Positions 1-60,344 of a stretch of 60,344 bases of DNA are shown one piece after another. The translations under genes and the position numbers were made by a program. Source of the stretch: Candidatus Acidiferrales bacterium (GTDB taxonomy: Bacteria; Acidobacteriota; Terriglobia; Acidiferrales; UBA7541). How positions within the stretch are numbered: position 1 is the stretch's first letter; every line of letters starts with the position of its first letter. The notes beneath the pieces are model-generated. The model was not told the DNA's origin. It saw only the letters and a program-made list of their open reading frames with translations, and ran no database searches. The DNA lies in NCBI GenBank assembly GCA_031296075.1, contig JARLGK010000222.1, positions 1 through 60,344 on the forward strand. Reading direction: 5' to 3'.

Positions 1-242
1 AAACGGACGACGATATGGATGGCCTGGCTGGACTGCGAGCCACCCTCGGGATTGGCGATGGGAGTCGTGGTCGTGCCGGAGGTGGCGGTGCGCGATTCAA
101 TGCGGTAGCGGAGAACTTCGCCGGGAGAAAACCTGGGCGTGAAGCGCACGCGCTCGCGGCCGAAGGCGGCGAACGCCAGCACGAGCAGAGGAAAAACAAC
201 GAAGAGCGCGAAATGAATCGCATTTGTACGCCGCGACTGCAT
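1..242 (-). CDS. secreted protein of unknown function (5' part only)
   Basis: The reading frame runs from an ATG at 242 off the left edge of the window, so only the first 80 or so residues are visible. They begin with a short basic stretch (MQSRR), then a hydrophobic run (residues 9-28) that looks like a signal peptide. After it comes a mature start with the segment FSPGEVLRYRIESRT and a Thr/Ser-rich stretch. It lies 71 bases after the AsmA-like gene on the same strand and could be the last gene of that unit. No family is recognised from this fragment. The opposite-strand frame over the same bases is a shadow. Confidence 0.6.
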   Translation of the reverse strand, partial: MQSRRTNAIHFALFVVFPLLVLAFAAFGRERVRFTPRFSPGEVLRYRIESRTATSGTTTTPIANPEGGSQSSQAIHIVVR

Positions 243-313
243 CGAAGGAACGCTAGCACACGCGTCGGGACGAGGGAAGAGGGGCGAGGGATGAGGGCGA
301 GAACAAAACTGCG

Positions 314-2950
314 CTAGCGCGACCGACGGAGGGGCGGCTGAGGTAGCACGACTTTAGGCGCAGCGAGCGGTCCGGTGAGGCGAAATGAGTCACTCGGCGC
401 ATATTCAGTATCCGGATTCGCTGACCGAATCCGGAATCGCAGGTCGAGATTGCGGTTGAAATCCACGGTGCCAGAACCGCTCGCGAAGGTGTCCACGCTG
501 GTCGCCAAACTTAGGCTTTGAAAGTCAATTTTGCGGTGCGCACAGGAGAACGTCGCGGAGCCATTGCGAAATCTGGTGGATCCTATGTTGTCAGGCTGGC
601 CACCGAACGACTTTCGCAGATCAATGTTCAGGAACTCGGGGCCAGTGGCGCGGACACTGCCCTGACAGGTGAGTGACGCGACTAGATCGGCGCGAGAGGC
701 GCCGCGGGCATCGATTGAAATTTCCCCGGCAGCAGACTCCGCGCGGAGACCTGCGAGACTAGGTGTTGCGGCTATAAGCGATGGCATGTCCACGCGCGAA
801 AAATCCAAGTCGGCGCGATAGACGGGCGTGCCGCTCAGTTCTGCGTCGAGCGAGCCGGCGACTTGTCCGCCGTAGAATTGGCCGGTGGCATTCACGAGCG
901 CGATGTGGCGGCCGTCGATTTTGAGATCACCCTGCAGATGGCGGACGACCAAGGGGGCCAGAGTGAACTGATCGAGGGTGAGGCGTCCGCTCGCTCGCAG
1001 ATTTTCGGGCGCGGCACTCGTCGGGGAGCGCGGGTTAAGAAACGGCAGCATGCGGCCGAGAAAAGTCTCGCGCCATGCGGGATTGAGCCAACGGTCGAGA
1101 TCGGCGGCAGCGAGATGGTCTGCCGAGAGCGCGAATTGCCAATTGCCCGCGGGATCGCGGCTGTCGAGCGTACCGCTCCAGCGGGCGCCGAAGGCCTGTG
1201 CGGACTCGATCGTGATGTGGCGGGCTCCGGGCGTCCATTCCGTAGTCGCGTTGATGTCGCCGATCGGTTGATTCAGGAATGGCGCGCGCAATCCGGCAAC
1301 ACCCGGCCCGGCGCCCCAGTTGATAAATCCCACGGGCGGGGCCTGCCAAGGATACAGCCCGCCCTGCCAGAGGAGGTCCGCGCGAACAGGCCCCGAAATA
1401 TCCCAGCCGGCAGCGACATTCCATCCCATTGCGGCTGCGGCCGCGAGGACGTCGCGCACGTCGGAGACATTCCCGGAGATGCACATCGCGTTGGTCGCGC
1501 GGCGCCCCAGCTTCGCCGACGATTCAAATTGAAGCGCACTTCCTGGGGAGCCGAAGGCGAGCGAAACAGGCAAAAGGGAAACAAGGCCGCGATCGTAGCG
1601 AAACTGGAGCGGTCCCAAATGGGCGGGCCGGCGGAGGTTCGCAGCGGCGAAATCGACTCCGTCGCTCGACACGGTGGCGGAGACAAGGCGCAGCGGCCAA
1701 CGGACGGCGTCCGCTTGAAATTGCGCATGAACTTCCGCGCGGCCGAGCACCGAGACGCCCTCCGCGACGCCGGGATGAAATGCACGCAGCCAGGGGAGCA
1801 AGTCGCCGACGTCGAGGAGCGAGGAGAGCGTGAACTGCACTGGCGAGACTTTTTTAGACGCGGGCGTTCCCTCGGCGTTCCAGCGAATCCATCCGGAGGC
1901 GTGCGCGCTTGAGTGGGGAGCTTCCAGGGTCACGTCTGTCAACTCGATGCCCGACGCAGAGGGATTCCAATTCGTCCGAGCGATAAGATTTACAGACGGG
2001 CTGTCCGGCCGGAGCGCGAGATCCCAACGGTGGACCTGACGAAGCTCCGCGCGCCCCTGGATGGCCCAGCCGGCATCGCGATCGTTTGTGCGGGCGTTGA
2101 CAGCCATCGCGAGCGCGCCGCGGATGCCGGCATCATCTCGCCCGGCAAGGCGCAGCACATCCGAGATCGAGGCGTCGGTCCAGGAAATATCGAGCGCCGC
2201 GGGACGGAGCCGAGACGAGGTGCCGCCGAGATCGCCCGATAAATGAATCGTTCCGGCTTGCTGAACGACGACAGCAGCGCGCCAGGGAGTCGCATCGAGA
2301 TTCATGCGCCATCGGCCGGGGGCGTCCGTTTCGACCGCGCCGGTGACACCCACAAAAGCGAGGGGCAGCTTGTCGTCGCCATTCTTGAAGTTGATGCGCC
2401 CTCCGTCCACTTCAATCCTGCCGAATCGAAGCGGCGAAAACGGGAGCGAGGGCCCAACCGGCACCTTTGCCGGGAGGCTGCCGGACGGCTGCGGCAGCCA
2501 TTCTGCAAGATTCCAATCACCGCCCGCGTCGCGCACAAGATTCAGACTCGGCCGGTTGAGCGAGAGCGTCCCGAGCCGGACGTGGCCGCGAAGCAGGCTA
2601 GCCCAGCGCAGACGCACCGTCATTGACTCGGCGCGCAGGAAATATTCCTGGCCGAAGCGAGGATCTTCGCCGACGGTTACGGAGTTCGCTTCGAGCGCGG
2701 GTCCATCCCACAAGCTGAAATCATAACTGCCGACTTCGACCGGCCGTCCAAACGCCGCTTCGATTTGGGCGGTCAGGACTCTTCGCAGGCGCGTGTGCTG
2801 CATCGCGAGCGAAATTCCTTCGGAAGCAATCCACAAAAGAGCGAACAAAAGCAGTGTCCGCTTCAGCCATCGAATCCACGCGCGGGGCCGCGACTGAGCC
2901 GGTGGCAGGGATTCCGCGCGGGGGATGGCCCCCAAATAGGTGTCTGACAT
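314..2950 (-). CDS. AsmA-family envelope protein
   Basis: About 878 residues. There is one membrane segment near the N-terminus (TLLLFALLWIASEGISLAM) and then a long, beta-rich periplasmic part. The C-terminal third carries typical AsmA/DUF748-like repeats (GEISIDARGASRADLVASL, DLRFRIRSANPDTEY). Proteins of this superfamily span the periplasm and have been linked to phospholipid transport and outer-membrane assembly, but the exact role here is unknown. The frame can be extended to a TTG at 2983; I prefer the ATG at 2950, directly before MSDTYLG. Neither start has a strong Shine-Dalgarno. It follows lepB on the same strand with a gap of about 54 bases. Confidence 0.75.
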   Translation of the reverse strand: MSDTYLGAIPRAESLPPAQSRPRAWIRWLKRTLLLFALLWIASEGISLAMQHTRLRRVLTAQIEAAFGRPVEVGSYDFSLWDGPALEANSVTVGEDPRFGQEYFLRAESMTVRLRWASLLRGHVRLGTLSLNRPSLNLVRDAGGDWNLAEWLPQPSGSLPAKVPVGPSLPFSPLRFGRIEVDGGRINFKNGDDKLPLAFVGVTGAVETDAPGRWRMNLDATPWRAAVVVQQAGTIHLSGDLGGTSSRLRPAALDISWTDASISDVLRLAGRDDAGIRGALAMAVNARTNDRDAGWAIQGRAELRQVHRWDLALRPDSPSVNLIARTNWNPSASGIELTDVTLEAPHSSAHASGWIRWNAEGTPASKKVSPVQFTLSSLLDVGDLLPWLRAFHPGVAEGVSVLGRAEVHAQFQADAVRWPLRLVSATVSSDGVDFAAANLRRPAHLGPLQFRYDRGLVSLLPVSLAFGSPGSALQFESSAKLGRRATNAMCISGNVSDVRDVLAAAAAMGWNVAAGWDISGPVRADLLWQGGLYPWQAPPVGFINWGAGPGVAGLRAPFLNQPIGDINATTEWTPGARHITIESAQAFGARWSGTLDSRDPAGNWQFALSADHLAAADLDRWLNPAWRETFLGRMLPFLNPRSPTSAAPENLRASGRLTLDQFTLAPLVVRHLQGDLKIDGRHIALVNATGQFYGGQVAGSLDAELSGTPVYRADLDFSRVDMPSLIAATPSLAGLRAESAAGEISIDARGASRADLVASLTCQGSVRATGPEFLNIDLRKSFGGQPDNIGSTRFRNGSATFSCAHRKIDFQSLSLATSVDTFASGSGTVDFNRNLDLRFRIRSANPDTEYAPSDSFRLTGPLAAPKVVLPQPPLRRSR

Positions 2951-3004
2951 TGTGGATCGCGGTGAAACGAGAGCCGAGCCCAAGCCGGGCGGGCGGCGTT
3001 ACGA

Positions 3005-3823
3005 TCAGTGAACCTCGCGCAGCATCCTGTCCCAGCGCGTGCGGCTGGAGAGATGGACCAGCCCATCCTCGATGCCGCGGACGGCGCCGAGGAGACTTCT
3101 GTCATTGTAATCCTCAGCGGTCGCTTCGACCGACCAGTAAATCACCATGGGGCGGCCCATGATGGCGCGGCGGTCCACGAAACCCCAGTAGCGGCTGTCC
3201 CAACTCCGGTCGCGGTTATCCCCCATCACGAAATAATGATCGGCCGGCACGATTAACTCGCCGTTCCGAACAGAGCTGATAATTTGCTCCGACCATTCGG
3301 GACGCAACCCGAATCTCGAGAAAGCGCGATCGGAAGGAGGAAAGTTATCGGCGAAGGGATCGTCGGATGCAGGGTCGTGGACGACGTATGGCTCCGGCAA
3401 GAAATTACCGTTGACCAGAACTCGCTCGTTGACGATGCGGATGCGATCGCCGGGCAATCCGATCACGCGTTTGACGTAGTGCGGATGATCGTCGAAAGGA
3501 AACTTGAAAACGATGATATCCCCGCGGCGGACCGGCCGATAAGGAAGCAGCTTTTCGTACCAGGCGCCGCGCCCTCCGAAAATAAACTTGTTCACCAGCA
3601 GATGATCGCCGACAAGGAGAGTGGGTTCCATGGATTGCGAAGGAATCTTAAAGGCCTGCAGGACAAAAGTGGTTCCAAACAACGCCAGGAGGATGGTGAC
3701 GAGCAGCGACTCGAGAAAATCGGCGTAGCTGCTCTTCGGCCCGGCGGATCGCAACGGCGGGGCCGTCGAAACGGCATGCTCGGCTGAATCCGAAATTGAG
3801 GTTCCTGCGTCGAGCGATTCCAT
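3005..3823 (-). CDS. lepB: signal peptidase I
   Basis: 272 residues. It removes signal peptides from exported proteins on the outer face of the inner membrane. One membrane segment lies at about 38-58. Next comes the catalytic-serine box IPSQSMEPTLLVGDHLLVNK (nucleophile Ser64), then the general-base lysine in YVKRVIGLPGDR (Lys118). The conserved box GDNRDRSWDSRYWGFV follows near residue 200. All family boxes are present. The N-terminal 35 residues before the membrane segment are Ser/Ala-rich and not conserved. The ATG directly follows the rnc stop codon (TGA-ATG with no gap), so translational coupling with RNase III is likely. Confidence 0.95.
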   Translation of the reverse strand: MESLDAGTSISDSAEHAVSTAPPLRSAGPKSSYADFLESLLVTILLALFGTTFVLQAFKIPSQSMEPTLLVGDHLLVNKFIFGGRGAWYEKLLPYRPVRRGDIIVFKFPFDDHPHYVKRVIGLPGDRIRIVNERVLVNGNFLPEPYVVHDPASDDPFADNFPPSDRAFSRFGLRPEWSEQIISSVRNGELIVPADHYFVMGDNRDRSWDSRYWGFVDRRAIMGRPMVIYWSVEATAEDYNDRSLLGAVRGIEDGLVHLSSRTRWDRMLREVH

Positions 3824-4528
3824 TCAGGCGGTCTCGCCGCTCTGCGCCAGGGTTTCGAGCGCCAGCCTGGCTGCAGCCTGCTCCGCTTCCTTCTTGCTGA
3901 AGCCCTCGGACGCGGAAAGTTTGCGGCCTTCGTGCCAAACTTCGACCTCAAAGGTTTTACTGTGCTCCGGTCCGGATTCACTCCGAACGCGATAGTCGGC
4001 AGCGCCGAGGCCGCGCTGTTGAAGCCATTCCTGCAAGGCGGACTTGTGGTCGAGGCGTTCGAGTCCTTCGATGCCACCCGCCAGAGCGGGGTCGAGCAAA
4101 CTGCGGCGAAGAAAAGCAGCAGCGGCCGGCAAGCCAGCGTCGAGATAGATGGCGCCCACGACGGCTTCGTAGGCATCGGCAAGCAGCCGTTTCTTTTCTC
4201 GCCCGCCGGTCTTTTCCTCGCCGGGCCCCAGGCGCAAATAATCGCCGAGCTTCAAGCGCCGCGCCGCCCCGTGGATAGACGAGGCGCTCACCAGGCGCGC
4301 CAAGCCCTTGGAAAGCTGTCCGGCGTCCCAGTGAGGGGAAGATTCGAAAAGGTATTCGCTCGCGACCAAGCCGAGCACGCGATCGCCGAGGAATTCGAGG
4401 CGTTCATTATCAATCCCGCCAGCGGTCTGGCGATGCGAGCGGTGGGTGAGCGCGCGCTCGAGCCTTTCGGGCATCTCGAAACGGTGACCCAGGACCGCCT
4501 CAAGCTCGCCGCGCTCCTCTGCGGTCAT
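3824..4528 (-). CDS. rnc: ribonuclease III
   Basis: 234 residues, the usual family length. It cleaves double-stranded RNA in rRNA processing and mRNA decay. The N-terminal nuclease domain has the signature NERLEFLGDRVL (residues 41-52; Glu45 and Asp49 are metal-site residues) and the second acidic cluster DAYEAVVGAIYLDAG. The C-terminal double-stranded RNA-binding domain starts near 160 (DHKSALQEWLQQRGLG) and ends in KKEAEQAAARLALETL. The ATG at 4528 has an AAAGG about ten bases upstream. It sits between the TPR genes and lepB; rnc-lepB adjacency is common in bacteria. Confidence 0.96.
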   Translation of the reverse strand: MTAEERGELEAVLGHRFEMPERLERALTHRSHRQTAGGIDNERLEFLGDRVLGLVASEYLFESSPHWDAGQLSKGLARLVSASSIHGAARRLKLGDYLRLGPGEEKTGGREKKRLLADAYEAVVGAIYLDAGLPAAAAFLRRSLLDPALAGGIEGLERLDHKSALQEWLQQRGLGAADYRVRSESGPEHSKTFEVEVWHEGRKLSASEGFSKKEAEQAAARLALETLAQSGETA

Positions 4529-4548
4529 GGCCGGATCGCCTTTCTCCG

Positions 4549-5406
4549 CTACTTGGGTTGCGCCGCCTGCTTCCGGGCGTTGTCCGCGTTTTGCTTGCAG
4601 CGATCCTGCAGACCTCCCATGATCTGGGAACAGCGATTGAAAGCGTCGGCAGATTCGGGATAACGCTTCAAGCTCTGGAGGTCAATTCCGAGGACGTAGT
4701 AATCCGTTTGATCAGGGCTGGCAGCACCCTCAGTCGCCTGCTTCAGTTCCGACACCGAATCCTCGAGCCGTTGTCGCCGGAAATAGACGAGGCCGAGGCC
4801 GCTGTGGGCCTGACTGAGGGCCATCGCCTTGGACTGAGAAAATTGATCGTCCGTAAGGGTCGCTGGCTTGGGCATCGCGCCGATGAGTTCGATCGCGTGT
4901 TTTTCGTAGGTCTCGGCCTTGTCGAGGTTCTTCTGGGTGTCGGGATCGTCCGGGTTAATTACATGCGGAATCACCCAGCCGACCATGGTGAGAACGCTGA
5001 CATCGTCCGCGTTCAGTGCGAGAGCCTTGTCCGCATCCGCGTAGAAATTCTTCCAATCCTGCTTTGAGTAGTAAGCCTGCACGAGTCCCGCATACACGGA
5101 TTCGGCATAGTGGCTCGTCGGATACTTCTGGACGAAATCGTTGCCGAGCTGAATTCTGGTGTCCGCGGCCTGCGGGCCCGCGTCAAAGAAGGCCTTGTAA
5201 GCGGCTTCCTCCTGGGGATCAACCGCCGGAGGGGGCGTACTCATGGTCCGCTCTTTCAATTGTTGGTTCTGGTCGTCCTGCGCCTCTTTAGCCGGCTGAA
5301 GATTCGGATTGATGCCCTGCGCGGGGCAAGCCGTCGCAAGCCCGGCGCTGGCCGCGAGCGCAACTATCAGAATGCGAATTCCCATCGAGACGAATCGAGG
5401 CTTCAT
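4549..5406 (-). CDS. secreted TPR-repeat protein (paralogue 1)
   Basis: 285 residues from the ATG at 5406, which has AGGAAAAGGA upstream. The frame is open to 5496, but that would overlap the neighbouring gene. It has an N-terminal signal peptide (IRILIVALAASAGLATACPAQ) with a Cys near the cleavage point, so it may be a lipoprotein. Helical TPR-like repeats follow: YAGLVQAYYSKQDWKNFYAD, AHSGLGLVYFRRQRLEDSV and YYVLGIDLQSLKRYPESADA. It ends in RKQAAQPK, almost identical to the end of the gene just upstream, so the two are a tandem duplication. Function is unknown; scaffolding or complex assembly is typical for TPR proteins. Confidence 0.8.
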   Translation of the reverse strand: MKPRFVSMGIRILIVALAASAGLATACPAQGINPNLQPAKEAQDDQNQQLKERTMSTPPPAVDPQEEAAYKAFFDAGPQAADTRIQLGNDFVQKYPTSHYAESVYAGLVQAYYSKQDWKNFYADADKALALNADDVSVLTMVGWVIPHVINPDDPDTQKNLDKAETYEKHAIELIGAMPKPATLTDDQFSQSKAMALSQAHSGLGLVYFRRQRLEDSVSELKQATEGAASPDQTDYYVLGIDLQSLKRYPESADAFNRCSQIMGGLQDRCKQNADNARKQAAQPK

Positions 5407-5441
5407 TGTGCGTGTCCTTTTCCTGGGTTTTGGTTCGGTGC

Positions 5442-6314
5442 TTACCGCTTTGGCTGAGCCGCTTGCCTCTTTGCCAGGTCCGCGCTTTCCTTGCAACGAT
5501 CCTGCAGACCGCCGGCAATCTGGCCGCAGTGTCCGAACACATCCGCCGCTTCGGTAAAGCGGTCCAAGTTCTGCAGGTCTGTTCCCAATACAAAGAGATC
5601 GGTTTGGTCCGGATTCGGGTTGTTGTCCGTAGCCATTCGAAGCTGCGTGACGGAGTTACCGAAGTCGTTGCGGCGGAAATAGACGAGACCCAGAGCGCTG
5701 TGCGCCTGAATGGCCTTATCGGCTTTCGATGCAGCGAACTGAGCGTCCGTTAGGCCAGCCGGCTTGGGCATTTTCGCCAGAACGTCGATGGCGTGTTTCT
5801 CGCAAGTTTCGGCCTTGTTCAATTGCTCAGCCGCGTTATCGTCATGCGGATTGTAGACGTGCGGGATCACCCAACCGACTGAGGTGAGAACGTCCACGTC
5901 GTCGGGCTTGAGCGCCAGCGCTTTGTCGGCCGTCGCGTAGAAATTCTTCCAGTCCTGCTTGTCATAGTAGGCGTTCGTGAGGCCTGCATCCACGGCCTCG
6001 GCGAAGATGCTGGTGGGGTACTTATCAAGGAATGCGGTGCCGAGCTGGATCTTCTTGTCCGAATCCTCGGTGCGGAAAAAAGTATCGTACGCCTTCTGCT
6101 CTTTCGGATCGACTCTAACTCCGGGCGGTCTCTGCACGTCCGTCAGCTCATGGAGCTCGGTTTGCTGCCTGTCAGTTGAAGTTCCAACCGGAGATGACTG
6201 CTGGCGGCTGCCACCCCCACCCATCTGCGCGTGCAAAAGCGCCGCTACGAAGAAGGGGGCCGTGAAAGTAACGAACAGGACCCTAATTGCAAAGCGCATA
6301 GATGAGATCTTCAC
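5442..6314 (-). CDS. secreted TPR-repeat protein (paralogue 2)
   Basis: 290 residues. I chose the GTG at 6314 because GGGAAGGA lies eight bases upstream. Other starts are a GTG at 6350 and an ATG at 6299. A signal peptide (IRVLFVTFTAPFFVAALLHAQ) is followed by a Gly/Ser/Gln-rich linker and the same repeat architecture as paralogue 1. Shared elements include TNAYYDKQDWKNFYATADKA, VGWVIPHV and SALGLVYFRRNDF. The C-terminus LAKRQAAQPKR matches its neighbour. The gap to paralogue 1 is 35 bases, so the two are probably co-transcribed. The substrate or partner cannot be read from the sequence. Confidence 0.8.
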   Translation of the reverse strand: MKISSMRFAIRVLFVTFTAPFFVAALLHAQMGGGGSRQQSSPVGTSTDRQQTELHELTDVQRPPGVRVDPKEQKAYDTFFRTEDSDKKIQLGTAFLDKYPTSIFAEAVDAGLTNAYYDKQDWKNFYATADKALALKPDDVDVLTSVGWVIPHVYNPHDDNAAEQLNKAETCEKHAIDVLAKMPKPAGLTDAQFAASKADKAIQAHSALGLVYFRRNDFGNSVTQLRMATDNNPNPDQTDLFVLGTDLQNLDRFTEAADVFGHCGQIAGGLQDRCKESADLAKRQAAQPKR

Positions 6315-6375
6315 TCGTATCGTCCTTCCCTCACCCGGCTGTTTCTTCACTAAACCTTAGCATGAGACGGCCAGT

Positions 6376-8055
6376 TCACGGCTGCGGTTGCTGGTTTTCG
6401 CCGGGGCGAGCTGCGGGCTTATAAGCCGTCTCGACGCCGCTCTGCGCCGCGACCCGGGCAGCCTCGGGCGCTCCATCCACGGTGAGTGCCGCCTGGTATT
6501 CGTTGACCGCCAGTTCGCGGTCGTCCTGCAGATCGTGGATGCGCCCGAGGTAAACGTGCGACCAGGCCAGAATAGACGGATTCGCCGCCTCGACCGCGCC
6601 GCCGGCCCCCGGCGGCGCCGAACTCCGCGCAGAGACAAGTTGCTCGAAAAGATATTTGGCGCGATCTCCCTGGCCGGAGAGCACAGATGCGATCGCCAGA
6701 CCGTAGACCACTCGCGAATCGTTCGGGTATTTCGCGAGGGCGGTTTGAAACGTTGCTGTGGCCGCCTCGGTATCTTTGTTCGCGATTTGGCGATTGCCCT
6801 CGGTAATCCAACGCTCCAGCTCGGCGGGTTGCGCCGCGTCGTTTCCGCCCTGCTCGCCCGGCGCGGGCGCAGCGTCGACGGAGGCAAACGTCACTCCCTG
6901 AAAGCGCTTCTGCTCCGCCTGGACGTCAATGCCCGTCAGGAGACCTGGGAAATAGTACGACATCGCGGGCGCATCCTTTTCGAACTTCTGTAACTGGGCG
7001 ACCAGAGGGCGCACCAGGATGAAACCCGATTCATCCGTTTTCTTGAGTTCCGCTTCGAGCCGGTCCCCCGAGAGACGGCGGAGGCGCAATTCCACGGCCT
7101 TGATCAAACACTCATCCATGAGCGAGACGAAATCATCGTGATATTCCACCGGGAGCTGCGGCGCTCGAGCGGCCACGTTCAGAAGCGCGCGCTTGGTATC
7201 CACGACCGGGCGATAACGCAGCACGAAACGGTCGAGCATGAAGTGAAGGTAGGCGTGCTGAATCGTGTCTACCGATGCATCGGAGAGGCTACCGACGACG
7301 ATCGCGTAATGGTCGCCAGAGTTGCGGAAATTCGTGCGAGCTCCAACGAGTGGCTCGACATAGACCGTGAACGCGCGCCCATTGGCCGGCTTCTCAATCT
7401 CACGCAGGTAGGCGTCGGAAACGGTCACGATCCTGCGCACGACGGAGCGAAAGCGCACGATGACGGGTCCGGACTCCGGCTCAATCTGGGCCCAGCGAGC
7501 GCCAAGGTTCGCCTCCAAGTAAAAACTGGCGAGGAGTTGCTGGAAACCGTCGATGGTCAGCACAGACGGCGGAATCTGATCACGGTTGGCCGGCAATTGA
7601 AAGCTTGGGGGAAGATCGGCAACCAGGGCGAACGTCATGTACGGTGAAAGCGTTTCGGTGGAACTCGCCAAAGCGTGGTCCCTGTAAAACTGGCGGACGG
7701 CTTCCGTCGCTGGCCCTCGCATCTTGAGCAAGTCCTCGCGAAGCGCAAGCCGCGCGGGCATCTCGGCGAGCGTGCTTTCATCCGCGTCAAAACCCGCGGC
7801 GTCCAACGCGCACATCGTTGCGAAAATCTGCGGACTTGCCTCGACACTAATGCCCGTCGCGTTGGCGGGCTCGGCTTGCTGCGCTTGCGAATTGCGCGCC
7901 GAGGAGCCAATCCCGATGCCAGCGACGACGAGCACGAAGGCGAAACACGCACTGGTCAGTTTGTGGGCGGACTTTCGGATGGGCAGTCTCCTCAACGAAT
8001 GCGCCTCTTGGGATTCCGTTCGATGGACAAGCGTTGCCCCAGCTAGTCGCGGCAC
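6376..8055 (-). CDS. TPR-containing secreted protein of unknown function
   Basis: About 559 residues if the GTG at 8055 is used. The start is uncertain: in-frame TTG codons closer to the signal peptide (SACFAFVLVVAGIGIGSSA) have AAGAGG or GAGGAG nearby. The middle part (about 60-390) matches no family I can name; it has an alternation of helices and a conserved-looking block YAIVVGSLSDASVDTIQHAYLH. The C-terminal part (about 420-540) is TPR-like: GNRQIANKDTEAATATFQTA, then VYGLAIASVLSGQGDRAKYL and HVYLGRIHDLQDDRELAVNE. It is on the same strand as the two smaller TPR genes and 62 bases upstream of the nearer one. Confidence 0.75.
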   Translation of the reverse strand: MPRLAGATLVHRTESQEAHSLRRLPIRKSAHKLTSACFAFVLVVAGIGIGSSARNSQAQQAEPANATGISVEASPQIFATMCALDAAGFDADESTLAEMPARLALREDLLKMRGPATEAVRQFYRDHALASSTETLSPYMTFALVADLPPSFQLPANRDQIPPSVLTIDGFQQLLASFYLEANLGARWAQIEPESGPVIVRFRSVVRRIVTVSDAYLREIEKPANGRAFTVYVEPLVGARTNFRNSGDHYAIVVGSLSDASVDTIQHAYLHFMLDRFVLRYRPVVDTKRALLNVAARAPQLPVEYHDDFVSLMDECLIKAVELRLRRLSGDRLEAELKKTDESGFILVRPLVAQLQKFEKDAPAMSYYFPGLLTGIDVQAEQKRFQGVTFASVDAAPAPGEQGGNDAAQPAELERWITEGNRQIANKDTEAATATFQTALAKYPNDSRVVYGLAIASVLSGQGDRAKYLFEQLVSARSSAPPGAGGAVEAANPSILAWSHVYLGRIHDLQDDRELAVNEYQAALTVDGAPEAARVAAQSGVETAYKPAARPGENQQPQP

Positions 8056-8156
8056 TCCCGCCCCAGGAACCCACTACTACGCTCGAACTCTAGCGAGCCG
8101 AGGATACGGAGTCAAGAATCGCGACGAACCACGAAGAGACGGATCCAATCCGGAGA

Positions 8157-8855
8157 TTAGCCGCGAACGCGGACTTGACTGAAGCTGAGCAGAACGCGCC
8201 CGCCACCCATGGGACGCCCGAAACCCAATTGAGGACGGAAACGGGTGAACAGGAGAACCTGGTCAAGCTGACGCTGAATGACCGCGTCGTTCGGACCGGC
8301 AAGAATCTTGTAAAACAAAACCTCTCCTTGAGCGTTTAGCGTGGCCTCGATCAACAGCGGGCTGGAGTCTGCGTGACCGTCTGTGCGGCCGATACCCGGG
8401 ACCTCAAACGGGGCCAGCCTTTCAAGCTGCGCCGGCTGCACCAAATTCAACGGGAGATCGTCCGCCTCAACACGGCCGATCGGCATGCCCACCAGCATGC
8501 TCTGCACAACCAGCATAAAAACAGCGACGGCCGTCAACACGCCGCCCGTGGCGGGAACGGCGAGCGGCTCGAGAATATTCTGGGAGACGAGAAGAGCGCG
8601 CGCCCACCATCGGCCGACGAAGGCCCACGGTGAGCGCACTTGCGAAGCCTGCATGCGAATCTGTTCAGCCAAGCCAGGCGGCGCATCGACGGGCCGGAGG
8701 TTCGCGAGATGCGTTGCCAGCAGGCGATAGCGCGCCAGCTGCTGCCGGCAATCATGGCAAGAATTCAGATGTTCGCGCAGAAGGACGCGATCACGCGCAC
8801 GGATGGCTCCGTCGACGTAGCCGGACAGACGCCGTTGCGCTTTGCGGCAATTCAT
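8157..8855 (-). CDS. zinc-finger anti-sigma factor
   Basis: 232 residues. The N-terminal ZAS-type domain has HLNSCHDCRQQL, the His-X3-Cys-X2-Cys motif of anti-sigma factors that hold ECF sigma factors at the membrane. A membrane segment follows at about 100-125 (GGVLTAVAVFMLVVQSMLVG). The C-terminal part, presumably periplasmic, resembles a TonB-C-like fold (IEATLNAQGEVLFYKILAGP). The ATG overlaps the stop of the sigma gene by four bases (ATGA), which supports coupled expression and a cognate pair. The signal is unknown. Confidence 0.85.
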   Translation of the reverse strand: MNCRKAQRRLSGYVDGAIRARDRVLLREHLNSCHDCRQQLARYRLLATHLANLRPVDAPPGLAEQIRMQASQVRSPWAFVGRWWARALLVSQNILEPLAVPATGGVLTAVAVFMLVVQSMLVGMPIGRVEADDLPLNLVQPAQLERLAPFEVPGIGRTDGHADSSPLLIEATLNAQGEVLFYKILAGPNDAVIQRQLDQVLLFTRFRPQLGFGRPMGGGRVLLSFSQVRVRG

Positions 8856-9634
8856 TGCCGTCCCCCGTGCATTTCCGCCAGATCGCTCGTTCCAGCGCGG
8901 GATACATCCAGAGGATCGGGGTGCTCGGCGAAATGAATCTTCGAGCGGCGGCGCAGCGCGCTCCGAGCGGCGCTACTCAATGCCGCAGTACTCGAGGCCA
9001 TCTGGTTCGAAGTCCCATGAATCTCGGGCTGCCGTACGTGCAGCAGCGGATCGAGAATTTCCTTGAGCATCCGCCGGCCGCGCATAATTCGGGATTTCAC
9101 CGTTCCCACCGAAACTTCGAGGACGTCCGCGATTTCTTCGTAGGAAAGCCCTTCGAGATCTCGCAAAATCACCGCGCTGCGAAAAACAGGCGGAACCTCC
9201 GCAAGCGCTCGACGCACCGTTCCCTGAACTTCGAGCGCCGCGCATTGCTCAAACGGAGTCGCCTCGCCATCCTTCAACTCGAGAACCGGACTCTTTTCCG
9301 GGCCTTCGACGTCAATTGAAGTCTGCATACGGTGATGGCGCCAGCACCAGCGGCGATGGTTCAGCGCCTGGCGCACGGAGATGCGGTACAGCCAGGTCTT
9401 CAGCGAACTGCCGCCGCGGAATCCTCGAATGCCGCGAAAAACGTGCAAGAAAACTTCCTGTGTGACGTCAGCAGCGTCGGCGCGGTCGGACAAAATCCCG
9501 TACACGAGGTTGTACACACTCGAGTGGTAGTAGGTGACGAGGTAGTCAAACGCAGCATCCGAGCCGGCCTGAAGCTCGGTCACTAACTCGCCTTCGTCGC
9601 GTACCCACGGCAGACTGTGTGCCAGTTCGCCCAT
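8852..9634 (-). CDS. ECF (RpoE-like) RNA polymerase sigma factor
   Basis: 260 residues from the ATG at 9634. A GTG at 9679 is possible; the open frame reaches 9856. Region 2 is ELQAGSDAAFDYLVTYYHSS through RADAADVTQEVFLHVFRGIR. Region 4 is EVPPVFRSAVILRDLEGLSY followed by EEIADVLEVSVGTVKSRIMR, the helix-turn-helix that reads the -35 element. About 60 residues beyond region 4 form an unusual Ser/Ala/Arg-rich tail. The cognate anti-sigma factor is encoded next, overlapping by four bases. Confidence 0.92.
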   Translation of the reverse strand: MGELAHSLPWVRDEGELVTELQAGSDAAFDYLVTYYHSSVYNLVYGILSDRADAADVTQEVFLHVFRGIRGFRGGSSLKTWLYRISVRQALNHRRWCWRHHRMQTSIDVEGPEKSPVLELKDGEATPFEQCAALEVQGTVRRALAEVPPVFRSAVILRDLEGLSYEEIADVLEVSVGTVKSRIMRGRRMLKEILDPLLHVRQPEIHGTSNQMASSTAALSSAARSALRRRSKIHFAEHPDPLDVSRAGTSDLAEMHGGRQ

Positions 9635-9878
9635 TGCGTGCGCCGCGCTCCTCGGGGCAACCCTGATGTCCTTAGACACCGCTTTGCCCCACTGTGTTGC
9701 AAAGCATAGCAGAAAACTGAGCCGAAGGAGATATACCGAAGGTACCGGCTTGGGACAGGTCTCTATATTACATAACCTGCCTATTTTCAGCGTATTGGAA
9801 TACACACGGTAAGCCGAGAACAAGGTGAATTCGCGACAATTCCGAAAATCGTCCAAGGTAAGACAATCGCTGAAGATT

Positions 9879-9954
<76 letters not shown>

Positions 9955-10087
9955 ACCGAAGGCAAAAAGCATTGCTTGTCTTTATAGCACCGGCAGATGC
10001 GAAGCGTCAAACCGCCAGCGAAACAAGGTTTCGCACCCGATTGAACCGAGTACAGAAAAAGAAACCAATGCAAGGCTCAATACGTTT

Positions 10088-10093
10088 TAGAAT
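10088..10093 (+). promoter_or_regulatory. possible -10 element, near-leaderless start
   Basis: TAGAAT lies nine bases before the ATG at 10103. Transcription would start about three bases before the start codon, and no Shine-Dalgarno is visible. No good -35 hexamer is seen. Confidence 0.3.
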
Positions 10094-10102
10094 ATCGCCC
10101 CT

Positions 10103-11500
10103 ATGGCTACAATCACGTTTCTTGGCGCGGCGGGCACCGTTACCGGTTCGAAGTATCTGATCGAAGCAGAGGGCAAGCGGCTGCTCGTGGATTGCGGCCT
10201 GTTCGAAGGCTCGAAAGAGCTGAAGCAGCGCAACTGGGACAAGCTGGCGATCGATCCGGCCTCCATTGATTGGGTGCTGCTGACGCACGCGCACATCGAT
10301 CATACGGGTTACCTGCCGCGACTCGTGCGGAATGGTTATCGCGGGCCCATCTATTCGAACGGGGCGACTCACGATCTGTGCAATCTGCTCCTTCCGGATT
10401 CCGCCTATCTACAGGAAGAAGACGCGGCGTTCGTCGCAAGTAAAGGTTATAGCGCTCACAAGCCGCCGCTGCCGCTCTACACTGTCGCAGAGGCGCAAGT
10501 CACGCTGGCGCAATTCCGCGAGATTCCCCGCGCGGACGTTTTCCAGATCAGCCCTCAGTTTTCGGTACGCCCGCACGACGCCGGGCACATCCTCGGCTCG
10601 TCATGGCTGGAGCTGACAATTACCGAAGGCGGGAAAAAGACGCTGGTGGTGTTTTCCGGCGACGTGGGCCGCTACGACCAGCCAATTCTGAAAGACCCGG
10701 AATCGCCCACGCACGCCGATATTCTGCTATGCGAATCAACGTATGGGGATCGCGAACATCCATCCGGCTCCATCGAGGATGAACTCGCCGAGATCGTCAA
10801 CCGTACGGCCAAGCGCGGCGGCGCCGTGGTGATACCCGCGTTCGCGGTGGGCCGTACGCAAACTCTGATGTACTACCTGCGCGAACTTGAAGAACAGCAG
10901 AAAATTCCGCGACTTCCAGTGTACGTGGATAGCCCCATGGCAATCAGCGTGACCGGCCTCTACGCGAATCACCATGAAGACCACGACGCGGAATTCACGA
11001 AGCTGGAGCAGACCGGCAACCACGACCCGTTGAACTGCCACGAAGTACACATGACACGCACGGTGGAAGAATCCAAGAAGATCAACGACGTGGTCTCGCC
11101 ATGCATCATAATCTCGGCGAGCGGAATGATCACCGGAGGTCGCATCAAGCACCATTTGGCGAAGCGCCTGCCCGATTCGCGCAGCACGGTTCTGATCGTG
11201 GGCTATCAGGCCGAAGGTTCGGGCGGACGCGCGCTGCTCGACGGCGCACAGTATCTGCGCGTACACCACGAAGAGATTCCCGTGCGGGCGCAGATCATCG
11301 AAGTAGGGCAGCTTTCCGCGCACGCGGGGCGGAGCGAATTACTGCGATGGCTTTCCGGCTTCCAGGCGCCGCCGCGGCAGACGTTTCTGGTACATGGCGA
11401 ACCGAGCGGCCTCAATGGCTTGCGCGATGCGATTGCGAGCCAATATCACTGGCCGTCGGTGACGATTCCGGAGTACCTGCAGTCGTTCAAACTGGCTTGA
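10103..11500 (+). CDS. MBL-fold / beta-CASP RNA-processing hydrolase
   Basis: 465 residues. The metallo-beta-lactamase domain has GAAGTVTGS near the start and the zinc motif THAHIDHTGYLPRLV (His62, His64, Asp66, His67). A further metal ligand is in DAGHILGS. The beta-CASP insert includes IPAFAVGRTQTLMYYLREL, and the later motifs IIISASGMITGGR and SAHAGR follow. This is the arrangement of CPSF-like bacterial exonucleases and endonucleases that act on RNA, as in Thermus TTHA0252. An RNA substrate is inferred from the family. It is a single gene with a very short or absent leader. Confidence 0.88.
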   Translation: MATITFLGAAGTVTGSKYLIEAEGKRLLVDCGLFEGSKELKQRNWDKLAIDPASIDWVLLTHAHIDHTGYLPRLVRNGYRGPIYSNGATHDLCNLLLPDSAYLQEEDAAFVASKGYSAHKPPLPLYTVAEAQVTLAQFREIPRADVFQISPQFSVRPHDAGHILGSSWLELTITEGGKKTLVVFSGDVGRYDQPILKDPESPTHADILLCESTYGDREHPSGSIEDELAEIVNRTAKRGGAVVIPAFAVGRTQTLMYYLRELEEQQKIPRLPVYVDSPMAISVTGLYANHHEDHDAEFTKLEQTGNHDPLNCHEVHMTRTVEESKKINDVVSPCIIISASGMITGGRIKHHLAKRLPDSRSTVLIVGYQAEGSGGRALLDGAQYLRVHHEEIPVRAQIIEVGQLSAHAGRSELLRWLSGFQAPPRQTFLVHGEPSGLNGLRDAIASQYHWPSVTIPEYLQSFKLA

Positions 11501-11527
11501 TCGCAATTGTCTGCGTAAGTGCAGCCG

Positions 11528-11614
11528 AAGAGAGATTCTTCGACTCCGCATCCCGACCTGCCTGCGGCAGGAAAAGAAAATGCATCGGGACGCTCCGCTA
11601 GAATGACGCCTCTT
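11528..11614. repeat. imperfect palindromic intergenic repeat
   Basis: Nested inverted arms: AAGAG with CTCTT outside, ATTCT with AGAAT next, TCCCGA with TCGGGA, and CCTGCC with GGCAGG around a 3-base loop. Elements with a GATTCTTCG ... AGAATGAC pattern are common as interspersed repeats in acidobacterial genomes (recalled, not checked). Only this copy was noticed in the window. It lies between two convergent genes and may act as a transcription end for both. It reaches into the aminotransferase stop codon. Confidence 0.5.
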
Positions 11615-12824
11615 ACTTAGCCCGAAGCTTGGCGAGACGCTCCGCGGCGGCCTGAAACGTGGATTCCTTCTTGCAAAATGTGAAGCGAAGATGGTTTCGA
11701 CCGTCGGCGGGATCGTGGTAGAAGCTCGACCCCGGAACCGCCGCAACACCGATGTCCGTGACGAGGTATTTCGCGAAGGTCACGTCGTCCGAGAAACCGA
11801 ATGCGGAAATATCGGTCATGATGTAGTACGCGCCACGCGGCTTGAAGCAACGAAATCCAGCATCGGTGAGAATACCGAGCAGACGATCGCGGCGGACCAG
11901 ATATTCGCGCGCGAGCGATTCGTAATAACTCGCCGGCGATTGCATCGCCAGCGCTCCCGCTTCCTGCAATGGGGCCGCGGCCCCGACGGTGAGAAAGTCG
12001 TGCACTTTGCGAATCGCCGCCGTCACTTCCGGCGCGGCAATGGCCCATCCAACTCGCCATCCGGTAACGCTATACGTTTTCGAAAGCGCATTGATCGTGA
12101 TGGTGCGGTCACGCATGCCGTCAATCGCGGCGAGCGAAATGTGCTTCGCGCCGTCGTAGAGCATGTGTTCATAGATTTCGTCGGTGATGGCGAAGGCGTT
12201 CCACTTGAGGCAAAGATCGCGAATGCGTTCGAATTCTGCGCGCTCGAAGACTTTTCCCGTGGGATTGTTCGGGGTGTTGAGAATGATCGCCTTCGTCTTC
12301 GGGCCGAAGGCGGCGGCCAGTTCGTCAGGATCGAATGTCCAATCGGGCGGCCGCAGCTTCACGAAACGCGGCGTGGCACCGGAAAGAATTGCGTCGGGGC
12401 CGTAGTTTTCATAGAACGGCTCGAAGACCACGACTTCATCGCCCGGATTGATGATAGCCATCATGGTGGAGATCATCGCTTCCGTCGAGCCGCAGCAGAC
12501 CGTGATTTCGCGTTCGGGATCCACGGCAACGCCTTGTGTGCGTTCAAAATTTCCGGCAATCGCGTCGCGAAACTTTTTCGCGCCCCAGGTGATGGCGTAC
12601 TGGTTGATGTCCGCGGAAATCGCGTCCTGCGCGGCGCGCTTGATTTCGGCGGGCGCGGGAAAATCGGGAAAGCCCTGCGAGAGATTGACGGCCCCGTACT
12701 GCAGGGCCAGGCGCGTCATTTCGCGGATCACTGATTCGGTGAAGCGTTCAGCCTTGGAGGAAAGTCTCGGGTTAGCGGCCGCGGCGCGTTCGGGCTGGGC
12801 TGGGTTCATCAGGTTGCGCTCCAT
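11613..12824 (-). CDS. class I/II PLP-dependent aminotransferase
   Basis: 403 residues. The family signature NLSQGFPDFPAP is near 47. The substrate/PLP block ILNTPNNPTGKVF is near 181. The PLP lysine is Lys249 in NALSKTYSVTGWRVGW, and the C-terminal arginine is in HLRFTFCKKE. The GFPDF and YAITWG blocks resemble the kynurenine/methionine aminotransferase (YbdL-like) branch rather than aspartate aminotransferases, but the substrate is not fixed by this. The start may be the ATG at 12824 or at 12809. Both lie inside the 3' end of the transglycosylase gene, so the two genes overlap by about 40-50 bases. Confidence 0.88.
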   Translation of the reverse strand: MERNLMNPAQPERAAAANPRLSSKAERFTESVIREMTRLALQYGAVNLSQGFPDFPAPAEIKRAAQDAISADINQYAITWGAKKFRDAIAGNFERTQGVAVDPEREITVCCGSTEAMISTMMAIINPGDEVVVFEPFYENYGPDAILSGATPRFVKLRPPDWTFDPDELAAAFGPKTKAIILNTPNNPTGKVFERAEFERIRDLCLKWNAFAITDEIYEHMLYDGAKHISLAAIDGMRDRTITINALSKTYSVTGWRVGWAIAAPEVTAAIRKVHDFLTVGAAAPLQEAGALAMQSPASYYESLAREYLVRRDRLLGILTDAGFRCFKPRGAYYIMTDISAFGFSDDVTFAKYLVTDIGVAAVPGSSFYHDPADGRNHLRFTFCKKESTFQAAAERLAKLRAK

Positions 12825-14988
12825 AAAGCCGGCGATATATGTCTGCGTTGCGCGTCACGATTTGCACATACTGGCGCGTCTCGGTGAACGGGATGGAGTC
12901 CACGAATTCGGCGGTCTCGCGATATGCCTGGCCCGAAGTCCACAATATCACCCGGTCTTCCCCGGCATTGTACGCGGCCAGCGCCGATTCAGGACCGCCA
13001 AATTGCTTCTCAAGGTTCGCGACATAGACCGTTCCGAGGCGGACATTGTAATCGGGGTCAACGAGCTTGGCGCGCGAATATCGAATTTTTTCGTGCTTGG
13101 CCAGAAGCCGAGCCGTCGGCCCGATCAACTGCATCAATCCAATCGCGCTCTTCCCCGAGCGCGCCTCAGGTTGAAACGCGGATTCCTGGCGAATCAGCCC
13201 GGCTACGAGCATGGGATCCACACCGGCTTTCGCTGACCAGCGCCGGATGGAGGCTTCGAACGGCAGGGCGTACGCCACGCGCCACACGTCGCGCGGCACG
13301 TCGGAGAAAAGCTGCGATTCGAGCTGCGGAAAAATTTGCCGGACGGTTACGATGGCCGCACCGTAGTGGCCCGCCACCGCCGCGGCCTGAGCAGCCTCAA
13401 GTAACAGACGCGGCTCGCCCGTGGCGGCATATCCGGCGCGCAGTTCGAGTTCAGCCGAAGCGTCGAAGCCGATGGAGCGCAGCGCATCCGCGCGCGCCTG
13501 ACGACCCACTGCAGCAAGCGGAATGGGCCCATCCAATTTCGGAATCGGCGAGACGGGCGGAATGGAAGCGAGCACGTCCGGGGTATCCGCGGGCCCGGGA
13601 CCTAGCGCGGGGACCCGCACGGAAGCCTGAGTCTGAAAATAGTTTTGGGGATAGCGCTCCGCCAATTTCGAATAGTAGGCTCGCGCGAGAGGGGCCACAC
13701 CCGCTTCTTCGGCAAGGCGGCCGAGCCAATAGAGCGCGTCGGGCGTGTACGGCGAGCCGGGAAATCGCCGCAGGTGATCTTGCAGGATCGTCGCCGCTTC
13801 CGGCTGCCGTTTTAAAACCGCGGACCAAGCGACGCGCCACTGCGCAGACGTCGCATCCGGTGAAGTAGGGAAATTTTCCTCAAGTCGCTTGTAGTAGCCC
13901 GCCGCGCGGTCGCGGTCGAGCTGCACCCAATAGTAGTTCCCCGCCAGGAAGAGCGCGGACTCGGCCCAGCGGCTCGACGGCGCGCGCGAAACCACGCCTT
14001 CCACGGCCGCCACCATCTGAGCTTCTTGCTGCTGTACGCGATAATATTCGGCGAGCGAATCGAGACGCTCGGCATCCACGTCAGGATCGGTGATCTGGAG
14101 CGCCGCCATCTCCGCAGGCGCCGCGCCGAGCGCCACGCCGCATTCCATGATGCGCAATTGCGCACGCTCGCGATCGGCGCCGGAAAGTTCCGGCAGGATT
14201 GTGGCGTATTCATTGCGCGCATCGCCCCAGCTTTTTGCGCCAAATTGCAATGCGGCGTGCGCGAGCCTTTGATCGAGCGCCAGCGGCGGGAAACTTTCTC
14301 CGAGGCTGCCGCGCAGGAAGCCGAGCTTTGTGGCGGCCTGCCGCGCCTGTTCGCTGGTGGCGAAGCGCATGTAGAGGGCCTGATAATCGGCCACGGCGTC
14401 GAGCGGTCTTCCGGCCTGCTCGCGAGCCGCGCCGCGCAGGAGGAGCAGCGCAGGTCTTTGCGTCGTCTGGGAGTATTCGTCGAGCGCGGCGACGGCCTCG
14501 GCCGGGCGGTTTGCCGCTAGCGCGGCGTCGCCGAGTGACTGGAGCGCCGCGTCCGTCATCACCGAATCGGGATACTCGTTGCGAAAGCGCTTGAACTCGA
14601 CCAGCGCGTCCGCGCTGCGGCCCAGGGCAAGATCGGTTTCGGCGAGCCAGTAGAGGGCGTAATCCGCGACCAGCGGATCGCTATAGGCGCGCGCGAGCCA
14701 CTTGGATGCCTGCGCGTAATGTCCCTTGCCGTAGTCGAAGTAGCCGAGCGCCAGCGCCGCGCGCGAGCCGAGCTTGCCGGAGGACTTCCGCGACGCGAAC
14801 GCGCTGAGCTGAGAATAGGCGGTTGCGGAGTTCGGCTGCTTCAGCGCGCGCGAAAGCTTTTCAAGCTGGGTCTCCGTGAATGCGGGTTTGGGGGCGGGCT
14901 TCGCCCCCATGTTCGGGCGTGCCGAGCAAATCGAACAGAAAATAAGCAGGGCTCCCGCAGCGCGAGCGAGCCGGCGAGCGAATCTCAT
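12772..14988 (-). CDS. slt: soluble lytic murein transglycosylase (Slt70-like)
   Basis: 738 residues from the ATG at 14988. A longer open frame upstream overlaps the neighbouring gene and has no coding character. It cleaves peptidoglycan glycan strands in the periplasm. A signal peptide (AGALLIFCSICSA) is followed by a long superhelical region of TPR-like repeats (about 60-560). The C-terminal SLT domain has VAGLIRQESAFQPEARSGKS (catalytic Glu near 602), SAIGLMQLIGPTA and ALAAYNAGEDRV, the full set of family motifs. It starts ten bases after the hypothetical gene and overlaps the aminotransferase gene at its 3' end. Confidence 0.92.
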   Translation of the reverse strand: MRFARRLARAAGALLIFCSICSARPNMGAKPAPKPAFTETQLEKLSRALKQPNSATAYSQLSAFASRKSSGKLGSRAALALGYFDYGKGHYAQASKWLARAYSDPLVADYALYWLAETDLALGRSADALVEFKRFRNEYPDSVMTDAALQSLGDAALAANRPAEAVAALDEYSQTTQRPALLLLRGAAREQAGRPLDAVADYQALYMRFATSEQARQAATKLGFLRGSLGESFPPLALDQRLAHAALQFGAKSWGDARNEYATILPELSGADRERAQLRIMECGVALGAAPAEMAALQITDPDVDAERLDSLAEYYRVQQQEAQMVAAVEGVVSRAPSSRWAESALFLAGNYYWVQLDRDRAAGYYKRLEENFPTSPDATSAQWRVAWSAVLKRQPEAATILQDHLRRFPGSPYTPDALYWLGRLAEEAGVAPLARAYYSKLAERYPQNYFQTQASVRVPALGPGPADTPDVLASIPPVSPIPKLDGPIPLAAVGRQARADALRSIGFDASAELELRAGYAATGEPRLLLEAAQAAAVAGHYGAAIVTVRQIFPQLESQLFSDVPRDVWRVAYALPFEASIRRWSAKAGVDPMLVAGLIRQESAFQPEARSGKSAIGLMQLIGPTARLLAKHEKIRYSRAKLVDPDYNVRLGTVYVANLEKQFGGPESALAAYNAGEDRVILWTSGQAYRETAEFVDSIPFTETRQYVQIVTRNADIYRRLYGAQPDEPSPARTRRGR

Positions 14989-14998
14989 GGCAATGATC

Positions 14999-15865
14999 TT
15001 AGTGCCGCAGAACGGGCGAGGGATAGGGATATTCTCCAAGGGCTTGCGCATCTCCCTCGGCAAGAATTTCCAGCAGCCAGTGATGGAAGTAGTCCACGGG
15101 ATGATCCTGAATCGCGCGGAAGCGGCGATCGTATTCTTTGCGGGCTTTGTCAATGTCGCTGCGCAACCGATGACAGATGTCCTTGTTTTCACGGCCGAGA
15201 CGAACGTCCTTGGGCCTGAGTAGTTTGATGTCCTGCATGGCCACTTTGGCCACGCGATTCGCGCGGCGATGTAGCTCGCGAAGCTCGGTCGAAAGCGTGG
15301 CAACATCGAACATCGCCACGTCGGATACGGCTTCCGCAGCAGGTTCGGACTCGGCAACGGCCGACGCTTCGATTACGGCCGCGTGGATCGGGATCTCGGT
15401 GGAGTCTTCCGAGACAGGTCCTTCATCCCAATCCGACGTGGCTTCCAGCGGCGCTGGGACGTGCTCAACGGATTCCAGTTCAGCCGCTTCCGGTTCCATT
15501 TCCGCGACGGCAGAGGCTTTTGCGCCGGCGTGCTCGTCCGAGCCATGGCTATCGCGTGGATTCAACGCGACGGCAACGAAATTCGAGAGAACGGACAGCC
15601 CCGCGGCGAGCGCCGAAGCAGCCGTCTGCGCGCGGAGCATCGCGGGCAGCGCGTTGCTCGGCCGGCTGGAGGAACAGGCCGCCACGAGGTCGGCGTAGGC
15701 CTGGTGAAGCTCGTCCGCCGTCCGCTGCAGCGGCGCCAGGTTGTCGCGCAAGGCCCGGGAAACGGCTTCTTCGAGGGCTTGCTCCAGAGATCGTTGGCGT
15801 TCTTTCAAGCGATTCCCTACCCTTTTCAGATTATGGAAACGGCATCCGGGGGTGTCAACTGACAT
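14999..15865 (-). CDS. hypothetical protein with conserved helical C-terminus
   Basis: 288 residues, ATG at 15865. The N-terminal part (20-70) is a predicted coiled coil (RLKERQRSLEQALEEAVSRA). The middle (about 105-200) is Glu/Ala/Ser-rich and low in complexity. The last 85 residues look like a separate folded, helical domain (VAKVAMQDIKLLRPKDVRLG, then HPVDYFHHWLLEILAEGDAQ). I have a general memory of similar C-terminal tails on other bacterial proteins but cannot name a family. No signal peptide. It is followed closely by slt on the same strand; a common role is not evident. Confidence 0.65.
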   Translation of the reverse strand: MSVDTPGCRFHNLKRVGNRLKERQRSLEQALEEAVSRALRDNLAPLQRTADELHQAYADLVAACSSSRPSNALPAMLRAQTAASALAAGLSVLSNFVAVALNPRDSHGSDEHAGAKASAVAEMEPEAAELESVEHVPAPLEATSDWDEGPVSEDSTEIPIHAAVIEASAVAESEPAAEAVSDVAMFDVATLSTELRELHRRANRVAKVAMQDIKLLRPKDVRLGRENKDICHRLRSDIDKARKEYDRRFRAIQDHPVDYFHHWLLEILAEGDAQALGEYPYPSPVLRH

Positions 15866-15998
15866 TCCGACAAGGCGTTCCTGCCCATGCAGCAGGTGCG
15901 CTTGCTCCCGGCAGGACCGATCCAGACGGAGGTTCCGCTTGCCTTCCGTGACTTTGGTTCGTATCTTCGAGGCTCCGAGCGGGGGAATTTCAACCTCG

Positions 15999-16502
15999 AT
16001 GTTGACCGCGAAGCAGATTCAGGACTTTCTGAAACTACAGCCGCTGCCCGTCGAGGGGGGCTACTTCGTCGAGTCCTATCGGTCGAAATTCACGCTGGTA
16101 CAGCCATCGCTCCCGCCGGGTTATCCGGGCGAGCGTGTCCTTTCGACGGCCATCTATTACATGCTGACCCCGGACACGTTCTCCGCGATGCATCGGCTGA
16201 AGGGCGACGAGGTATATCACTTCTATTTGGGCGACCCCGTCGAGATGCTCATGCTGAAGCCGGACGGCGCAGCGGAAGCCGTGCTGCTGGGACACGACAT
16301 CCTGGCGGGGATGCGCCTGCAACACGCGGTTCCGGCAGGTACGTGGCAAGGCTCGCGACTCGCTCCCAGTGGCAAATTCGCGCTTATGGGCACGACCATG
16401 GCCCCCGGCTTCGACCCGCAGGACTTCGAGCTTGGCAAGCGCGACGATTTGAGCGCTCGATACCCGAATTACGCCCCGCTGATCGCTTTCCTGACGCGAT
16501 GA
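15999..16502 (+). CDS. DUF985 cupin-family protein
   Basis: 167 residues from the ATG at 15999; GGGGGAA lies about a dozen bases upstream. The DUF985 (cupin_5) pattern is clear: PVEGGYFVESYRS near the start, STAIYYMLTPDTFSAMHRL, DEVYHFYLGDPVEMLML, and the C-terminal block FALMGTTMAPGFDPQDFELG. The family has a cupin barrel; a biochemical role has not been firmly established, and a sugar-related one is only guessed. It is a single gene transcribed away from the minus-strand genes. Confidence 0.85.
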   Translation: MLTAKQIQDFLKLQPLPVEGGYFVESYRSKFTLVQPSLPPGYPGERVLSTAIYYMLTPDTFSAMHRLKGDEVYHFYLGDPVEMLMLKPDGAAEAVLLGHDILAGMRLQHAVPAGTWQGSRLAPSGKFALMGTTMAPGFDPQDFELGKRDDLSARYPNYAPLIAFLTR

Positions 16503-16621
16503 ACCTCAAGGCGTTCGACCTGCCAGCGGCGCACATCTTCAAGATTCGCAGCGGCAAAATCCACGAGGTCGAAGCCATCGGGACCATGATGCCGTACAAC
16601 TCTAAAACCGGCTGGGAGTAG
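16499..16621 (+). pseudogene. 40-residue C-terminal remnant of a larger protein
   Basis: A short frame opens with an ATG overlapping the DUF985 stop codon (ATGA) and encodes 40 residues. The last part, AHIFKIRSGKIHEVEAIGTM followed by PYNSKTGWE, looks like the C-terminal end of a larger SnoaL/NTF2-like or DUF8021-type protein (recalled pattern, not searched). No upstream part is found in any frame, because the bases before it belong to DUF985. It is most simply a gene remnant, but a small coupled ORF is possible. Confidence 0.45.
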
Positions 16622-16653
16622 GATTTCTAGCAAGGAGCGACTGGCACAGCATT

Positions 16654-16683
16654 TTGCCCCTCCCGCGCGCGAAGTGGTATTCT
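16654..16683 (+). promoter_or_regulatory. putative ssrA promoter
   Basis: TTGCCC at 16654-16659 and TATTCT at 16678-16683, with an 18-base spacer. The mature tmRNA starts 12 bases after the -10 element, which leaves a short 5' precursor. Confidence 0.4.
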
Positions 16684-16695
16684 AATAGCTATAAC

Positions 16696-17048
16696 GGGGG
16701 CGACACGGTTTCGACGGAAACTGCCGCTGCTCGAAGGCATGCCGGGCCCCACCTGCCCGCAATCGGGTGGAACAACACAACTGGCAACTCACAGTTGGCT
16801 CTCGCAGCCTAACCAAAAGTAAGCTGCGCGTCTCCCCAGGCGTCACCTACGCGTTTGGGATGAGGCGTCACACAGTAGGCTGGCCGTCGCGTTTCGGTCC
16901 GTAACGCAGCGGCGAGATCATCGGACTAGCCGGGGGCGCGTCTTGCCCGCTCTGAGTTCCCTCGGTGAAACCATCGGAACGGGACAAGCATGTAGTCTTC
17001 GGGTGGCAAGGTTTTTCGGACGGGGGTTCAACTCCCCCCGCCTCCACC
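16696..17048 (+). ncRNA. ssrA: tmRNA
   Basis: The 5' end GGGGGCGACACGGTTTCGAC is typical. The 3' end has a T-arm GGTTCAACTCC and acceptor strand CGCCTCC, which pairs with GGGGGCG. The tag frame ends in TAA at 16810-16812 and encodes ...NSQLALAA; the resume codon is probably GGC at 16783, giving GNSQLALAA. The 3' end reads ACC followed by G, so a full CCA is not encoded. tmRNA rescues stalled ribosomes together with SmpB. Confidence 0.95.
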
Positions 17049-17106
17049 GTTCTGAGGTATCGGGCGGCGATGATTCACGTTGCCGCTTCCCGCCTTCGTG
17101 GGATGT

Positions 17107-18012
17107 CTATCCCCTAACGGTCAGTACAGGGCACGACGCATGCGCGACCACTTTGTGGGCGGTCGATCGCTCCAGATGCGTCGCCGCGCCAAGACGGCCG
17201 GCGGCATCGCGAACGCCAAGCACGATGATGTCGGCTCCGCGCTCTTTGGACGCCTCAACGATCCTATTCGCCGGCTCCCCAAACTCCACGGCGACTTCGG
17301 GCGGCGAGTTGAGTCCTGCATCCTTCGGAGGAATTTCATAGAGTTGGTGAATGGCCTCAGCCACTGAGATTTCAACCGACCCTGCCTCACGTTCATTTCG
17401 TGCGCCGATCTTCCGTACCACATGCAGCAAGATCAATCGTGCGTTGCCTTTCAGCGCGAGCGAAATGGCGTAGGGTATCGCGGCAGCAGCTTCGGGCGCG
17501 AAATCGGTGGCGAAGAGCACGCGGTGGAATCGCGCGGCGTTGTGGGAACCGCTGAGCACGCCCGGGCCGATGGTTAGGACGGGTACCGGCGAACGCCGGA
17601 AAATTTCCTCGGCGACGGACCCGAGCAGGAACTTCTGCGCACCGGTGCGGCCATGCGTACCAAGCACGATGAGGTCAATGCCATGCTCCCGGATGGCGCG
17701 TTCGACCGGCTCCCAAACACCCGCCCCTCGCTCGACTGCGGTTTCATGCTGCAGGCCTGCGAGCTGCGATTCGACCTTCTTCATTTCAGACAGTGCAACT
17801 TCTTCCTCGGCTTCGATTGCAAGCTCTGTGAGGTCGGGCGTGGTGTAAACATAGGGAGCGGGAATCAGGACGTTGAACGCATACACCTTGGCGCCATACC
17901 CGCGTGCAACCGCCGCCGCGAATGGGAAAGCTGCTTCCGATGGCTCCGAGAAATCCGTGAGGTAAAGAACATTCTTGAATTTTACATCTGCCAGCGCCGC
18001 CGTAGGTTTCAT
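17107..18012 (-). CDS. tandem-domain universal stress protein
   Basis: 301 residues, two UspA domains. The first (about 11-155) has the nucleotide-binding pattern VLGTHGRTGAQKFLLGS followed by VPVLTIGP. In the second (about 160-301) the Gly-rich loop is degenerate (LGVRDAAGRLGAATHLERST), so ATP is probably bound only by the first. The ATG has a strong GGAGGTGA upstream. It is divergent from a second gene of the same layout (18329), and the two share the ending CPVLTVRG. Two GTGA-N6-TCAC palindromes lie 55 and 77 bases (centres) before its start. Confidence 0.92.
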   Translation of the reverse strand: MKPTAALADVKFKNVLYLTDFSEPSEAAFPFAAAVARGYGAKVYAFNVLIPAPYVYTTPDLTELAIEAEEEVALSEMKKVESQLAGLQHETAVERGAGVWEPVERAIREHGIDLIVLGTHGRTGAQKFLLGSVAEEIFRRSPVPVLTIGPGVLSGSHNAARFHRVLFATDFAPEAAAAIPYAISLALKGNARLILLHVVRKIGARNEREAGSVEISVAEAIHQLYEIPPKDAGLNSPPEVAVEFGEPANRIVEASKERGADIIVLGVRDAAGRLGAATHLERSTAHKVVAHASCPVLTVRG

Positions 18013-18060
18013 GGCTCACCTCCGAAGAATAGACCATGCGCCGAAGCGTTCCAGACCGCC

Positions 18061-18074
18061 GTGACGTGTCTCAC
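18061..18074. promoter_or_regulatory. GTGA-N6-TCAC palindrome (site 1)
   Basis: GTGACGTGTCTCAC, centred 55 bases before the minus-strand universal stress gene. It forms a pair with site 2, centres 22 bases apart (two helical turns). Likely operator for the Crp-like regulator encoded at 33861 (inference). Confidence 0.6.
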
Positions 18075-18082
18075 GCCCCGAC

Positions 18083-18096
18083 GTGATGGCCGTCAC
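18083..18096. promoter_or_regulatory. GTGA-N6-TCAC palindrome (site 2)
   Basis: GTGATGGCCGTCAC, partner of site 1. It is centred 77 bases before the start of the minus-strand universal stress gene and about 240 bases before the plus-strand one. Confidence 0.6.
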
Positions 18097-18261
18097 GCAG
18101 CGTTTTTCAAGAGGGCGGATTGCCGGAACGAAACGATAGCAAAGATTTCCAAAGGCGTGCGTGACGCAGGAGACTCTGCGATGAGGCGAGGAACGAAATT
18201 CGCGGGCCGCACAGTTATGACGGTCGCGAGTTTTCTCAGACGTCGTTTGTCACTTGCGTTG

Positions 18262-18275
18262 GTGACGCGCGTCAC
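18262..18275. promoter_or_regulatory. GTGA-N6-TCAC palindrome (site 3)
   Basis: GTGACGCGCGTCAC, a perfect 14-base palindrome centred 60 bases before the plus-strand universal stress gene. An activator bound here with a class II geometry would place the transcript start near 18310, shortly before the Shine-Dalgarno GGAGGT. No clear -35 or -10 hexamer is visible. Confidence 0.6.
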
Positions 18276-18328
18276 AGCACTCACTTACACGATGGGGCTA
18301 ACTGGGAGGGAAGTCACGGAGGTGGCCC

Positions 18329-19219
18329 ATGAAAGCGGTCCAGGCAAGAACGCGAATCCAGCTGAATAATATATTGTTCACGACGGACTTTTCAGCTCCC
18401 GCAGCCCTCGCTGCTCCCTACGCCGGAGCGCTCGCGAAGCGCTACGGGGCAAAACTTTATGCGCTGCACGTTCACGGACCCGTGGTCAACCCGATGACGC
18501 CGCCTGCCAGCTGGCCCGCGCTCGAGCAAGCCGCGGCGATCGGAGAAAACGAGCAAAAGAAAGAACTCGCCAAGACGTTCGCGGGAATCGAGACGACGGT
18601 CCTGATCAAGGAAGGCGCGCTGCTGCCACGCCTGCGAGCACTCATTGCCTCAGACAACATCGACATGATTGTGATGGGGACGCGGGGCCGCTCGGGCGTA
18701 GCAAAGATCTTGCTGGGCTCCGTGGCGGAGGAAGTCCTTCGCCAAGCGACGTGCCCAGTGTTGACAGTCGGTCCTAAAGCACCGGAGATGCCAAAACTCG
18801 GCGAGTTTACAGAGATCGTCTTCGCCACGGACTTCACGAAAGAATCTCTGGCTGCCGCGCCGTACGCGATTTCGCTGGCGCAGGAGTTCCAAGCAAACCT
18901 CACGCTCCTGCATGTAATCGAGAATCCGAAGGTGGGCGAGCTTGTTCGTGCCGAAGAGCTCGAGACCGCTTCCCTAAATCGCCTGCGCGAACTGGTGGGG
19001 CCGGAAACCGAACTCTGGTGCACCCCGCGATTCGAGGTCGAACAAGGCCCCGCAGCGGAAAAGATACTGGATGTTGCTCAGCGAAAACATGCGGACTTGA
19101 TCGTTCTCGGCGTGCGTGGCGCCAGCGGTGTTCCGGGCGCGGCAACTCATTTGCCGATAGCGACGGCGCACAAACTCGTTTCTCACGCAGCGTGCCCGGT
19201 CCTTACTGTGCGAGGATAG
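18329..19219 (+). CDS. tandem-domain universal stress protein
   Basis: 296 residues with two UspA domains (about 10-145 and 155-296). The first has the ATP loop [16 protein letters not shown] and CPVLTVGP. The second has [20 protein letters not shown], a weakened loop, as in its divergent paralogue. Strong Shine-Dalgarno GGAGGT before the ATG. It is followed after 58 bases by a P-type ATPase and then a synthetase-acetyltransferase on the same strand, so these three may form one operon under site 3. Tandem universal stress proteins typically rise under low oxygen or energy stress (family knowledge). Confidence 0.93.
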
Positions 19220-19277
19220 AGTCGAATCGCGCCAAGGCAAAGAGGATTTTCAGCGGCCAAAGCGGGGAGGACGATCA

Positions 19278-21203
19278 GTGGCGAGCCCGTTCCCCGACTT
19301 GAAAGGGGCAAATCCCGCTAAACGGCAGTCCCTTTCGAAGTCCGATCGGAAGCGAAGGAGTTGGGGCGTCTTCGACCTCCGACCGCCTGCACGCGCGATC
19401 ACGATTCTAGCGGTCGCGGGCATTGCGGCGCACATCCTTTTCCGGTACTTCCTGGGCACACAACGTCTCACATATCTCCTACCCCTCTACGCCGTGCTGG
19501 TCGGCGGCGGCATACCGCTTCTCGTTACGCTACTGAGGAAGGCCGTGGCGCGCGAATTCGGTTCGGATTTGTTGGCCGGGATCTCGATCGTGACCGCGGT
19601 GGTGCAGAGCGAATACCTGGTCGGCTCGATCGTGGTTTTGATGCTTTCAGGCGGCACGGCACTCGAGCAATTTGCAACGCGTCGCGCCACGTCCGTACTT
19701 GACGCACTCGCCAAACGCATGCCTCGAACCGCCCGCCGGAAAATTGGGGAGAATATTTCGGAGGTATCGCTTGAGGCGGTAGCCGTCGGCGACCTATTGG
19801 TCGTCTTCCCGCATGAGATTTGCCCGATTGACGGCGCCGTGGTGGACGGCCACGGAAAGATGGACGAAGCCTACCTTACGGGCGAACCCTTTGAGATATC
19901 GAAGACTCCTGGTTCTCAAGTTCTCTCCGGTGCAATTAACGGCGACTCGGCGCTGACGATTCGCGCGGAGAAACTCGCGGTTGATTCCCGGTATGCGCGA
20001 ATCATGCGGGTCATGCAGGAGACTGAGCAGAGACGGCCCCGGCTGCGTCGCATGGGCGACCGCTTGGGCGCGTGGTACACGCCGATGGCACTGCTGCTTG
20101 CCATCGCGGCCTGGGCGATCTCTCACCAGGCACATCGCTTTCTCGCGGTGCTCGTCGTCGCCACTCCCTGTCCGCTGCTGATTGCGATTCCGGTGGCAGT
20201 AGTTGGCGCAATTTCACTCTGCGCTCGGCGCGGGATCATTATCAAAAATCCAAGCGTCCTGGAGGAAATTGACCAGTGCCAGACTCTCATATTCGACAAG
20301 ACCGGAACGCTGACGTACGGGCGGCCGAAATTGTCGAGCATCGCCTGCGCGCCCGGCTATAGCGAAAACGAAGTGTTGCGATTGGCGGCAAGCCTTGAGG
20401 TCTACTCGAAGCATCCACTTTCGAGCGCAATTCTCGAGGCGGCGCGAACGGCAGGTCTGGCATTCGAGCCCGTTTCCGAAATGAGCGAGCGCCCGGGCGA
20501 GGGTTTGCGAGGAATCGTCGGGGGCCGAGAGATATGGATCACGGGACGTTCCAAATTGGCTGACCGAGAAAGCGCGTTGCCGGCAGCCACAACCGGCTTG
20601 GAGTGTCTCTTATTTCTGGGTGACTCTTGTGCAGCCGCTTTCCATTTTCACGACGCGCCGCGCAAAGACAGCCGCGGCTTTGTCGCCCACCTGAAACCAC
20701 GGCACGCAGTCAGCAAGGTCATGCTCGTTTCCGGGGATCGTGCGTCCGAAGCAACCTACCTGGCAGGACTTGTTGGCATCACGGAGGTACACGCTTCGAA
20801 GACGCCGGAAGAAAAAGTCGCGATCGTACGCGCGGAGACAGGCCGCAAGAAGACACTTTTCGTCGGCGATGGCATCAACGATGCGCCAGCGATGCAGGCG
20901 GCTACCGTTGGCGTGGCTTTTGGAGTCAGCAATGACGTCACCTCGGAAGCCGCTGATGCGGTCCTTCTGGAAGCTTCCCTTGGAAAGGTCGATGAACTGA
21001 TGCACATCGGCCGCCGTATGCGAAACATCGCGCTGCAAAGCGCAATAGGAGGCATGGCCCTCAGCCTGCTGGGGATGCTGGCGGCGGCGCTTGGTTATCT
21101 TCCGCCCATCGAGGGTGCGATCGCTCAGGAAGTGATTGATCTCCTGGCAGTATTAAACGCCATCCGAATTGTCATACCTCTCGAAGTTCTTACAGATTTC
21201 TAA
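19278..21203 (+). CDS. heavy-metal-type (P1B) P-type ATPase
   Basis: 641 residues; GTG start with GGAGG seven bases upstream. Motifs in order: actuator TGEPFEIS, the membrane motif [17 protein letters not shown] (the CP pair of metal-transport P1B pumps), phosphorylation site [12 protein letters not shown], nucleotide-domain SKHPLSSAI, hinge [10 protein letters not shown]. There is no N-terminal CxxC or His-rich metal-binding domain, and membrane helices start at about residue 38. The closest well-known type is a Zn/Cd/Pb or Co pump, but the metal is not determined. It is placed in the universal stress / acetyl-phosphate island, like metal ATPases in hypoxia regulons elsewhere. Confidence 0.88.
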
Positions 21204-21277
21204 CGTGCAAGCCTGGCCGCCCTCTCGTAAGATTCGGAGAACATGGACTGCTCGATGACGCGAAAGGCTACGGGACG

Positions 21278-23974
21278 ATGAGTCGTCGCACGGCTTTCGA
21301 GTCTTTCTATACGCCCGATTCCGTCGCTGTAATTGGCGCTTCGGACCGGAAAGGGACCGTCGGGCGAACGGTCGTGGCCAACCTGTGCAACGGAAAATTC
21401 CAGGGAAGGGTTTACGCGGTCAATCCCAAGCGATCGGAGATCCTCGGCCTTCGTTGTTACGCGAATATCGCGGCGGTTCCCGAAAAAGTGGACCTTGTCG
21501 TCGTGGTGACGCCGGCGCCGACGGTTCCTGGTGTGATCCGCGAGTGCGTTGATGCGAGGGCGCGATCGGCTATCGTTATCTCCGCCGGGTTCAAAGAACG
21601 AGGTCCCGAAGGAGCGGAACTCGAGCGCCAGATTCGAGCGGAACTTCGCCGGGGCGAGATGCGCCTAGTCGGACCGAACTGCCTCGGAATGATGAATCCG
21701 GGTCTGGGGCTCAACGCGACCTTCGCGCGGGACATCGCGCAGCCGGGGAATGTGGCGTTTCTCAGCCAGAGTGGAGCCCTGCTGACGGCGATTCTGGATT
21801 GGAGTTTTCAGGCAAATGTCGGATTCAGCGCGGTCGTTTCGACCGGCTCGATGCTGGACGTGAGCTGGGGAGACTTGATTTCGTATTTCGGAGAGGACTC
21901 GCAGACACAGAGCATTCTGCTTTACATGGAATCCATCGGGGATGCGCGTTCCTTCCTTTCCGCGGCTCGCGAGGTGGCGCTCACTAAGCCGATTATCGTG
22001 ATCAAGGCGGGGCGTTCGGAAGTGGCATCGCACGCCGCAAGCTCGCATACGGGCGCGCTGACGGGCAACGATGAGGTCTTCGATGCAGCATTCCGCCGGT
22101 GCGGTGGATTGAGAGTCCAAAACATTTCGGACCTGTTTTACATGGCGGAAGTTTTCGGCAAGCAGCCGCGCCCGAACGGACCGCGGCTGACAATCTTGAC
22201 GAATGCGGGAGGCCCCGCGGTTCTGGCCACGGACGCGCTGATCGCGACGGGAGGACAAATCGCTCCTGTTTCGAAGGAATCCATGGATGCACTCGACGGA
22301 ATTCTCCCATCGCATTGGAGCCACAACAACCCAATTGACATCCTTGGCGATGCCGATCCGGAGCGATATGCCCGCGCGCTGGAAATCGCGGTCAAAGACC
22401 CCAATAGCGATGGCTTGCTGGTAATTCTGGCTCCGCAAGGTATGACAGACCCTGCGCGCGTTGCTGAACGGCTGGCCCCGCATGCAAAGACAAAGGGTAA
22501 ACCGGTGCTGGCGAGCTGGATGGGCGGCAAGAGCGTTGCGGAAGGCGAGGCGATTCTCAACAAAGCCGGAATTCCCACGTTCGCCTATCCGGATACCGCG
22601 GCCCGCGCGTTCAATTACATGTGGCGCTACAGCTACAACATTCGCGGACTCTATGAAACGCCCTCTGCTACCGATCAGCCGGAAGCGGGGGAACCAATCC
22701 GCCGGAAGGTGGACGAGATTCTCGGGCGAGTGATGGCCGCGGGCCGCACGCTGTTGACGGAAGTGGAATCGAAGGAAGTGCTGGCGCTCTACGACATCCC
22801 CACAACGCCGACAAGCGTGGCGCGAAGTGCCGAGGAAGCCGTCGCGCTCGCGCGCGGAATCGGATTTCCAGTCGTGGTGAAAATTCACTCGGAAACGATT
22901 ACCCACAAGACGGACGTGGGCGGCGTGAAACTGAATCTGCAGAACGAAGATGCGGTTCGGCAGGCATATCAAGCGATTCACACTTCTGTATCGGCCAAGG
23001 CTGGCGTGAAAGCGTTTCTGGGCGTTACGGTTCAGCCGATGGTGCGACTGGACGGCTACGAACTTATCTTGGGGAGTTCCGTCGACGCGCAATTCGGCCC
23101 GGTGATTCTGTTCGGCTCCGGAGGGCAGCTCGTCGAGGTATATCGCGACCGGGCACTCGCGCTGCCGCCCTTGAATACAACTTTGGCGGAGCGGCTCATG
23201 GAGCAAACGCGAATCTTCGAGGCGTTGAAGGGGGTGCGGGGCCGCGCGGCCGTGAATATCGGCGCGCTCGAACAAATCCTGGTGCGGTTTAGCCAGCTCG
23301 TCGTGGAACACCGCCGGATCAAAGAGATCGACATTAATCCACTTCTGGCATCGCCGGACCGTTTGCTGGCTCTGGACGCGCGAATTGTGCTTCACGGCCC
23401 AGCCGTGGCGGACGATAGTCTTCCGTTTTCAGCCATCCGGCCCTACCCGGCTCAATACGTTGCCAGCTGGAAAATGAAGGACGGTACAGAGATTCTGCTC
23501 CGGCCAATTCGCCCAGAAGATGAGCCGCTCATCGTGAAATTCCACGCGACGCTTTCCGACCAAAGCGTCTTCTTGCGGTACTTTCACATGGAGAAACTGA
23601 GCTCTCGCGTGGCCCACGAACGGCTGATCAGGAAGTGTTTCGTCGACTACGACCGCGAAATGGCGATCGTTGCGGACCACGTCGTGCCGGAGACCGGCCA
23701 ACACGAGTTGGTCGCGGTCGGCCGATTGACGAAGTCACTCACTGCCCAGGAGGGAGAGGTGGCCGTACTTGTAACCGACAGCTACCAGCATCGCGGTTTG
23801 GGGGCGGAATTACTGCGGAGGTTGATCCAAGTAGGCCGCGACGAAAAACTTCAAGAGCTTGTTGCCAGCATACTTCCCGAAAACACGGCGATGTGGTCCC
23901 TGGCGAATCGCTACGGCTTCCAGCTTCGCAAGTCAGACGACCCGAGCGTCATGGTCGGCATATTGCGCCTGTAA
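21278..23974 (+). CDS. ADP-forming acyl-CoA synthetase fused to GNAT acetyltransferase (Pat-like)
   Basis: 898 residues. Order: CoA-binding domain (1-130, [15 protein letters not shown]), succinyl-CoA-ligase-like domain ([12 protein letters not shown] near 131), the loop [11 protein letters not shown] with His257, an ATP-grasp domain (about 480-700, [20 protein letters not shown]), then a GNAT domain (about 725-898, [16 protein letters not shown] to [20 protein letters not shown]). This is the Pat/Acs-acetyltransferase layout, which acetylates lysines of metabolic enzymes. The histidine phosphorylated in active ADP-forming synthetases is kept, so catalysis of acetyl-CoA to acetate with ATP formation is also possible. 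Lies between the P-type ATPase and, convergently, ackA. Confidence 0.9.
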
Positions 23975-24030
23975 CAAAATTCAATTCCGCGCTCACTCTC
24001 GCGTTCAGGCTTCACCTGGCTCAGGATTGG

Positions 24031-25248
24031 CTAACCGCCCACTTTTGTGGATAGGAGTTTCCAGGCTGCTTTCGCCATCGCCCAGTCTTCCTGAGCGCGG
24101 ACGACGAATACCCGGACGGCCGAATCGGATTGGGAGATGTCTCGATCCTGGGATGGTTGCGCATTCTTTACGGAATCAAGCTCGACACCCAGAAAGCCGA
24201 ATTTGGCGCAAGCTTCGGCGCGCACCTCCGGTGAGTTTTCGCCAATCCCTGCGGTGAAGACCAAGGCATCAATTCCACCGAGTGTTGCGATCATCGCGCC
24301 AATACACGACCGCAAACGGTGAACGAAGATCTCGAAGGCAAGTTTGGCGCGCGGGTGGCCTTCTTTCATCGCATTCACGATTTCGCGCATGTCGCCCGAA
24401 ATTCCCGAGATTGCGAGCAAGCCGGATTTGCGATTCAGCAATTCATCGAGTTGGGCGCCCGTGAAGCCCTGGCGCATCAAGTAGGTCAGAATGCCGGGAT
24501 CGAGCGATCCGGATCGCGTCCCCATCATCAGACCTTCCAGGGGCGTGAATCCCATGGTCGTGTCCACGCTTTGTCCGGCGTGAACTGCCGCCAACGAGCA
24601 TCCATTACCCAGGTGGCAAGTCACAATTTTCAACGAGCCCAATTCCCCGCTGAGCAGCTGAGCCGCGCGCTCGGCGCAATATTGATGGTTGATCCCATGA
24701 AATCCGTAACGTCGAATGCCCCGTGCCAGCCATTCGTACGGCCCTGGGTATACGTATGCGGGCTCCGGCAGGCTGCTGTGAAACCCGGTGTCGAAGACGG
24801 CTACTTGAGGAACGGAACCAAATCGTTTCTCGATGAACTCGATTCCGTCCAGCTCGACGGAATTATGGAGCGGCGCGAGAGACGCCATGCGCGCGATGGC
24901 GGTCTTCACTTCGGGAGTGATCAAGGCAGGGTCTTTGAATTCCGACCCGCCGTTCACGATGCGATGAGCGACCACATCGACCGCGGAGGGTGCTGCGACT
25001 GCTTGCGCCTTTTGCGACCAAAGATTGTCGAGCAGCTGCGCGACAGAGCTGGTGCCCTGCTGGACTTTGATGGAGTCCTCGAAGGTCGCTCCCCGCGAGT
25101 CCTTCGCGCGTATTTCAGCCTGATCGCCATCCAACTGAATCCTGCCTTCCCACAACGGCACAGATGGATGTTCGGGCAGTACACTTTCGATCCTGTAAAG
25201 GCAGGTTTTCTGGCTGCTCGAACCAGCGTTGAGAACGAGGATCTTCAT
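24031..25248 (-). CDS. ackA: acetate kinase
   Basis: 405 residues. It converts acetyl phosphate and ADP to acetate and ATP. Seen motifs: KILVLNAGSSSQKTCLY at the start, VFDTGFHSSLPEPAYVYPGP, RRYGFHGINHQYCAERA, TMGFTPLEGLMMGTRSGSLD and FTAGIGENSPEVRAEA, all standard for the family. The ATG lies three bases after the phosphoketolase stop codon, so the two are surely one operon: phosphoketolase supplies the acetyl phosphate. Propionate kinase is an alternative only by substrate, not by context. Confidence 0.95.
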   Translation of the reverse strand: MKILVLNAGSSSQKTCLYRIESVLPEHPSVPLWEGRIQLDGDQAEIRAKDSRGATFEDSIKVQQGTSSVAQLLDNLWSQKAQAVAAPSAVDVVAHRIVNGGSEFKDPALITPEVKTAIARMASLAPLHNSVELDGIEFIEKRFGSVPQVAVFDTGFHSSLPEPAYVYPGPYEWLARGIRRYGFHGINHQYCAERAAQLLSGELGSLKIVTCHLGNGCSLAAVHAGQSVDTTMGFTPLEGLMMGTRSGSLDPGILTYLMRQGFTGAQLDELLNRKSGLLAISGISGDMREIVNAMKEGHPRAKLAFEIFVHRLRSCIGAMIATLGGIDALVFTAGIGENSPEVRAEACAKFGFLGVELDSVKNAQPSQDRDISQSDSAVRVFVVRAQEDWAMAKAAWKLLSTKVGG

Positions 25249-25251
25249 ACC

Positions 25252-27654
25252 CTAGAAAGGCCACTTCCAGTCCTTGATTTCAGGCATATCGTCCCCATGC
25301 TCACGGATGTACTCCTTGTGCTCGACGAGTTTGTTTCGCACGAATTGCTTAAAGTGTCCACTTACACCCTGTAGCCGGGGCACGCGGTCCACCACGTCGC
25401 TCGCCAAGTGAAAACGGTCAAGATCGTTCAGTACGGTCATATCGAACGGAGTCGTCGTAGTTCCCTCTTCTTTGTATCCACGGACATGGAGATTGTCGTG
25501 ATTCTTGCGGCGGTAGGTGAGCCTGTGAATCAGCATCGGATATCCGTGATAGGCAAATATGATCGGCTTATCGGTTGTAAACATCGAATCAAAATCGCTG
25601 TCCGAAATCCCGTGAGGATGTTCGCTCGAAGGTTGGAGCGTCATTAAGTCCACCACGTTGACGACCCGTATCTTGATATCCGCAAAATGCTGGCGTAGCA
25701 GATCCACGGCCGCAAGAGTCTCGAGGGTTGGAACGTCTCCGGCGCAGGCCATCACGACATCCGGCTCACCTCCGTCGTCCGTGCAAGCCCAATCCCAAAT
25801 TCCGAGTCCGGCGGTGCAGTGCTCGATCGCGGATTTCATGTCGAGCCACTGCAAAGCAGGCTGTTTCCCGGCAACAATCACATTCACGTAATTGCGGCTG
25901 CGCAGACAGTGATCGGCAACGGAGACCAGCGTGTTTGCGTCAGGAGGCAGGTACACGCGAACGACGTCGGCCTTCTTGTTGACGACGTGATCGATGAATC
26001 CGGGGTCCTGATGAGAGAAGCCATTGTGGTCCTGGCGCCAGACGTGCGAGGTGAGGAGGTAGGTCAAAGAAGCAATGGGGCGGCGCCAAGCGATCTTTCG
26101 CGTAACCTTGAGCCATTTCGCGTGCTGATTGAACATCGAGTCCACAATGTGAATGAAGGCCTCGTAACAGGAGAAGAATCCGTGGCGACCCGTCAGCAGA
26201 TAACCCTCGAGCCAACCCTGGCACATGTGCTCGCTCAGGACCTCCATCACGCGGCCATTCGGCGAAAGATGTTCGTCAGTGGCCAGAAGCGGCTCCATGA
26301 AGACTTTGTCAGTTACCTCGAATAAGGCGTCGAGGCGATTAGAAGCAGTTTCATCGGGCCCCCAGACGCGGAAATTTCTGGCGTCGGCGTTCAGTTTCAT
26401 AACGTCGCGCAAGAGATTTCCAAGGACCCTAGTCGATTCTTCGATCTCGGTTCCTGGTTTTGTCACTTTGACCGCATAGTCCCGGAAATCAGGCATGACG
26501 AGATCGCGGAGAAGCAGTCCCCCGTTCGCGTGGGGATTCGCGCCCATGCGACGTTCGCCTGTGGGTGCCAGCTCAGCAAGCTCCGAAATTAGTCTCCCGT
26601 GCTTATCGAAGAGCTCTTCCGGCTTGTAGCTCTTCATCCAATCTTCCAGGATCTTCACGTGGCCCGGCTTCGACGCGAAATCTGTAACGGGAACCTGATG
26701 CGCGCGCCAAGTGCCCTCGACCGGCTTCCCATCAACCACCTTTGGCCCTGTCCATCCTTTCGGTGTTCGCAGGATGATCATGGGCCAGATCGGCCGAGTG
26801 GTAGATTGGCCGGCGCGCGCGGCGGTTTGAATCGAGCGGATTTCGCCGATGATCGTATCGAGCGTGCGCGCCATGAGCTGGTGCATGATCTCTGGCTCAT
26901 GCCCTTCGACGAAATACGGTTTGTAGCCGTAGCCGGTGAAGAGCTGAGTTAACTCGGTGTCCGTCATGCGGCCCGGGATGGTCGGATTCGCGATCTTGTA
27001 GCCATTCAGGTGCAGGATGGGGATCACGGCGCCATCATTCACGGGATTCAAGAACTTGTTCGAGTGCCAACTGGCGGCAAGCGGGCCGGTTTCGGATTCA
27101 CCATCGCCGACCACGCAGCAGACCACGAGATCCGGGTTATCAAACGCGGCGCCATAGGCGTGCGCGAGGGAATACCCGAGCTCCCCGCCTTCATGGATCG
27201 AGCCGGGAGTTTCCGGCGCGACATGGCTCGGGACACCTCCCGGGAAGGAGAACTGCTTGAACAGCTTCTGAATCCCTTCTTCGGTTTGCGAAATCTGGGG
27301 ATAGAATTCGCTGTAAGTGCCTTCCAGAAACGTGTTCGCGACCAGCCCGGGCCCGCCGTGGCCGGGGCCTGCCACGTAGATGACATTCAGGTCGAGTTTC
27401 TTGATCAGCCGATTGAAGTGAAGATAGATGAAATTTAGCCCAGGCGTCGTGCCCCAATGGCCCAAAAGCCGTGGCTTGATGTGTTCGAGCTTGAGGGGCT
27501 CCCGCAAAAGAGGATTGGCGTAGAGATATATTTGCCCGGCCGAGAGGTAGTTTGCGGCACGCCAATAGGCATGCATCTTGCGCAACTCTTCCGCGGATAA
27601 AGGCTGGTTAGACTGAGAGCGACTCGTCGAACCTATAAACGATGCAGAGGCCAT
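25252..27654 (-). CDS. xfp: phosphoketolase
   Basis: 800 residues, the usual length. This thiamine-diphosphate enzyme splits xylulose-5-phosphate (often also fructose-6-phosphate) into acetyl phosphate and an aldose phosphate. Motifs: [74 protein letters not shown], and in the second half [19 protein letters not shown] and [14 protein letters not shown]. It precedes ackA by three bases and follows the CBS-domain gene after about 170 bases. Together with ackA it yields ATP without respiration. Confidence 0.96.
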
Positions 27655-27823
27655 GCGGGCGCACCCCCCCTAGGAGGTCTATCGGCGCTCGTCGCGGGAT
27701 AGATCAGCAGAAAACATCATACCCCACCAGCTCTCATTGCAACGTGAACGGCCGGTTACCACCATTCGCCTTGCGCTCTTCCAGGGGCGCGCCGGGGAAG
27801 CAGGAGAAAAACCTATCACGCCG

Positions 27824-28309
27824 TCAGGCCGCAACGCCCTTCTTCACGAGTTGCGGAAGCTGCGGAGCATACAGTTTCTTGAGTGTCACCGCGACGTCGT
27901 CGAAGGAGAGCTCGGTATGCTTACCCGAGATGCGCGGCTCGGCGTGGAGGGTCACATCGTCCATCGAGAGGATTCCCTCGAGCTTGCCTTCCGCATTGAT
28001 CACGGGCAGGCGGCGAACCTGCTGTTGCGCCATGGTGGCCAGTGCGCTTTGAATCTCGTCGCCCGGTTTGCAAGAAAACAGTTTTCCCGAGACCACATCG
28101 GCGATCGTTATTTCCCCCGGCAATCGATTCCGCGTTCCCAGGGCTATGCAGAGGTCCCGGTCCGTCACCACACCAACCACTTGGTTCTTTGCATTTACGA
28201 CGGGAAGCATCCCGCAGTTGCGATTCCATAGGATTTCAATCGCGGTTCCCAGATTCATTCCCAAGCTGCAAGTAGCCGGCGTCCTCATCATCACGTCTTG
28301 AACTTTCAT
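27824..28309 (-). CDS. paired-CBS-domain protein
   Basis: 161 residues with two CBS motifs. The first is about 1-58 (MKVQDVMMRTPATCSL, GMLPVVNAKNQVVGVVTDRD); the second is about 72-130 (VVSGKLFSCKPGDEIQSALA, VRRLPVINAEGKLEGILSMD). CBS pairs bind adenine nucleotides and sense energy state. Stand-alone pairs such as mycobacterial Hrp1 belong to hypoxia regulons. A strong Shine-Dalgarno (GAGAGGAAAA) precedes the ATG. It may be co-transcribed with xfp-ackA downstream and with the small gene at 28565 upstream. Confidence 0.9.
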   Translation of the reverse strand: MKVQDVMMRTPATCSLGMNLGTAIEILWNRNCGMLPVVNAKNQVVGVVTDRDLCIALGTRNRLPGEITIADVVSGKLFSCKPGDEIQSALATMAQQQVRRLPVINAEGKLEGILSMDDVTLHAEPRISGKHTELSFDDVAVTLKKLYAPQLPQLVKKGVAA

Positions 28310-28409
28310 TTTTCCTCTCCTCTCAGCAGTCCACGAAGCCTCGGGCGATTCGAGTTACGGCACGCGCAGCAATCTACGGAGACTTCGTCTACACCAATCC
28401 AATCACTGG

Positions 28410-28565
28410 TCAGACACCTAGCTCAGGATGCGATTCAAGCAGATAGTTCTTGAGTTGGAGCTCGGGCGCCCTCTTGCTCCGCAGCTTCCGTCTCGTTCGC
28501 TGAGCTCTTTTCGTTCTTGGAGCGACATCGGACCCCTTTGTAGTCCCCGCCATAGTTTTTCGCAT
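28410..28565 (-). CDS. small basic protein, 51 residues, unknown
   Basis: The frame starts at the ATG at 28565 with GAGGT seven bases upstream, a good Shine-Dalgarno. The product is very basic in its middle (PRTKRAQRTRRKLRSKRAP) and ends in ELQLKNYLLESHPELGV, a plausible amphipathic helix. No family recognised. It lies 100 bases upstream of the CBS gene on the same strand, downstream of a GTGA-N6-TCAC site. The frame continues open upstream to 28715, but with no better start. It could be a chance ORF; placement and ribosome-binding site argue for a gene. Confidence 0.4.
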   Translation of the reverse strand: MRKTMAGTTKGSDVAPRTKRAQRTRRKLRSKRAPELQLKNYLLESHPELGV

Positions 28566-28701
28566 TTTGTGAACCTCACAACGATTGTTTGCGCCGGCGA
28601 TCCTGGAGCGACGACCCGATCCCCATCCGGCGCCTATCCCGGTAACGACCACTAAGTCCATCGCTCCAACAATAGCTTCGCGCGGCGGAAGAAGAAGCAC
28701 A

Positions 28702-28715
28702 GTGACGGCGGTCAC
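28702..28715. promoter_or_regulatory. GTGA-N6-TCAC palindrome (site 4)
   Basis: GTGACGGCGGTCAC, between the 3' end of the Mg2+ ATPase gene and the small ORF at 28565 (centre 143 bases from its ATG). It would serve the small ORF, CBS and possibly xfp-ackA. Confidence 0.55.
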
Positions 28716-28765
28716 AGAGCGCCATGATGTGTGCGTCGGGGCAGTGGATCTGCGCCGGGCGGAGT

Positions 28766-31279
28766 TCAGATCACCGCTTGCGCGAAAAGGATGCGTTTGG
28801 CCAGTTGGACCAGCAACAGGTATGTTGCCGTGGAAATTGCAAGGAATGCGAAAAACGGTCCGGGCAGTGTTGTGAAACCAAGGAGCCCCGCGAGCGGCGA
28901 GTACGGCAGCAGAACTCCGATGATGACGATCAGGACCGTGGTGATCGCGAGCGGAATGCTGGGGCGGCTCTTCAGAGGGTTACCCATGGTGCGGATCACG
29001 AAGAGGACCAACGTCTGGGTGGCGAGCGATTCCACGAACCAACCGGTATGAAATTCCGATTGGCTGGCATGGAAGAAATGAAGGAGAACGTAAAAGGTCA
29101 GGAAATCGTAGATCGAGCTGATCGGGCCGATGAAAATCATGAAATTCCGGATCAGTTTCATATTCCATCGTCGAGGCGAACGGATGTATTGCTCGTCCAC
29201 ATTGTCGGACGGAATCGTGATCTGCGCGGTATCGTACAGAAAATTGTTCAGCAGAATTTGTGTTGAAAGCATGGGAAGAAAAGGAAGAAAAACGGATGCG
29301 CCGGCCATGCTGAACATATTGCCGAAATTTGAACTCGTCCCCATCAATAGATACTTCATGACGTTCGCCGACGCCCTTCGCCCCTCGATAATGCCGTTGT
29401 GCAAGATCCGCAGCCCCGGTTTGAGCAGGATGATGTCGGCGGCTTCGCGCGCTACGTCCACGGCAGACGCGACGGAAATCCCCACATCCGCGGCACGCAG
29501 CGATGGCGCATCATTGATCCCGTCTCCCATATAACCGACCACATGATCGCGGTGCTTCAGCGCGAGAATGATCCGGTGCTTTTGGGCCGGCGACACCCGC
29601 GCGAACACGGTTGTTTGCTCGGCCACATGCTGAAGCGCGGGCTCGGTCATGCTCTCCAGTTCGTCGCCTAGCACGATCGTCGGATTTGTGAGTCCCACCT
29701 GCTCGCAAATGTGGCGAGCAACGAGTTCGTTATCGCCGGTGAGGATTTTCACTTCCACGCCGTCGCGCTTCATCGCCGCGAGGGAATCGGCGGCATCGGG
29801 ACTGGCGGGATCAGCGAAAGCAAGGTAGCCGGCCAGAATGAGCGAGCGTTCCTCCGCGGTCGTGAAACCGCCCTGCGTATCCACACTGCGGTAAGCGACC
29901 GCCAGTACACGAAATCCCTGCGCGCTGAGGTCGTCGAATGTTTGGCGGCACCGGTGACGCGTATCCGGATCCAGTGAAATGACTTTCCCATCCGTTTCGA
30001 ATGATTCGGAGAGGTCGAGAATGCCCTCCGGAGCGCCTTTCGTAACGAGCAGACGGCCGCCAATACCGTCCCCCTTCTTCTCAACGACGATGGAGAGACG
30101 GCGCCGGTCAAAATCAAATGGAATTTCGTCGCACTTCCCGTAGGAGTCCGCGTCAGAACGGCTCAGTGCCAGAATCGCGACGTCGAGCGGGCTGCGGATG
30201 CCTGTTTCGAACTTGCTGTTCAGGTAAGCGAGTCCAAGCGGCCGGTCGGATGGCTTCCCGAGGTAATCCACGGAGGAGGCTAGGCTCATCTGCCCTGTTG
30301 TGAGCGTACCGGTCTTGTCGCTGCACAGCACGTCGATCGTGCCAAAGTTCTGAATAGCAGGAAGATGCTTGACCACAACATGATCGCGGGCCATACGAAC
30401 AGCGCCGCGCGCCAGCGTGACCGAAGTGATCATCGGAAGAAACTCCGGCGTCAGGCCGACGGCCAAGGCAACGGCGAATACAAAGGACTCGAACGCATCC
30501 TTGTGAAGCGCCACCCGCACAACCAGGATAAAAAGCACCAAGAAGAAGACGGCGCGCATGATGAGTACGCCGAAGTGCTTCATGCTCCGCTCAAATTCGG
30601 TTTCTTCCGGGCGCATCACGAGACGTGCCGCGATTGCACCGAAGACGGTTCGGGGGCCCGTCTGAAGGATCACCGCCGTCCCGGTCCCGCTGACGACCGA
30701 CGTTCCAAGAAAAACCAGATTCGGCGAATCGGCGCTTCCGGCTGCATCGCCCTTGCCGGCACGCGCGTCCTTCTCCGCCGGCAAAGATTCCCCCGTCAAA
30801 GCCGCCTGCTGGACGTACAAGTCTCGCGATTCGATCAACCGCCCGTCGCCGGGAATCAAATCTCCGGCTCCGATGCGCACCAGATCTCCGGGCACGACTT
30901 CACGCCGATTGATTTCCTGCCACGTCCCATCGCGGAGCACGGTGGCTGTCGGCGTGACCTTTTCGCGAAGCTTGTTGATGGCCTGTTGGGAACGATACGT
31001 TTGTACGAAATTGATCGAGACGCCAAGCAGGACCATCACCAGGATGATGGCGGCGTCCGCGGCGTCTCCCAGAATAAATGAGACGAGGCTGGCAATCAGC
31101 AGGATGACGACGAGCGGATTGACAAACAAAAGGAGTAACTCAAGGATTGCGGCGCCGTGCTTGACTGGTGCTGGTTCGTTCGGGCCGTATTGCGACAGGC
31201 GCACAACTGCCTCTTGGGAGGATAGTCCCATCGAAACAGCCGGCTGTGGGGCGAGCGAGGCAATGGGCGAGGAGCTCAC
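28766..31279 (-). CDS. mgtA: magnesium-translocating P-type ATPase
   Basis: 837 residues, slightly shorter than enterobacterial MgtA. P3B motifs are clear: [80 protein letters not shown], and the C-terminal block NNFLYDTAQITIPSDNVDEQ and FMIFIGPISSIYDFLTFYVL, which closely follows MgtA. It imports Mg2+ across the inner membrane. The start is a GTG at 31279 without a strong Shine-Dalgarno; an ATG at 31231 is possible. It is upstream of the CBS/xfp unit on the same strand and divergent from the sigma-54 activator. Confidence 0.93.
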   Translation of the reverse strand: MSSSPIASLAPQPAVSMGLSSQEAVVRLSQYGPNEPAPVKHGAAILELLLLFVNPLVVILLIASLVSFILGDAADAAIILVMVLLGVSINFVQTYRSQQAINKLREKVTPTATVLRDGTWQEINRREVVPGDLVRIGAGDLIPGDGRLIESRDLYVQQAALTGESLPAEKDARAGKGDAAGSADSPNLVFLGTSVVSGTGTAVILQTGPRTVFGAIAARLVMRPEETEFERSMKHFGVLIMRAVFFLVLFILVVRVALHKDAFESFVFAVALAVGLTPEFLPMITSVTLARGAVRMARDHVVVKHLPAIQNFGTIDVLCSDKTGTLTTGQMSLASSVDYLGKPSDRPLGLAYLNSKFETGIRSPLDVAILALSRSDADSYGKCDEIPFDFDRRRLSIVVEKKGDGIGGRLLVTKGAPEGILDLSESFETDGKVISLDPDTRHRCRQTFDDLSAQGFRVLAVAYRSVDTQGGFTTAEERSLILAGYLAFADPASPDAADSLAAMKRDGVEVKILTGDNELVARHICEQVGLTNPTIVLGDELESMTEPALQHVAEQTTVFARVSPAQKHRIILALKHRDHVVGYMGDGINDAPSLRAADVGISVASAVDVAREAADIILLKPGLRILHNGIIEGRRASANVMKYLLMGTSSNFGNMFSMAGASVFLPFLPMLSTQILLNNFLYDTAQITIPSDNVDEQYIRSPRRWNMKLIRNFMIFIGPISSIYDFLTFYVLLHFFHASQSEFHTGWFVESLATQTLVLFVIRTMGNPLKSRPSIPLAITTVLIVIIGVLLPYSPLAGLLGFTTLPGPFFAFLAISTATYLLLVQLAKRILFAQAVI

Positions 31280-31579
31280 GGTCGGACCGCTGAAATCCTA
31301 CACAACTTGAACTGGCAGGGACAGCCAAATAGTCACGGCCACCCGTTCATTGAATGAAGTGGGGCACCGCCTCGTCTTCACGAGTCGGAGTCCTGTGCAC
31401 TCGATCCGATCTACCGTTCGAGTTCCCTCGAATCAGCCCAGCTGATGTATCATCTCGGTGGCTCAAGATTCCGAGGGCATCGATTCCGCCTAATCCCCCG
31501 TTCCAGCTCGGAACTGTGCCGCATCGCCGACGGGAACACGTACGCCATAGGCGTCTGGTTGGAACAAAGGTCCGGCGAA
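31280..31579. other. divergent intergenic region mgtA / sigma-54 activator
   Basis: 300 bases without a supported gene. A short perfect inverted repeat, TTCATTGAATGAA, lies at 31346-31358 and could be an operator. No GTGA-N6-TCAC site, no clear -24/-12 promoter. An in-frame upstream extension of the activator gene to 31445 has no coding character. Confidence 0.4.
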
Positions 31580-33376
31580 ATGAATGCGACTTCCCAGGGT
31601 AAAGGCGTGATCCTCGACCCTAAGGCTTTGTTTGAGAGGCTCTTTGAATCCTCTCCGGATGCTATCGTCGTGAGCGATCACGAGGGACGGATTACGAAGG
31701 CCAACGCGCAGGCCGAACGCATTTTTGGATTCACCCGCGACGAGCTTCTTGGCCAGCTCGTGGAAACTCTGGTCCCCGAACGATTTCGCAACGTATATCT
31801 TACACACCGCAAGGAATACAGCACCGATCCTCACGTGCGCCCCATGAGCGCCGGGACAGAACTATATGGCCTTCGCAAGGATGGAACCGAGTTCCCCGTG
31901 GATATCATGCTCAGCCCGGTTGAAGGAGCGGAAGGCAGGGTCGTGCTGAGCGTTATTCGCGACATTACGGAACGCAAACGGGCTGCGGAAGCGGTGCGGC
32001 TAAGTGAAACCCGTTTTCGGTCGCTCTTCGAGTATTCGCCGGATGCCATTATTGTGACTGACAGAGAAGGAAAGATCACGGAGGCTAATGGGCAAGTCCA
32101 AAAATTCTTCGGCTATGACCGCGCCGAACTCCTCGGCCATTCAATCGAGGTCTTGGTACCCGAACGATTCCGACACGCTCATCCGCATCACAGGAAAGAA
32201 TACACCGACAAAGCCCGCATTCGTCCGATGGGAGCCGGGCTGGAGCTTTACGGCCGGCGAAAAGACGGCACCGAATTCCCCGTGGATATCATGCTCAGTC
32301 CGGTCGACACGGAGATAGGGAAGGTCGTGTTGACCGTGGTCCGCGACCTCTCGGAAAAGGTGCGAACTCAGGAAGAATTGCGGCGGAGGGAACGAGAAAA
32401 ACGCTATCTTGAAGAGGAGCTCAATACCGAGCACAGATTTGAGGACATCATCGGAGAGAGCAAGGCGCTGAGAAGCATTCTGAAACAGGTCGAAACAGTC
32501 GCGACGACGGATGTAACTGTTCTGATCCTTGGAGAAACTGGCACGGGCAAGGACCTGATCGCGCGGGCGATTCATCAGCTCAGCTCGCGTAGCGGACGCA
32601 GTCTCATCAAGCTGAACTGCGCGGCGATTCCAACCGGGCTGCTGGAAAGCGAGCTTTTCGGGCACGAGAGGGGCGCGTTCACGGGTGCCATTTCACAGAA
32701 GATCGGCCGTCTCGAACTAGCCAACCAGGGATCCTTTTTTCTCGATGAAGTCGGGGACCTGCCCTTGGAACTCCAGCCCAAGATTCTGCGGGCCCTGCAG
32801 GAGAAGGAATTCGAGAGGCTCGGTGGTACGCGAACGATTCCCGTGGACGCCCGGCTCATCGCCGCCACGAACCGCGATCTCGGGCAAATGGTCGCCGACC
32901 GCCAATTCCGGAGCGACCTTTACTATCGTCTGAGAGTTTTTCCCATCACTCTGCCCCCGTTGCGCGAGCGGCGCGAAGACATCCCCCTTTTGGTCCGCTA
33001 CTTCGTTGACAAACACGCGCGGAGCTTGAATCGACAAATCGAGACCATTCCGTCTGATGTAATGAAGGCGCTTACACGCTGGCACTGGCCGGGAAACATT
33101 CGGGAACTTGAGAACTTCATTGAAAGAGCCGTGATACTTTCAAAAGGACCCTTGTTGCGCGCTCCCTTAGCTGAGCTGGAAAAGCCTGAGGAGCCATCCG
33201 CGTCCGACGATGTGACCCTCGAATCGAGCGGGAGAGAACATATCCTTCGTGTCTTGCGTGAAACCAAAGGCGTGATCGCCGGCCCCGGCGGAGCCGCGGC
33301 TCGGCTTGGACTTAAGAGAACGACGCTGAACTCCAAGCTCAAGAAACTGGGAATCGAGCGTGATGACTACATGTAG
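31580..33376 (+). CDS. PAS-PAS sigma-54-dependent transcription activator
   Basis: 598 residues from the ATG at 31580 (AAAGG upstream). Two PAS domains (about 15-135 and 143-258) are close copies of one another; both end in RKDGTEFPVDIMLSPV. A short coiled coil (about 265-285) leads to an AAA+ domain with Walker A GETGTGKD (318-325), the sigma-54 contact loop GAFTGA (365-370), and an R-finger region. The C-terminus is a Fis-type helix-turn-helix (AARLGLKRTTLNSKLKKLGI). No receiver domain, so it senses its signal itself through PAS, possibly redox or a ligand. It stands immediately before the STAS-crp unit. Confidence 0.93.
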   Translation: MNATSQGKGVILDPKALFERLFESSPDAIVVSDHEGRITKANAQAERIFGFTRDELLGQLVETLVPERFRNVYLTHRKEYSTDPHVRPMSAGTELYGLRKDGTEFPVDIMLSPVEGAEGRVVLSVIRDITERKRAAEAVRLSETRFRSLFEYSPDAIIVTDREGKITEANGQVQKFFGYDRAELLGHSIEVLVPERFRHAHPHHRKEYTDKARIRPMGAGLELYGRRKDGTEFPVDIMLSPVDTEIGKVVLTVVRDLSEKVRTQEELRRREREKRYLEEELNTEHRFEDIIGESKALRSILKQVETVATTDVTVLILGETGTGKDLIARAIHQLSSRSGRSLIKLNCAAIPTGLLESELFGHERGAFTGAISQKIGRLELANQGSFFLDEVGDLPLELQPKILRALQEKEFERLGGTRTIPVDARLIAATNRDLGQMVADRQFRSDLYYRLRVFPITLPPLRERREDIPLLVRYFVDKHARSLNRQIETIPSDVMKALTRWHWPGNIRELENFIERAVILSKGPLLRAPLAELEKPEEPSASDDVTLESSGREHILRVLRETKGVIAGPGGAAARLGLKRTTLNSKLKKLGIERDDYM

Positions 33377-33383
33377 TCATCAC
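33360..33383. repeat. perfect 24-base palindrome across a stop codon
   Basis: GTGATGACTACA followed directly by its exact reverse complement. It covers the last codons and the TAG of the sigma-54 activator gene. The outer ends are again GTGA and TCAC, but with 16 bases between. It could be a protein site or the base of a transcript hairpin. Confidence 0.7.
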
Positions 33384-33402
33384 TGACGACATCTCGTCAG
33401 TG
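33381..33402. repeat. 9-bp inverted repeat (hairpin)
   Basis: CACTGACGA, loop CATC, TCGTCAGTG. Perfect stem of nine pairs just after the activator stop codon; it shares three bases with the palindrome before it and three with site 5 behind it. There is no T run after it, so it is not a standard intrinsic terminator. Confidence 0.6.
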
Positions 33403-33413
33403 ACCGTCGTCAC
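33400..33413. promoter_or_regulatory. GTGA-N6-TCAC palindrome (site 5)
   Basis: GTGACCGTCGTCAC, centred 90 bases before the STAS gene that leads into the Crp-like regulator gene. Suggests that the regulator controls its own unit. Confidence 0.6.
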
Positions 33414-33496
33414 TTCGGAACTGTGTTCTAACTCACCAAAAGTGGTATCCCCTGTAACTCCTTGTATTTCTGCGCATCGGTCCACCTGATTCCAAA

Positions 33497-33859
33497 ATGG
33501 CACGTTGGCTTCCGACGTGCCTTAAATGGAATTGTAGCGCGGGGCGAAAGAAAACTACGCTAAAGATCACAGTCAGCGATGAGCCAGGAAGTACGACGGT
33601 GAAACTCGAGGGAAGAGTCGCAGGGCCCTGGGTGAACGAATGCGATCGAACCTGGCAGTCTGTAATCACTTCCCTCGGGTCGAAGAAATTGCGGGTTGAC
33701 CTTCGAGAGGTGACGTACATGGAGGCGCGCGGAAGAGAACTCCTGGCCGAAATGTACACAAGGACCGGGGCGGATTTTCTGGCCGATACGCCGATGACGA
33801 AATACCTCGCGGAAGAAGCACAGCGAGCAAATCAGAAAGACACAAGGAGGGGAGCATAA
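33497..33859 (+). CDS. STAS-like (anti-sigma antagonist type) protein, degenerate site
   Basis: 120 residues. After about 20 variable residues comes a STAS-like core: LKITVSDEPGSTTVKLEGRV, then LRVDLREVTYMEARGRELLA. In SpoIIAA-type proteins the stretch after VDL...VT reads DSSG, with a serine that is phosphorylated; here it is EARG (residues 76-79), so that site is missing. The start is taken as the ATG at 33497, but no Shine-Dalgarno is visible. The stop is one base before the Crp gene, so the two are coupled. A structural or partner-binding role with the Crp-like protein is possible (inference). Confidence 0.65.
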   Translation: MARWLPTCLKWNCSAGRKKTTLKITVSDEPGSTTVKLEGRVAGPWVNECDRTWQSVITSLGSKKLRVDLREVTYMEARGRELLAEMYTRTGADFLADTPMTKYLAEEAQRANQKDTRRGA

Positions 33860-33860
33860 C

Positions 33861-34577
33861 ATGCGCGGACCTTATGGTTTCGACATGAGCGACAGTTGCC
33901 AGAATGGCAAGTTGAAGAAGGCCGAGTTTTTCTGCGGGCTTTCACTTAAAGCGCTTAAGGACTTCGATTCGATCAAGTCCAGTTCCGTCTACCCAGAGGG
34001 CGCGGTACTCTTCCTCGAGAAGCAGGACGCGCGAGGCGTGTTCGTTCTCTGCGAAGGGGAGGTCAAGCTCACCATCAGTTCGAGCGAGGGAAAGACGCTC
34101 ATCCTGAGGATCGCCAAGCCTGGAGAGGTATTGGGACTAATGGCCACGCTTTCGGGCGAGCCTTACGAAGTTACCGCCGAGACCCTGCGGCCGTGTCAAG
34201 TTGCCTTCGTCCGGAGGGACGAGTTTCTGCGATTCATCGCCCAGCATCCCGAAGCGTCCCTGGGCATCGTCAAGCTTTTGACCGCTCATTATCACGCAGC
34301 ATGCGAACAGCTTAAGACCGTCGGACTCTCCGCTTCGGCTCCGGAAAAGCTTGCCCGTCTCTTGCTCGGCTGGTCGGTCGGAGGCGAAGAAACAAAGCTG
34401 GGAACCCGAATCACGCTGCCCCTGACGCATCAGGAGATCGCGGAGTTCATAGGCAGTTCTCGCGAAACAGTTACGCGCACCTTGAGTGATTTCAGAAGCA
34501 GGCATCTCGTAACGCTCAAGGGTTCCACCCTGATGATCGCGGACCGGCCGGCGTTGCAAGCCTGCGCCAACGATTAG
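33861..34577 (+). CDS. Crp/Fnr-family transcription regulator
   Basis: 238 residues, strong Shine-Dalgarno (GGAGGGGAG). N-terminal cyclic-nucleotide-binding-like beta roll (about 20-135: YPEGAVLFLEKQDARGVFVL, KPGEVLGLMATLSGE), dimer helix (about 137-165), C-terminal helix-turn-helix THQEIAEFIGSSRETVTR (189-206). Recognition residues Arg201, Glu202 and Arg206 match the CRP residues that read GTGA. The pocket residues that bind cAMP in CRP (Glu72, Arg82, Ser83) are not kept (Leu93 stands at Glu72). The cysteines (13, 25, 64, 112, 148, 235) do not form the FNR cluster pattern. The signal is unknown. Likely regulator of the GTGA-N6-TCAC sites in this window. Confidence 0.92.
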   Translation: MRGPYGFDMSDSCQNGKLKKAEFFCGLSLKALKDFDSIKSSSVYPEGAVLFLEKQDARGVFVLCEGEVKLTISSSEGKTLILRIAKPGEVLGLMATLSGEPYEVTAETLRPCQVAFVRRDEFLRFIAQHPEASLGIVKLLTAHYHAACEQLKTVGLSASAPEKLARLLLGWSVGGEETKLGTRITLPLTHQEIAEFIGSSRETVTRTLSDFRSRHLVTLKGSTLMIADRPALQACAND

Positions 34578-34648
34578 GGCATGGTTGTAAATCACTCGCG
34601 GGTCAAACTGAACGAAGTCCTCAAGATGCCAAAATTCTGGAGGGCGCG

Positions 34649-35040
34649 ATGCTGGATGCCACGCCAGTCTTGGTAATTTGTGAAGCGGGAAAGAACAGGG
34701 AGGATGTTGCTGCGGCTATTGGGAAATGCGGGTTGCGTCCTATCTGCAGTTCCGATTGGAACGAAGCTCAACCCATCGTCGCGCGGGGGAGTATAGCCTC
34801 GTGTTTTGCAGTGACACCCTGCCCGACAGTGACTTCCGAGCGGTCATAAGAGCCGTGGAGCCGGTGCCGGTGATTGTGCTGTCGCGCGTTGCCGAATGGG
34901 ATGCTTATCTGACCGCGCTGCAGGCGGGCGCATTCAATTACATCGCATGCCCGCCGGATCCAGCTGAAACTGGGCGAATTCTGTGGTCCGCGCTCGGTGA
35001 GTCTTCGCGGCGTGCCAATTTCGCTCAGGCTCATGTTTGA
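34649..35040 (+). pseudogene. receiver-like protein, frameshifted
   Basis: Begins at an ATG with GGAGG six bases upstream. The first frame reads MLDATPVLVICEAGKNREDV to AQPIVARG. After the run of five G at 34785-34789, coding continues in another frame: EYSLVFCSDTLPDSDFR, VPVIVLSRVAEWDAYLTALQ, AGAFNYIACPPDP, ending at 35040. Joined, this is a response-regulator receiver-like fold of about 130 residues without an output domain. One missing G in the run explains the break; it may be a real mutation or a sequencing/assembly error. Follows the Crp gene by 71 bases on the same strand. Confidence 0.65.
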
Positions 35041-35123
35041 TCGCCCGCCGCTAAGAATTGGCAATCCCGCCTGAAACAAGGGAGCCTGCCTTCTGCGGCG
35101 GTTGGGAAATCAGCCCGCGCCCG

Positions 35124-35972
35124 TTACGCCGCATTCTCCAGAACAAGAAGCCCTGTGGCAGTGTTTGACACCGCAATATGGTAGCTGCTGTGGATCTTCG
35201 TGACGTGTCCGTGGAGAACACCACGCATGGCGAGCCAGAGGATGAACTCCGCGCCCTGCGCCCCCGCCTCGCGCACTAGTTCATGGATTGAATACTTGGT
35301 AAGGAATTCCGGCTCGTTCACAAGCTTGTCCAGGCACAGTAGGTCAAATTTCTTGTTAATGAAGCCGGCGCGCTCGCCATCGAGCTGATGGGACATGCCG
35401 CCTGTACCCAGCACTACCACCTTCAAATCCTTGGGGTAGGACTCGATCGCGCGGCCGATGGCCTGTCCAAGCTTAAAGCAGCGCAACGGTGACGGCAGAG
35501 GATGCTGCACCGTGTTGATGCACACTGGAACCGTCTTGATGCCGCCATAAGAATTGCCCGGCCAGAAAAGCGACATTGGCACTGTGAACCCATGATCTAC
35601 CAGCATCTCCTGGCACGACGTGATGTCGAATTCGTCGGCAACGAGCGATTCGATGATGTGCCAGGAAAGCTCGGGATCGCCCTGGTAAGGCGGCGTCTTC
35701 GGGATGCCCCAACCCTCGTCGGCGTTTTCATACCGTGCGGCGGCTCCGATCGCGAACGTCGGCATCTTGTCGAGGAAGAAATTCAACCCGTGGTCGTTGT
35801 AGATGACGACGGCGACGTCCGGATTCATCTTTTGCAGCCACGCGCGAGCCGGCGGATAGGCGGCAAAAAAAGGCTTCCAGTAAGGATCATTAGCCAGCTC
35901 TTTTTCTCTCGGAACAGCATTCCCGATTGCAGGAATATGCGATGTCGTAAGTCCGCCAACGACGCGTGCCAT
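35124..35972 (-). CDS. ligB: class III extradiol ring-cleavage dioxygenase, LigB type
   Basis: 282 residues. Very close in pattern to LigB, the catalytic subunit of protocatechuate 4,5-dioxygenase: MARVVGGLTTSHIPAIG with His12, VVIYNDHGLNFF with His61, DEGWGIPKTP, LVDHGFTVPMSLFWPG, GTGGMSHQLDGERAGFINKK, and the late AEFILWLAMRG with the metal-ligand glutamate. It uses Fe(II) and O2 to open catechol-type rings. The C-terminus is about 20 residues shorter than Sphingobium LigB. Start codon three bases after ligA, with AAGGAG. No other aromatic-pathway gene is nearby, so the substrate is open (gallate or another catechol acid is possible). Confidence 0.9.
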   Translation of the reverse strand: MARVVGGLTTSHIPAIGNAVPREKELANDPYWKPFFAAYPPARAWLQKMNPDVAVVIYNDHGLNFFLDKMPTFAIGAAARYENADEGWGIPKTPPYQGDPELSWHIIESLVADEFDITSCQEMLVDHGFTVPMSLFWPGNSYGGIKTVPVCINTVQHPLPSPLRCFKLGQAIGRAIESYPKDLKVVVLGTGGMSHQLDGERAGFINKKFDLLCLDKLVNEPEFLTKYSIHELVREAGAQGAEFILWLAMRGVLHGHVTKIHSSYHIAVSNTATGLLVLENAA

Positions 35973-35975
35973 GGA

Positions 35976-36332
35976 TTATTCTCCTTGATCCTTGAGCTTC
36001 TGTCTGAAGGCTTCGAGGGTCATGCCGGTCTGCTGGGCGCCAATCTCCTGAACGTTCAGTCCGAAAATTCCCGCGAACTTCGCCAGGTAGTAGATGCACC
36101 CGCCGGCGTGGATCATGGCCAGGACATTGCGCTCGTGGATGGCTTTGCGCTGCTCGTCGTTCAGGCCGTACTTGGTGCAATACGCATCTTCGTCGTTCTT
36201 GAACTCGGCGCGGTTTTCGGCATTATTGAACGAATAGCACATCTTGTTCAGCGCATATCCCTTCATGGCCGCTCGTCCGTCGAACATGTAGGTGCCGGGA
36301 ATTGGCACTTCATGATGCGTTATCAGGCTCAT
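35976..36332 (-). CDS. ligA: LigA-type small subunit of extradiol dioxygenase
   Basis: 118 residues from the ATG at 36332, chosen because AGAGGAG lies seven bases upstream; the frame is open to an ATG at 36368. All-helical small subunit that caps the LigB active site: IPGTYMFDGRAAMKGYALNK, MCYSFNNAENRAEFKNDEDA, YCTKYGLNDEQRKAI, HAGGCIYYLAKFAGIFGLNV. This matches the LigA family throughout. It is the first gene of the ligAB pair; two GTGA-N6-TCAC palindromes lie about 111 and 133 bases (centres) before it. Confidence 0.9.
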   Translation of the reverse strand: MSLITHHEVPIPGTYMFDGRAAMKGYALNKMCYSFNNAENRAEFKNDEDAYCTKYGLNDEQRKAIHERNVLAMIHAGGCIYYLAKFAGIFGLNVQEIGAQQTGMTLEAFRQKLKDQGE

Positions 36333-36436
36333 CCTGAAACTCCTCTGACTCGGTTCCGCAACAACCATAAATCCACGCAGACCTGACCGTCAAACCCGCG
36401 CACTGCATGAATACACTCGGCGAAGGCTCATTGGCA

Positions 36437-36450
36437 GTGACACGTATCAC
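36437..36450. promoter_or_regulatory. GTGA-N6-TCAC palindrome (site 6)
   Basis: GTGACACGTATCAC, upstream of ligAB and just after the 3' end of ctaG. Paired with site 7, centres 22 bases apart, the same spacing as sites 1 and 2. Confidence 0.6.
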
Positions 36451-36458
36451 AAATCCCC

Positions 36459-36472
36459 GTGACTCAGGTCAC
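36459..36472. promoter_or_regulatory. GTGA-N6-TCAC palindrome (site 7)
   Basis: GTGACTCAGGTCAC, partner of site 6, ten bases from the ctaG stop codon. Confidence 0.6.
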
Positions 36473-36481
36473 GTCTGGACT

Positions 36482-37822
36482 CTAGTGGCCAAGGCCGACT
36501 TCCCCGCCACGCACTTTGGTAACCCGTGCAACCTCCACCTTGCTGGCAATTGAACCGCGCTCGTCGCCGCGGTTAACTGAAACGTTCAGTTCCCAAGTGC
36601 CGGCGCTGGGTAGATCAATCGAGGCAGCCTCAAGAAGATGGTTCGCCGCCCGTTCGCGAGTGGCCTTGGCAATCGTGGGATTCGGGTTCTGCCCTTCGGG
36701 CGGTTGAACAGTTATTTCCACAGCGCCATCCAGGACCGCTGCACTCGTGCCCTGGTCCTGTATCAGCACGGCAACATCAAACTCACCACTGGGGACTGGA
36801 TCCGGCACCGTAAACACGCTGATGTGGAAAGGGCCCGAGACTCCCTGCATCCTTACAACATCACCATCAATATCGAGCTTTTCGGGCGCGAGCAGGCCAT
36901 AGCCAACTGCTGCGAGCGGAAGAATCAACGCCATAGCCAGCAGCGAGGAAGACAGGATTCGCGATTCGGGCAGCGGCGGTCGAAGCTGGCGCTCGACTCG
37001 CGGAGGCGCGGGCGAGAGCAGTCGCACCGTGATGGCAGCGGCAGGGATCAGAAATGCAAACGATCCAATCACCCACATGATGGCGCCCGCGGCGACCTGA
37101 TCGTTCTGCGCGGAGATTCCGCCCAGGCGCGGCACCGCCAGGTACGACGGGTAGAAGACGTGATCTGAGAAAGCCAGAAACGCCGATAGCGCCGAGTTCA
37201 CGAAATCCGCGAGCAACAGGTACACGGGCAGCATCCACGGATTCCACCGGGGCCGGCTCGGCCAGGGTTGGACGACAGGCCACCAGAAAACTAACGACGA
37301 GATGAGGAAGGAGGCGTGTTCGACCTCGTGCCAGCCGGGTGAACGCAGGGCCAACTCGTAAGGAGCGGGAAGATGCCATCCGATCATCGCCGCTGACACC
37401 AGAAGCAATGAAATGGGAGGGTAAGTCAGCAGCCGGCCAATTGCGCTGATCGTCCGCGACCGCAGGAAAGGTCCTGCCACATTCCGCGTGGCCCAGCGTG
37501 GCAGCCCGTGGAGCAAAGGAATCACCGGATCACTCAAAAGTACAAGCGGGGGGACGATCATCATCAGAAGCATGTGCTGGAGCATGTGGTCGGTGAGCAG
37601 GAATGGATCGAATGCGTCGATGGGCGAGGCGAGCGCCACCTCCAGAATTGCGACGCCGCCCACGAACGACACCAGCCGGTAAACTGTGAACCGCCCGGGC
37701 ATCGCGCGATGAAGCGCGCTCCAGCCGCGAATATAGAGCAGCGTCGTGAGTAAATTGAGAGCCGTGATCCAAGGCGGGAAAGACCAGGAAGTGAGGACAG
37801 CCTGGGCCACAGAAGGCATCAA
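36482..37822 (-). CDS. ctaG: CtaG-type cytochrome oxidase assembly protein with extra C-terminal domain
   Basis: 446 residues. The first ~320 residues form the polytopic caa3_CtaG domain: FLLTDHMLQHMLLMMIVPPL, HDxxx-like HVEHASFLISSLVFWWPVVQP region, and FSDHVFYPSYL. The family serves copper-site assembly of caa3-type oxidases. The remaining ~120 residues after the last membrane helix (about 300-320) form a periplasmic beta domain (GPFHISVFTVPDPVPSGEFD, GTWELNVSVNRGDERGS) resembling FixH/YtkA-like proteins, an unusual fusion. It is the last gene of the oxidase operon ctaC-D-E-x-G. Confidence 0.82.
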   Translation of the reverse strand: MMPSVAQAVLTSWSFPPWITALNLLTTLLYIRGWSALHRAMPGRFTVYRLVSFVGGVAILEVALASPIDAFDPFLLTDHMLQHMLLMMIVPPLVLLSDPVIPLLHGLPRWATRNVAGPFLRSRTISAIGRLLTYPPISLLLVSAAMIGWHLPAPYELALRSPGWHEVEHASFLISSLVFWWPVVQPWPSRPRWNPWMLPVYLLLADFVNSALSAFLAFSDHVFYPSYLAVPRLGGISAQNDQVAAGAIMWVIGSFAFLIPAAAITVRLLSPAPPRVERQLRPPLPESRILSSSLLAMALILPLAAVGYGLLAPEKLDIDGDVVRMQGVSGPFHISVFTVPDPVPSGEFDVAVLIQDQGTSAAVLDGAVEITVQPPEGQNPNPTIAKATRERAANHLLEAASIDLPSAGTWELNVSVNRGDERGSIASKVEVARVTKVRGGEVGLGH

Positions 37823-37872
37823 CGTACTTTATAGAGAGACGCGCGAAACTGCTCGCGGATTCATGGCGCGTC

Positions 37873-38733
37873 TCATCGCGGGGGATTCTGCTCGCCGACC
37901 TCGTGCATCATGCCGGGAGATTCGATGCCAGCCCTCGCAGCGAGCGGAAATTGCCAAGTGGGCACACGCACCTGCCGCACCACGACGAGCCCGGCCACTA
38001 CGCCGAATGCAACCTGCGAGACGAGGAACCAGAGCCAGTCAATCCGCTGATTGAGCAATGGGTCGATGAGGTCGAGGACCGAATAGAGCAGTCCCGTCCA
38101 AACCAGCGGGGCAAACACTCCGCCCACTAGAATTGGTCGCCGCGGAAGCATAGGCAGAATGGCGCCATAGAGAAGTCCCACTAGGATCGAAGTCGTCAGG
38201 TGAAGGACCGTGGCGACGAGCAGCAGCTCGATATGGAATGCAGAGATCTGCGCCGTGCTCACTTCCGTCTGGGCATAGACCACGGCGCCCAACAGATTGA
38301 TGGGATACCAGACGCTGCCGTGGCTAATGACGCCGTACAGGATGGCGGATACAGCCATGGCGACGCTGCCAGCGAGTCCACCCTTAATGCCGGCCGAGAT
38401 GGGATAAATCTCCAGCGGCAGACGCGCCCGATGGGGCGCCTGAGCCGCGGCCATCCGCGACACCTTGCGGTGCGACACGGCAATTGTCACAGGTTTGGCG
38501 TCCACGGAAACGTCCTCGTGCCGATCGTGCGGAAGAACCTGCAGGAACCAACCGATGCCACCTACGACACAGAGGACTGCTCCCACGATGCTCAACACGC
38601 GGCTGCCGACCAGCCCGGCCGCGGCCAACGTCAGTCCCAGCGCCAGCAGGCCCGGCCAAACACTGGGTGCCGGCAGGCTGACATGTGCCGGTATGGGAGA
38701 TGCAGCCGGACTTGATGGATGTCCCGAGCTCAT
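37873..38733 (-). CDS. membrane protein of the cytochrome oxidase operon
   Basis: 286 residues with about seven hydrophobic segments. The N-terminal part (about 25-65, LLALGLTLAAAGLVGSRVLS followed by IVGAVLCVVGGIGWFLQVLP) resembles the short membrane helices seen in small oxidase subunits. The rest (about 115-260) has four or five helices (GGLAGSVAMAVSAILYGVIS, LLLVATVLHLTTSILVGLLY, FLVSQVAFGVVAGLVVV). No catalytic motif. Position between ctaE and ctaG suggests an accessory role in oxidase assembly or stability (inference). Confidence 0.7.
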   Translation of the reverse strand: MSSGHPSSPAASPIPAHVSLPAPSVWPGLLALGLTLAAAGLVGSRVLSIVGAVLCVVGGIGWFLQVLPHDRHEDVSVDAKPVTIAVSHRKVSRMAAAQAPHRARLPLEIYPISAGIKGGLAGSVAMAVSAILYGVISHGSVWYPINLLGAVVYAQTEVSTAQISAFHIELLLVATVLHLTTSILVGLLYGAILPMLPRRPILVGGVFAPLVWTGLLYSVLDLIDPLLNQRIDWLWFLVSQVAFGVVAGLVVVRQVRVPTWQFPLAARAGIESPGMMHEVGEQNPPR

Positions 38734-38760
38734 TTTGCCCTCATTTGCAGTTCCTCTGCG

Positions 38761-39357
38761 TTACCGGCCGACAATGTAAACTACGGTGAACACCACCACC
38801 CAAACCGCGTCAACAAAATGCCAGTACAGAGCGAATACTTCGCACCGCTCGCTGTGCTCGCGTTTTATTTTCCCTGCGAGGCCCAAAATCGCCACGATGG
38901 TTAGTCCAATCAATCCTGCCGTGACGTGAGACGCGTGCAACCCGACCAAGGAATAGTAGGTCGTCCCGAACAGATTAGTTTGGATCGTGAACCCTTCCTG
39001 GTAAATCAAGTGCTGCCACTCGCGCCCCGTCCCGGCGAGAAAAATCGCGCCGAGCACAAGCGTGATCAGCCAAAACACATTGAAGCTGGCCGTCTTACCT
39101 TTGCGCAGCGTGGCAATCGCCCAATGCATCGTCAGGCTGCTCGACAGGAGACAGACCGTGATAAAAATGGGAATCTTGAGAACTTGTCGAGGCGTGGGTC
39201 CATCGAGGCTCTTCCCGATGTAGAAAATGTAGGCAGCGACGAAAATCATGAAGATCGCCGACTCCGCGATAATCAGCGAAATCATCCCGACGCGCCCGCG
39301 TGAGGGGAGCACCCAAGGAGTATCATTCCCGGCCATGACTGCTGGGCTTGCGCTCAT
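38761..39357 (-). CDS. ctaE: cytochrome c oxidase subunit III
   Basis: 198 residues, the short five-helix form of subunit III. Motifs: RVGMISLIIAESAIFMIFVA (first helices with the conserved Glu), WQHLIYQEGFTIQTNLFGTT, YSLVGLHASHVTAGLIGLTI and the end YWHFVDAVWVVVFTVVYIV. It stabilises the catalytic subunit of the inner-membrane oxidase. It follows ctaD with a 26-base gap and precedes the accessory membrane protein. Confidence 0.92.
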   Translation of the reverse strand: MSASPAVMAGNDTPWVLPSRGRVGMISLIIAESAIFMIFVAAYIFYIGKSLDGPTPRQVLKIPIFITVCLLSSSLTMHWAIATLRKGKTASFNVFWLITLVLGAIFLAGTGREWQHLIYQEGFTIQTNLFGTTYYSLVGLHASHVTAGLIGLTIVAILGLAGKIKREHSERCEVFALYWHFVDAVWVVVFTVVYIVGR

Positions 39358-39383
39358 GAGTATTTGCGATCCTCCGTCATGCT

Positions 39384-41045
39384 CTACTCATACTTCCAGT
39401 CCGGATCGTCGGGATGCTTGATATCCCAGAGTGGCCTACGGCTGCGCACCGCCGGGACGCCGGCAAAGTTGTAGTCCGGCGGCGGCGAAGTGGTGGCCCA
39501 TTCAAGCGTCCACGCATCCCAGGGATCATTGCCTGCCAAAGCGCCGTGGAAGTAGGACACGATCATGTTGTAGACGAAAATCAGGATTCCCGCAGCCTGG
39601 AAGATTGCGCCGATGGACGAAATCATGTTCCAGGTTTCCCAGCCTCGGCCCGCTTCGTAAGTGTAAACCCGTCGCGGCATCCCCAGAAGTCCCGGAATGT
39701 GCATGAAATCGAAGGTGAGGTGAAATCCGATCAGGAAAATCCAGAAGTGCCACTTTCCGAGTGTTTCATTCAGCATCCGGCCGGTGATTTTAGGGTACCA
39801 ATAATAGAACCCCGCAAAAATCGTGAAGAGGATCCCGCCCACGATCACGTAGTGAAAGTGCGCGACCACGAAGTAGGAAGCCGAGAGCTGCCAATCGAAT
39901 GGCGCCGTAGCCAACATGATGCCCGTCAGGCCCGCGATCAGGAACTGGAACAGAAAGCCAATGCAGAAGAGCATCGGCGTCGCGAAGCGGATTTTCCCGC
40001 CCCAAATCGTCGCGAGCCAATTGAATATCTTGATGCCCGTCGGCACGGCAACCACCATGGTGGTGAGAACAAAAAACGCGTTTCCGTAAGAAGGCATACC
40101 AACGGTGAACATATGGTGCGCCCATACCCCCAAGCTCACGAATCCAATGCTCACCGACGCCGCTACCATCGCCGGATAGCCGAACATCGCCTTGCGCGAA
40201 AATACGGGAACGATCTCGGATACGAAACCAAAGCACGGAATGATCAGAACGTAGACTTCGGGGTGGCCGAATATCCAGAAGAAGTGCATCCACATCACGA
40301 CGGAGCCGCCGGCCGCCGTATCGAAGAAGTGTCCGCCAATGTAGCGGTCAGCCATCAGCATCAGCTGGGCGGCTGTGAGCGGACTGATCGTGACGAGGAT
40401 CAGTCCACCCATGACCAGATTCATCCACGCCAGCAATGGCATCCGGCTCAACGTCATTCCCGGGCACCGCATGCATAGGATCGTGGCGATAAAATTTACA
40501 GCGGCGCCGATGCTGCCGACGCCTGCCAGAAGTAACGAAAGGGTCCAGTAGTCCGTGCTATGCCCTGGAGAGAACGTGGGTGAGGTGAGTGGCGCGTAAG
40601 CAAACCACCCGACGTCCGGCGCGCTGCCTGCTTGTGAGAGTCCCCCTCCGGCAAAAAAGCTCGCATACAAGAAAAATCCGCCGAATGCCGTCATCCAGAA
40701 GCTGAAAGCATTCAGTCGAGGGAACGCCATGTCCCGCGCCCCGATCATCAGGGGCACCAGATAGTTTCCAAAACCGAAAAGGATCGGCATGGCCACGAAA
40801 AACACGCCGGTGGTGCCATGTAACGTAAACAGGCGATTGAATACTTCGGGCGATAGAAAAGTCGCATTGGCGTGCGACAACTGGATGCGCATAAGGATCG
40901 CCTCGATCCCCATGACGACCAGGAACAGCAAGGCGTAGACGATATACATCAGCCCGATCTTTTTGTGATCGGCCGTAGCCACGCACTCGTACACGACGTG
41001 CAGCGGGCTCTTGTGAACCCTCAGGGCTATGGATTCCGACGCCAT
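39384..41045 (-). CDS. ctaD: cytochrome c oxidase subunit I
   Basis: 553 residues, twelve membrane helices. Catalytic heme-copper subunit that reduces O2 to water and pumps protons. Haem a ligand region LFTLHGTTGVFFVAMP near 70; Cu-B and Tyr region FWIFGHPEVYVLIIPCFG, whose Glu in GHPEV marks type A1 oxidases with a D-channel; VWAHHMFTVGMPSYGNAFF; haem pair region YFVVAHFHYVIVGGILF. The operon has no ctaA/ctaB (haem a synthesis) or Sco gene in the window; these must lie elsewhere. Confidence 0.96.
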   Translation of the reverse strand: MASESIALRVHKSPLHVVYECVATADHKKIGLMYIVYALLFLVVMGIEAILMRIQLSHANATFLSPEVFNRLFTLHGTTGVFFVAMPILFGFGNYLVPLMIGARDMAFPRLNAFSFWMTAFGGFFLYASFFAGGGLSQAGSAPDVGWFAYAPLTSPTFSPGHSTDYWTLSLLLAGVGSIGAAVNFIATILCMRCPGMTLSRMPLLAWMNLVMGGLILVTISPLTAAQLMLMADRYIGGHFFDTAAGGSVVMWMHFFWIFGHPEVYVLIIPCFGFVSEIVPVFSRKAMFGYPAMVAASVSIGFVSLGVWAHHMFTVGMPSYGNAFFVLTTMVVAVPTGIKIFNWLATIWGGKIRFATPMLFCIGFLFQFLIAGLTGIMLATAPFDWQLSASYFVVAHFHYVIVGGILFTIFAGFYYWYPKITGRMLNETLGKWHFWIFLIGFHLTFDFMHIPGLLGMPRRVYTYEAGRGWETWNMISSIGAIFQAAGILIFVYNMIVSYFHGALAGNDPWDAWTLEWATTSPPPDYNFAGVPAVRSRRPLWDIKHPDDPDWKYE

Positions 41046-41074
41046 GATTTTCTTCGTCTCTCTCCTCTTCGCGT

Positions 41075-42127
41075 TCAGCGAAGCGTCAACAAATACGCCG
41101 TGATCTGATCCAACTCCTGTTCAGTGATGTCGGGAGCCGGCATCAGGGAGCCGGGCTTGAAGCTAGCGGGATTGTGGACCCATTGACGCAGGTTCTCCGG
41201 CGTGAGAGGCACGGCCCCTGAACCAATCGTATCGCGGCTCATCAGGTGAGTCAGATCTGGCCCCACGATTCCCGCGGCGATCGTTCCGCGCACCGTGTGG
41301 CAGGCGAAGCACGCTTTGGTGATAAACAAGGCGCTGCCGCTGGCCACGGCCGGATCGGACGCGGCCGGCTGCTGCTGTGCATGTACCCATTTATTGAATT
41401 CCTCGCGGCTTTGCACATAGACGCGTTGAAGCATCTTGGCGTGCTGCACTCCGCAGTACTGCGAGCACTGGCCGAGAAATAGTCCCGTCTCCTGCGGATC
41501 AATCCACATGGTGTTGGGGTGATTTGGAATCAAGTCGGTCTTTCCCGCAAGTCTCGGCACCCAGAAACTGTGATCCACATCTGCCGATTGCAACGCGAGA
41601 AATGTTGGTGTGGGGAGCTGGGGAGCGCTCAAGGGCACGTGTAGTTCGTTGGAAGCGACAAAGCCATATTGCGGGTACCGGAATTCCCACCAGAATTGGT
41701 GTGCCACGACAGTCACTTCGATCGTGCCCGGTGGTCGGCGTGCGTCTTGCACGCGGTGGATCACCTGCGCGGTCGTCAGGAACAGCACAACGACAATCAG
41801 AACCGGGAGCACCGTCCACGCCAGCTCCATCTGGTTGCTGCCGTAAACCTGAGGCGGCTCCGAATCGTCGTCATTCTTTCGTTGACGAAACTTGGTGATG
41901 GCATACGCAAGCAGGCTGAACACAACTACAAAGATTGCGCCTTCCACTTCGAGCTCAAATATGGAAAGTCGGAATATCGAATGAGCAGGCGTGGAGTCCG
42001 GCGCGAAAATGTTGGTAGGACCGAAGAAACCGTCGCGCGCGTCCGCAAATGTCGGGAGGGTGGCCCAAGATAGCAACGCCGCCACCACAGCCACCCGCCA
42101 CCCTACAAATCCTGGACTTTCCTTCAA
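41075..42127 (-). CDS. ctaC: cytochrome c oxidase subunit II with fused cytochrome c (caa3 type)
   Basis: 350 residues. Signal sequence, two membrane helices (one in IFVVVFSLLAYAITKF, one in ELAWTVLPVLIVVVLFLTTA), then a periplasmic CuA domain with GQCSQYCGVQHAKML. The C-terminal ~90 residues are a class I cytochrome c: CFACHTVRG haem motif and SLMPAPDI with the axial Met. This fusion defines caa3 oxidases. The start is a TTG at 42127 or a nearby GTG; no strong ribosome-binding site. It is the first gene of the oxidase operon; a GTGA-N6-TCAC site lies 163 bases upstream (centre). Confidence 0.94.
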   Translation of the reverse strand: MKESPGFVGWRVAVVAALLSWATLPTFADARDGFFGPTNIFAPDSTPAHSIFRLSIFELEVEGAIFVVVFSLLAYAITKFRQRKNDDDSEPPQVYGSNQMELAWTVLPVLIVVVLFLTTAQVIHRVQDARRPPGTIEVTVVAHQFWWEFRYPQYGFVASNELHVPLSAPQLPTPTFLALQSADVDHSFWVPRLAGKTDLIPNHPNTMWIDPQETGLFLGQCSQYCGVQHAKMLQRVYVQSREEFNKWVHAQQQPAASDPAVASGSALFITKACFACHTVRGTIAAGIVGPDLTHLMSRDTIGSGAVPLTPENLRQWVHNPASFKPGSLMPAPDITEQELDQITAYLLTLR

Positions 42128-42283
42128 GACTTACCGTCCCCCATATCGACACCGCAAGAGCGGATCTTACACTCGACAGTCTACTACGCGCTTCATCCAA
42201 ATTACGAATGGCTGCTATGAGTTCGCGGGTGGGCGCTGGCAAGCCCAAACCGTAGGCTAATCGCACCCTGGCGGGCACTGTCT

Positions 42284-42297
42284 GTGACGCAGGTCAC
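42284..42297. promoter_or_regulatory. GTGA-N6-TCAC palindrome (site 8)
   Basis: The core GTGACGCAGGTCAC is flanked by T and A, giving TGTGA-N6-TCACA, the exact E. coli CRP consensus form. It lies between ctaC (minus strand) and the 3' end of the GGDEF gene. Confidence 0.6.
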
Positions 42298-42350
42298 ATA
42301 GCGTGCAGTCGGGCGTGTGCTGTCGCTTTTGTCACGGGCGCCCCGTTCGT

Positions 42351-43349
42351 CTAACGATGGCCGGATTTGAGAGGAACGCCTTCGGCGGGGTTTGTGGTGG
42401 AACTGACCCGTTCCAGCGAGGCAGCAAGCTCGGAGCGGTTACGGCCTAGCTCTTTCGCGCGGTAGAGAGCCTTGTCGGCGAGACGCAAGAGTATCTGAGG
42501 ATCGGTGCTTCGGGCGTCCGTGCTTACGGCGACGCCGAGGCTTGCGGTAACGCGCACCTCGCCGGCTTGGGCCACCACCGGTTTGGATTCCACCACGCCA
42601 CGGATTCTCTCAGCCAGCGCTAGCGTACCCACCGCATCGGTGTTCGACGCAATAATTAGGAACTCTTCGCCACCATACCGCCCGACTGTGTCATAGGGAC
42701 GAATGCACTCCTTCATCCGCCGCGTCACGGCTTGCAGCACCTCGTCCCCACAGAGATGCCCATAGGTGTCGTTGACGTTCTTAAAATGATCAATATCCAC
42801 GAGAATTACTCCAAAAGAGCGCTGCTCGCGTACCTGACGCGACAATTCGTTCCGAAGCGCGTCCATGACCGCGGCGCGGTTGGAGATGCCGGTCAGCGCG
42901 TCGTGGGTGGCACGAAAGCGAAGTTCTTCCTGCGCCCCAATCAGTTCGTCTTGCAGGTTGAGGATGCGCTCGCCGACCAGAAGGCGCGCCCGCAGTTCCT
43001 CGGCGTCGAAGGGCTTGGTCAGGTAGTCGTCGGCACCCAGTTCGAGACCGCGCAAGAGGTCCCGCTTCTCGCTCCGCGCCGTCAGCAGCAGAACGTACAC
43101 GTACGGCCGATTCTTGTGCTCGCGAAGGCGCTGGCAGATCTGGACTCCTTCCATGCCAGGCATCATCCAGTCCAGTATCGCCAGGCGCAGCGTCTCGTCG
43201 CCCTCCAGAATTCGCAGAGCGGCCAGCCCGTTCGTTTCGACCGACACGTCGTAGTCCCACTTTACGAGAAGGCTTTTCAGGAGGTGGCACGAAACGGGAT
43301 CGTCTTCCGCGATGAGCACCTGCTTTTTCGGTTTTGCTTCATTGCTCAT
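42351..43349 (-). CDS. response regulator with diguanylate cyclase (REC-GGDEF)
   Basis: 332 residues. Receiver domain (about 8-125): acidic pair AEDDP, phosphorylation site in LAILDWMMPGMEG, TKPF motif with Lys. GGDEF domain (about 165-315) with the active signature RYGGEEFLII and the product-inhibition site RPYD nine residues before it, the same spacing as in PleD. It makes cyclic di-GMP when phosphorylated. It follows the hybrid kinase by 72 bases and is very likely its output partner. Confidence 0.93.
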   Translation of the reverse strand: MSNEAKPKKQVLIAEDDPVSCHLLKSLLVKWDYDVSVETNGLAALRILEGDETLRLAILDWMMPGMEGVQICQRLREHKNRPYVYVLLLTARSEKRDLLRGLELGADDYLTKPFDAEELRARLLVGERILNLQDELIGAQEELRFRATHDALTGISNRAAVMDALRNELSRQVREQRSFGVILVDIDHFKNVNDTYGHLCGDEVLQAVTRRMKECIRPYDTVGRYGGEEFLIIASNTDAVGTLALAERIRGVVESKPVVAQAGEVRVTASLGVAVSTDARSTDPQILLRLADKALYRAKELGRNRSELAASLERVSSTTNPAEGVPLKSGHR

Positions 43350-43421
43350 GTTGGCGTTTCATCCGCGAACGGCTTCGCGGGACCGCCTTCCCAGCTGATC
43401 CCGATCGGACAAGAAAGAACG

Positions 43422-46274
43422 TCACTGTGCGCGAATGGATTCCAGTTCGGAAAACAATCGTTCGATTTCATTCTGAAGAACCTTGAACTGTTCTTCGGCG
43501 TTTTCGAGCTTCTCGGAACGAGCGAGTTTCTCCAGCTCCTTCGCTGCCTCAGAAACCGCCATAGCGCCCAAATTGGACGACGATCCCCTGAGCGTATGAG
43601 CACTGCGCTCCAAAGTCTTCGAGTCGCGATCATCAATGGCGCGGCGCATCTCCTCTGCGACTCCCGGACATTCAGTCCTGAAGACCTCCACGAGCTCGTC
43701 AAAGAGTTCGCGGTCCCCGCCGAGCCGCTCCAGCGCTGCCGCCACATCGACAAACTTCGCATCTCGGCTGACCGCCGCCGGATCCAGGCGAGCCTCGCGT
43801 GCGACCTTGCGCATTCCCACCTTGTCGAGCGCAGCCATCAACTCTTCCGTGCGAATCGGCTTCGTTAGATAATCGTCCATGCCGACGGCGAAACATCGTT
43901 CATCGTCGCCCTTCATCGCGTGCGCGGTCATGGCGATGATGGGGATGCGCCCGCCCGTTGATCTTTCTTTTTCCCGGATCGCTTGTGTTGCTTCCCAGCC
44001 ATTCATCTCCGGCATCTGGACGTCCATCAAAATGGCGTCAAAGGAACCTTTGTCCCAAGCTTCCAGCGCTTTCTTGCCATTGGCCGCTACCGTTACCGTG
44101 TGTCCGAATCTTTCGAGCAGTCGAAGGGCGACAAGTTGGTTGACGGCATTGTCTTCCGCGAGAAGCACACGCAGTCGATTTTGGCTTTCCCGCAAAGAAT
44201 GGCGTGTAACGAGCGCAGGCTTGGCTTCGCTTTTCGCGCGGGTTCCCAGCGCGGTCAATATCGCGTCCATCAGCTCCGACTGCCGGACGGGTTTCGTGAG
44301 ATACGCGGCGACACCTAATTCACGGCACCGCATGGCGTCCCCTCGCTGTCCCGCGGAACTTAGCATCATGATCGTCGCCGCTCGATAGCTGGGGTGGCGT
44401 TTGATGTATTCGGCCAGCGCAAACCCGTCCATTTCCGGCATCTGCGCGTCCAGCAGAATGAGCGGGAACGTCCTCCCGATGCCTTTGGCCTCCGTCAACG
44501 TGACCATGGCCTTGGCCCCGCTCTCGGCCACCGTGGGTGCCATTCGCCAGCTCTCCAGCATCTTGACCAGAATCTGCCGGTTCGTCGCATTGTCGTCCAC
44601 AACCAATACGCGCATATCTCGCAACGTCGTCGGATCCCGCGGCACGATTGTCCTTGCCGCCGACTTCTGTACGTTGAGTTTCGCCGTAAAGTGGAACCGG
44701 CTGCCCTCACCCAGTTCGCTCTCGACCCAGATTCGCCCTCCCATCAAATCGACCAAACGCGACGAAATCGTTAGGCCCAGTCCCGTGCCTCCGTACTTCC
44801 GGGTCATCGATCCGTCGGCCTGCTTGAACGCCTCGAAGATCGCGGCTTGCTTGTCGGGCGAGATGCCGATCCCCGTGTCCTTGACGGTAAACCGCAGTTG
44901 AAGATCGTCCTGGACCTGGGTCAACAATTGCACCGAAAGAACCACTTCACCCTGCTCCGTGAACTTGATGGCATTGCCCACCAGATTGAGGATGATCTGC
45001 CTCAAACGTCCGGGATCTCCGATCAACGCGTCGGGAACATTCGGTTCAATCTCGAAGGCCAGCTCCAGTCCTTTCTGGTGGGCGCGAAGACTCAGCGTCT
45101 TCATGGTGTCGCCCAGGCAGTCGCCCAAATTGAAATCAATCGCGTCGATCTCCAGTTTTCCGGCCTCTATTTTCGAATAATCCAGAATGTCATTGATCAG
45201 GGAAAGCAAGGAATCGGCGGAGATCTTGGCCAAATTCAAATATTCGCGCTGTTCGGAGTCCAATTCCGTATCGAGAACAAGTTCCGTCATTCCCATGATC
45301 CCGTTCATGGGGGTGCGGATTTCGTGGCTCATGTTCGCGAGAAACTCGCTCTTGGCCCGGTTGGCGGCTTCGGCGTCTTCCTTGGCCCGCTGTAGTTCGG
45401 CTTCAGCCATTTTGCGATTGGTGACATCGATGTTGACGCCGATGATGCGGCTGACGTTCCCCTCGTCATCAAGGACCACGCCCTCGGCGGCCGAAAGATG
45501 CCGTAGAGTGCCATCGGGCCGGATGATGCGGAAGTCCACGGTTTCTCGACCCTTTTCTTCCATCGTTTTTTTCAGGGCGCCTTCGGCTAGCGGCAGGTCC
45601 TCGGGGTAAACGGCTCCGCGCCACTGTTCATAGGGCGATTCCTTCGCTAGGGGGAAGCCGTAAATCTCAACCATCGTGTTGTCCCAGGTCATGGCACTAT
45701 TCGCCACGTCCCACTCCCACACGCCCACCGCCGCGACCGAGGTTGCGAGCGAAAGCCGCTCGGTCAACAATAGAAGTTTGGACTCCGACTCTTTGCGCTT
45801 GGTGATGTCGTGGCCGATGCCCAAGTAGCCGGTAATCCTCCCCTCCGCGTCTAGAATCGCATTGACGGTAACGCTGGCGATCAGGCGCGTGCCATCCTTG
45901 CGCACGAAGGTCCATTCCCGCTCTTCGGTCTCGCCGCGGCGAGCGAGCTCGGCAAATACGTCGTAGCCCTGAATCGTGCGCCCGAACTGTTCGCTCAAGC
46001 TGCGGCCGCGAGCTTCGATTTCCGATGCGAGGTGAAATATCGCCGGAGTCTGTTTCCCGATCATCTCGCTGGCGCTGTAACCGAGTATCCTCTCCGCGGC
46101 GGAATTGAAGATGGTGATCACTCCCGTCGGATCGGTGACCACGATCACGTCCAGCTTGGCGGCGTTTAGGAGGGCGCTGAGTCGGGCATTGGCTTGGCGA
46201 AGTTCCGCGATTTCGAGGCTGAGGTGCGGCTCGGGCTGAACGTCCGCCCCTTGTTTCTTCTCGTTGCCAGGCAT
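43422..46274 (-). CDS. hybrid sensor histidine kinase (PAS-PAS-HK-REC-REC-HPt)
   Basis: 950 residues. Order: coiled coil (20-40), PAS 1 (about 35-165), PAS 2 with PAC (about 175-292), HisKA with NMSHEIRTPMNGIMGM (His317), ATPase domain with DTGIGISPDKQAAIFEAF and GGTGLGLTIS, receiver 1 (VLVVDDNATNRQIL, LLDAQMPEMDG), receiver 2 (VLLAEDNAVNQLVA, LMDVQMPEMNG), C-terminal HPt with SAHTLRGSSSNLGA. No membrane segment, so the sensor is cytoplasmic. A full BarA-like phosphorelay in one protein; the receiver-GGDEF gene just downstream is the likely end point. The signal is unknown. Confidence 0.94.
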   Translation of the reverse strand: MPGNEKKQGADVQPEPHLSLEIAELRQANARLSALLNAAKLDVIVVTDPTGVITIFNSAAERILGYSASEMIGKQTPAIFHLASEIEARGRSLSEQFGRTIQGYDVFAELARRGETEEREWTFVRKDGTRLIASVTVNAILDAEGRITGYLGIGHDITKRKESESKLLLLTERLSLATSVAAVGVWEWDVANSAMTWDNTMVEIYGFPLAKESPYEQWRGAVYPEDLPLAEGALKKTMEEKGRETVDFRIIRPDGTLRHLSAAEGVVLDDEGNVSRIIGVNIDVTNRKMAEAELQRAKEDAEAANRAKSEFLANMSHEIRTPMNGIMGMTELVLDTELDSEQREYLNLAKISADSLLSLINDILDYSKIEAGKLEIDAIDFNLGDCLGDTMKTLSLRAHQKGLELAFEIEPNVPDALIGDPGRLRQIILNLVGNAIKFTEQGEVVLSVQLLTQVQDDLQLRFTVKDTGIGISPDKQAAIFEAFKQADGSMTRKYGGTGLGLTISSRLVDLMGGRIWVESELGEGSRFHFTAKLNVQKSAARTIVPRDPTTLRDMRVLVVDDNATNRQILVKMLESWRMAPTVAESGAKAMVTLTEAKGIGRTFPLILLDAQMPEMDGFALAEYIKRHPSYRAATIMMLSSAGQRGDAMRCRELGVAAYLTKPVRQSELMDAILTALGTRAKSEAKPALVTRHSLRESQNRLRVLLAEDNAVNQLVALRLLERFGHTVTVAANGKKALEAWDKGSFDAILMDVQMPEMNGWEATQAIREKERSTGGRIPIIAMTAHAMKGDDERCFAVGMDDYLTKPIRTEELMAALDKVGMRKVAREARLDPAAVSRDAKFVDVAAALERLGGDRELFDELVEVFRTECPGVAEEMRRAIDDRDSKTLERSAHTLRGSSSNLGAMAVSEAAKELEKLARSEKLENAEEQFKVLQNEIERLFSELESIRAQ

Positions 46275-46632
46275 CTTTCAAAAATACTACTTTAGAGACG
46301 ATACTTAGTACTAGAACCTGACGCGGGTTGTGCAACGCGGCAACACAGGAGGGGGACAACGGACCCTGTCAATTTGCAAGCGCTTCGCAACTCGGCGCTC
46401 TAGCCACAAGTCGCTTCGTAAATTAGTTAAGCATCGAGAATATAGACCTCCAGTGCGGTCTTCTAGTTACCGACCTCGATCGACCCATCGATTCGACGAA
46501 AATTCCACACCAGCCAATCCTTTGTGTTTCGCGCTCGATGAAATACGATGTGCTCGCTTTGCAAGCGCGCGTTATTTGCGGCGTTACTCGCCGAATTACG
46601 GAGAACTCAGCGCCGACAGATCGAAATGGAGG
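46275..46632. other. intergenic region between kinase and permease genes
   Basis: 358 bases, divergent promoter space. The part next to the kinase start is AT-rich. A short imperfect inverted repeat TTGCAAGCGCTTCGCAA lies about 100 bases from the kinase start. The plus-strand frame is open through most of it but has no coding character. No other signal recognised. Confidence 0.4.
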
Positions 46633-47979
46633 ATGGAGTTGACTAGCGCGCCCAATCGTCAGCCGCCCGTGGCGGGCAGCCTGCTGCGGGTTCTCGGCGT
46701 CACTTTCGGAGTCGCGGTAGCCCTCGGAAGCACAATCGGCGCTGGCATCATGCGGACTCCGTCGCAGATTGCCGGTCGCCTGCCGACCGTGTGGTTGGTC
46801 ATGCTGGCGTGGGCGCTTGGTGCGCTCTATTCCCTACTGGGTGCGTGGTCTCTGGGCGAGTTGGGCGCGATGATTCCCAGCTCCGGCGCTTTCTACACGA
46901 TCGCGCGGCGAGCGTACGGCGACTACGTCGGTTTCGTGGTGGGATGGACCGACTGGGTCGGCCAGTGCGGGGCTGCGGCAGCGGCTGCGATTCTGATCGG
47001 TGAGTACAGCCGTGATCTGCTGCCTCACCTGAGCGCGCCAATTCTGACAGGATCCGTAGTCGTCGCCCTGATCGCGCTGCTGCAGTGGCGCGGCATCCGT
47101 TGGGGAAGCCTATTCCAGAACGCAACCAGCGCGATCACCGCACTCGTCTTCTTCGGACTGATCGTCGCTGCTTTCCTGGTCAAGCATCACGCGGCTTCCG
47201 ATGCGGCTCCCGCTGCCGCCGTTCCCACAGGACTCTCGCTTTTCTTCGCCTATGTTTTCGTCCTCCAGGCCGTCATTTACACCTTCGACGGCTGGTATAG
47301 CTCCCTTTACTTCGGCGATGAGATCGTGAATCCCGGGCGCCAGATGCCGCGCTCGATGTTGACGGGTGTTTACCTGCTCAGTGCGATCTATCTACTGACG
47401 AACGCGGCCCTGTTTCACGTCCTCGGCGTTGCCGGCATCGCGAAGGAGAATCTTCCGGTCGCGGCGCTGGGGGCTTTGGTCTTCGGCGAATTCGGAAATG
47501 TCGCCGTGCGGTCCCTCATGGTACTGACGCTGGCGGGCCTCCTCAACGGCGCGATTCTTTGCGCCACTCGCGTGCTCTATGCGATGAGCAAGGATGGCTG
47601 GGGTTCCCGCAGAATAGCCCTAGTGAACGCCGGCGGGACGCCATCGGTCCCTCTATTCCTTACGACCTGCGTCGCGATCGCCTTCGTTCTCTCGGGATCG
47701 TTTGGCCGGGTCGTCGCCGTGACGACCTTCTTCTTCGTGGCGAGGTATGCGTTGTCTTACTTTGCGGTTTTCATGCTTCGCAAGCGCGAACCCGACACGC
47801 CGCGCCCCTATCGCACATTGGGCTATCCGTGGACTACGATCGCGGCTGTCGCCGGATCGCTCGTTTTCCTGATTGGAGCGATAGCGAGCGATACGCGAAA
47901 TAGCCTGTACAGTCTGGTGGTTCTGGTTGCTAGCTATCCCATCTACCGGCTCGCGCAGAAGAAAGTCAGCCCGACCTAA
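46633..47979 (+). CDS. APC-family amino acid permease
   Basis: About 448 residues and twelve membrane helices. The first helix has the family mark GSTIGAGIMRTPSQIAGRLP; later GAMIPSSGAFYTIARRAYGD and TFDGWYSSLYFGDEIVNPGR follow, both typical for amino acid/polyamine/organocation transporters. The substrate cannot be told. The start may be the ATG at 46633, or more likely the TTG at 46639, which has GGAGG six bases upstream. It converges with the PYROXD2-like genes. Confidence 0.88.
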   Translation: MELTSAPNRQPPVAGSLLRVLGVTFGVAVALGSTIGAGIMRTPSQIAGRLPTVWLVMLAWALGALYSLLGAWSLGELGAMIPSSGAFYTIARRAYGDYVGFVVGWTDWVGQCGAAAAAAILIGEYSRDLLPHLSAPILTGSVVVALIALLQWRGIRWGSLFQNATSAITALVFFGLIVAAFLVKHHAASDAAPAAAVPTGLSLFFAYVFVLQAVIYTFDGWYSSLYFGDEIVNPGRQMPRSMLTGVYLLSAIYLLTNAALFHVLGVAGIAKENLPVAALGALVFGEFGNVAVRSLMVLTLAGLLNGAILCATRVLYAMSKDGWGSRRIALVNAGGTPSVPLFLTTCVAIAFVLSGSFGRVVAVTTFFFVARYALSYFAVFMLRKREPDTPRPYRTLGYPWTTIAAVAGSLVFLIGAIASDTRNSLYSLVVLVASYPIYRLAQKKVSPT

Positions 47980-47989
47980 TCCCGGGTCC

Positions 47990-49579
47990 TCAGCGTAGGT
48001 CGTTGAGGATTTCGCGGGCGGCGTTTGCGCCGGAAGCGCCCGTGATTCCATTGCCGGGATGGGTTCCCGATCCGCAGAGGTGCAGTCCTTTCACCGGCGT
48101 ACGATAGCGCGCCCAGCCAAGCAGCGGCCTCATGGTGAAAAGCTGATCGAGCGCCAGCTCGCCGTGGAACGGGTGCCCGCCTGTAAGCCCGTACGTCTCT
48201 TCGAGATCCTTCGGTGTAAGAATCTGCCGCGCAAGAATCTTGCCGGGAAGATCGGGCGCGTGCGCGGCCAGCGTTTTGATGATCGTGTCCGCGAGAGCGT
48301 CGCGCTGTTGCATCCAATCGCCTTGCTTTAGACGATACGGCGCGAATTGCATGTAGATGGACATCACATGCTTTCCAGCAGGCGCGAGCGAGCTGTCCAG
48401 AATCGATGGAATCGAAACATCCAGATACGGCGCGCGCGAAAAATCTCCGTATTTCGAGTCGTCGAACGCGCGCTCGAGATAATCGATTCCCGGGCCGATG
48501 TGAATTCGTCCCGCCAGCGCGGCGTTTCCTTCGGACGAATTCTTGAGTGCGGAAAACGTGGGCAACGCGTCCAGTGCGAGATTCAGCTTGGCCGCCATTC
48601 CCTTGCAGCGGTAGTGCTGCATCTTCACGGTGAAACTTGGCGGCAGATGGACGGGATCGACCAGCCCAAGAAGCGTCCGCTGGGGATCGGCGCCTGATAC
48701 CACTCGCTTCGCCGAAATTTCTTCACCGCCGCGAAGCACGACTCCCGCGGCGGCGCCATCCTTAACGACAATCTGCTCCACTTCCGCGCCGGTGCGAATC
48801 TCCGCACCGGCCTGTATCGCCGCAGCCGCCATCGCTTTTGTCAGAGCCCCCATGCCTCCGCGCGGATACGCGGAATTACCGACCGGAAATGGATCGGACG
48901 CAGCGCGCAGTAGCAAGAGCGCCGTCGAACCGGCTGACCACGGTCCCATCGCCGCGCCATAGATGCCTCGCGCCGCGACCGCAGCGCGCAGCAAGTCTGT
49001 TTCAAAGAACTCGGCGACGAAATCCGCAACGGCCATCGGCCCCCAGCGCAAGAGGCGCATCATTTCCTTCTTGCCAAGTCCGCGGAATTTGCGGCCCACC
49101 TTCAGAAGCTTCCAAAGATCTCCTTTCGAGGGCTTCTCGATCACGGGCGGCGTCAGGGTCAACAGGTCGCTCAGGATCGCTCCGGTGCGTTCGAGCGCTT
49201 TGTGCAACTCAATATATTTCTCAGCGTCTTTCTTCGAGAACTGCTCAATCTGTCGCGCCGCCGCGCTCGGATCGCTCGCGAGCACAAGGGCGCGGCCGTC
49301 CGGCGACGGTGCAAACAATCGCACGGGCGATTCGAGCTTTTCCAGCCCGTGCTTGGCGAGCTGCATATACCGCACAATCGAAGGAAGCGGCGGGCCTCCG
49401 GCATGGGCCACGGTCGAGCAGCGGAATCCCGGATGAAACTCCTCGGTCACCGCTGCGCCGCCAACGACCGCACGGCGTTCTAGAACGAGCGGCTTCAATC
49501 CTTTTTGCGCGAGATAAAACGCGGCCACGAGCGCATTATGCCCGCCGCCAACAATCACGATTTCGCGCGCTGCCGCCAC
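47990..49579 (-). CDS. FAD-dependent oxidoreductase, PYROXD2 / phytoene-desaturase-like (copy 1)
   Basis: 529 residues from the GTG at 49579, which has AAAAGG five bases upstream and lies two bases after the stop codon of copy 2. The N-terminal dinucleotide fold VIVGGGHNALVAAFYLAQKG is followed by VLERRAVVGGAAVTEEFHPG. The C-terminal FAD-binding end LCGSGTHPGNGITGASGANA is also present. Closest named relative is PYROXD2, a carotenoid-desaturase-like protein of unclear substrate; no carotenoid pathway gene is nearby. It is a tandem paralogue of the upstream gene. Confidence 0.85.
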   Translation of the reverse strand: MAAAREIVIVGGGHNALVAAFYLAQKGLKPLVLERRAVVGGAAVTEEFHPGFRCSTVAHAGGPPLPSIVRYMQLAKHGLEKLESPVRLFAPSPDGRALVLASDPSAAARQIEQFSKKDAEKYIELHKALERTGAILSDLLTLTPPVIEKPSKGDLWKLLKVGRKFRGLGKKEMMRLLRWGPMAVADFVAEFFETDLLRAAVAARGIYGAAMGPWSAGSTALLLLRAASDPFPVGNSAYPRGGMGALTKAMAAAAIQAGAEIRTGAEVEQIVVKDGAAAGVVLRGGEEISAKRVVSGADPQRTLLGLVDPVHLPPSFTVKMQHYRCKGMAAKLNLALDALPTFSALKNSSEGNAALAGRIHIGPGIDYLERAFDDSKYGDFSRAPYLDVSIPSILDSSLAPAGKHVMSIYMQFAPYRLKQGDWMQQRDALADTIIKTLAAHAPDLPGKILARQILTPKDLEETYGLTGGHPFHGELALDQLFTMRPLLGWARYRTPVKGLHLCGSGTHPGNGITGASGANAAREILNDLR

Positions 49580-49581
49580 GT

Positions 49582-51174
49582 CTACCTTTTCCCCTTCCCG
49601 GTATCTCTCAATATTTCGAGAGCCGCCAGACGGCCGGGCGCGCCCATCACTCCTCCGCCCGGATGCGTCGCAGACCCGCACATGTATAGTTTACGAATCG
49701 GGGTCCGGTACCGCGCCCACCCTGCCACCGGCCGCAAAAAGAACAGCTGTTCGAGCGAAAGCTCGCCCTGAAAAATGTTGCCCTCGGTCAAGCCGGTTTG
49801 CCGCTCGATATCCAGCGGCGTGATCACTTGTTTGCCGATAATGATGTCTTTCAAATTCGGCGCGTATTCCGCGATCGTTTCGATCACGGTGTCGCCGAAC
49901 GCTTCCCGCTGCTCATCCCACGTGCCGCTGCTCAATTTGTATGGAGCGTATTGGACGAAGCACGACAGAACGTGTTTGCCCGGCGGCGCCACCGAAGGAT
50001 CGGTCAGCGAGGGAATCACCATATCGATGTACGGCCGGCGCGAATACTCCCCGTATTTCGCCTGATCGTACGCGCGCTCCATATATTCCGTGGACGGAGA
50101 AATCGAGATCGCCCCGCGCAGATGGCGGCCCGGCCCCGGCAAGCACTTGAAATTCGGCAGTTCGTCGAGCGCCAGATTTACTTTTCCGGACGAGCCCCGG
50201 TACTTATACCGGCGCACTTCCTCGAGAAAGTAGCCAGGTAGCTCGCGCGATTCGATGAATTTCAAGAACGTGAGATTGGGGTCCACGCTCGAAGAAACCG
50301 CATCCGCGTGGATTTCTTCGCCGGTTTCGAGCGCCACTCCCTGCGCGGAACCGTTCTTCACCATAATGCGCGCAACCGGAGCCTCCATTCGAATTTCGGC
50401 GCCGGCCTCGCGAGCCGCCGCTCCGATCGCACTGGAAATTGCTCCGGTGCCGCCGCGGCTGAATCCCCACGAGCGGAACGCGCCGTCAATTTCGCCCATG
50501 TAGTGGTGAAGCAAGACGTAGGCGGTGCCCGTCGACCGCACACCCAGAAACGTGCCGATAATTCCCGAAGCCGACATCGTCGCCTTCAGCACGTCCGTCT
50601 CGAACCATTGATCGAGAAAGTCGGCGGCGCTCATGGTCATCAACTGGACGAGGTTGTATTTGTCCTCGGCCGCGAGCGATTGAAAACGTTTTCCGAGAAA
50701 CGCGAGTTTCTTCCAATCGCGCGGGTCAAGCGACGTCGGGTCGGGGGGAATCATTCCGAGGATCGGCTTCACGAAGCGGCACATCGCCACCATGGATTGC
50801 GCGAATTCGTCGTAGGCTTCGGCGTCGAGCTTGGAATGTCGATCGAGCTCGCGGCGCGTTTTCGCGTGATCGTTCACGCGCCAGAGATAATCTCCGTTCG
50901 GCATCGGCGTCATCGTGCCATCAAGCGGGAGAATCTCCAGGCCATGGCGTGGCAAGTCGAGGTCGCGGATGATCTCCGGGCGGAGGAGCGACACCACGTA
51001 AGAAAAGACGGAAAACTTGAAACCGGGAACGATTTCTTCGGTGACCGCGGCGCCACCGAGGACGTAGCGCCGTTCGAGGACAAGAACTTTCTTCCCCGCA
51101 CGCGCGAGATAGGCCGCGTTGACAAGGCCGTTGTGCCCGCCGCCGATGACAATGACGTCATATTTCTTAGGCAT
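49582..51174 (-). CDS. FAD-dependent oxidoreductase, PYROXD2 / phytoene-desaturase-like (copy 2)
   Basis: 530 residues. FAD fold VIVIGGGHNGLVNAAYLARA, then VLGGAAVTEEIVPGFKFSVF. Middle motifs GGTGAISSAIGAAAREAGAE and the C-terminal end MCGSATHPGGGVMGAPGRLA. Same layout and length as copy 1, with which it overlaps functionally and is co-transcribed. The ATG at 51174 faces a GcvT-family gene across 177 bases. Substrate not known. Confidence 0.88.
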   Translation of the reverse strand: MPKKYDVIVIGGGHNGLVNAAYLARAGKKVLVLERRYVLGGAAVTEEIVPGFKFSVFSYVVSLLRPEIIRDLDLPRHGLEILPLDGTMTPMPNGDYLWRVNDHAKTRRELDRHSKLDAEAYDEFAQSMVAMCRFVKPILGMIPPDPTSLDPRDWKKLAFLGKRFQSLAAEDKYNLVQLMTMSAADFLDQWFETDVLKATMSASGIIGTFLGVRSTGTAYVLLHHYMGEIDGAFRSWGFSRGGTGAISSAIGAAAREAGAEIRMEAPVARIMVKNGSAQGVALETGEEIHADAVSSSVDPNLTFLKFIESRELPGYFLEEVRRYKYRGSSGKVNLALDELPNFKCLPGPGRHLRGAISISPSTEYMERAYDQAKYGEYSRRPYIDMVIPSLTDPSVAPPGKHVLSCFVQYAPYKLSSGTWDEQREAFGDTVIETIAEYAPNLKDIIIGKQVITPLDIERQTGLTEGNIFQGELSLEQLFFLRPVAGWARYRTPIRKLYMCGSATHPGGGVMGAPGRLAALEILRDTGKGKR

Positions 51175-51351
51175 GAGGATCGTCCGCGGCCCGCGCGTGT
51201 TTCGCGGGCGCGTTGCGAGAGACGGAGCATTCTACAAGCCCTCGCGGGGACTCACAACACGGTGCTCCCTGCGCGTCTTGCGATGGGTGCGATCCGCGCT
51301 CTATACTTTGCGGGCGAATACGCCTATTTTATCGAAGTTGAAGGAGCGACT

Positions 51352-52551
51352 GTGCCGATTGGAACTGCCGTTCACGAAAAGGCTTTGCAGGTCTGCGAAA
51401 GCCTGAGCTTCCGCGAATGGTCGGGCTACTACGCCGCCAGCGTCTATGAGACGCACCACGAGCACGAGTACAACGCCATCCGCAACGCCGCCGCCATGAT
51501 CGACGTCTCGCCACTCTTCAAGTACCGGATCAGCGGAAGAGACGCGACGAAATTCGTGAACCGTGTGATCACCCGCGACATCCATCGAGTGGCGGTCGGC
51601 CAGGTAATCTACTGCTGCTGGTGCGACGAGCAAGGAAAGGTGATTGACGACGGCACCATTTCGCGTCTGGGTGAAAACATTTATCGTTGGACCGCCGCGG
51701 ATCCCAGCATGCGGTGGTTTCAGCAGAACGCGCTCGGCCTCGATTTAACAATTGAGGACATTTCCGGTCAGTTGGCGGCGCTGGCGATTCAGGGTCCCAC
51801 ATCGGGCCGTCTGCTGACGCAGGTATCCGATGCGGATATCCCAAATCTGAAATACTTCCGGTTCACACACGGGAGGATTGCAGGCGTCGAGGTGGACATA
51901 TCGCGCACAGGTTATACCGGCGACCTCGGTTACGAAATCTGGATTCCGTGGAACGATGCGCCGAAGGTTTGGGACGCCCTGATGGAGGAAGGCCGGCAAT
52001 TTGATCTGCACCCGGCCGGAATGCTGGCGCTCGACGTCGCGCGCATCGAAGCCGGCCTGATTCTGATCGAGGTCGATTATTTCAGCTGCAAGAAAGCGCT
52101 GATCGAAGCGCAGAAATACTCGCCGCACGAAATCGGCCTTGGACGCCAGGTGGATTTGAGAAAAGAACACTTCATTGGCCGCGACGCGCTGGAGGAGGAA
52201 AACCGCCGCAGCCCGAAACGGCTGCTCACTGGTCTCGATATCAATTGGGACGACGTCGAGCGCCTGTACGACGCGATCGGGCTCGCGCCGCAATTGCCCA
52301 GCACGGCTTCGCGCGTGGCGGTCCCGATCTATCGCGGGGGATTTCAGATAGGGAAAGCCACATCTACGACCTGGTCGCCATCGCTGAAGAAAATGATCGC
52401 ACTCGCGAGTATCACCCGCGAGCATGCGGCGCCCGGCACGGAGCTCCAGATGGAACTTACAGTGGAAGCAGTGCGCCACAAAGTGCGCGCGACAACGATG
52501 GAATTGCCGTTCTTTAATCCTCCTCGAAAAATGGCGACTCCGCTCGTATGA
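51352..52551 (+). CDS. GcvT-family aminomethyltransferase-like protein
   Basis: 399 residues from the GTG at 51352 (GGAG five bases upstream). Folate-binding GcvT fold: AAMIDVSPLFKYRISGRDAT, NRVITRDIHRVAVGQVIYCC, ISRTGYTGDLGYEIW, MLALDVARIEAGLILIEVDY, and the C-terminal barrel with GLDINWDDVERLYDA. Family members move one-carbon units from glycine, dimethylglycine or other amines to tetrahydrofolate. No other gcv gene is near, so a stand-alone demethylase-type role, possibly together with the divergent oxidoreductases, is more likely than glycine cleavage (inference). Confidence 0.87.
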   Translation: MPIGTAVHEKALQVCESLSFREWSGYYAASVYETHHEHEYNAIRNAAAMIDVSPLFKYRISGRDATKFVNRVITRDIHRVAVGQVIYCCWCDEQGKVIDDGTISRLGENIYRWTAADPSMRWFQQNALGLDLTIEDISGQLAALAIQGPTSGRLLTQVSDADIPNLKYFRFTHGRIAGVEVDISRTGYTGDLGYEIWIPWNDAPKVWDALMEEGRQFDLHPAGMLALDVARIEAGLILIEVDYFSCKKALIEAQKYSPHEIGLGRQVDLRKEHFIGRDALEEENRRSPKRLLTGLDINWDDVERLYDAIGLAPQLPSTASRVAVPIYRGGFQIGKATSTTWSPSLKKMIALASITREHAAPGTELQMELTVEAVRHKVRATTMELPFFNPPRKMATPLV

Positions 52552-52602
52552 GTCGCTGGCATCAAAGCAAACAACACGATTTCAGGAAAAGGGGAACGGC
52601 TG

Positions 52603-54492
52603 ATGGTCTCATTTCATAAATGCGCTTTGTGGTTCGCATATCTCTCCGCATTGATCTTGGTCCCCGTGCCGCAGCTCGGGGCCACAATGCGGCCAGGCGT
52701 GATTAGGGTCGAAGTGGACGCCACGCACGCGCCGCAAAGAATTCTGCACACTCATCTGACCATACCCATGCAGCCGGGACCGCTTACCCTCTACTACCCG
52801 GAATGGATTCCGGGCGAGCACATGCCCGACGGCCCGGTGGTCAATATCGCCGGACTGAAGTTCACGGCGGGCCGGAAGACCATTCCCTGGCGGCGCGACC
52901 TGCTGGACATGTTCGCATTTCATCTCGAGGTTCCGCCGGGCGTCACGTCGCTCGACGTCCGCTTTGATTTTCTGATTTCGCAGGTCACGTCCGGATATTC
53001 CTCCGGAGCTTCCGCAACGGCCTACGTCGAGCTGCTGAGCTGGAATCAACTGGTACTCTATCCCCGCGGTTACGCTGCCAAAGATCTTACATACATACCG
53101 AGTGTCAAGTTTCCTGCCGGATGGAAATTCGGGACGGCACTGCCAGGCGCGAAGCAGAATGGCGATACCATCTACTTTGCGGCCGTCCCGCTGAGCACTT
53201 TGATCGATTCCCCCGTGGTAGCGGGCCGCTATTTCCGCGTCATCCAGCTGACGCCGGGACAAAATCCGTCCCACGAAATCGACATCGCAGCGGATAGCGA
53301 GGCCGCGCTGGCGATGTCTCCGGAAACGGAAGCGCACTATCGCCAGCTCGTCGCGGAAACCGGCGCGCTCTTCGGCGTGCGTCACTATCACGATTACCAT
53401 TTCCTGCTCACGCTGAGCGACAACGTCCCGCACTTCGGACTCGAGCATCACGAATCGAGCGACGACCGCGTCCCCGAAAAGACGCTGATCGAGAAGACGC
53501 GTCTCATCGAGACTGCCGATCTGCTCCCGCATGAATTTGTCCATTCCTGGAACGGCAAGTATCGCCGCCCCGCGGATCTCGCGACCGCGGACTACCACCA
53601 GCCGATGAGAGACGACCTCCTCTGGGTTTACGAAGGCCTGACGGAGTACCTGGGCGACGTGCTCACCGCGCGCACAGGACTCTTGAATCAGGATCAGGCA
53701 CACGAAGCGCTTGCCCGCTTGGCTGCGCTATACGATCGCCAGCCGGGACGCAATTGGCGTCCCCTGCAGGACACCGCCGACTCCGCCGAACTTCTCTACA
53801 ATGCCGATGAAGACTGGACGTATTGGCGGCGAAGCGTGGACTTTTACGACGAAAGCGAACTTCTCTGGCTTGATGTGGACGCGACCTTGCGCCGCCTGAC
53901 CAAGGATCAGAAATCCATGAACGATTTCTGCCGGCTTTTTCACGGCGGAACCGGCGGCGAACCCGCCTTGAAGACCTACGCGTTTGAAGATGTCGCCGCC
54001 GGCCTCAATGCCATCGCGCCGTACGATTGGTCCGGCTTCCTCCGCACGCGCCTCGATTCCATCGCGCCCAAAACTCCCGACGAGGCGCTTCAAAACGGCG
54101 GGTGGCAGCTCACCTTCAACGACCAGCCGAATGAAATTCAAACTGCCCGGGACGAGGTCAAGAAACAAGTGACGCTCATGTATTCGATCGGCATGATTGC
54201 GACCACGGAGGGAATCATTCAGGAGGTGATGTACGACGGGCCTTCGTTCAAAGCGGGCCTCGGCCCGGGAATGAAAATCACCGAAGTCGCCGGCAAACCA
54301 TTCTCGCCCGCCGCCTTGAAGGACTCCGTCGCGGCATCCGCCACCTCACCGGTGCAGCTCACTGTCGCCAACGGTTCTCAGGTGCAGACCTACTCAATCG
54401 ATTACCACGGCGGCCAGCAATATCCGCATCTGAAACGCTTACAGAACCGGCCGGATGTTCTCGACGAGATTTATCGTCCGCTGGCGCCGTGA
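52603..54492 (+). CDS. M61-family metallopeptidase with PDZ domain
   Basis: 629 residues. Signal peptide at 1-27 (ALWFAYLSALILVPVPQLGA). N-terminal beta domain, then the zinc site LPHEFVHSWNGKYRRP (HExxH) and the downstream ligand in YEGLTEYLGDVLTARTG. C-terminal PDZ (about 530-610: IIQEVMYDGPSFKAGLGPGM). This is the glycyl aminopeptidase family M61; it acts outside the cytoplasm. Shine-Dalgarno AGGAAAAGGGG about ten bases before the ATG. It follows the GcvT-like gene by 51 bases on the same strand. Confidence 0.9.
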   Translation: MVSFHKCALWFAYLSALILVPVPQLGATMRPGVIRVEVDATHAPQRILHTHLTIPMQPGPLTLYYPEWIPGEHMPDGPVVNIAGLKFTAGRKTIPWRRDLLDMFAFHLEVPPGVTSLDVRFDFLISQVTSGYSSGASATAYVELLSWNQLVLYPRGYAAKDLTYIPSVKFPAGWKFGTALPGAKQNGDTIYFAAVPLSTLIDSPVVAGRYFRVIQLTPGQNPSHEIDIAADSEAALAMSPETEAHYRQLVAETGALFGVRHYHDYHFLLTLSDNVPHFGLEHHESSDDRVPEKTLIEKTRLIETADLLPHEFVHSWNGKYRRPADLATADYHQPMRDDLLWVYEGLTEYLGDVLTARTGLLNQDQAHEALARLAALYDRQPGRNWRPLQDTADSAELLYNADEDWTYWRRSVDFYDESELLWLDVDATLRRLTKDQKSMNDFCRLFHGGTGGEPALKTYAFEDVAAGLNAIAPYDWSGFLRTRLDSIAPKTPDEALQNGGWQLTFNDQPNEIQTARDEVKKQVTLMYSIGMIATTEGIIQEVMYDGPSFKAGLGPGMKITEVAGKPFSPAALKDSVAASATSPVQLTVANGSQVQTYSIDYHGGQQYPHLKRLQNRPDVLDEIYRPLAP

Positions 54493-54644
54493 ATATCGAG
54501 CGAATCGGCAATGACTGCGCGGCGCGATCTCCGAATCAATACCCTGCGGCTGGCACTCCAAGTGTTTGGAATGAAACCTGGAATTGGGCGAATCCGCGGC
54601 CGGAGCGGGCGAGCAACCGCCCGTCCGCTTCGGCCAACGGGCTC

Positions 54645-54989
54645 CTAGTCGAGTTGGACTGCCTGCAGGTTACCCTTGAAACTTACCCGCGTTACCTTAC
54701 CTTGGTCCGAAAGAACCTCCGACGTCAGAGGCTTTGCCGGGAGTTGGATCCAGTGGCACGGGACTTTGCCAATCACTTTGCCGTGCTGAAGAATGGAGAG
54801 TTCATTCTGCCCGTCCACCGCCTCCAATGAATATTGGCCGGGCTTCAATTGTGTTTGGCCAATCGTGGTGGGTTCGTGGACATCGTAGGTAGCGGAGTTT
54901 GTGCCGGAGGCATTCTTGGCGGCAAAAACGGGCGCTGCCAGAAGAAGGACTGCTAGTGCTGCGAACGTTCGCGTTGCTCGGATGCGCAT
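54645..54989 (-). CDS. small secreted protein of unknown function
   Basis: 114 residues. Signal peptide (FAALAVLLLAAPVFAA), then a compact beta-type domain with the pattern ATYDVHEPTTIGQTQLKPGQ, YSLEAVDGQNELSILQHGKV and VSFKGNLQAVQLD. Small secreted proteins with a similar ...G.YSL...G...... layout are frequent in Acidobacteria (recalled). It converges with the M61 gene. No function assigned. Confidence 0.75.
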   Translation of the reverse strand: MRIRATRTFAALAVLLLAAPVFAAKNASGTNSATYDVHEPTTIGQTQLKPGQYSLEAVDGQNELSILQHGKVIGKVPCHWIQLPAKPLTSEVLSDQGKVTRVSFKGNLQAVQLD

Positions 54990-55328
54990 TTGCGTCTTGG
55001 CTCCTGTGGTAAAGAAATTATCCAGAGAGAATCGAGCTTACCTGCTGGCTCTCCGTGGCTGGGCGCTGCACGTGTCAATCGCCGTCAATGGACAGACGTC
55101 CTCTTAGTTAGAGGCGCCGCTCCCATATTCGGTTCCACAATTGCGAAGTTAGCCGTCAAGTCTCGGTGCCGGCCGTCGTCCCGTTTTGGCAACCGCCTGA
55201 GAACACGGCTTGTTACGGGGCCTCAAACCTCAGACCTCCCAGCCCCGCGGCACTGCGTATTTCTGCGGATTGACACCAAACCGAGGAAATAGCATCGTTC
55301 CCTTTTCTAATTCCCTCGGAGGACTCCG
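54990..55328. other. intergenic region with possible -35 element
   Basis: 339 bases between divergent genes. TTGACA at 55270-55275 fits a -35 element for the PEGA gene, but the hexamer 17 bases further (CATCGT) is a poor -10. Strong Shine-Dalgarno TCGGAGGACTCC just before 55329. Nothing else recognised. Confidence 0.35.
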
Positions 55329-56021
55329 ATGCGGCCATCGAGGAGACACTGTCTCTATGCATCGCTCGCGCTGCTGGCATCCGCGCTGCTCGCTCCGCAA
55401 GCGATTGCCGAAACTCTGACGATCACCAGTTCTCCGCCCGGCGCCGCCGTCGAAATCAACGGCTCCGTTGCCGGGACCACGCCCTACAAAACGGAATTTC
55501 CCGGCGGATACTTCCACAAGACTCACACCGTCTTCGGGGCGCGCCTCGATCATTCGATGGTGGTTCGAGTTTCTAAGGACGGCTACCTCACCGAACAGCT
55601 CACGCTGACGCAGGGGCCGTTTGAATGGGTCGCCGTCAACGGTCGCCACCACGGAAACTATTTTCTTCTGAAGTCGGGCCGCTTCGATATCAAGCTCGAT
55701 CCCATCTCCTATGGAAACGCGCCGGTCGAAACAATCAGTCATGAGGGCCCATTGCGTCCCGCTGCCATCTCGTCGTTTCGATCGGAAGAGAGCGAGGCGC
55801 AGCAACAGATCGGCAGCGTGACGGTCGCCTCGGACCCACCGGGCGCGGATATCTACGTGGACGGAAAATTTGTGGGTCAGACCCCTTCGACCATCCGTCT
55901 TGCGAGCGGGCCTCATCGCGTCGAAGTAAAATCCGAGGGTAAGCACGGCTGGGAGCGCGACCTCGAAGTCCTGAAGGACAGCCAGCTCACGCTGCATCCG
56001 GTGCTCAGCGCATCGCCCTAA
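55329..56021 (+). CDS. PEGA-domain secreted protein
   Basis: 230 residues. Signal peptide (LYASLALLASALLAPQAIA). Two PEGA domains: the first near 30-105 (ITSSPPGAAVEINGSVAGTT), the second near 158-225 (VTVASDPPGADIYVDGKFVG, then TPSTIRLASGPHRVEVKSEG). PEGA units are surface-layer-like beta domains often in exported proteins of Acidobacteria and Planctomycetes; they bind partners rather than catalyse. Strong ribosome-binding site. No enzymatic motif. Confidence 0.88.
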   Translation: MRPSRRHCLYASLALLASALLAPQAIAETLTITSSPPGAAVEINGSVAGTTPYKTEFPGGYFHKTHTVFGARLDHSMVVRVSKDGYLTEQLTLTQGPFEWVAVNGRHHGNYFLLKSGRFDIKLDPISYGNAPVETISHEGPLRPAAISSFRSEESEAQQQIGSVTVASDPPGADIYVDGKFVGQTPSTIRLASGPHRVEVKSEGKHGWERDLEVLKDSQLTLHPVLSASP

Positions 56022-56196
56022 CGCCGCGTATTGGCAAACGCTGTGCCCTTTGCCTTTAACCTGCAAGAGCGTTCCAGCGTAGACACTTCGCCACCAGCAC
56101 TATGATCTTGGCGCGTGATTCCCGTGCTATCCTCGCCCGTGAAGCAACTGCCATGAATCGCGTCCAACCTATGAGCGCCCCCGCTTCATTTTTGCC

Positions 56197-57837
56197 GTGA
56201 CGCAAATCCCCGAGAGCCACGAACCGGGAGTCGCATCGCGGCGCTATGCGTTCTTGGTCGCCGCGGGAATTTTTCTGAGCCGTGTCTCGGGGCTCGTCCG
56301 GGATCGGGTCTTCGCACATTATTTCGGACTTTCTGCGACGGCAGACGCTTTCAAAGCTGCACTGCGGATTCCGAATTTCCTGCAGAATCTGTTCGGGGAG
56401 GGCGTGCTCTCCGCGTCTTTCATTCCCGTGTACGCCAGCTTACTGGCGCGAGATGACGACGAAGAGGCGCGCCGCACCGCAGGGGCTGTCGCGTCCCTGT
56501 TGGTGCTGGCCACTTCCATTCTTGTCCTGATCGGGGTTCTCGGGGCGCCCTGGCTGACCTACGCGCTTGCCGCCGGCTTTTCCCCTGAAAAGCGCGAGCT
56601 GACCGTCCGCATCGTGCGCATCCTCTTTCCGGGCGTGGGACTTCTGGTCTTCTCCGCCTGGTGTCTCGGAGTCCTCAATAGCCACCGGCGTTTTTTCCTT
56701 TCCTATTCCGCGGGTGTGATTTGGAACGCCGCAATGATCGCGGCGATGCTGGGCTGGGGACGTCACTCTGCACAGGATCGGCTGGCAATCATTCTGGCGT
56801 GGGGCTCGGTCGTGGGCAGCACGTTGCAAGTAGGAGTGCAGCTGCCCGTTGTGCTGCGCCTGCTCGGAGGTCTTCGCCTTTCGCTAAGCCGCCAGACGGA
56901 AAATGTGAAGACGGTTGTCGTCAATTTCTTTCCCGTCTTCTTCAGCCGCGGCGTCGTGCAGATCAGCGCCTACGTGGACGGATTTATCGCCAGTTGGCTG
57001 CCCACCGCCGCCGTCTCTGCGCTCGCCAGCGCGCAACTTCTCTACACACTACCCGTCAGCTTGTTCGGCATGTCGGTTTCCGCCGCCGAATTGCCGCAGA
57101 TGTCCGGCGCCGTTGGCAGCGAGAGCCAGGTGGGCGAAGTACTGCGCATCCGACTCAATGCAGGCCTCCGTCAGATCGCTTTTCTCGTGGTGCCGTCCGC
57201 GGCGGCGTTTCTAATATTGGGGGACGTGATTGTAGGCGCGATTTACCTTACCGGGCGGTTCACGCAAGGGGACGTGATCTATGTGTGGGGCATCCTCGCT
57301 GGCGCGACGGTTGGCCTGCTCGCTTCCACGCTTGGGCGGCTCTACTCGTCCACGTATTACGCGTTGCGCGACCCGCGCACGCCGCTGCGCTTCGCCATCG
57401 TCCGCGTGGCCCTGACGTCAATTCTCGGTTACCTTTGCGCGCTCCCGTTGCCGCGCATGCTGGGGATCGAACCCCGCTGGGGTGTTGCCGGCCTCACCAT
57501 CTCCGCCGGAATCGCGTCGTGGGTCGAGTTCCATCTCTTACGGCGTACTCTGAACCGCCGAATAGGCCGCACGGGACTACCCGCCGACTTCCTCGCCAAG
57601 CTCTGGGCAACGGCTCTGGTGGCTGCGGCAGCTGGTTGGGCGATTCACCGATACTGGGGAAATCGGATTCTTGCCTATTTGTACTTTCTCCCCGCGTGGT
57701 TGCGGCCGATTCTCCTCGCCGTGCTTGTTTTGGGGCCTTACGGAATAATTTACTTCGCGGGAACGTGGGCCTTGGGGCTCGCGGAAGCTCGCGCTCTCTT
57801 CAGTCGATTCCTCAGGCCAACAAGGGCGGCGAATTAA
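56197..57837 (+). CDS. murJ: lipid II flippase MurJ
   Basis: 546 residues, about 14 membrane helices. MATE-like MurJ/MviN family: LSRVSGLVRDRVFAHYFGLS, ADAFKAALRIPNFLQNLFGE, GVLSASFIPVYASLLA at the start, all characteristic. It moves the peptidoglycan precursor lipid II across the inner membrane. Start is a GTG at 56197 that overlaps the TGA of a 15-codon mini-ORF (ATG at 56153) in another frame; no clear Shine-Dalgarno for the GTG, so translational coupling is conceivable. Confidence 0.93.
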   Translation: MTQIPESHEPGVASRRYAFLVAAGIFLSRVSGLVRDRVFAHYFGLSATADAFKAALRIPNFLQNLFGEGVLSASFIPVYASLLARDDDEEARRTAGAVASLLVLATSILVLIGVLGAPWLTYALAAGFSPEKRELTVRIVRILFPGVGLLVFSAWCLGVLNSHRRFFLSYSAGVIWNAAMIAAMLGWGRHSAQDRLAIILAWGSVVGSTLQVGVQLPVVLRLLGGLRLSLSRQTENVKTVVVNFFPVFFSRGVVQISAYVDGFIASWLPTAAVSALASAQLLYTLPVSLFGMSVSAAELPQMSGAVGSESQVGEVLRIRLNAGLRQIAFLVVPSAAAFLILGDVIVGAIYLTGRFTQGDVIYVWGILAGATVGLLASTLGRLYSSTYYALRDPRTPLRFAIVRVALTSILGYLCALPLPRMLGIEPRWGVAGLTISAGIASWVEFHLLRRTLNRRIGRTGLPADFLAKLWATALVAAAAGWAIHRYWGNRILAYLYFLPAWLRPILLAVLVLGPYGIIYFAGTWALGLAEARALFSRFLRPTRAAN

Positions 57838-57900
57838 CGCGCGCGGGCATACGTCGCCATCGCTTCGAAATCGATGGCTGAGAGGTTCTAGATATAGGAA

Positions 57901-58620
57901 TTAGAATTTGAAGACAACAGCGACGGAGACTTTCGGACTGTATTGATAGGTTCCGAAGTAACGCGTCCCCACCATGTCCGCGCCCACCCGGTACGCAATC
58001 TTACGCTGGTGTATGTTGAGGTCCACACCGCCGCCGACTTCGTAGGTAAACGACGTCTGACTGCCGAACGCGGTTTGTGGCAGGAAGTGCGATCCACCGA
58101 CCAGGCCGTGTCCCCAAACCTCAAGGCCTCGCGGAGCGGCCCAGCGAAAGCGCGGCCCGCCCATTCCCTGCACATACTTCGCGCTCAGCCCCTCTATGGA
58201 TCCCCACGCGCCGATGAACTCGCCCTCCGCACCGACCCAATGCCCGCGCGGATAATAGACCATCCCCAGATTAAGGCCGTTCATGTTCAGCGTCACGTTG
58301 GGCACAAGATAGAATCGGAAAAATGTATAGCCGGCGCTTGCTTGCCAGTTGTAGTTCTCGTGAACGTTGTAAACGGTTGGCGGCTGTTGGTCGGCTGAAC
58401 CGGAACCGGGCTCACCGGAGCCAGCCGAGCTCGGTCCGTTCGCAGCGACAGGGGCCGGTGTTGTCGCCATGGCGTATAGTGACGGCACTCCTCGTGCCAA
58501 CGCAGTGGTGTCGGAAGCCGCAGCCGTGAACGGCAAAGAAGAGTTGTCTGGATTGGCCTGCGCGCCCGCCACAGCCGCAAGTAGTAGGATTGCCGCGAAT
58601 AGGAATGCCGTCTGCTTCAT
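57901..58620 (-). CDS. outer-membrane beta-barrel-like protein
   Basis: 239 residues. Signal peptide (FLFAAILLLAAVAGAQA), then a low-complexity Ser/Ala/Pro stretch (25-80) and a beta-rich domain with alternating aromatics (YNWQASAGYTFFRFYLVPNV, LVGGSHFLPQTAFGSQTSFT, VSVAVVFKF). The last residue is Phe, as in many outer-membrane barrels inserted by BamA. Resembles the OmpA-like eight-stranded barrels. No peptidoglycan-binding domain. The role is unknown. It converges with murJ. Confidence 0.75.
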   Translation of the reverse strand: MKQTAFLFAAILLLAAVAGAQANPDNSSLPFTAAASDTTALARGVPSLYAMATTPAPVAANGPSSAGSGEPGSGSADQQPPTVYNVHENYNWQASAGYTFFRFYLVPNVTLNMNGLNLGMVYYPRGHWVGAEGEFIGAWGSIEGLSAKYVQGMGGPRFRWAAPRGLEVWGHGLVGGSHFLPQTAFGSQTSFTYEVGGGVDLNIHQRKIAYRVGADMVGTRYFGTYQYSPKVSVAVVFKF

Positions 58621-58813
58621 CGCCTATCTCCCCAGGAAGCGTCCCAACGCTTCTCACCTGCCTTCTCAATTTGAGCCACAACAGGCCGATGTGTCCACTC
58701 CAAATTCACTGTTGGGACTAAGAAAGTTACTCATTGGTTGCCTCGCCAGCAGAACTGGCCCGGTCGGCGCCAATTTTCCGAAAGACAAAAACCCAATCGG
58801 GCCAACACTCCTG

Positions 58814-58822
58814 TGCTAGAAT
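58814..58822 (+). promoter_or_regulatory. possible extended -10 promoter of fds operon
   Basis: TGCTAGAAT, i.e. TG-N-TAGAAT, 78 bases before the fdsG ATG. No -35 hexamer at the expected distance, which is usual for extended -10 promoters. Confidence 0.35.
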
Positions 58823-58899
58823 TGCGCTTGAGTCTTCAACGGTTGAGGTTTGTCCGGACTGCATCTGCCTGACGGGTACGGAGTTAGAGGCGACTTCGC

Positions 58900-59379
58900 A
58901 TGAAAAACATCCAAGGCTGGGACGCTGATAGGGCTCTATCCAGAATCCAGGAATTGGAGCGCCTCCCCGGCGCCCTTCTGCCGATCCTGCACGCTCTGCA
59001 AGAAGAGTTCGGCTACGTCGACAAGGCCGCGATTCCGCTTGTCGCCAGCGCGCTCAATCTTTCCCATGCCGAAGTGCACGGAGTCCTAAGCTTCTATCAC
59101 GACTTTCACCGCGCCCCTGGCGGACGCCACGTTCTGAAGGTGTGCCGCGCCGAGGCCTGTCAATCCATGGGCTGCGAGAAGATGATCCGGCACGTCGAGA
59201 ATCGCCTGGGAGTGAAATTGGGCGAGACCACCGAAGACCGCAGCTTCACCGTGGAGCCGGTCTACTGCCTCGGCAATTGCGCGCTGTCGCCCGCGGTCAT
59301 GCTCGACGGAAAACTCTATGGCCGGGTTTCGTCGGACGTAGCCGACTTTCTGATTGATGACGCCAAGAGGCACGCATGA
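58900..59379 (+). CDS. fdsG: NAD-dependent formate dehydrogenase, gamma subunit (FdsG/NuoE type)
   Basis: 159 residues. Thioredoxin-like [2Fe-2S] protein: LLPILHALQEEFGYVDKAAI, GVLSFYHDFH, then cluster ligands Cys82 and Cys87 (CRAEACQSMG) and Cys123 and Cys127 (CLGNCALSP). The CRAEACQSMG form and the next gene are those of soluble fds-type formate dehydrogenases rather than of respiratory complex I. It passes electrons between the molybdenum subunit and the FMN site. GAGG nine bases before the ATG; stop overlaps the next start by four bases. Confidence 0.88.
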   Translation: MKNIQGWDADRALSRIQELERLPGALLPILHALQEEFGYVDKAAIPLVASALNLSHAEVHGVLSFYHDFHRAPGGRHVLKVCRAEACQSMGCEKMIRHVENRLGVKLGETTEDRSFTVEPVYCLGNCALSPAVMLDGKLYGRVSSDVADFLIDDAKRHA

Positions 59380-60344
59380 GTTTGAAGATCTTCGTGCCCG
59401 GCGACGCGGCCGCACTTTCGGTTGGCGCCGAGGGCGTTGCCAAAGCAATCGCCGAACAGATTGCCTCGCGCCGACTGGATGCCTCCGTGATTCGCAATGG
59501 TTCGCGCGGCATGTTCTGGCTCGAACCGCTGGTCGAAGTTGAATCGCCTCGCGGCCGCATCGCCTACGGTCCCGTGACTGCGGACGAGGTGCCGGGCTTG
59601 TTCGACGCCGGATTCCTCGATGGCAAGCCGCACCGCCTTCATCTCGGCCCTACCGAAGAAATTCCTTACCTGAAAAAGCAGGAGCGCCTCACTTTCGCGC
59701 GCTGCGGCATCACCGATCCCCTCTCGCTATCCGATTACGTGAGCCACGGCGGCTACCGCGGACTCGAGCGGGCGCTAACGCTCACTCCGCAGGCGATCGT
59801 GGAAGAGGTCACCAACTCAGGACTCCGCGGGCGTGGCGGCGCGGGTTTTCCGACCGGCATCAAGTGGCGAACCGTTCTCAACACAGCCTCCGATCAAAAA
59901 TATATTGTCTGCAACGCCGATGAAGGCGACAGCGGCACGTACGCGGATCGCATGATTATGGAAGGCGATCCGTTCGTCTTGATCGAAGGCATGACTATTG
60001 CCGGATTTGCCGTCGGCGCCACCAGCGGCTATATCTACCTCCGCTCGGAATATCCCCATGCGTTTCGGCAGATGCAGCGCGCCGTCGCCATCGCCTACGA
60101 CAAGGGCTACCTCGGTGAAAATGTCGCGGGGAGCGGCAAGAAATTCGACCTCGAGCCGCGCATGGGCGCCGGAGCATACATTTGCGGCGAGGAAACCTCC
60201 CTGCTTGAAAGCCTAGAAGGCAAGCGCGGCCAAATCCGTTTCAAGCCTCCGGTGCCCGCGATCAAAGGCCTGTTCGGCCAGCCGACCGTGGTCAACAACG
60301 TGATTTCGCTCGCCACCGTACCCATCATTCTCGACAAGGGTGCA
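59376..60344 (+). CDS. fdsB: NAD-dependent formate dehydrogenase, beta subunit (FdsB/NuoF type), 5' part
   Basis: 323 residues visible; cut by the window end. An N-terminal domain (1-115, LKIFVPGDAAALSVGAEGVA) is followed by the NuoF core: FMN loop GLRGRGGAGFPTGIKW, NADH site CNADEGDSGTYADR, GAGAYICGEETSLLESLEG and KPPVPAIKGLFGQPTVVNNV. The N-terminal extension with NGSRGMFWLEPLVEVE and RIAYGPVTADEVPGLFDAG is typical of FdsB-like proteins. The cluster-binding cysteines lie beyond the window. It reduces NAD+ with electrons from formate; the molybdenum alpha subunit is expected downstream. Confidence 0.88.
   Translation, partial: MSLKIFVPGDAAALSVGAEGVAKAIAEQIASRRLDASVIRNGSRGMFWLEPLVEVESPRGRIAYGPVTADEVPGLFDAGFLDGKPHRLHLGPTEEIPYLKKQERLTFARCGITDPLSLSDYVSHGGYRGLERALTLTPQAIVEEVTNSGLRGRGGAGFPTGIKWRTVLNTASDQKYIVCNADEGDSGTYADRMIMEGDPFVLIEGMTIAGFAVGATSGYIYLRSEYPHAFRQMQRAVAIAYDKGYLGENVAGSGKKFDLEPRMGAGAYICGEETSLLESLEGKRGQIRFKPPVPAIKGLFGQPTVVNNVISLATVPIILDKGA

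Follow-up and report, generated by a model that had tools for sequence, protein, structure and literature searches.

Abutting GTGA-N6-TCAC palindromes as probable operators of a Crp/Fnr-type activator in Terriglobia

The window analyzed here is a stretch of 60,344 nt from a Candidatus Acidiferrales genome, and the GTGA-N6-TCAC palindromes that it contains probably serve as operators for a Crp/Fnr-type activator. We give a probability of about 70% to the fuller reading that they serve the protein encoded at 33861–34577 and its relatives in Terriglobia, which would bind as paired dimers and drive, by class II activation, a low-oxygen/low-energy response. The motif, the spacing of its pairs, the class-wide position of a -10-like element, the conservation before orthologues and the co-occurrence with the regulator are features of the sequences themselves; from them we infer binding, activation, cooperation between dimers and the signal. 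A Crp-family regulon had been proposed in a preliminary description of this DNA: the operator-like sites, the sole CRP-type helix of the assembly, which lies in the island, and the conservation speak for that proposal, whereas its locality is not supported as put and its link to metal transport is weak.

Palindromes in the window and in the genome

The window contains 10 exact matches to GTGA-N6-TCAC, versus a mean of 0.89 and a maximum of 3 in 100 dinucleotide shuffles, none of which attained 10; the preliminary description had reckoned with about one site by chance. The eight coordinates that it assigned to intergenic spaces (18061, 18083, 18262, 28702, 33400, 36437, 36459 and 42284) are all exact, and so are the two further sites that it saw in coding sequence (29739 and 46135), with none besides. 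In the island (18013–42297), eight of the nine sites are non-coding although non-coding bases represent only ~10% (binomial, 7e-8), a figure that rests on home-made gene calls based on codon-position GC.

Over the whole genome (3.19 Mb), the pattern occurs 93 times and the reversed pattern 15 times. We located the first 20 of 43 listed single sites that belong neither to the window nor to a pair; of these 20, which are not a random draw, 17 fall inside called ORFs and three do not (43 of the 93 genome sites are outside that listing, seven of them the window's own). These 17 coding sites could be taken to mean that so short a motif turns up everywhere, by chance or as coding background; they also imply that sites are truly concentrated in the island. 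Given the shuffles, the non-coding placement of the island sites and their conservation before orthologues, such an origin is hardly credible, and for the island we ruled it out.

Table 1. Features of the island (the single-site tallies behind the entries at 18262 and 42284 include exact pairs with gap 9)
Feature	Position	Strand	Remarks
Universal stress protein (usp)	17107..18012	-	two Usp domains (Pfam); likely target
Paired operator (predicted)	18061..18096	.	two palindromes at 22-bp spacing, flanked by divergent usp genes; - strand usp start 49 nt away
Single operator (predicted)	18262..18275	.	exact motif match; before usp 18329
Universal stress protein (usp)	18329..19219	+	two Usp domains (Pfam); likely target
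Two-CBS-domain protein	27824..28309	-	domain search; likely target
Single operator (predicted)	28702..28715	.	393 nt upstream of CBS gene; TATTGT at 27 nt, - strand
PAS-PAS-sigma54 activator gene	31445..33376	+	same gene order (activator, STAS-like, crp) at 6 loci in relatives
Single operator (predicted)	33400..33413	.	before STAS-like and crp genes; site recurs in 5/9 orthologous loci
STAS-like small protein gene	33497..33859	+	directly upstream of crp; weak STAS evidence
Crp/Fnr-type regulator	33861..34577	+	helix SSRETVTR; Cys13, Cys25, Cys64, Cys112; Gly at usual Cys16
ligB and ligA, dioxygenase family	35124..36368	-	likely target operon; site conserved before ligA
Weak -10 candidate TATTCA	36408..36413	-	23 nt from ligA pair; does not fit TAnnnT
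Paired operator (predicted)	36437..36472	.	before ligA; paired in 6/8 relatives with ligA orthologue
caa3-type oxidase cluster	36482..42127	-	coxB, cox1, cox3, gene without Pfam match, ctaG; likely target
Single operator (predicted)	42284..42297	.	156 nt before coxB, which is preceded by a site in 8/14 relatives

A paired element of 36 bp

The sites at 18061/18083 and 36437/36459 form abutting pairs whose centres are 22 bp apart, an arrangement absent from the preliminary description; exact pairs are present at just two of the five operator places of the island. The resulting 36-bp element has five exact occurrences in the genome, with exact pairs also on contigs C17, C117 and C196, and in relatives pairs are spread over many contigs, where they precede genes for the glyoxylate shunt, cytochromes, Hsp20, OsmC, CBS proteins and dehydrogenases. 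The regulon is thus not 'local', as had been suggested, and we rejected a purely local one.

Among the 61 genomes searched, the gap-8 element occurs 71 times, in 21 genomes, and its reversed control 0 times. A gap of 8 accounts for 71 of the 89 pairs with a gap of 0–30, where ~3 would be expected if gaps were even; other gaps make up the remaining 18. Gap-8 pairs are present in 19 of the 34 genomes that encode the regulator clade (threshold for membership, E<1e-40) and in two of the 27 that do not (Fisher, 9e-5, a value that overstates independence because the genomes are related by descent); conversely, 15 of the 34 clade-bearing genomes lack an exact pair. Outside the phylum, no gap-8 pair was found in 35 genomes reached via distant Crp relatives, which contain three pairs of any gap from 0 to 30 (one with gap 9) versus two for the reversed control.

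Sixty-three of the gap-8 pairs were examined with their surroundings, the other eight of the 71 being on contigs C43, C45, C60 and C67 of genome G022, C37 of G045, C74 of G050, and C144 and C146 of G053. Ten of the 63 are marked as lying inside an ORF; inspected by eye, most of these sit at the 5' end of an ORF called too long, or else within a short ORF. Pairs directly precede crp genes in five cases (L149, L151, L159, L200 and L201). Pfam scans near pairs covered 39 proteins, either taken from a list of 81 or hand-chosen, not a random set; off-theme genes (YkuD transpeptidase, protein kinase, ABC2-type membrane protein) adjoin some pairs.

Conservation before orthologous genes

Conservation before the same genes in relatives, which the preliminary description had proposed as a check, is observed for ligA, coxB, usp and crp genes. 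An exact site precedes ligA in seven of the eight relatives with a close orthologue, and a pair (at most one mismatch) in six of the eight. The coxB gene has an upstream exact site in eight of 14 relatives, that is, in 8/10 with the clade regulator and 0/4 without it; this ligA/coxB scoring left out four LigA matches (27–41% identity), coxB matches at or below 35% and one further copy in G011 (62%). Before homologues adjoining the regulator, sites are found for usp in 8/11 cases, for the STAS-like gene in 5/9, for CBS in 1/2 and for the sigma54 activator in 0/6.

Some assignments require qualification. The ORF next to crp that had been called STAS has no Pfam match at 1e-3, although two of four orthologues are weakly STAS, below the curated cut-off. 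The site at 28702, described as preceding a small ORF/CBS unit, is exact but lies far from the CBS gene start (Table 1), and the small ORF (28410–28715), which has no NCBIfam match, has its start codon inside the palindrome. The link to metal transport is weak, as neither of the island's two P-type ATPase genes is directly preceded by an exact site. In relatives, two P-type ATPase orthologues do have a site within ~210 nt, but a divergent usp gene borders the same intergenic space.

Position relative to the promoter

In the 126 directions around the 63 pairs, TAnnnT is found 18 times at 22 nt and eight times at 23 nt (26/126 together), and zero to three times at each of the other offsets between 0 and 71; 41 of the 63 pairs have no TAnnnT at 22–23 nt. 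This class-wide peak would place one dimer, the promoter-proximal one, near -41.5, where it would replace the -35 element (class II activation), with the second dimer near -63.5. The window's own sites have no strict -10 (TAnnnT) in the expected place, only near misses. In E. coli class II promoters, a CRP site is likewise at -41.5 (PMC5957442). As the 22 bp between centres correspond to ~two helical turns, the two dimers would lie side by side on one DNA face, and the symmetric element might serve two divergent promoters.

The same sequence data would fit a repressor, with two abutting dimers shutting the promoter and the -41.5 register reflecting mere overlap with the -35 region, since a site placed there could also block polymerase. 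Blocking, however, would tolerate many positions, whereas the -10-like element sits at one narrow distance (22–23 nt), which is what class II activation needs; moreover, no conserved -35 was seen apart from the site (TTGAC, eight scattered matches). Repression is in our view quite improbable.

The regulator

A Crp-family protein is indeed encoded inside the island, on the + strand, as first described; its cNMP-binding-type domain and Crp-type helix-turn-helix (PF00027, 3.2e-20; PF13545, 1.4e-19) assign it to the Crp/Fnr superfamily. Five Crp-family proteins were found in the 89% complete assembly, and a CRP-type recognition helix is found solely in the island's copy; the other four, whose helices are of the TTR[SP]RVN/SFFMN type and look unfit by eye, were rejected as binders. 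The R-E-x-x-x-R helix is present in 30/30 clade proteins (by eye); R180 and E181 of this helix are reported to be associated with operator positions G3 and A6 (PMC1274295). Judging from sequence, the likeliest binder of the palindromes is this protein, a dimer of which would recognize GTGA-Y-N4-R-TCAC through the helix SSRETVTR.

Another protein, e.g. an unassembled paralogue, might be the binder instead, the island Crp being merely a target: the assembly is 89% complete, several relatives encode two or more clade paralogues and the window copy is without Cys16. Yet the island's protein, the only one of the five with a CRP-type helix, is located amid the sites, which makes a different binder unlikely.

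The clade shares four cysteines, C-x2-C-x8-C plus Cys64; a cysteine at the aligned FNR Cys122 position occurs in just 13 of 30 clade proteins. The case for a cysteine-based sensor is poorest for the window's own protein, which has Gly in place of Cys16. Among solved structures, those nearest to the regulator are of CRP type (3d0s, 6.9e-20). The PRTSSA stretch of 3d0s, which we take to be the phosphate-binding part of cAMP binders, is aligned to PYEVTA in the regulator, where the cAMP phosphate-binding residues are not found. The regulator scores 57.9 bits with the NCBIfam CRP equivalog (cut-off 266) and 32.9 bits with NCBIfam Fnr (cut-off 228); when the regulator, the STAS-like ORF, the small ORFs and six other proteins were searched against NCBIfam, nothing but acetate kinase exceeded its cut-off. 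The operator core, the helix and the related structures could suggest an ordinary cAMP-CRP regulon, i.e. a cAMP-binding protein on standard CRP operators that are paired incidentally. We consider this improbable, in view of the PYEVTA stretch, of a single predominant gap that is not incidental, and of the four conserved cysteines, which are not known as a CRP feature.

Scope and significance of the regulon

The predicted Crp/Fnr-type activator would target genes for stress proteins, for the metabolism of acetate and glyoxylate and for cytochromes and oxidases, as well as crp genes, a content that suggests a response to shortage of oxygen or energy. The signal would perhaps be an iron–sulphur cluster or the redox state of cysteines, and probably not cAMP. 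More tentatively, with odds somewhat short of even, Terriglobia may possess an undescribed class of Crp/Fnr regulators that combines CRP-like DNA specificity with a cysteine-based (probably iron–sulphur) sensor, binds the 36-bp element as two abutting dimers and fires two divergent promoters from -41.5/-63.5, as a master switch for low-oxygen/low-energy life.

Acidobacteria abound in soil, and most of them have not been cultured. A search of the open-licence literature, in which several result lists were off target, returned no Crp/Fnr regulon or operator for this phylum; with the exact-pattern 36-bp element, such a regulon can readily be given a first mapping in uncultured genomes. Its geometry is also a clean, directly testable case of how two touching dimers would activate. 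In E. coli, CRP sites that abut at -41.5/-63.5 are not known to be common in nature, since that stretch is used by the tail of the polymerase alpha subunit.

Comparison with known systems

E. coli cAMP-CRP has the same operator core and the same R-E-x-x-x-R helix; what differs here is the lack of the cAMP-pocket stretch, the outer T/A of TGTGA that is not kept (see below), the two abutting sites at one register and the cysteines. HcpR of Desulfovibrio and relatives is also a Crp/Fnr protein, with the operator wTGTGAnnnnnnTCACAw (PMC1274295, PMC5701242). The core of that operator matches ours, whereas the flanking T/A is weak here, the outer bases not being conserved (T 36%, A ~32% at the flanks); moreover, HcpR is described for nitrogen-oxide stress, and no hcp-type gene is present among the downstream proteins scanned.

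FNR/ANR resemble the clade in their N-terminal cysteine cluster and in the redox and respiratory content of their regulons. The iron–sulphur cysteines of FNR are C-x2-C-x5-C plus Cys122, a pattern from which C-x2-C-x8-C plus Cys64 departs, another cluster geometry being conceivable; operator and helix are CRP-type here, not TTGAT-N4-ATCAA. Finally, the DosR regulon of mycobacteria resembles the present one in gene content, with usp, CBS, Hsp20 and P-type ATPase genes. DosR belongs to the two-component response regulators, whereas the candidate here is a Crp-type protein with paired palindromes. A similar gene set is also described for the lxa locus of Burkholderia (PMC3759415).

Paired palindromes in a fixed register

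The preliminary description reported eight GTGA-N6-TCAC palindromes between the genes of a 24-kb island (~18 to 42 kb), two additional exact matches within coding sequence and a chance expectation of about one. Each of the eight was found at its coordinate, the two additional matches (29739 and 46135) do lie within coding sequence, and the shuffled window sequence yields 0.89 sites. A genome-wide motif scan counted 93 sites in 3.19 Mb, versus 15 for the reversed pattern. In the island, eight of the nine sites are intergenic, versus about 10% of the island sequence being non-coding, whereas among single sites elsewhere (the initial 20 of 43 listed outside the window and the pairs) 17 lie within called ORFs and three outside ORFs; the island is therefore a true hot spot for palindromes.

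Some palindromes form pairs, two of them in the window, with starts 22 bp apart. The element GTGA-N6-TCAC-N8-GTGA-N6-TCAC occurs exactly at five places in the genome, two in the window and the others on contigs C17, C117 and C196; near-exact copies lie on C165 and C230 (one mismatch) and C171 (two mismatches), and allowing up to three mismatches gives 19 places versus 5 with the reversed pattern. Across 61 genomes (its own and 60 relatives), pairs with a free gap of 0–30 bases number 89, summed from per-genome counts, in 28 genomes (reversed control, 1). With gap 8 only, 71 pairs are found in 21 genomes (control, 0), versus about 3 expected if gaps were evenly spread. Exact gap-8 pairs are present in 21 of 396 genomes drawn from the phylum (control, 0), namely 13 of 47 in the same class and 8 of 349 in the others by manual count; none was found in 35 extra-phylum genomes, those reached via distant Crp relatives, where pairs of any gap number 3 versus 2 in the control. 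Among 54 oriented single sites from fetched regions, a partner with at most two mismatches lies at −22/−23 in 13 and at +22/+23 in 12, counts that take in exact gap-9 pairs, and at each other displayed offset in 0–2.

Pairs with a gap of 0 or 1 were also seen (table); those at L154 and L163 have crp paralogues within ~0.2 kb. Short-gap pairs may belong to another class of operator, built around an inner TATCAC-GTGATA dyad.

Features associated with the palindromes, the regulator gene and their relatives
Feature	Location	Detail
Pair	window 18061/18083	
Pair	window 36437/36459	
Near-miss −10	before ligA	TATTCA, 23 nt
Near-miss −10	before coxB	TAGCCT, 24 nt
Near-miss −10	by 28702	TATTGT, 27 nt
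Pair, gap 0 or 1	G007:C22:4498-4525	L154
Pair, gap 0 or 1	G018:C76:31197-31225	L163
Pair, gap 0 or 1	G001:C8:98964-98992	L170
Pair, gap 0 or 1	G006:C435:1646-1674	L180
Perfect 24-bp palindrome	window 33360-33383	spans sigma54-activator stop codon
Second inverted repeat	window, region 33360-33400	after the 24-bp palindrome, immediately before operator 33400
Stretch resembling a receiver-type domain	window 34649-35040	3' of crp, split across two frames (by eye)
PAS-sigma54 activator/STAS-like/crp order	window 31445-34577	also L202, L204, L206, L207/L208, L211/L212, L072
Conserved family near pairs	L191 4251-5678	with L176 4359-5756
Second conserved family near pairs	L192 4184-4855	with L143, L168, L198

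Putative promoter position relative to the pairs

Of 126 directions (both sides of 63 distinct gap-8 pairs, independent of gene calling), 18 have a TAnnnT hexamer starting 22 nt past the pair and 8 have one starting 23 nt past it, whereas each remaining offset from 0 to 71 has 0 to 3. For the 78 gene-facing directions, the values are 15 and 6; 63% of these directions have A at +24, and 62% have T at +28. If the hexamer is taken as −12 to −7, the proximal palindrome would be centred on −41.5 or −42.5 and its distal partner on −63.5 or −64.5. At L151, L155, L173 and L070, the pair carries the hexamer on both flanks: at L155, an isocitrate lyase gene lies on one side and an AMP-binding acyl-CoA synthetase gene on the other, and at L173, malate synthase faces a gene that clusters with this synthetase. 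TAnnnT at 22–23 nt is absent from 41 of the 63 pairs, and the window's own sites show no strict −10 hexamer, near misses only.

We infer that two Crp-type dimers would sit side by side on the pair element, the proximal one activating in a class II manner and the distal one either aiding its binding or touching the polymerase tail; because the element is symmetric, either dimer could take either role.

Conservation and genes beside the pairs

In relatives, sites are indeed kept before the same genes for ligA, coxB and usp. Of the eight relatives with a LigA orthologue (at least 66% identity), seven have an exact site in the 320 nt upstream of the gene, and six have an upstream pair with no more than one mismatch. 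For coxB, an exact site lies within 420 nt upstream in 8 of 14 relatives: 8 of the 10 genomes with a clade regulator (E<1e-50) and 0 of the 4 without. In 13 stretches around regulator relatives, read off by hand with tblastn match starts as gene starts, a site lies within 350 nt upstream of 8 of 11 usp homologues, and upstream of 5 of 9 STAS-like genes (G035 and L073, apparently one contig, entered once), 1 of 2 CBS genes and 0 of 6 sigma54-activator genes. Two P-type ATPase orthologues have a site, in a space that they share with a divergent usp gene.

Clustering of 81 listed downstream proteins (one entered twice) grouped ten, beside eight pairs, with the window's universal stress proteins, five with crp, four with LigA and four in one further family, two tested members of which had no Pfam match. 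Pfam matches near pairs were CBS, Hsp20, OsmC, phosphoketolase, acyl-CoA synthetase/GNAT, fructose bisphosphatase, zinc dehydrogenase, PNPOx, NrfD, isocitrate lyase, malate synthase, cytochrome c, multihaem CXXCH, P-type ATPase and molybdopterin oxidoreductase, and also YkuD transpeptidase, protein kinase, histidine kinase and ABC2-type membrane protein; about ten proteins gave none. The C196 pair precedes a CBS-domain protein, and proteins downstream of the C17 and C117 pairs had no Pfam match. Judging by content, the pair-associated genes would form a low-oxygen, low-energy set. Two conserved families near pairs (L191 and L192) span several genomes, their tested members having no Pfam match; the L191 protein carries a CxxCH-like motif.

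The candidate regulator

The 33861 protein is of Crp/Fnr type by domain search, falls under the NCBIfam cut-off for every family, and has the recognition helix SSRETVTR. R-E-x-x-x-R is present there in all 30 aligned clade proteins (by eye); the helices of four other Crp-family proteins in the genome are quite unlike it. These paralogues (L274–L277, on C32, C176, C136 and C114) have in common an unusual helix of GTTRSRVNFFMNKF type. Of the 34 genomes that encode a clade member (E<1e-40), 19 have gap-8 pairs, versus 2 of the 27 that lack one (G026 and G053), counts that shared descent makes less independent than the Fisher value implies. Since pairs directly precede crp genes at L149, L151, L159, L200 and L201 and adjoin additional ones, autoregulation is likely.

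The stretch forming the cAMP pocket is not conserved in the 33861 protein, and the signal is probably not cAMP. The clade cysteines (Cys13 in 30, Cys16 in 28, Cys25 and Cys64 each in 29, and Cys112 in 13 of 30 aligned proteins) suggest possible iron-sulphur or redox sensing, an idea weakened for the window copy, which has Gly16 in place of the usual Cys16.

Six regulator-relative loci share with the window the gene order sigma54 activator–STAS-like–crp. This order possibly represents a partner-controlled Crp module, and the STAS-like partner may, speculatively, modulate the regulator. The 33360-33400 repeats could be a terminator or an additional operator; the stretch at 34649-35040 may be the remnant of a gene or may stem from an error in the assembly.

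Comparison with known systems

At the level of sequence, the operator motif, the fixed pair register, the class-wide position of a −10-like hexamer, the conservation and the co-occurrence with the regulator can be regarded as demonstrated. Our search of the open-licence literature found no published description of such a regulon; the known systems with which it was compared are CRP (PMC5957442), HcpR (PMC1274295 and PMC5701242), FNR, DosR and lxa (PMC3759415).
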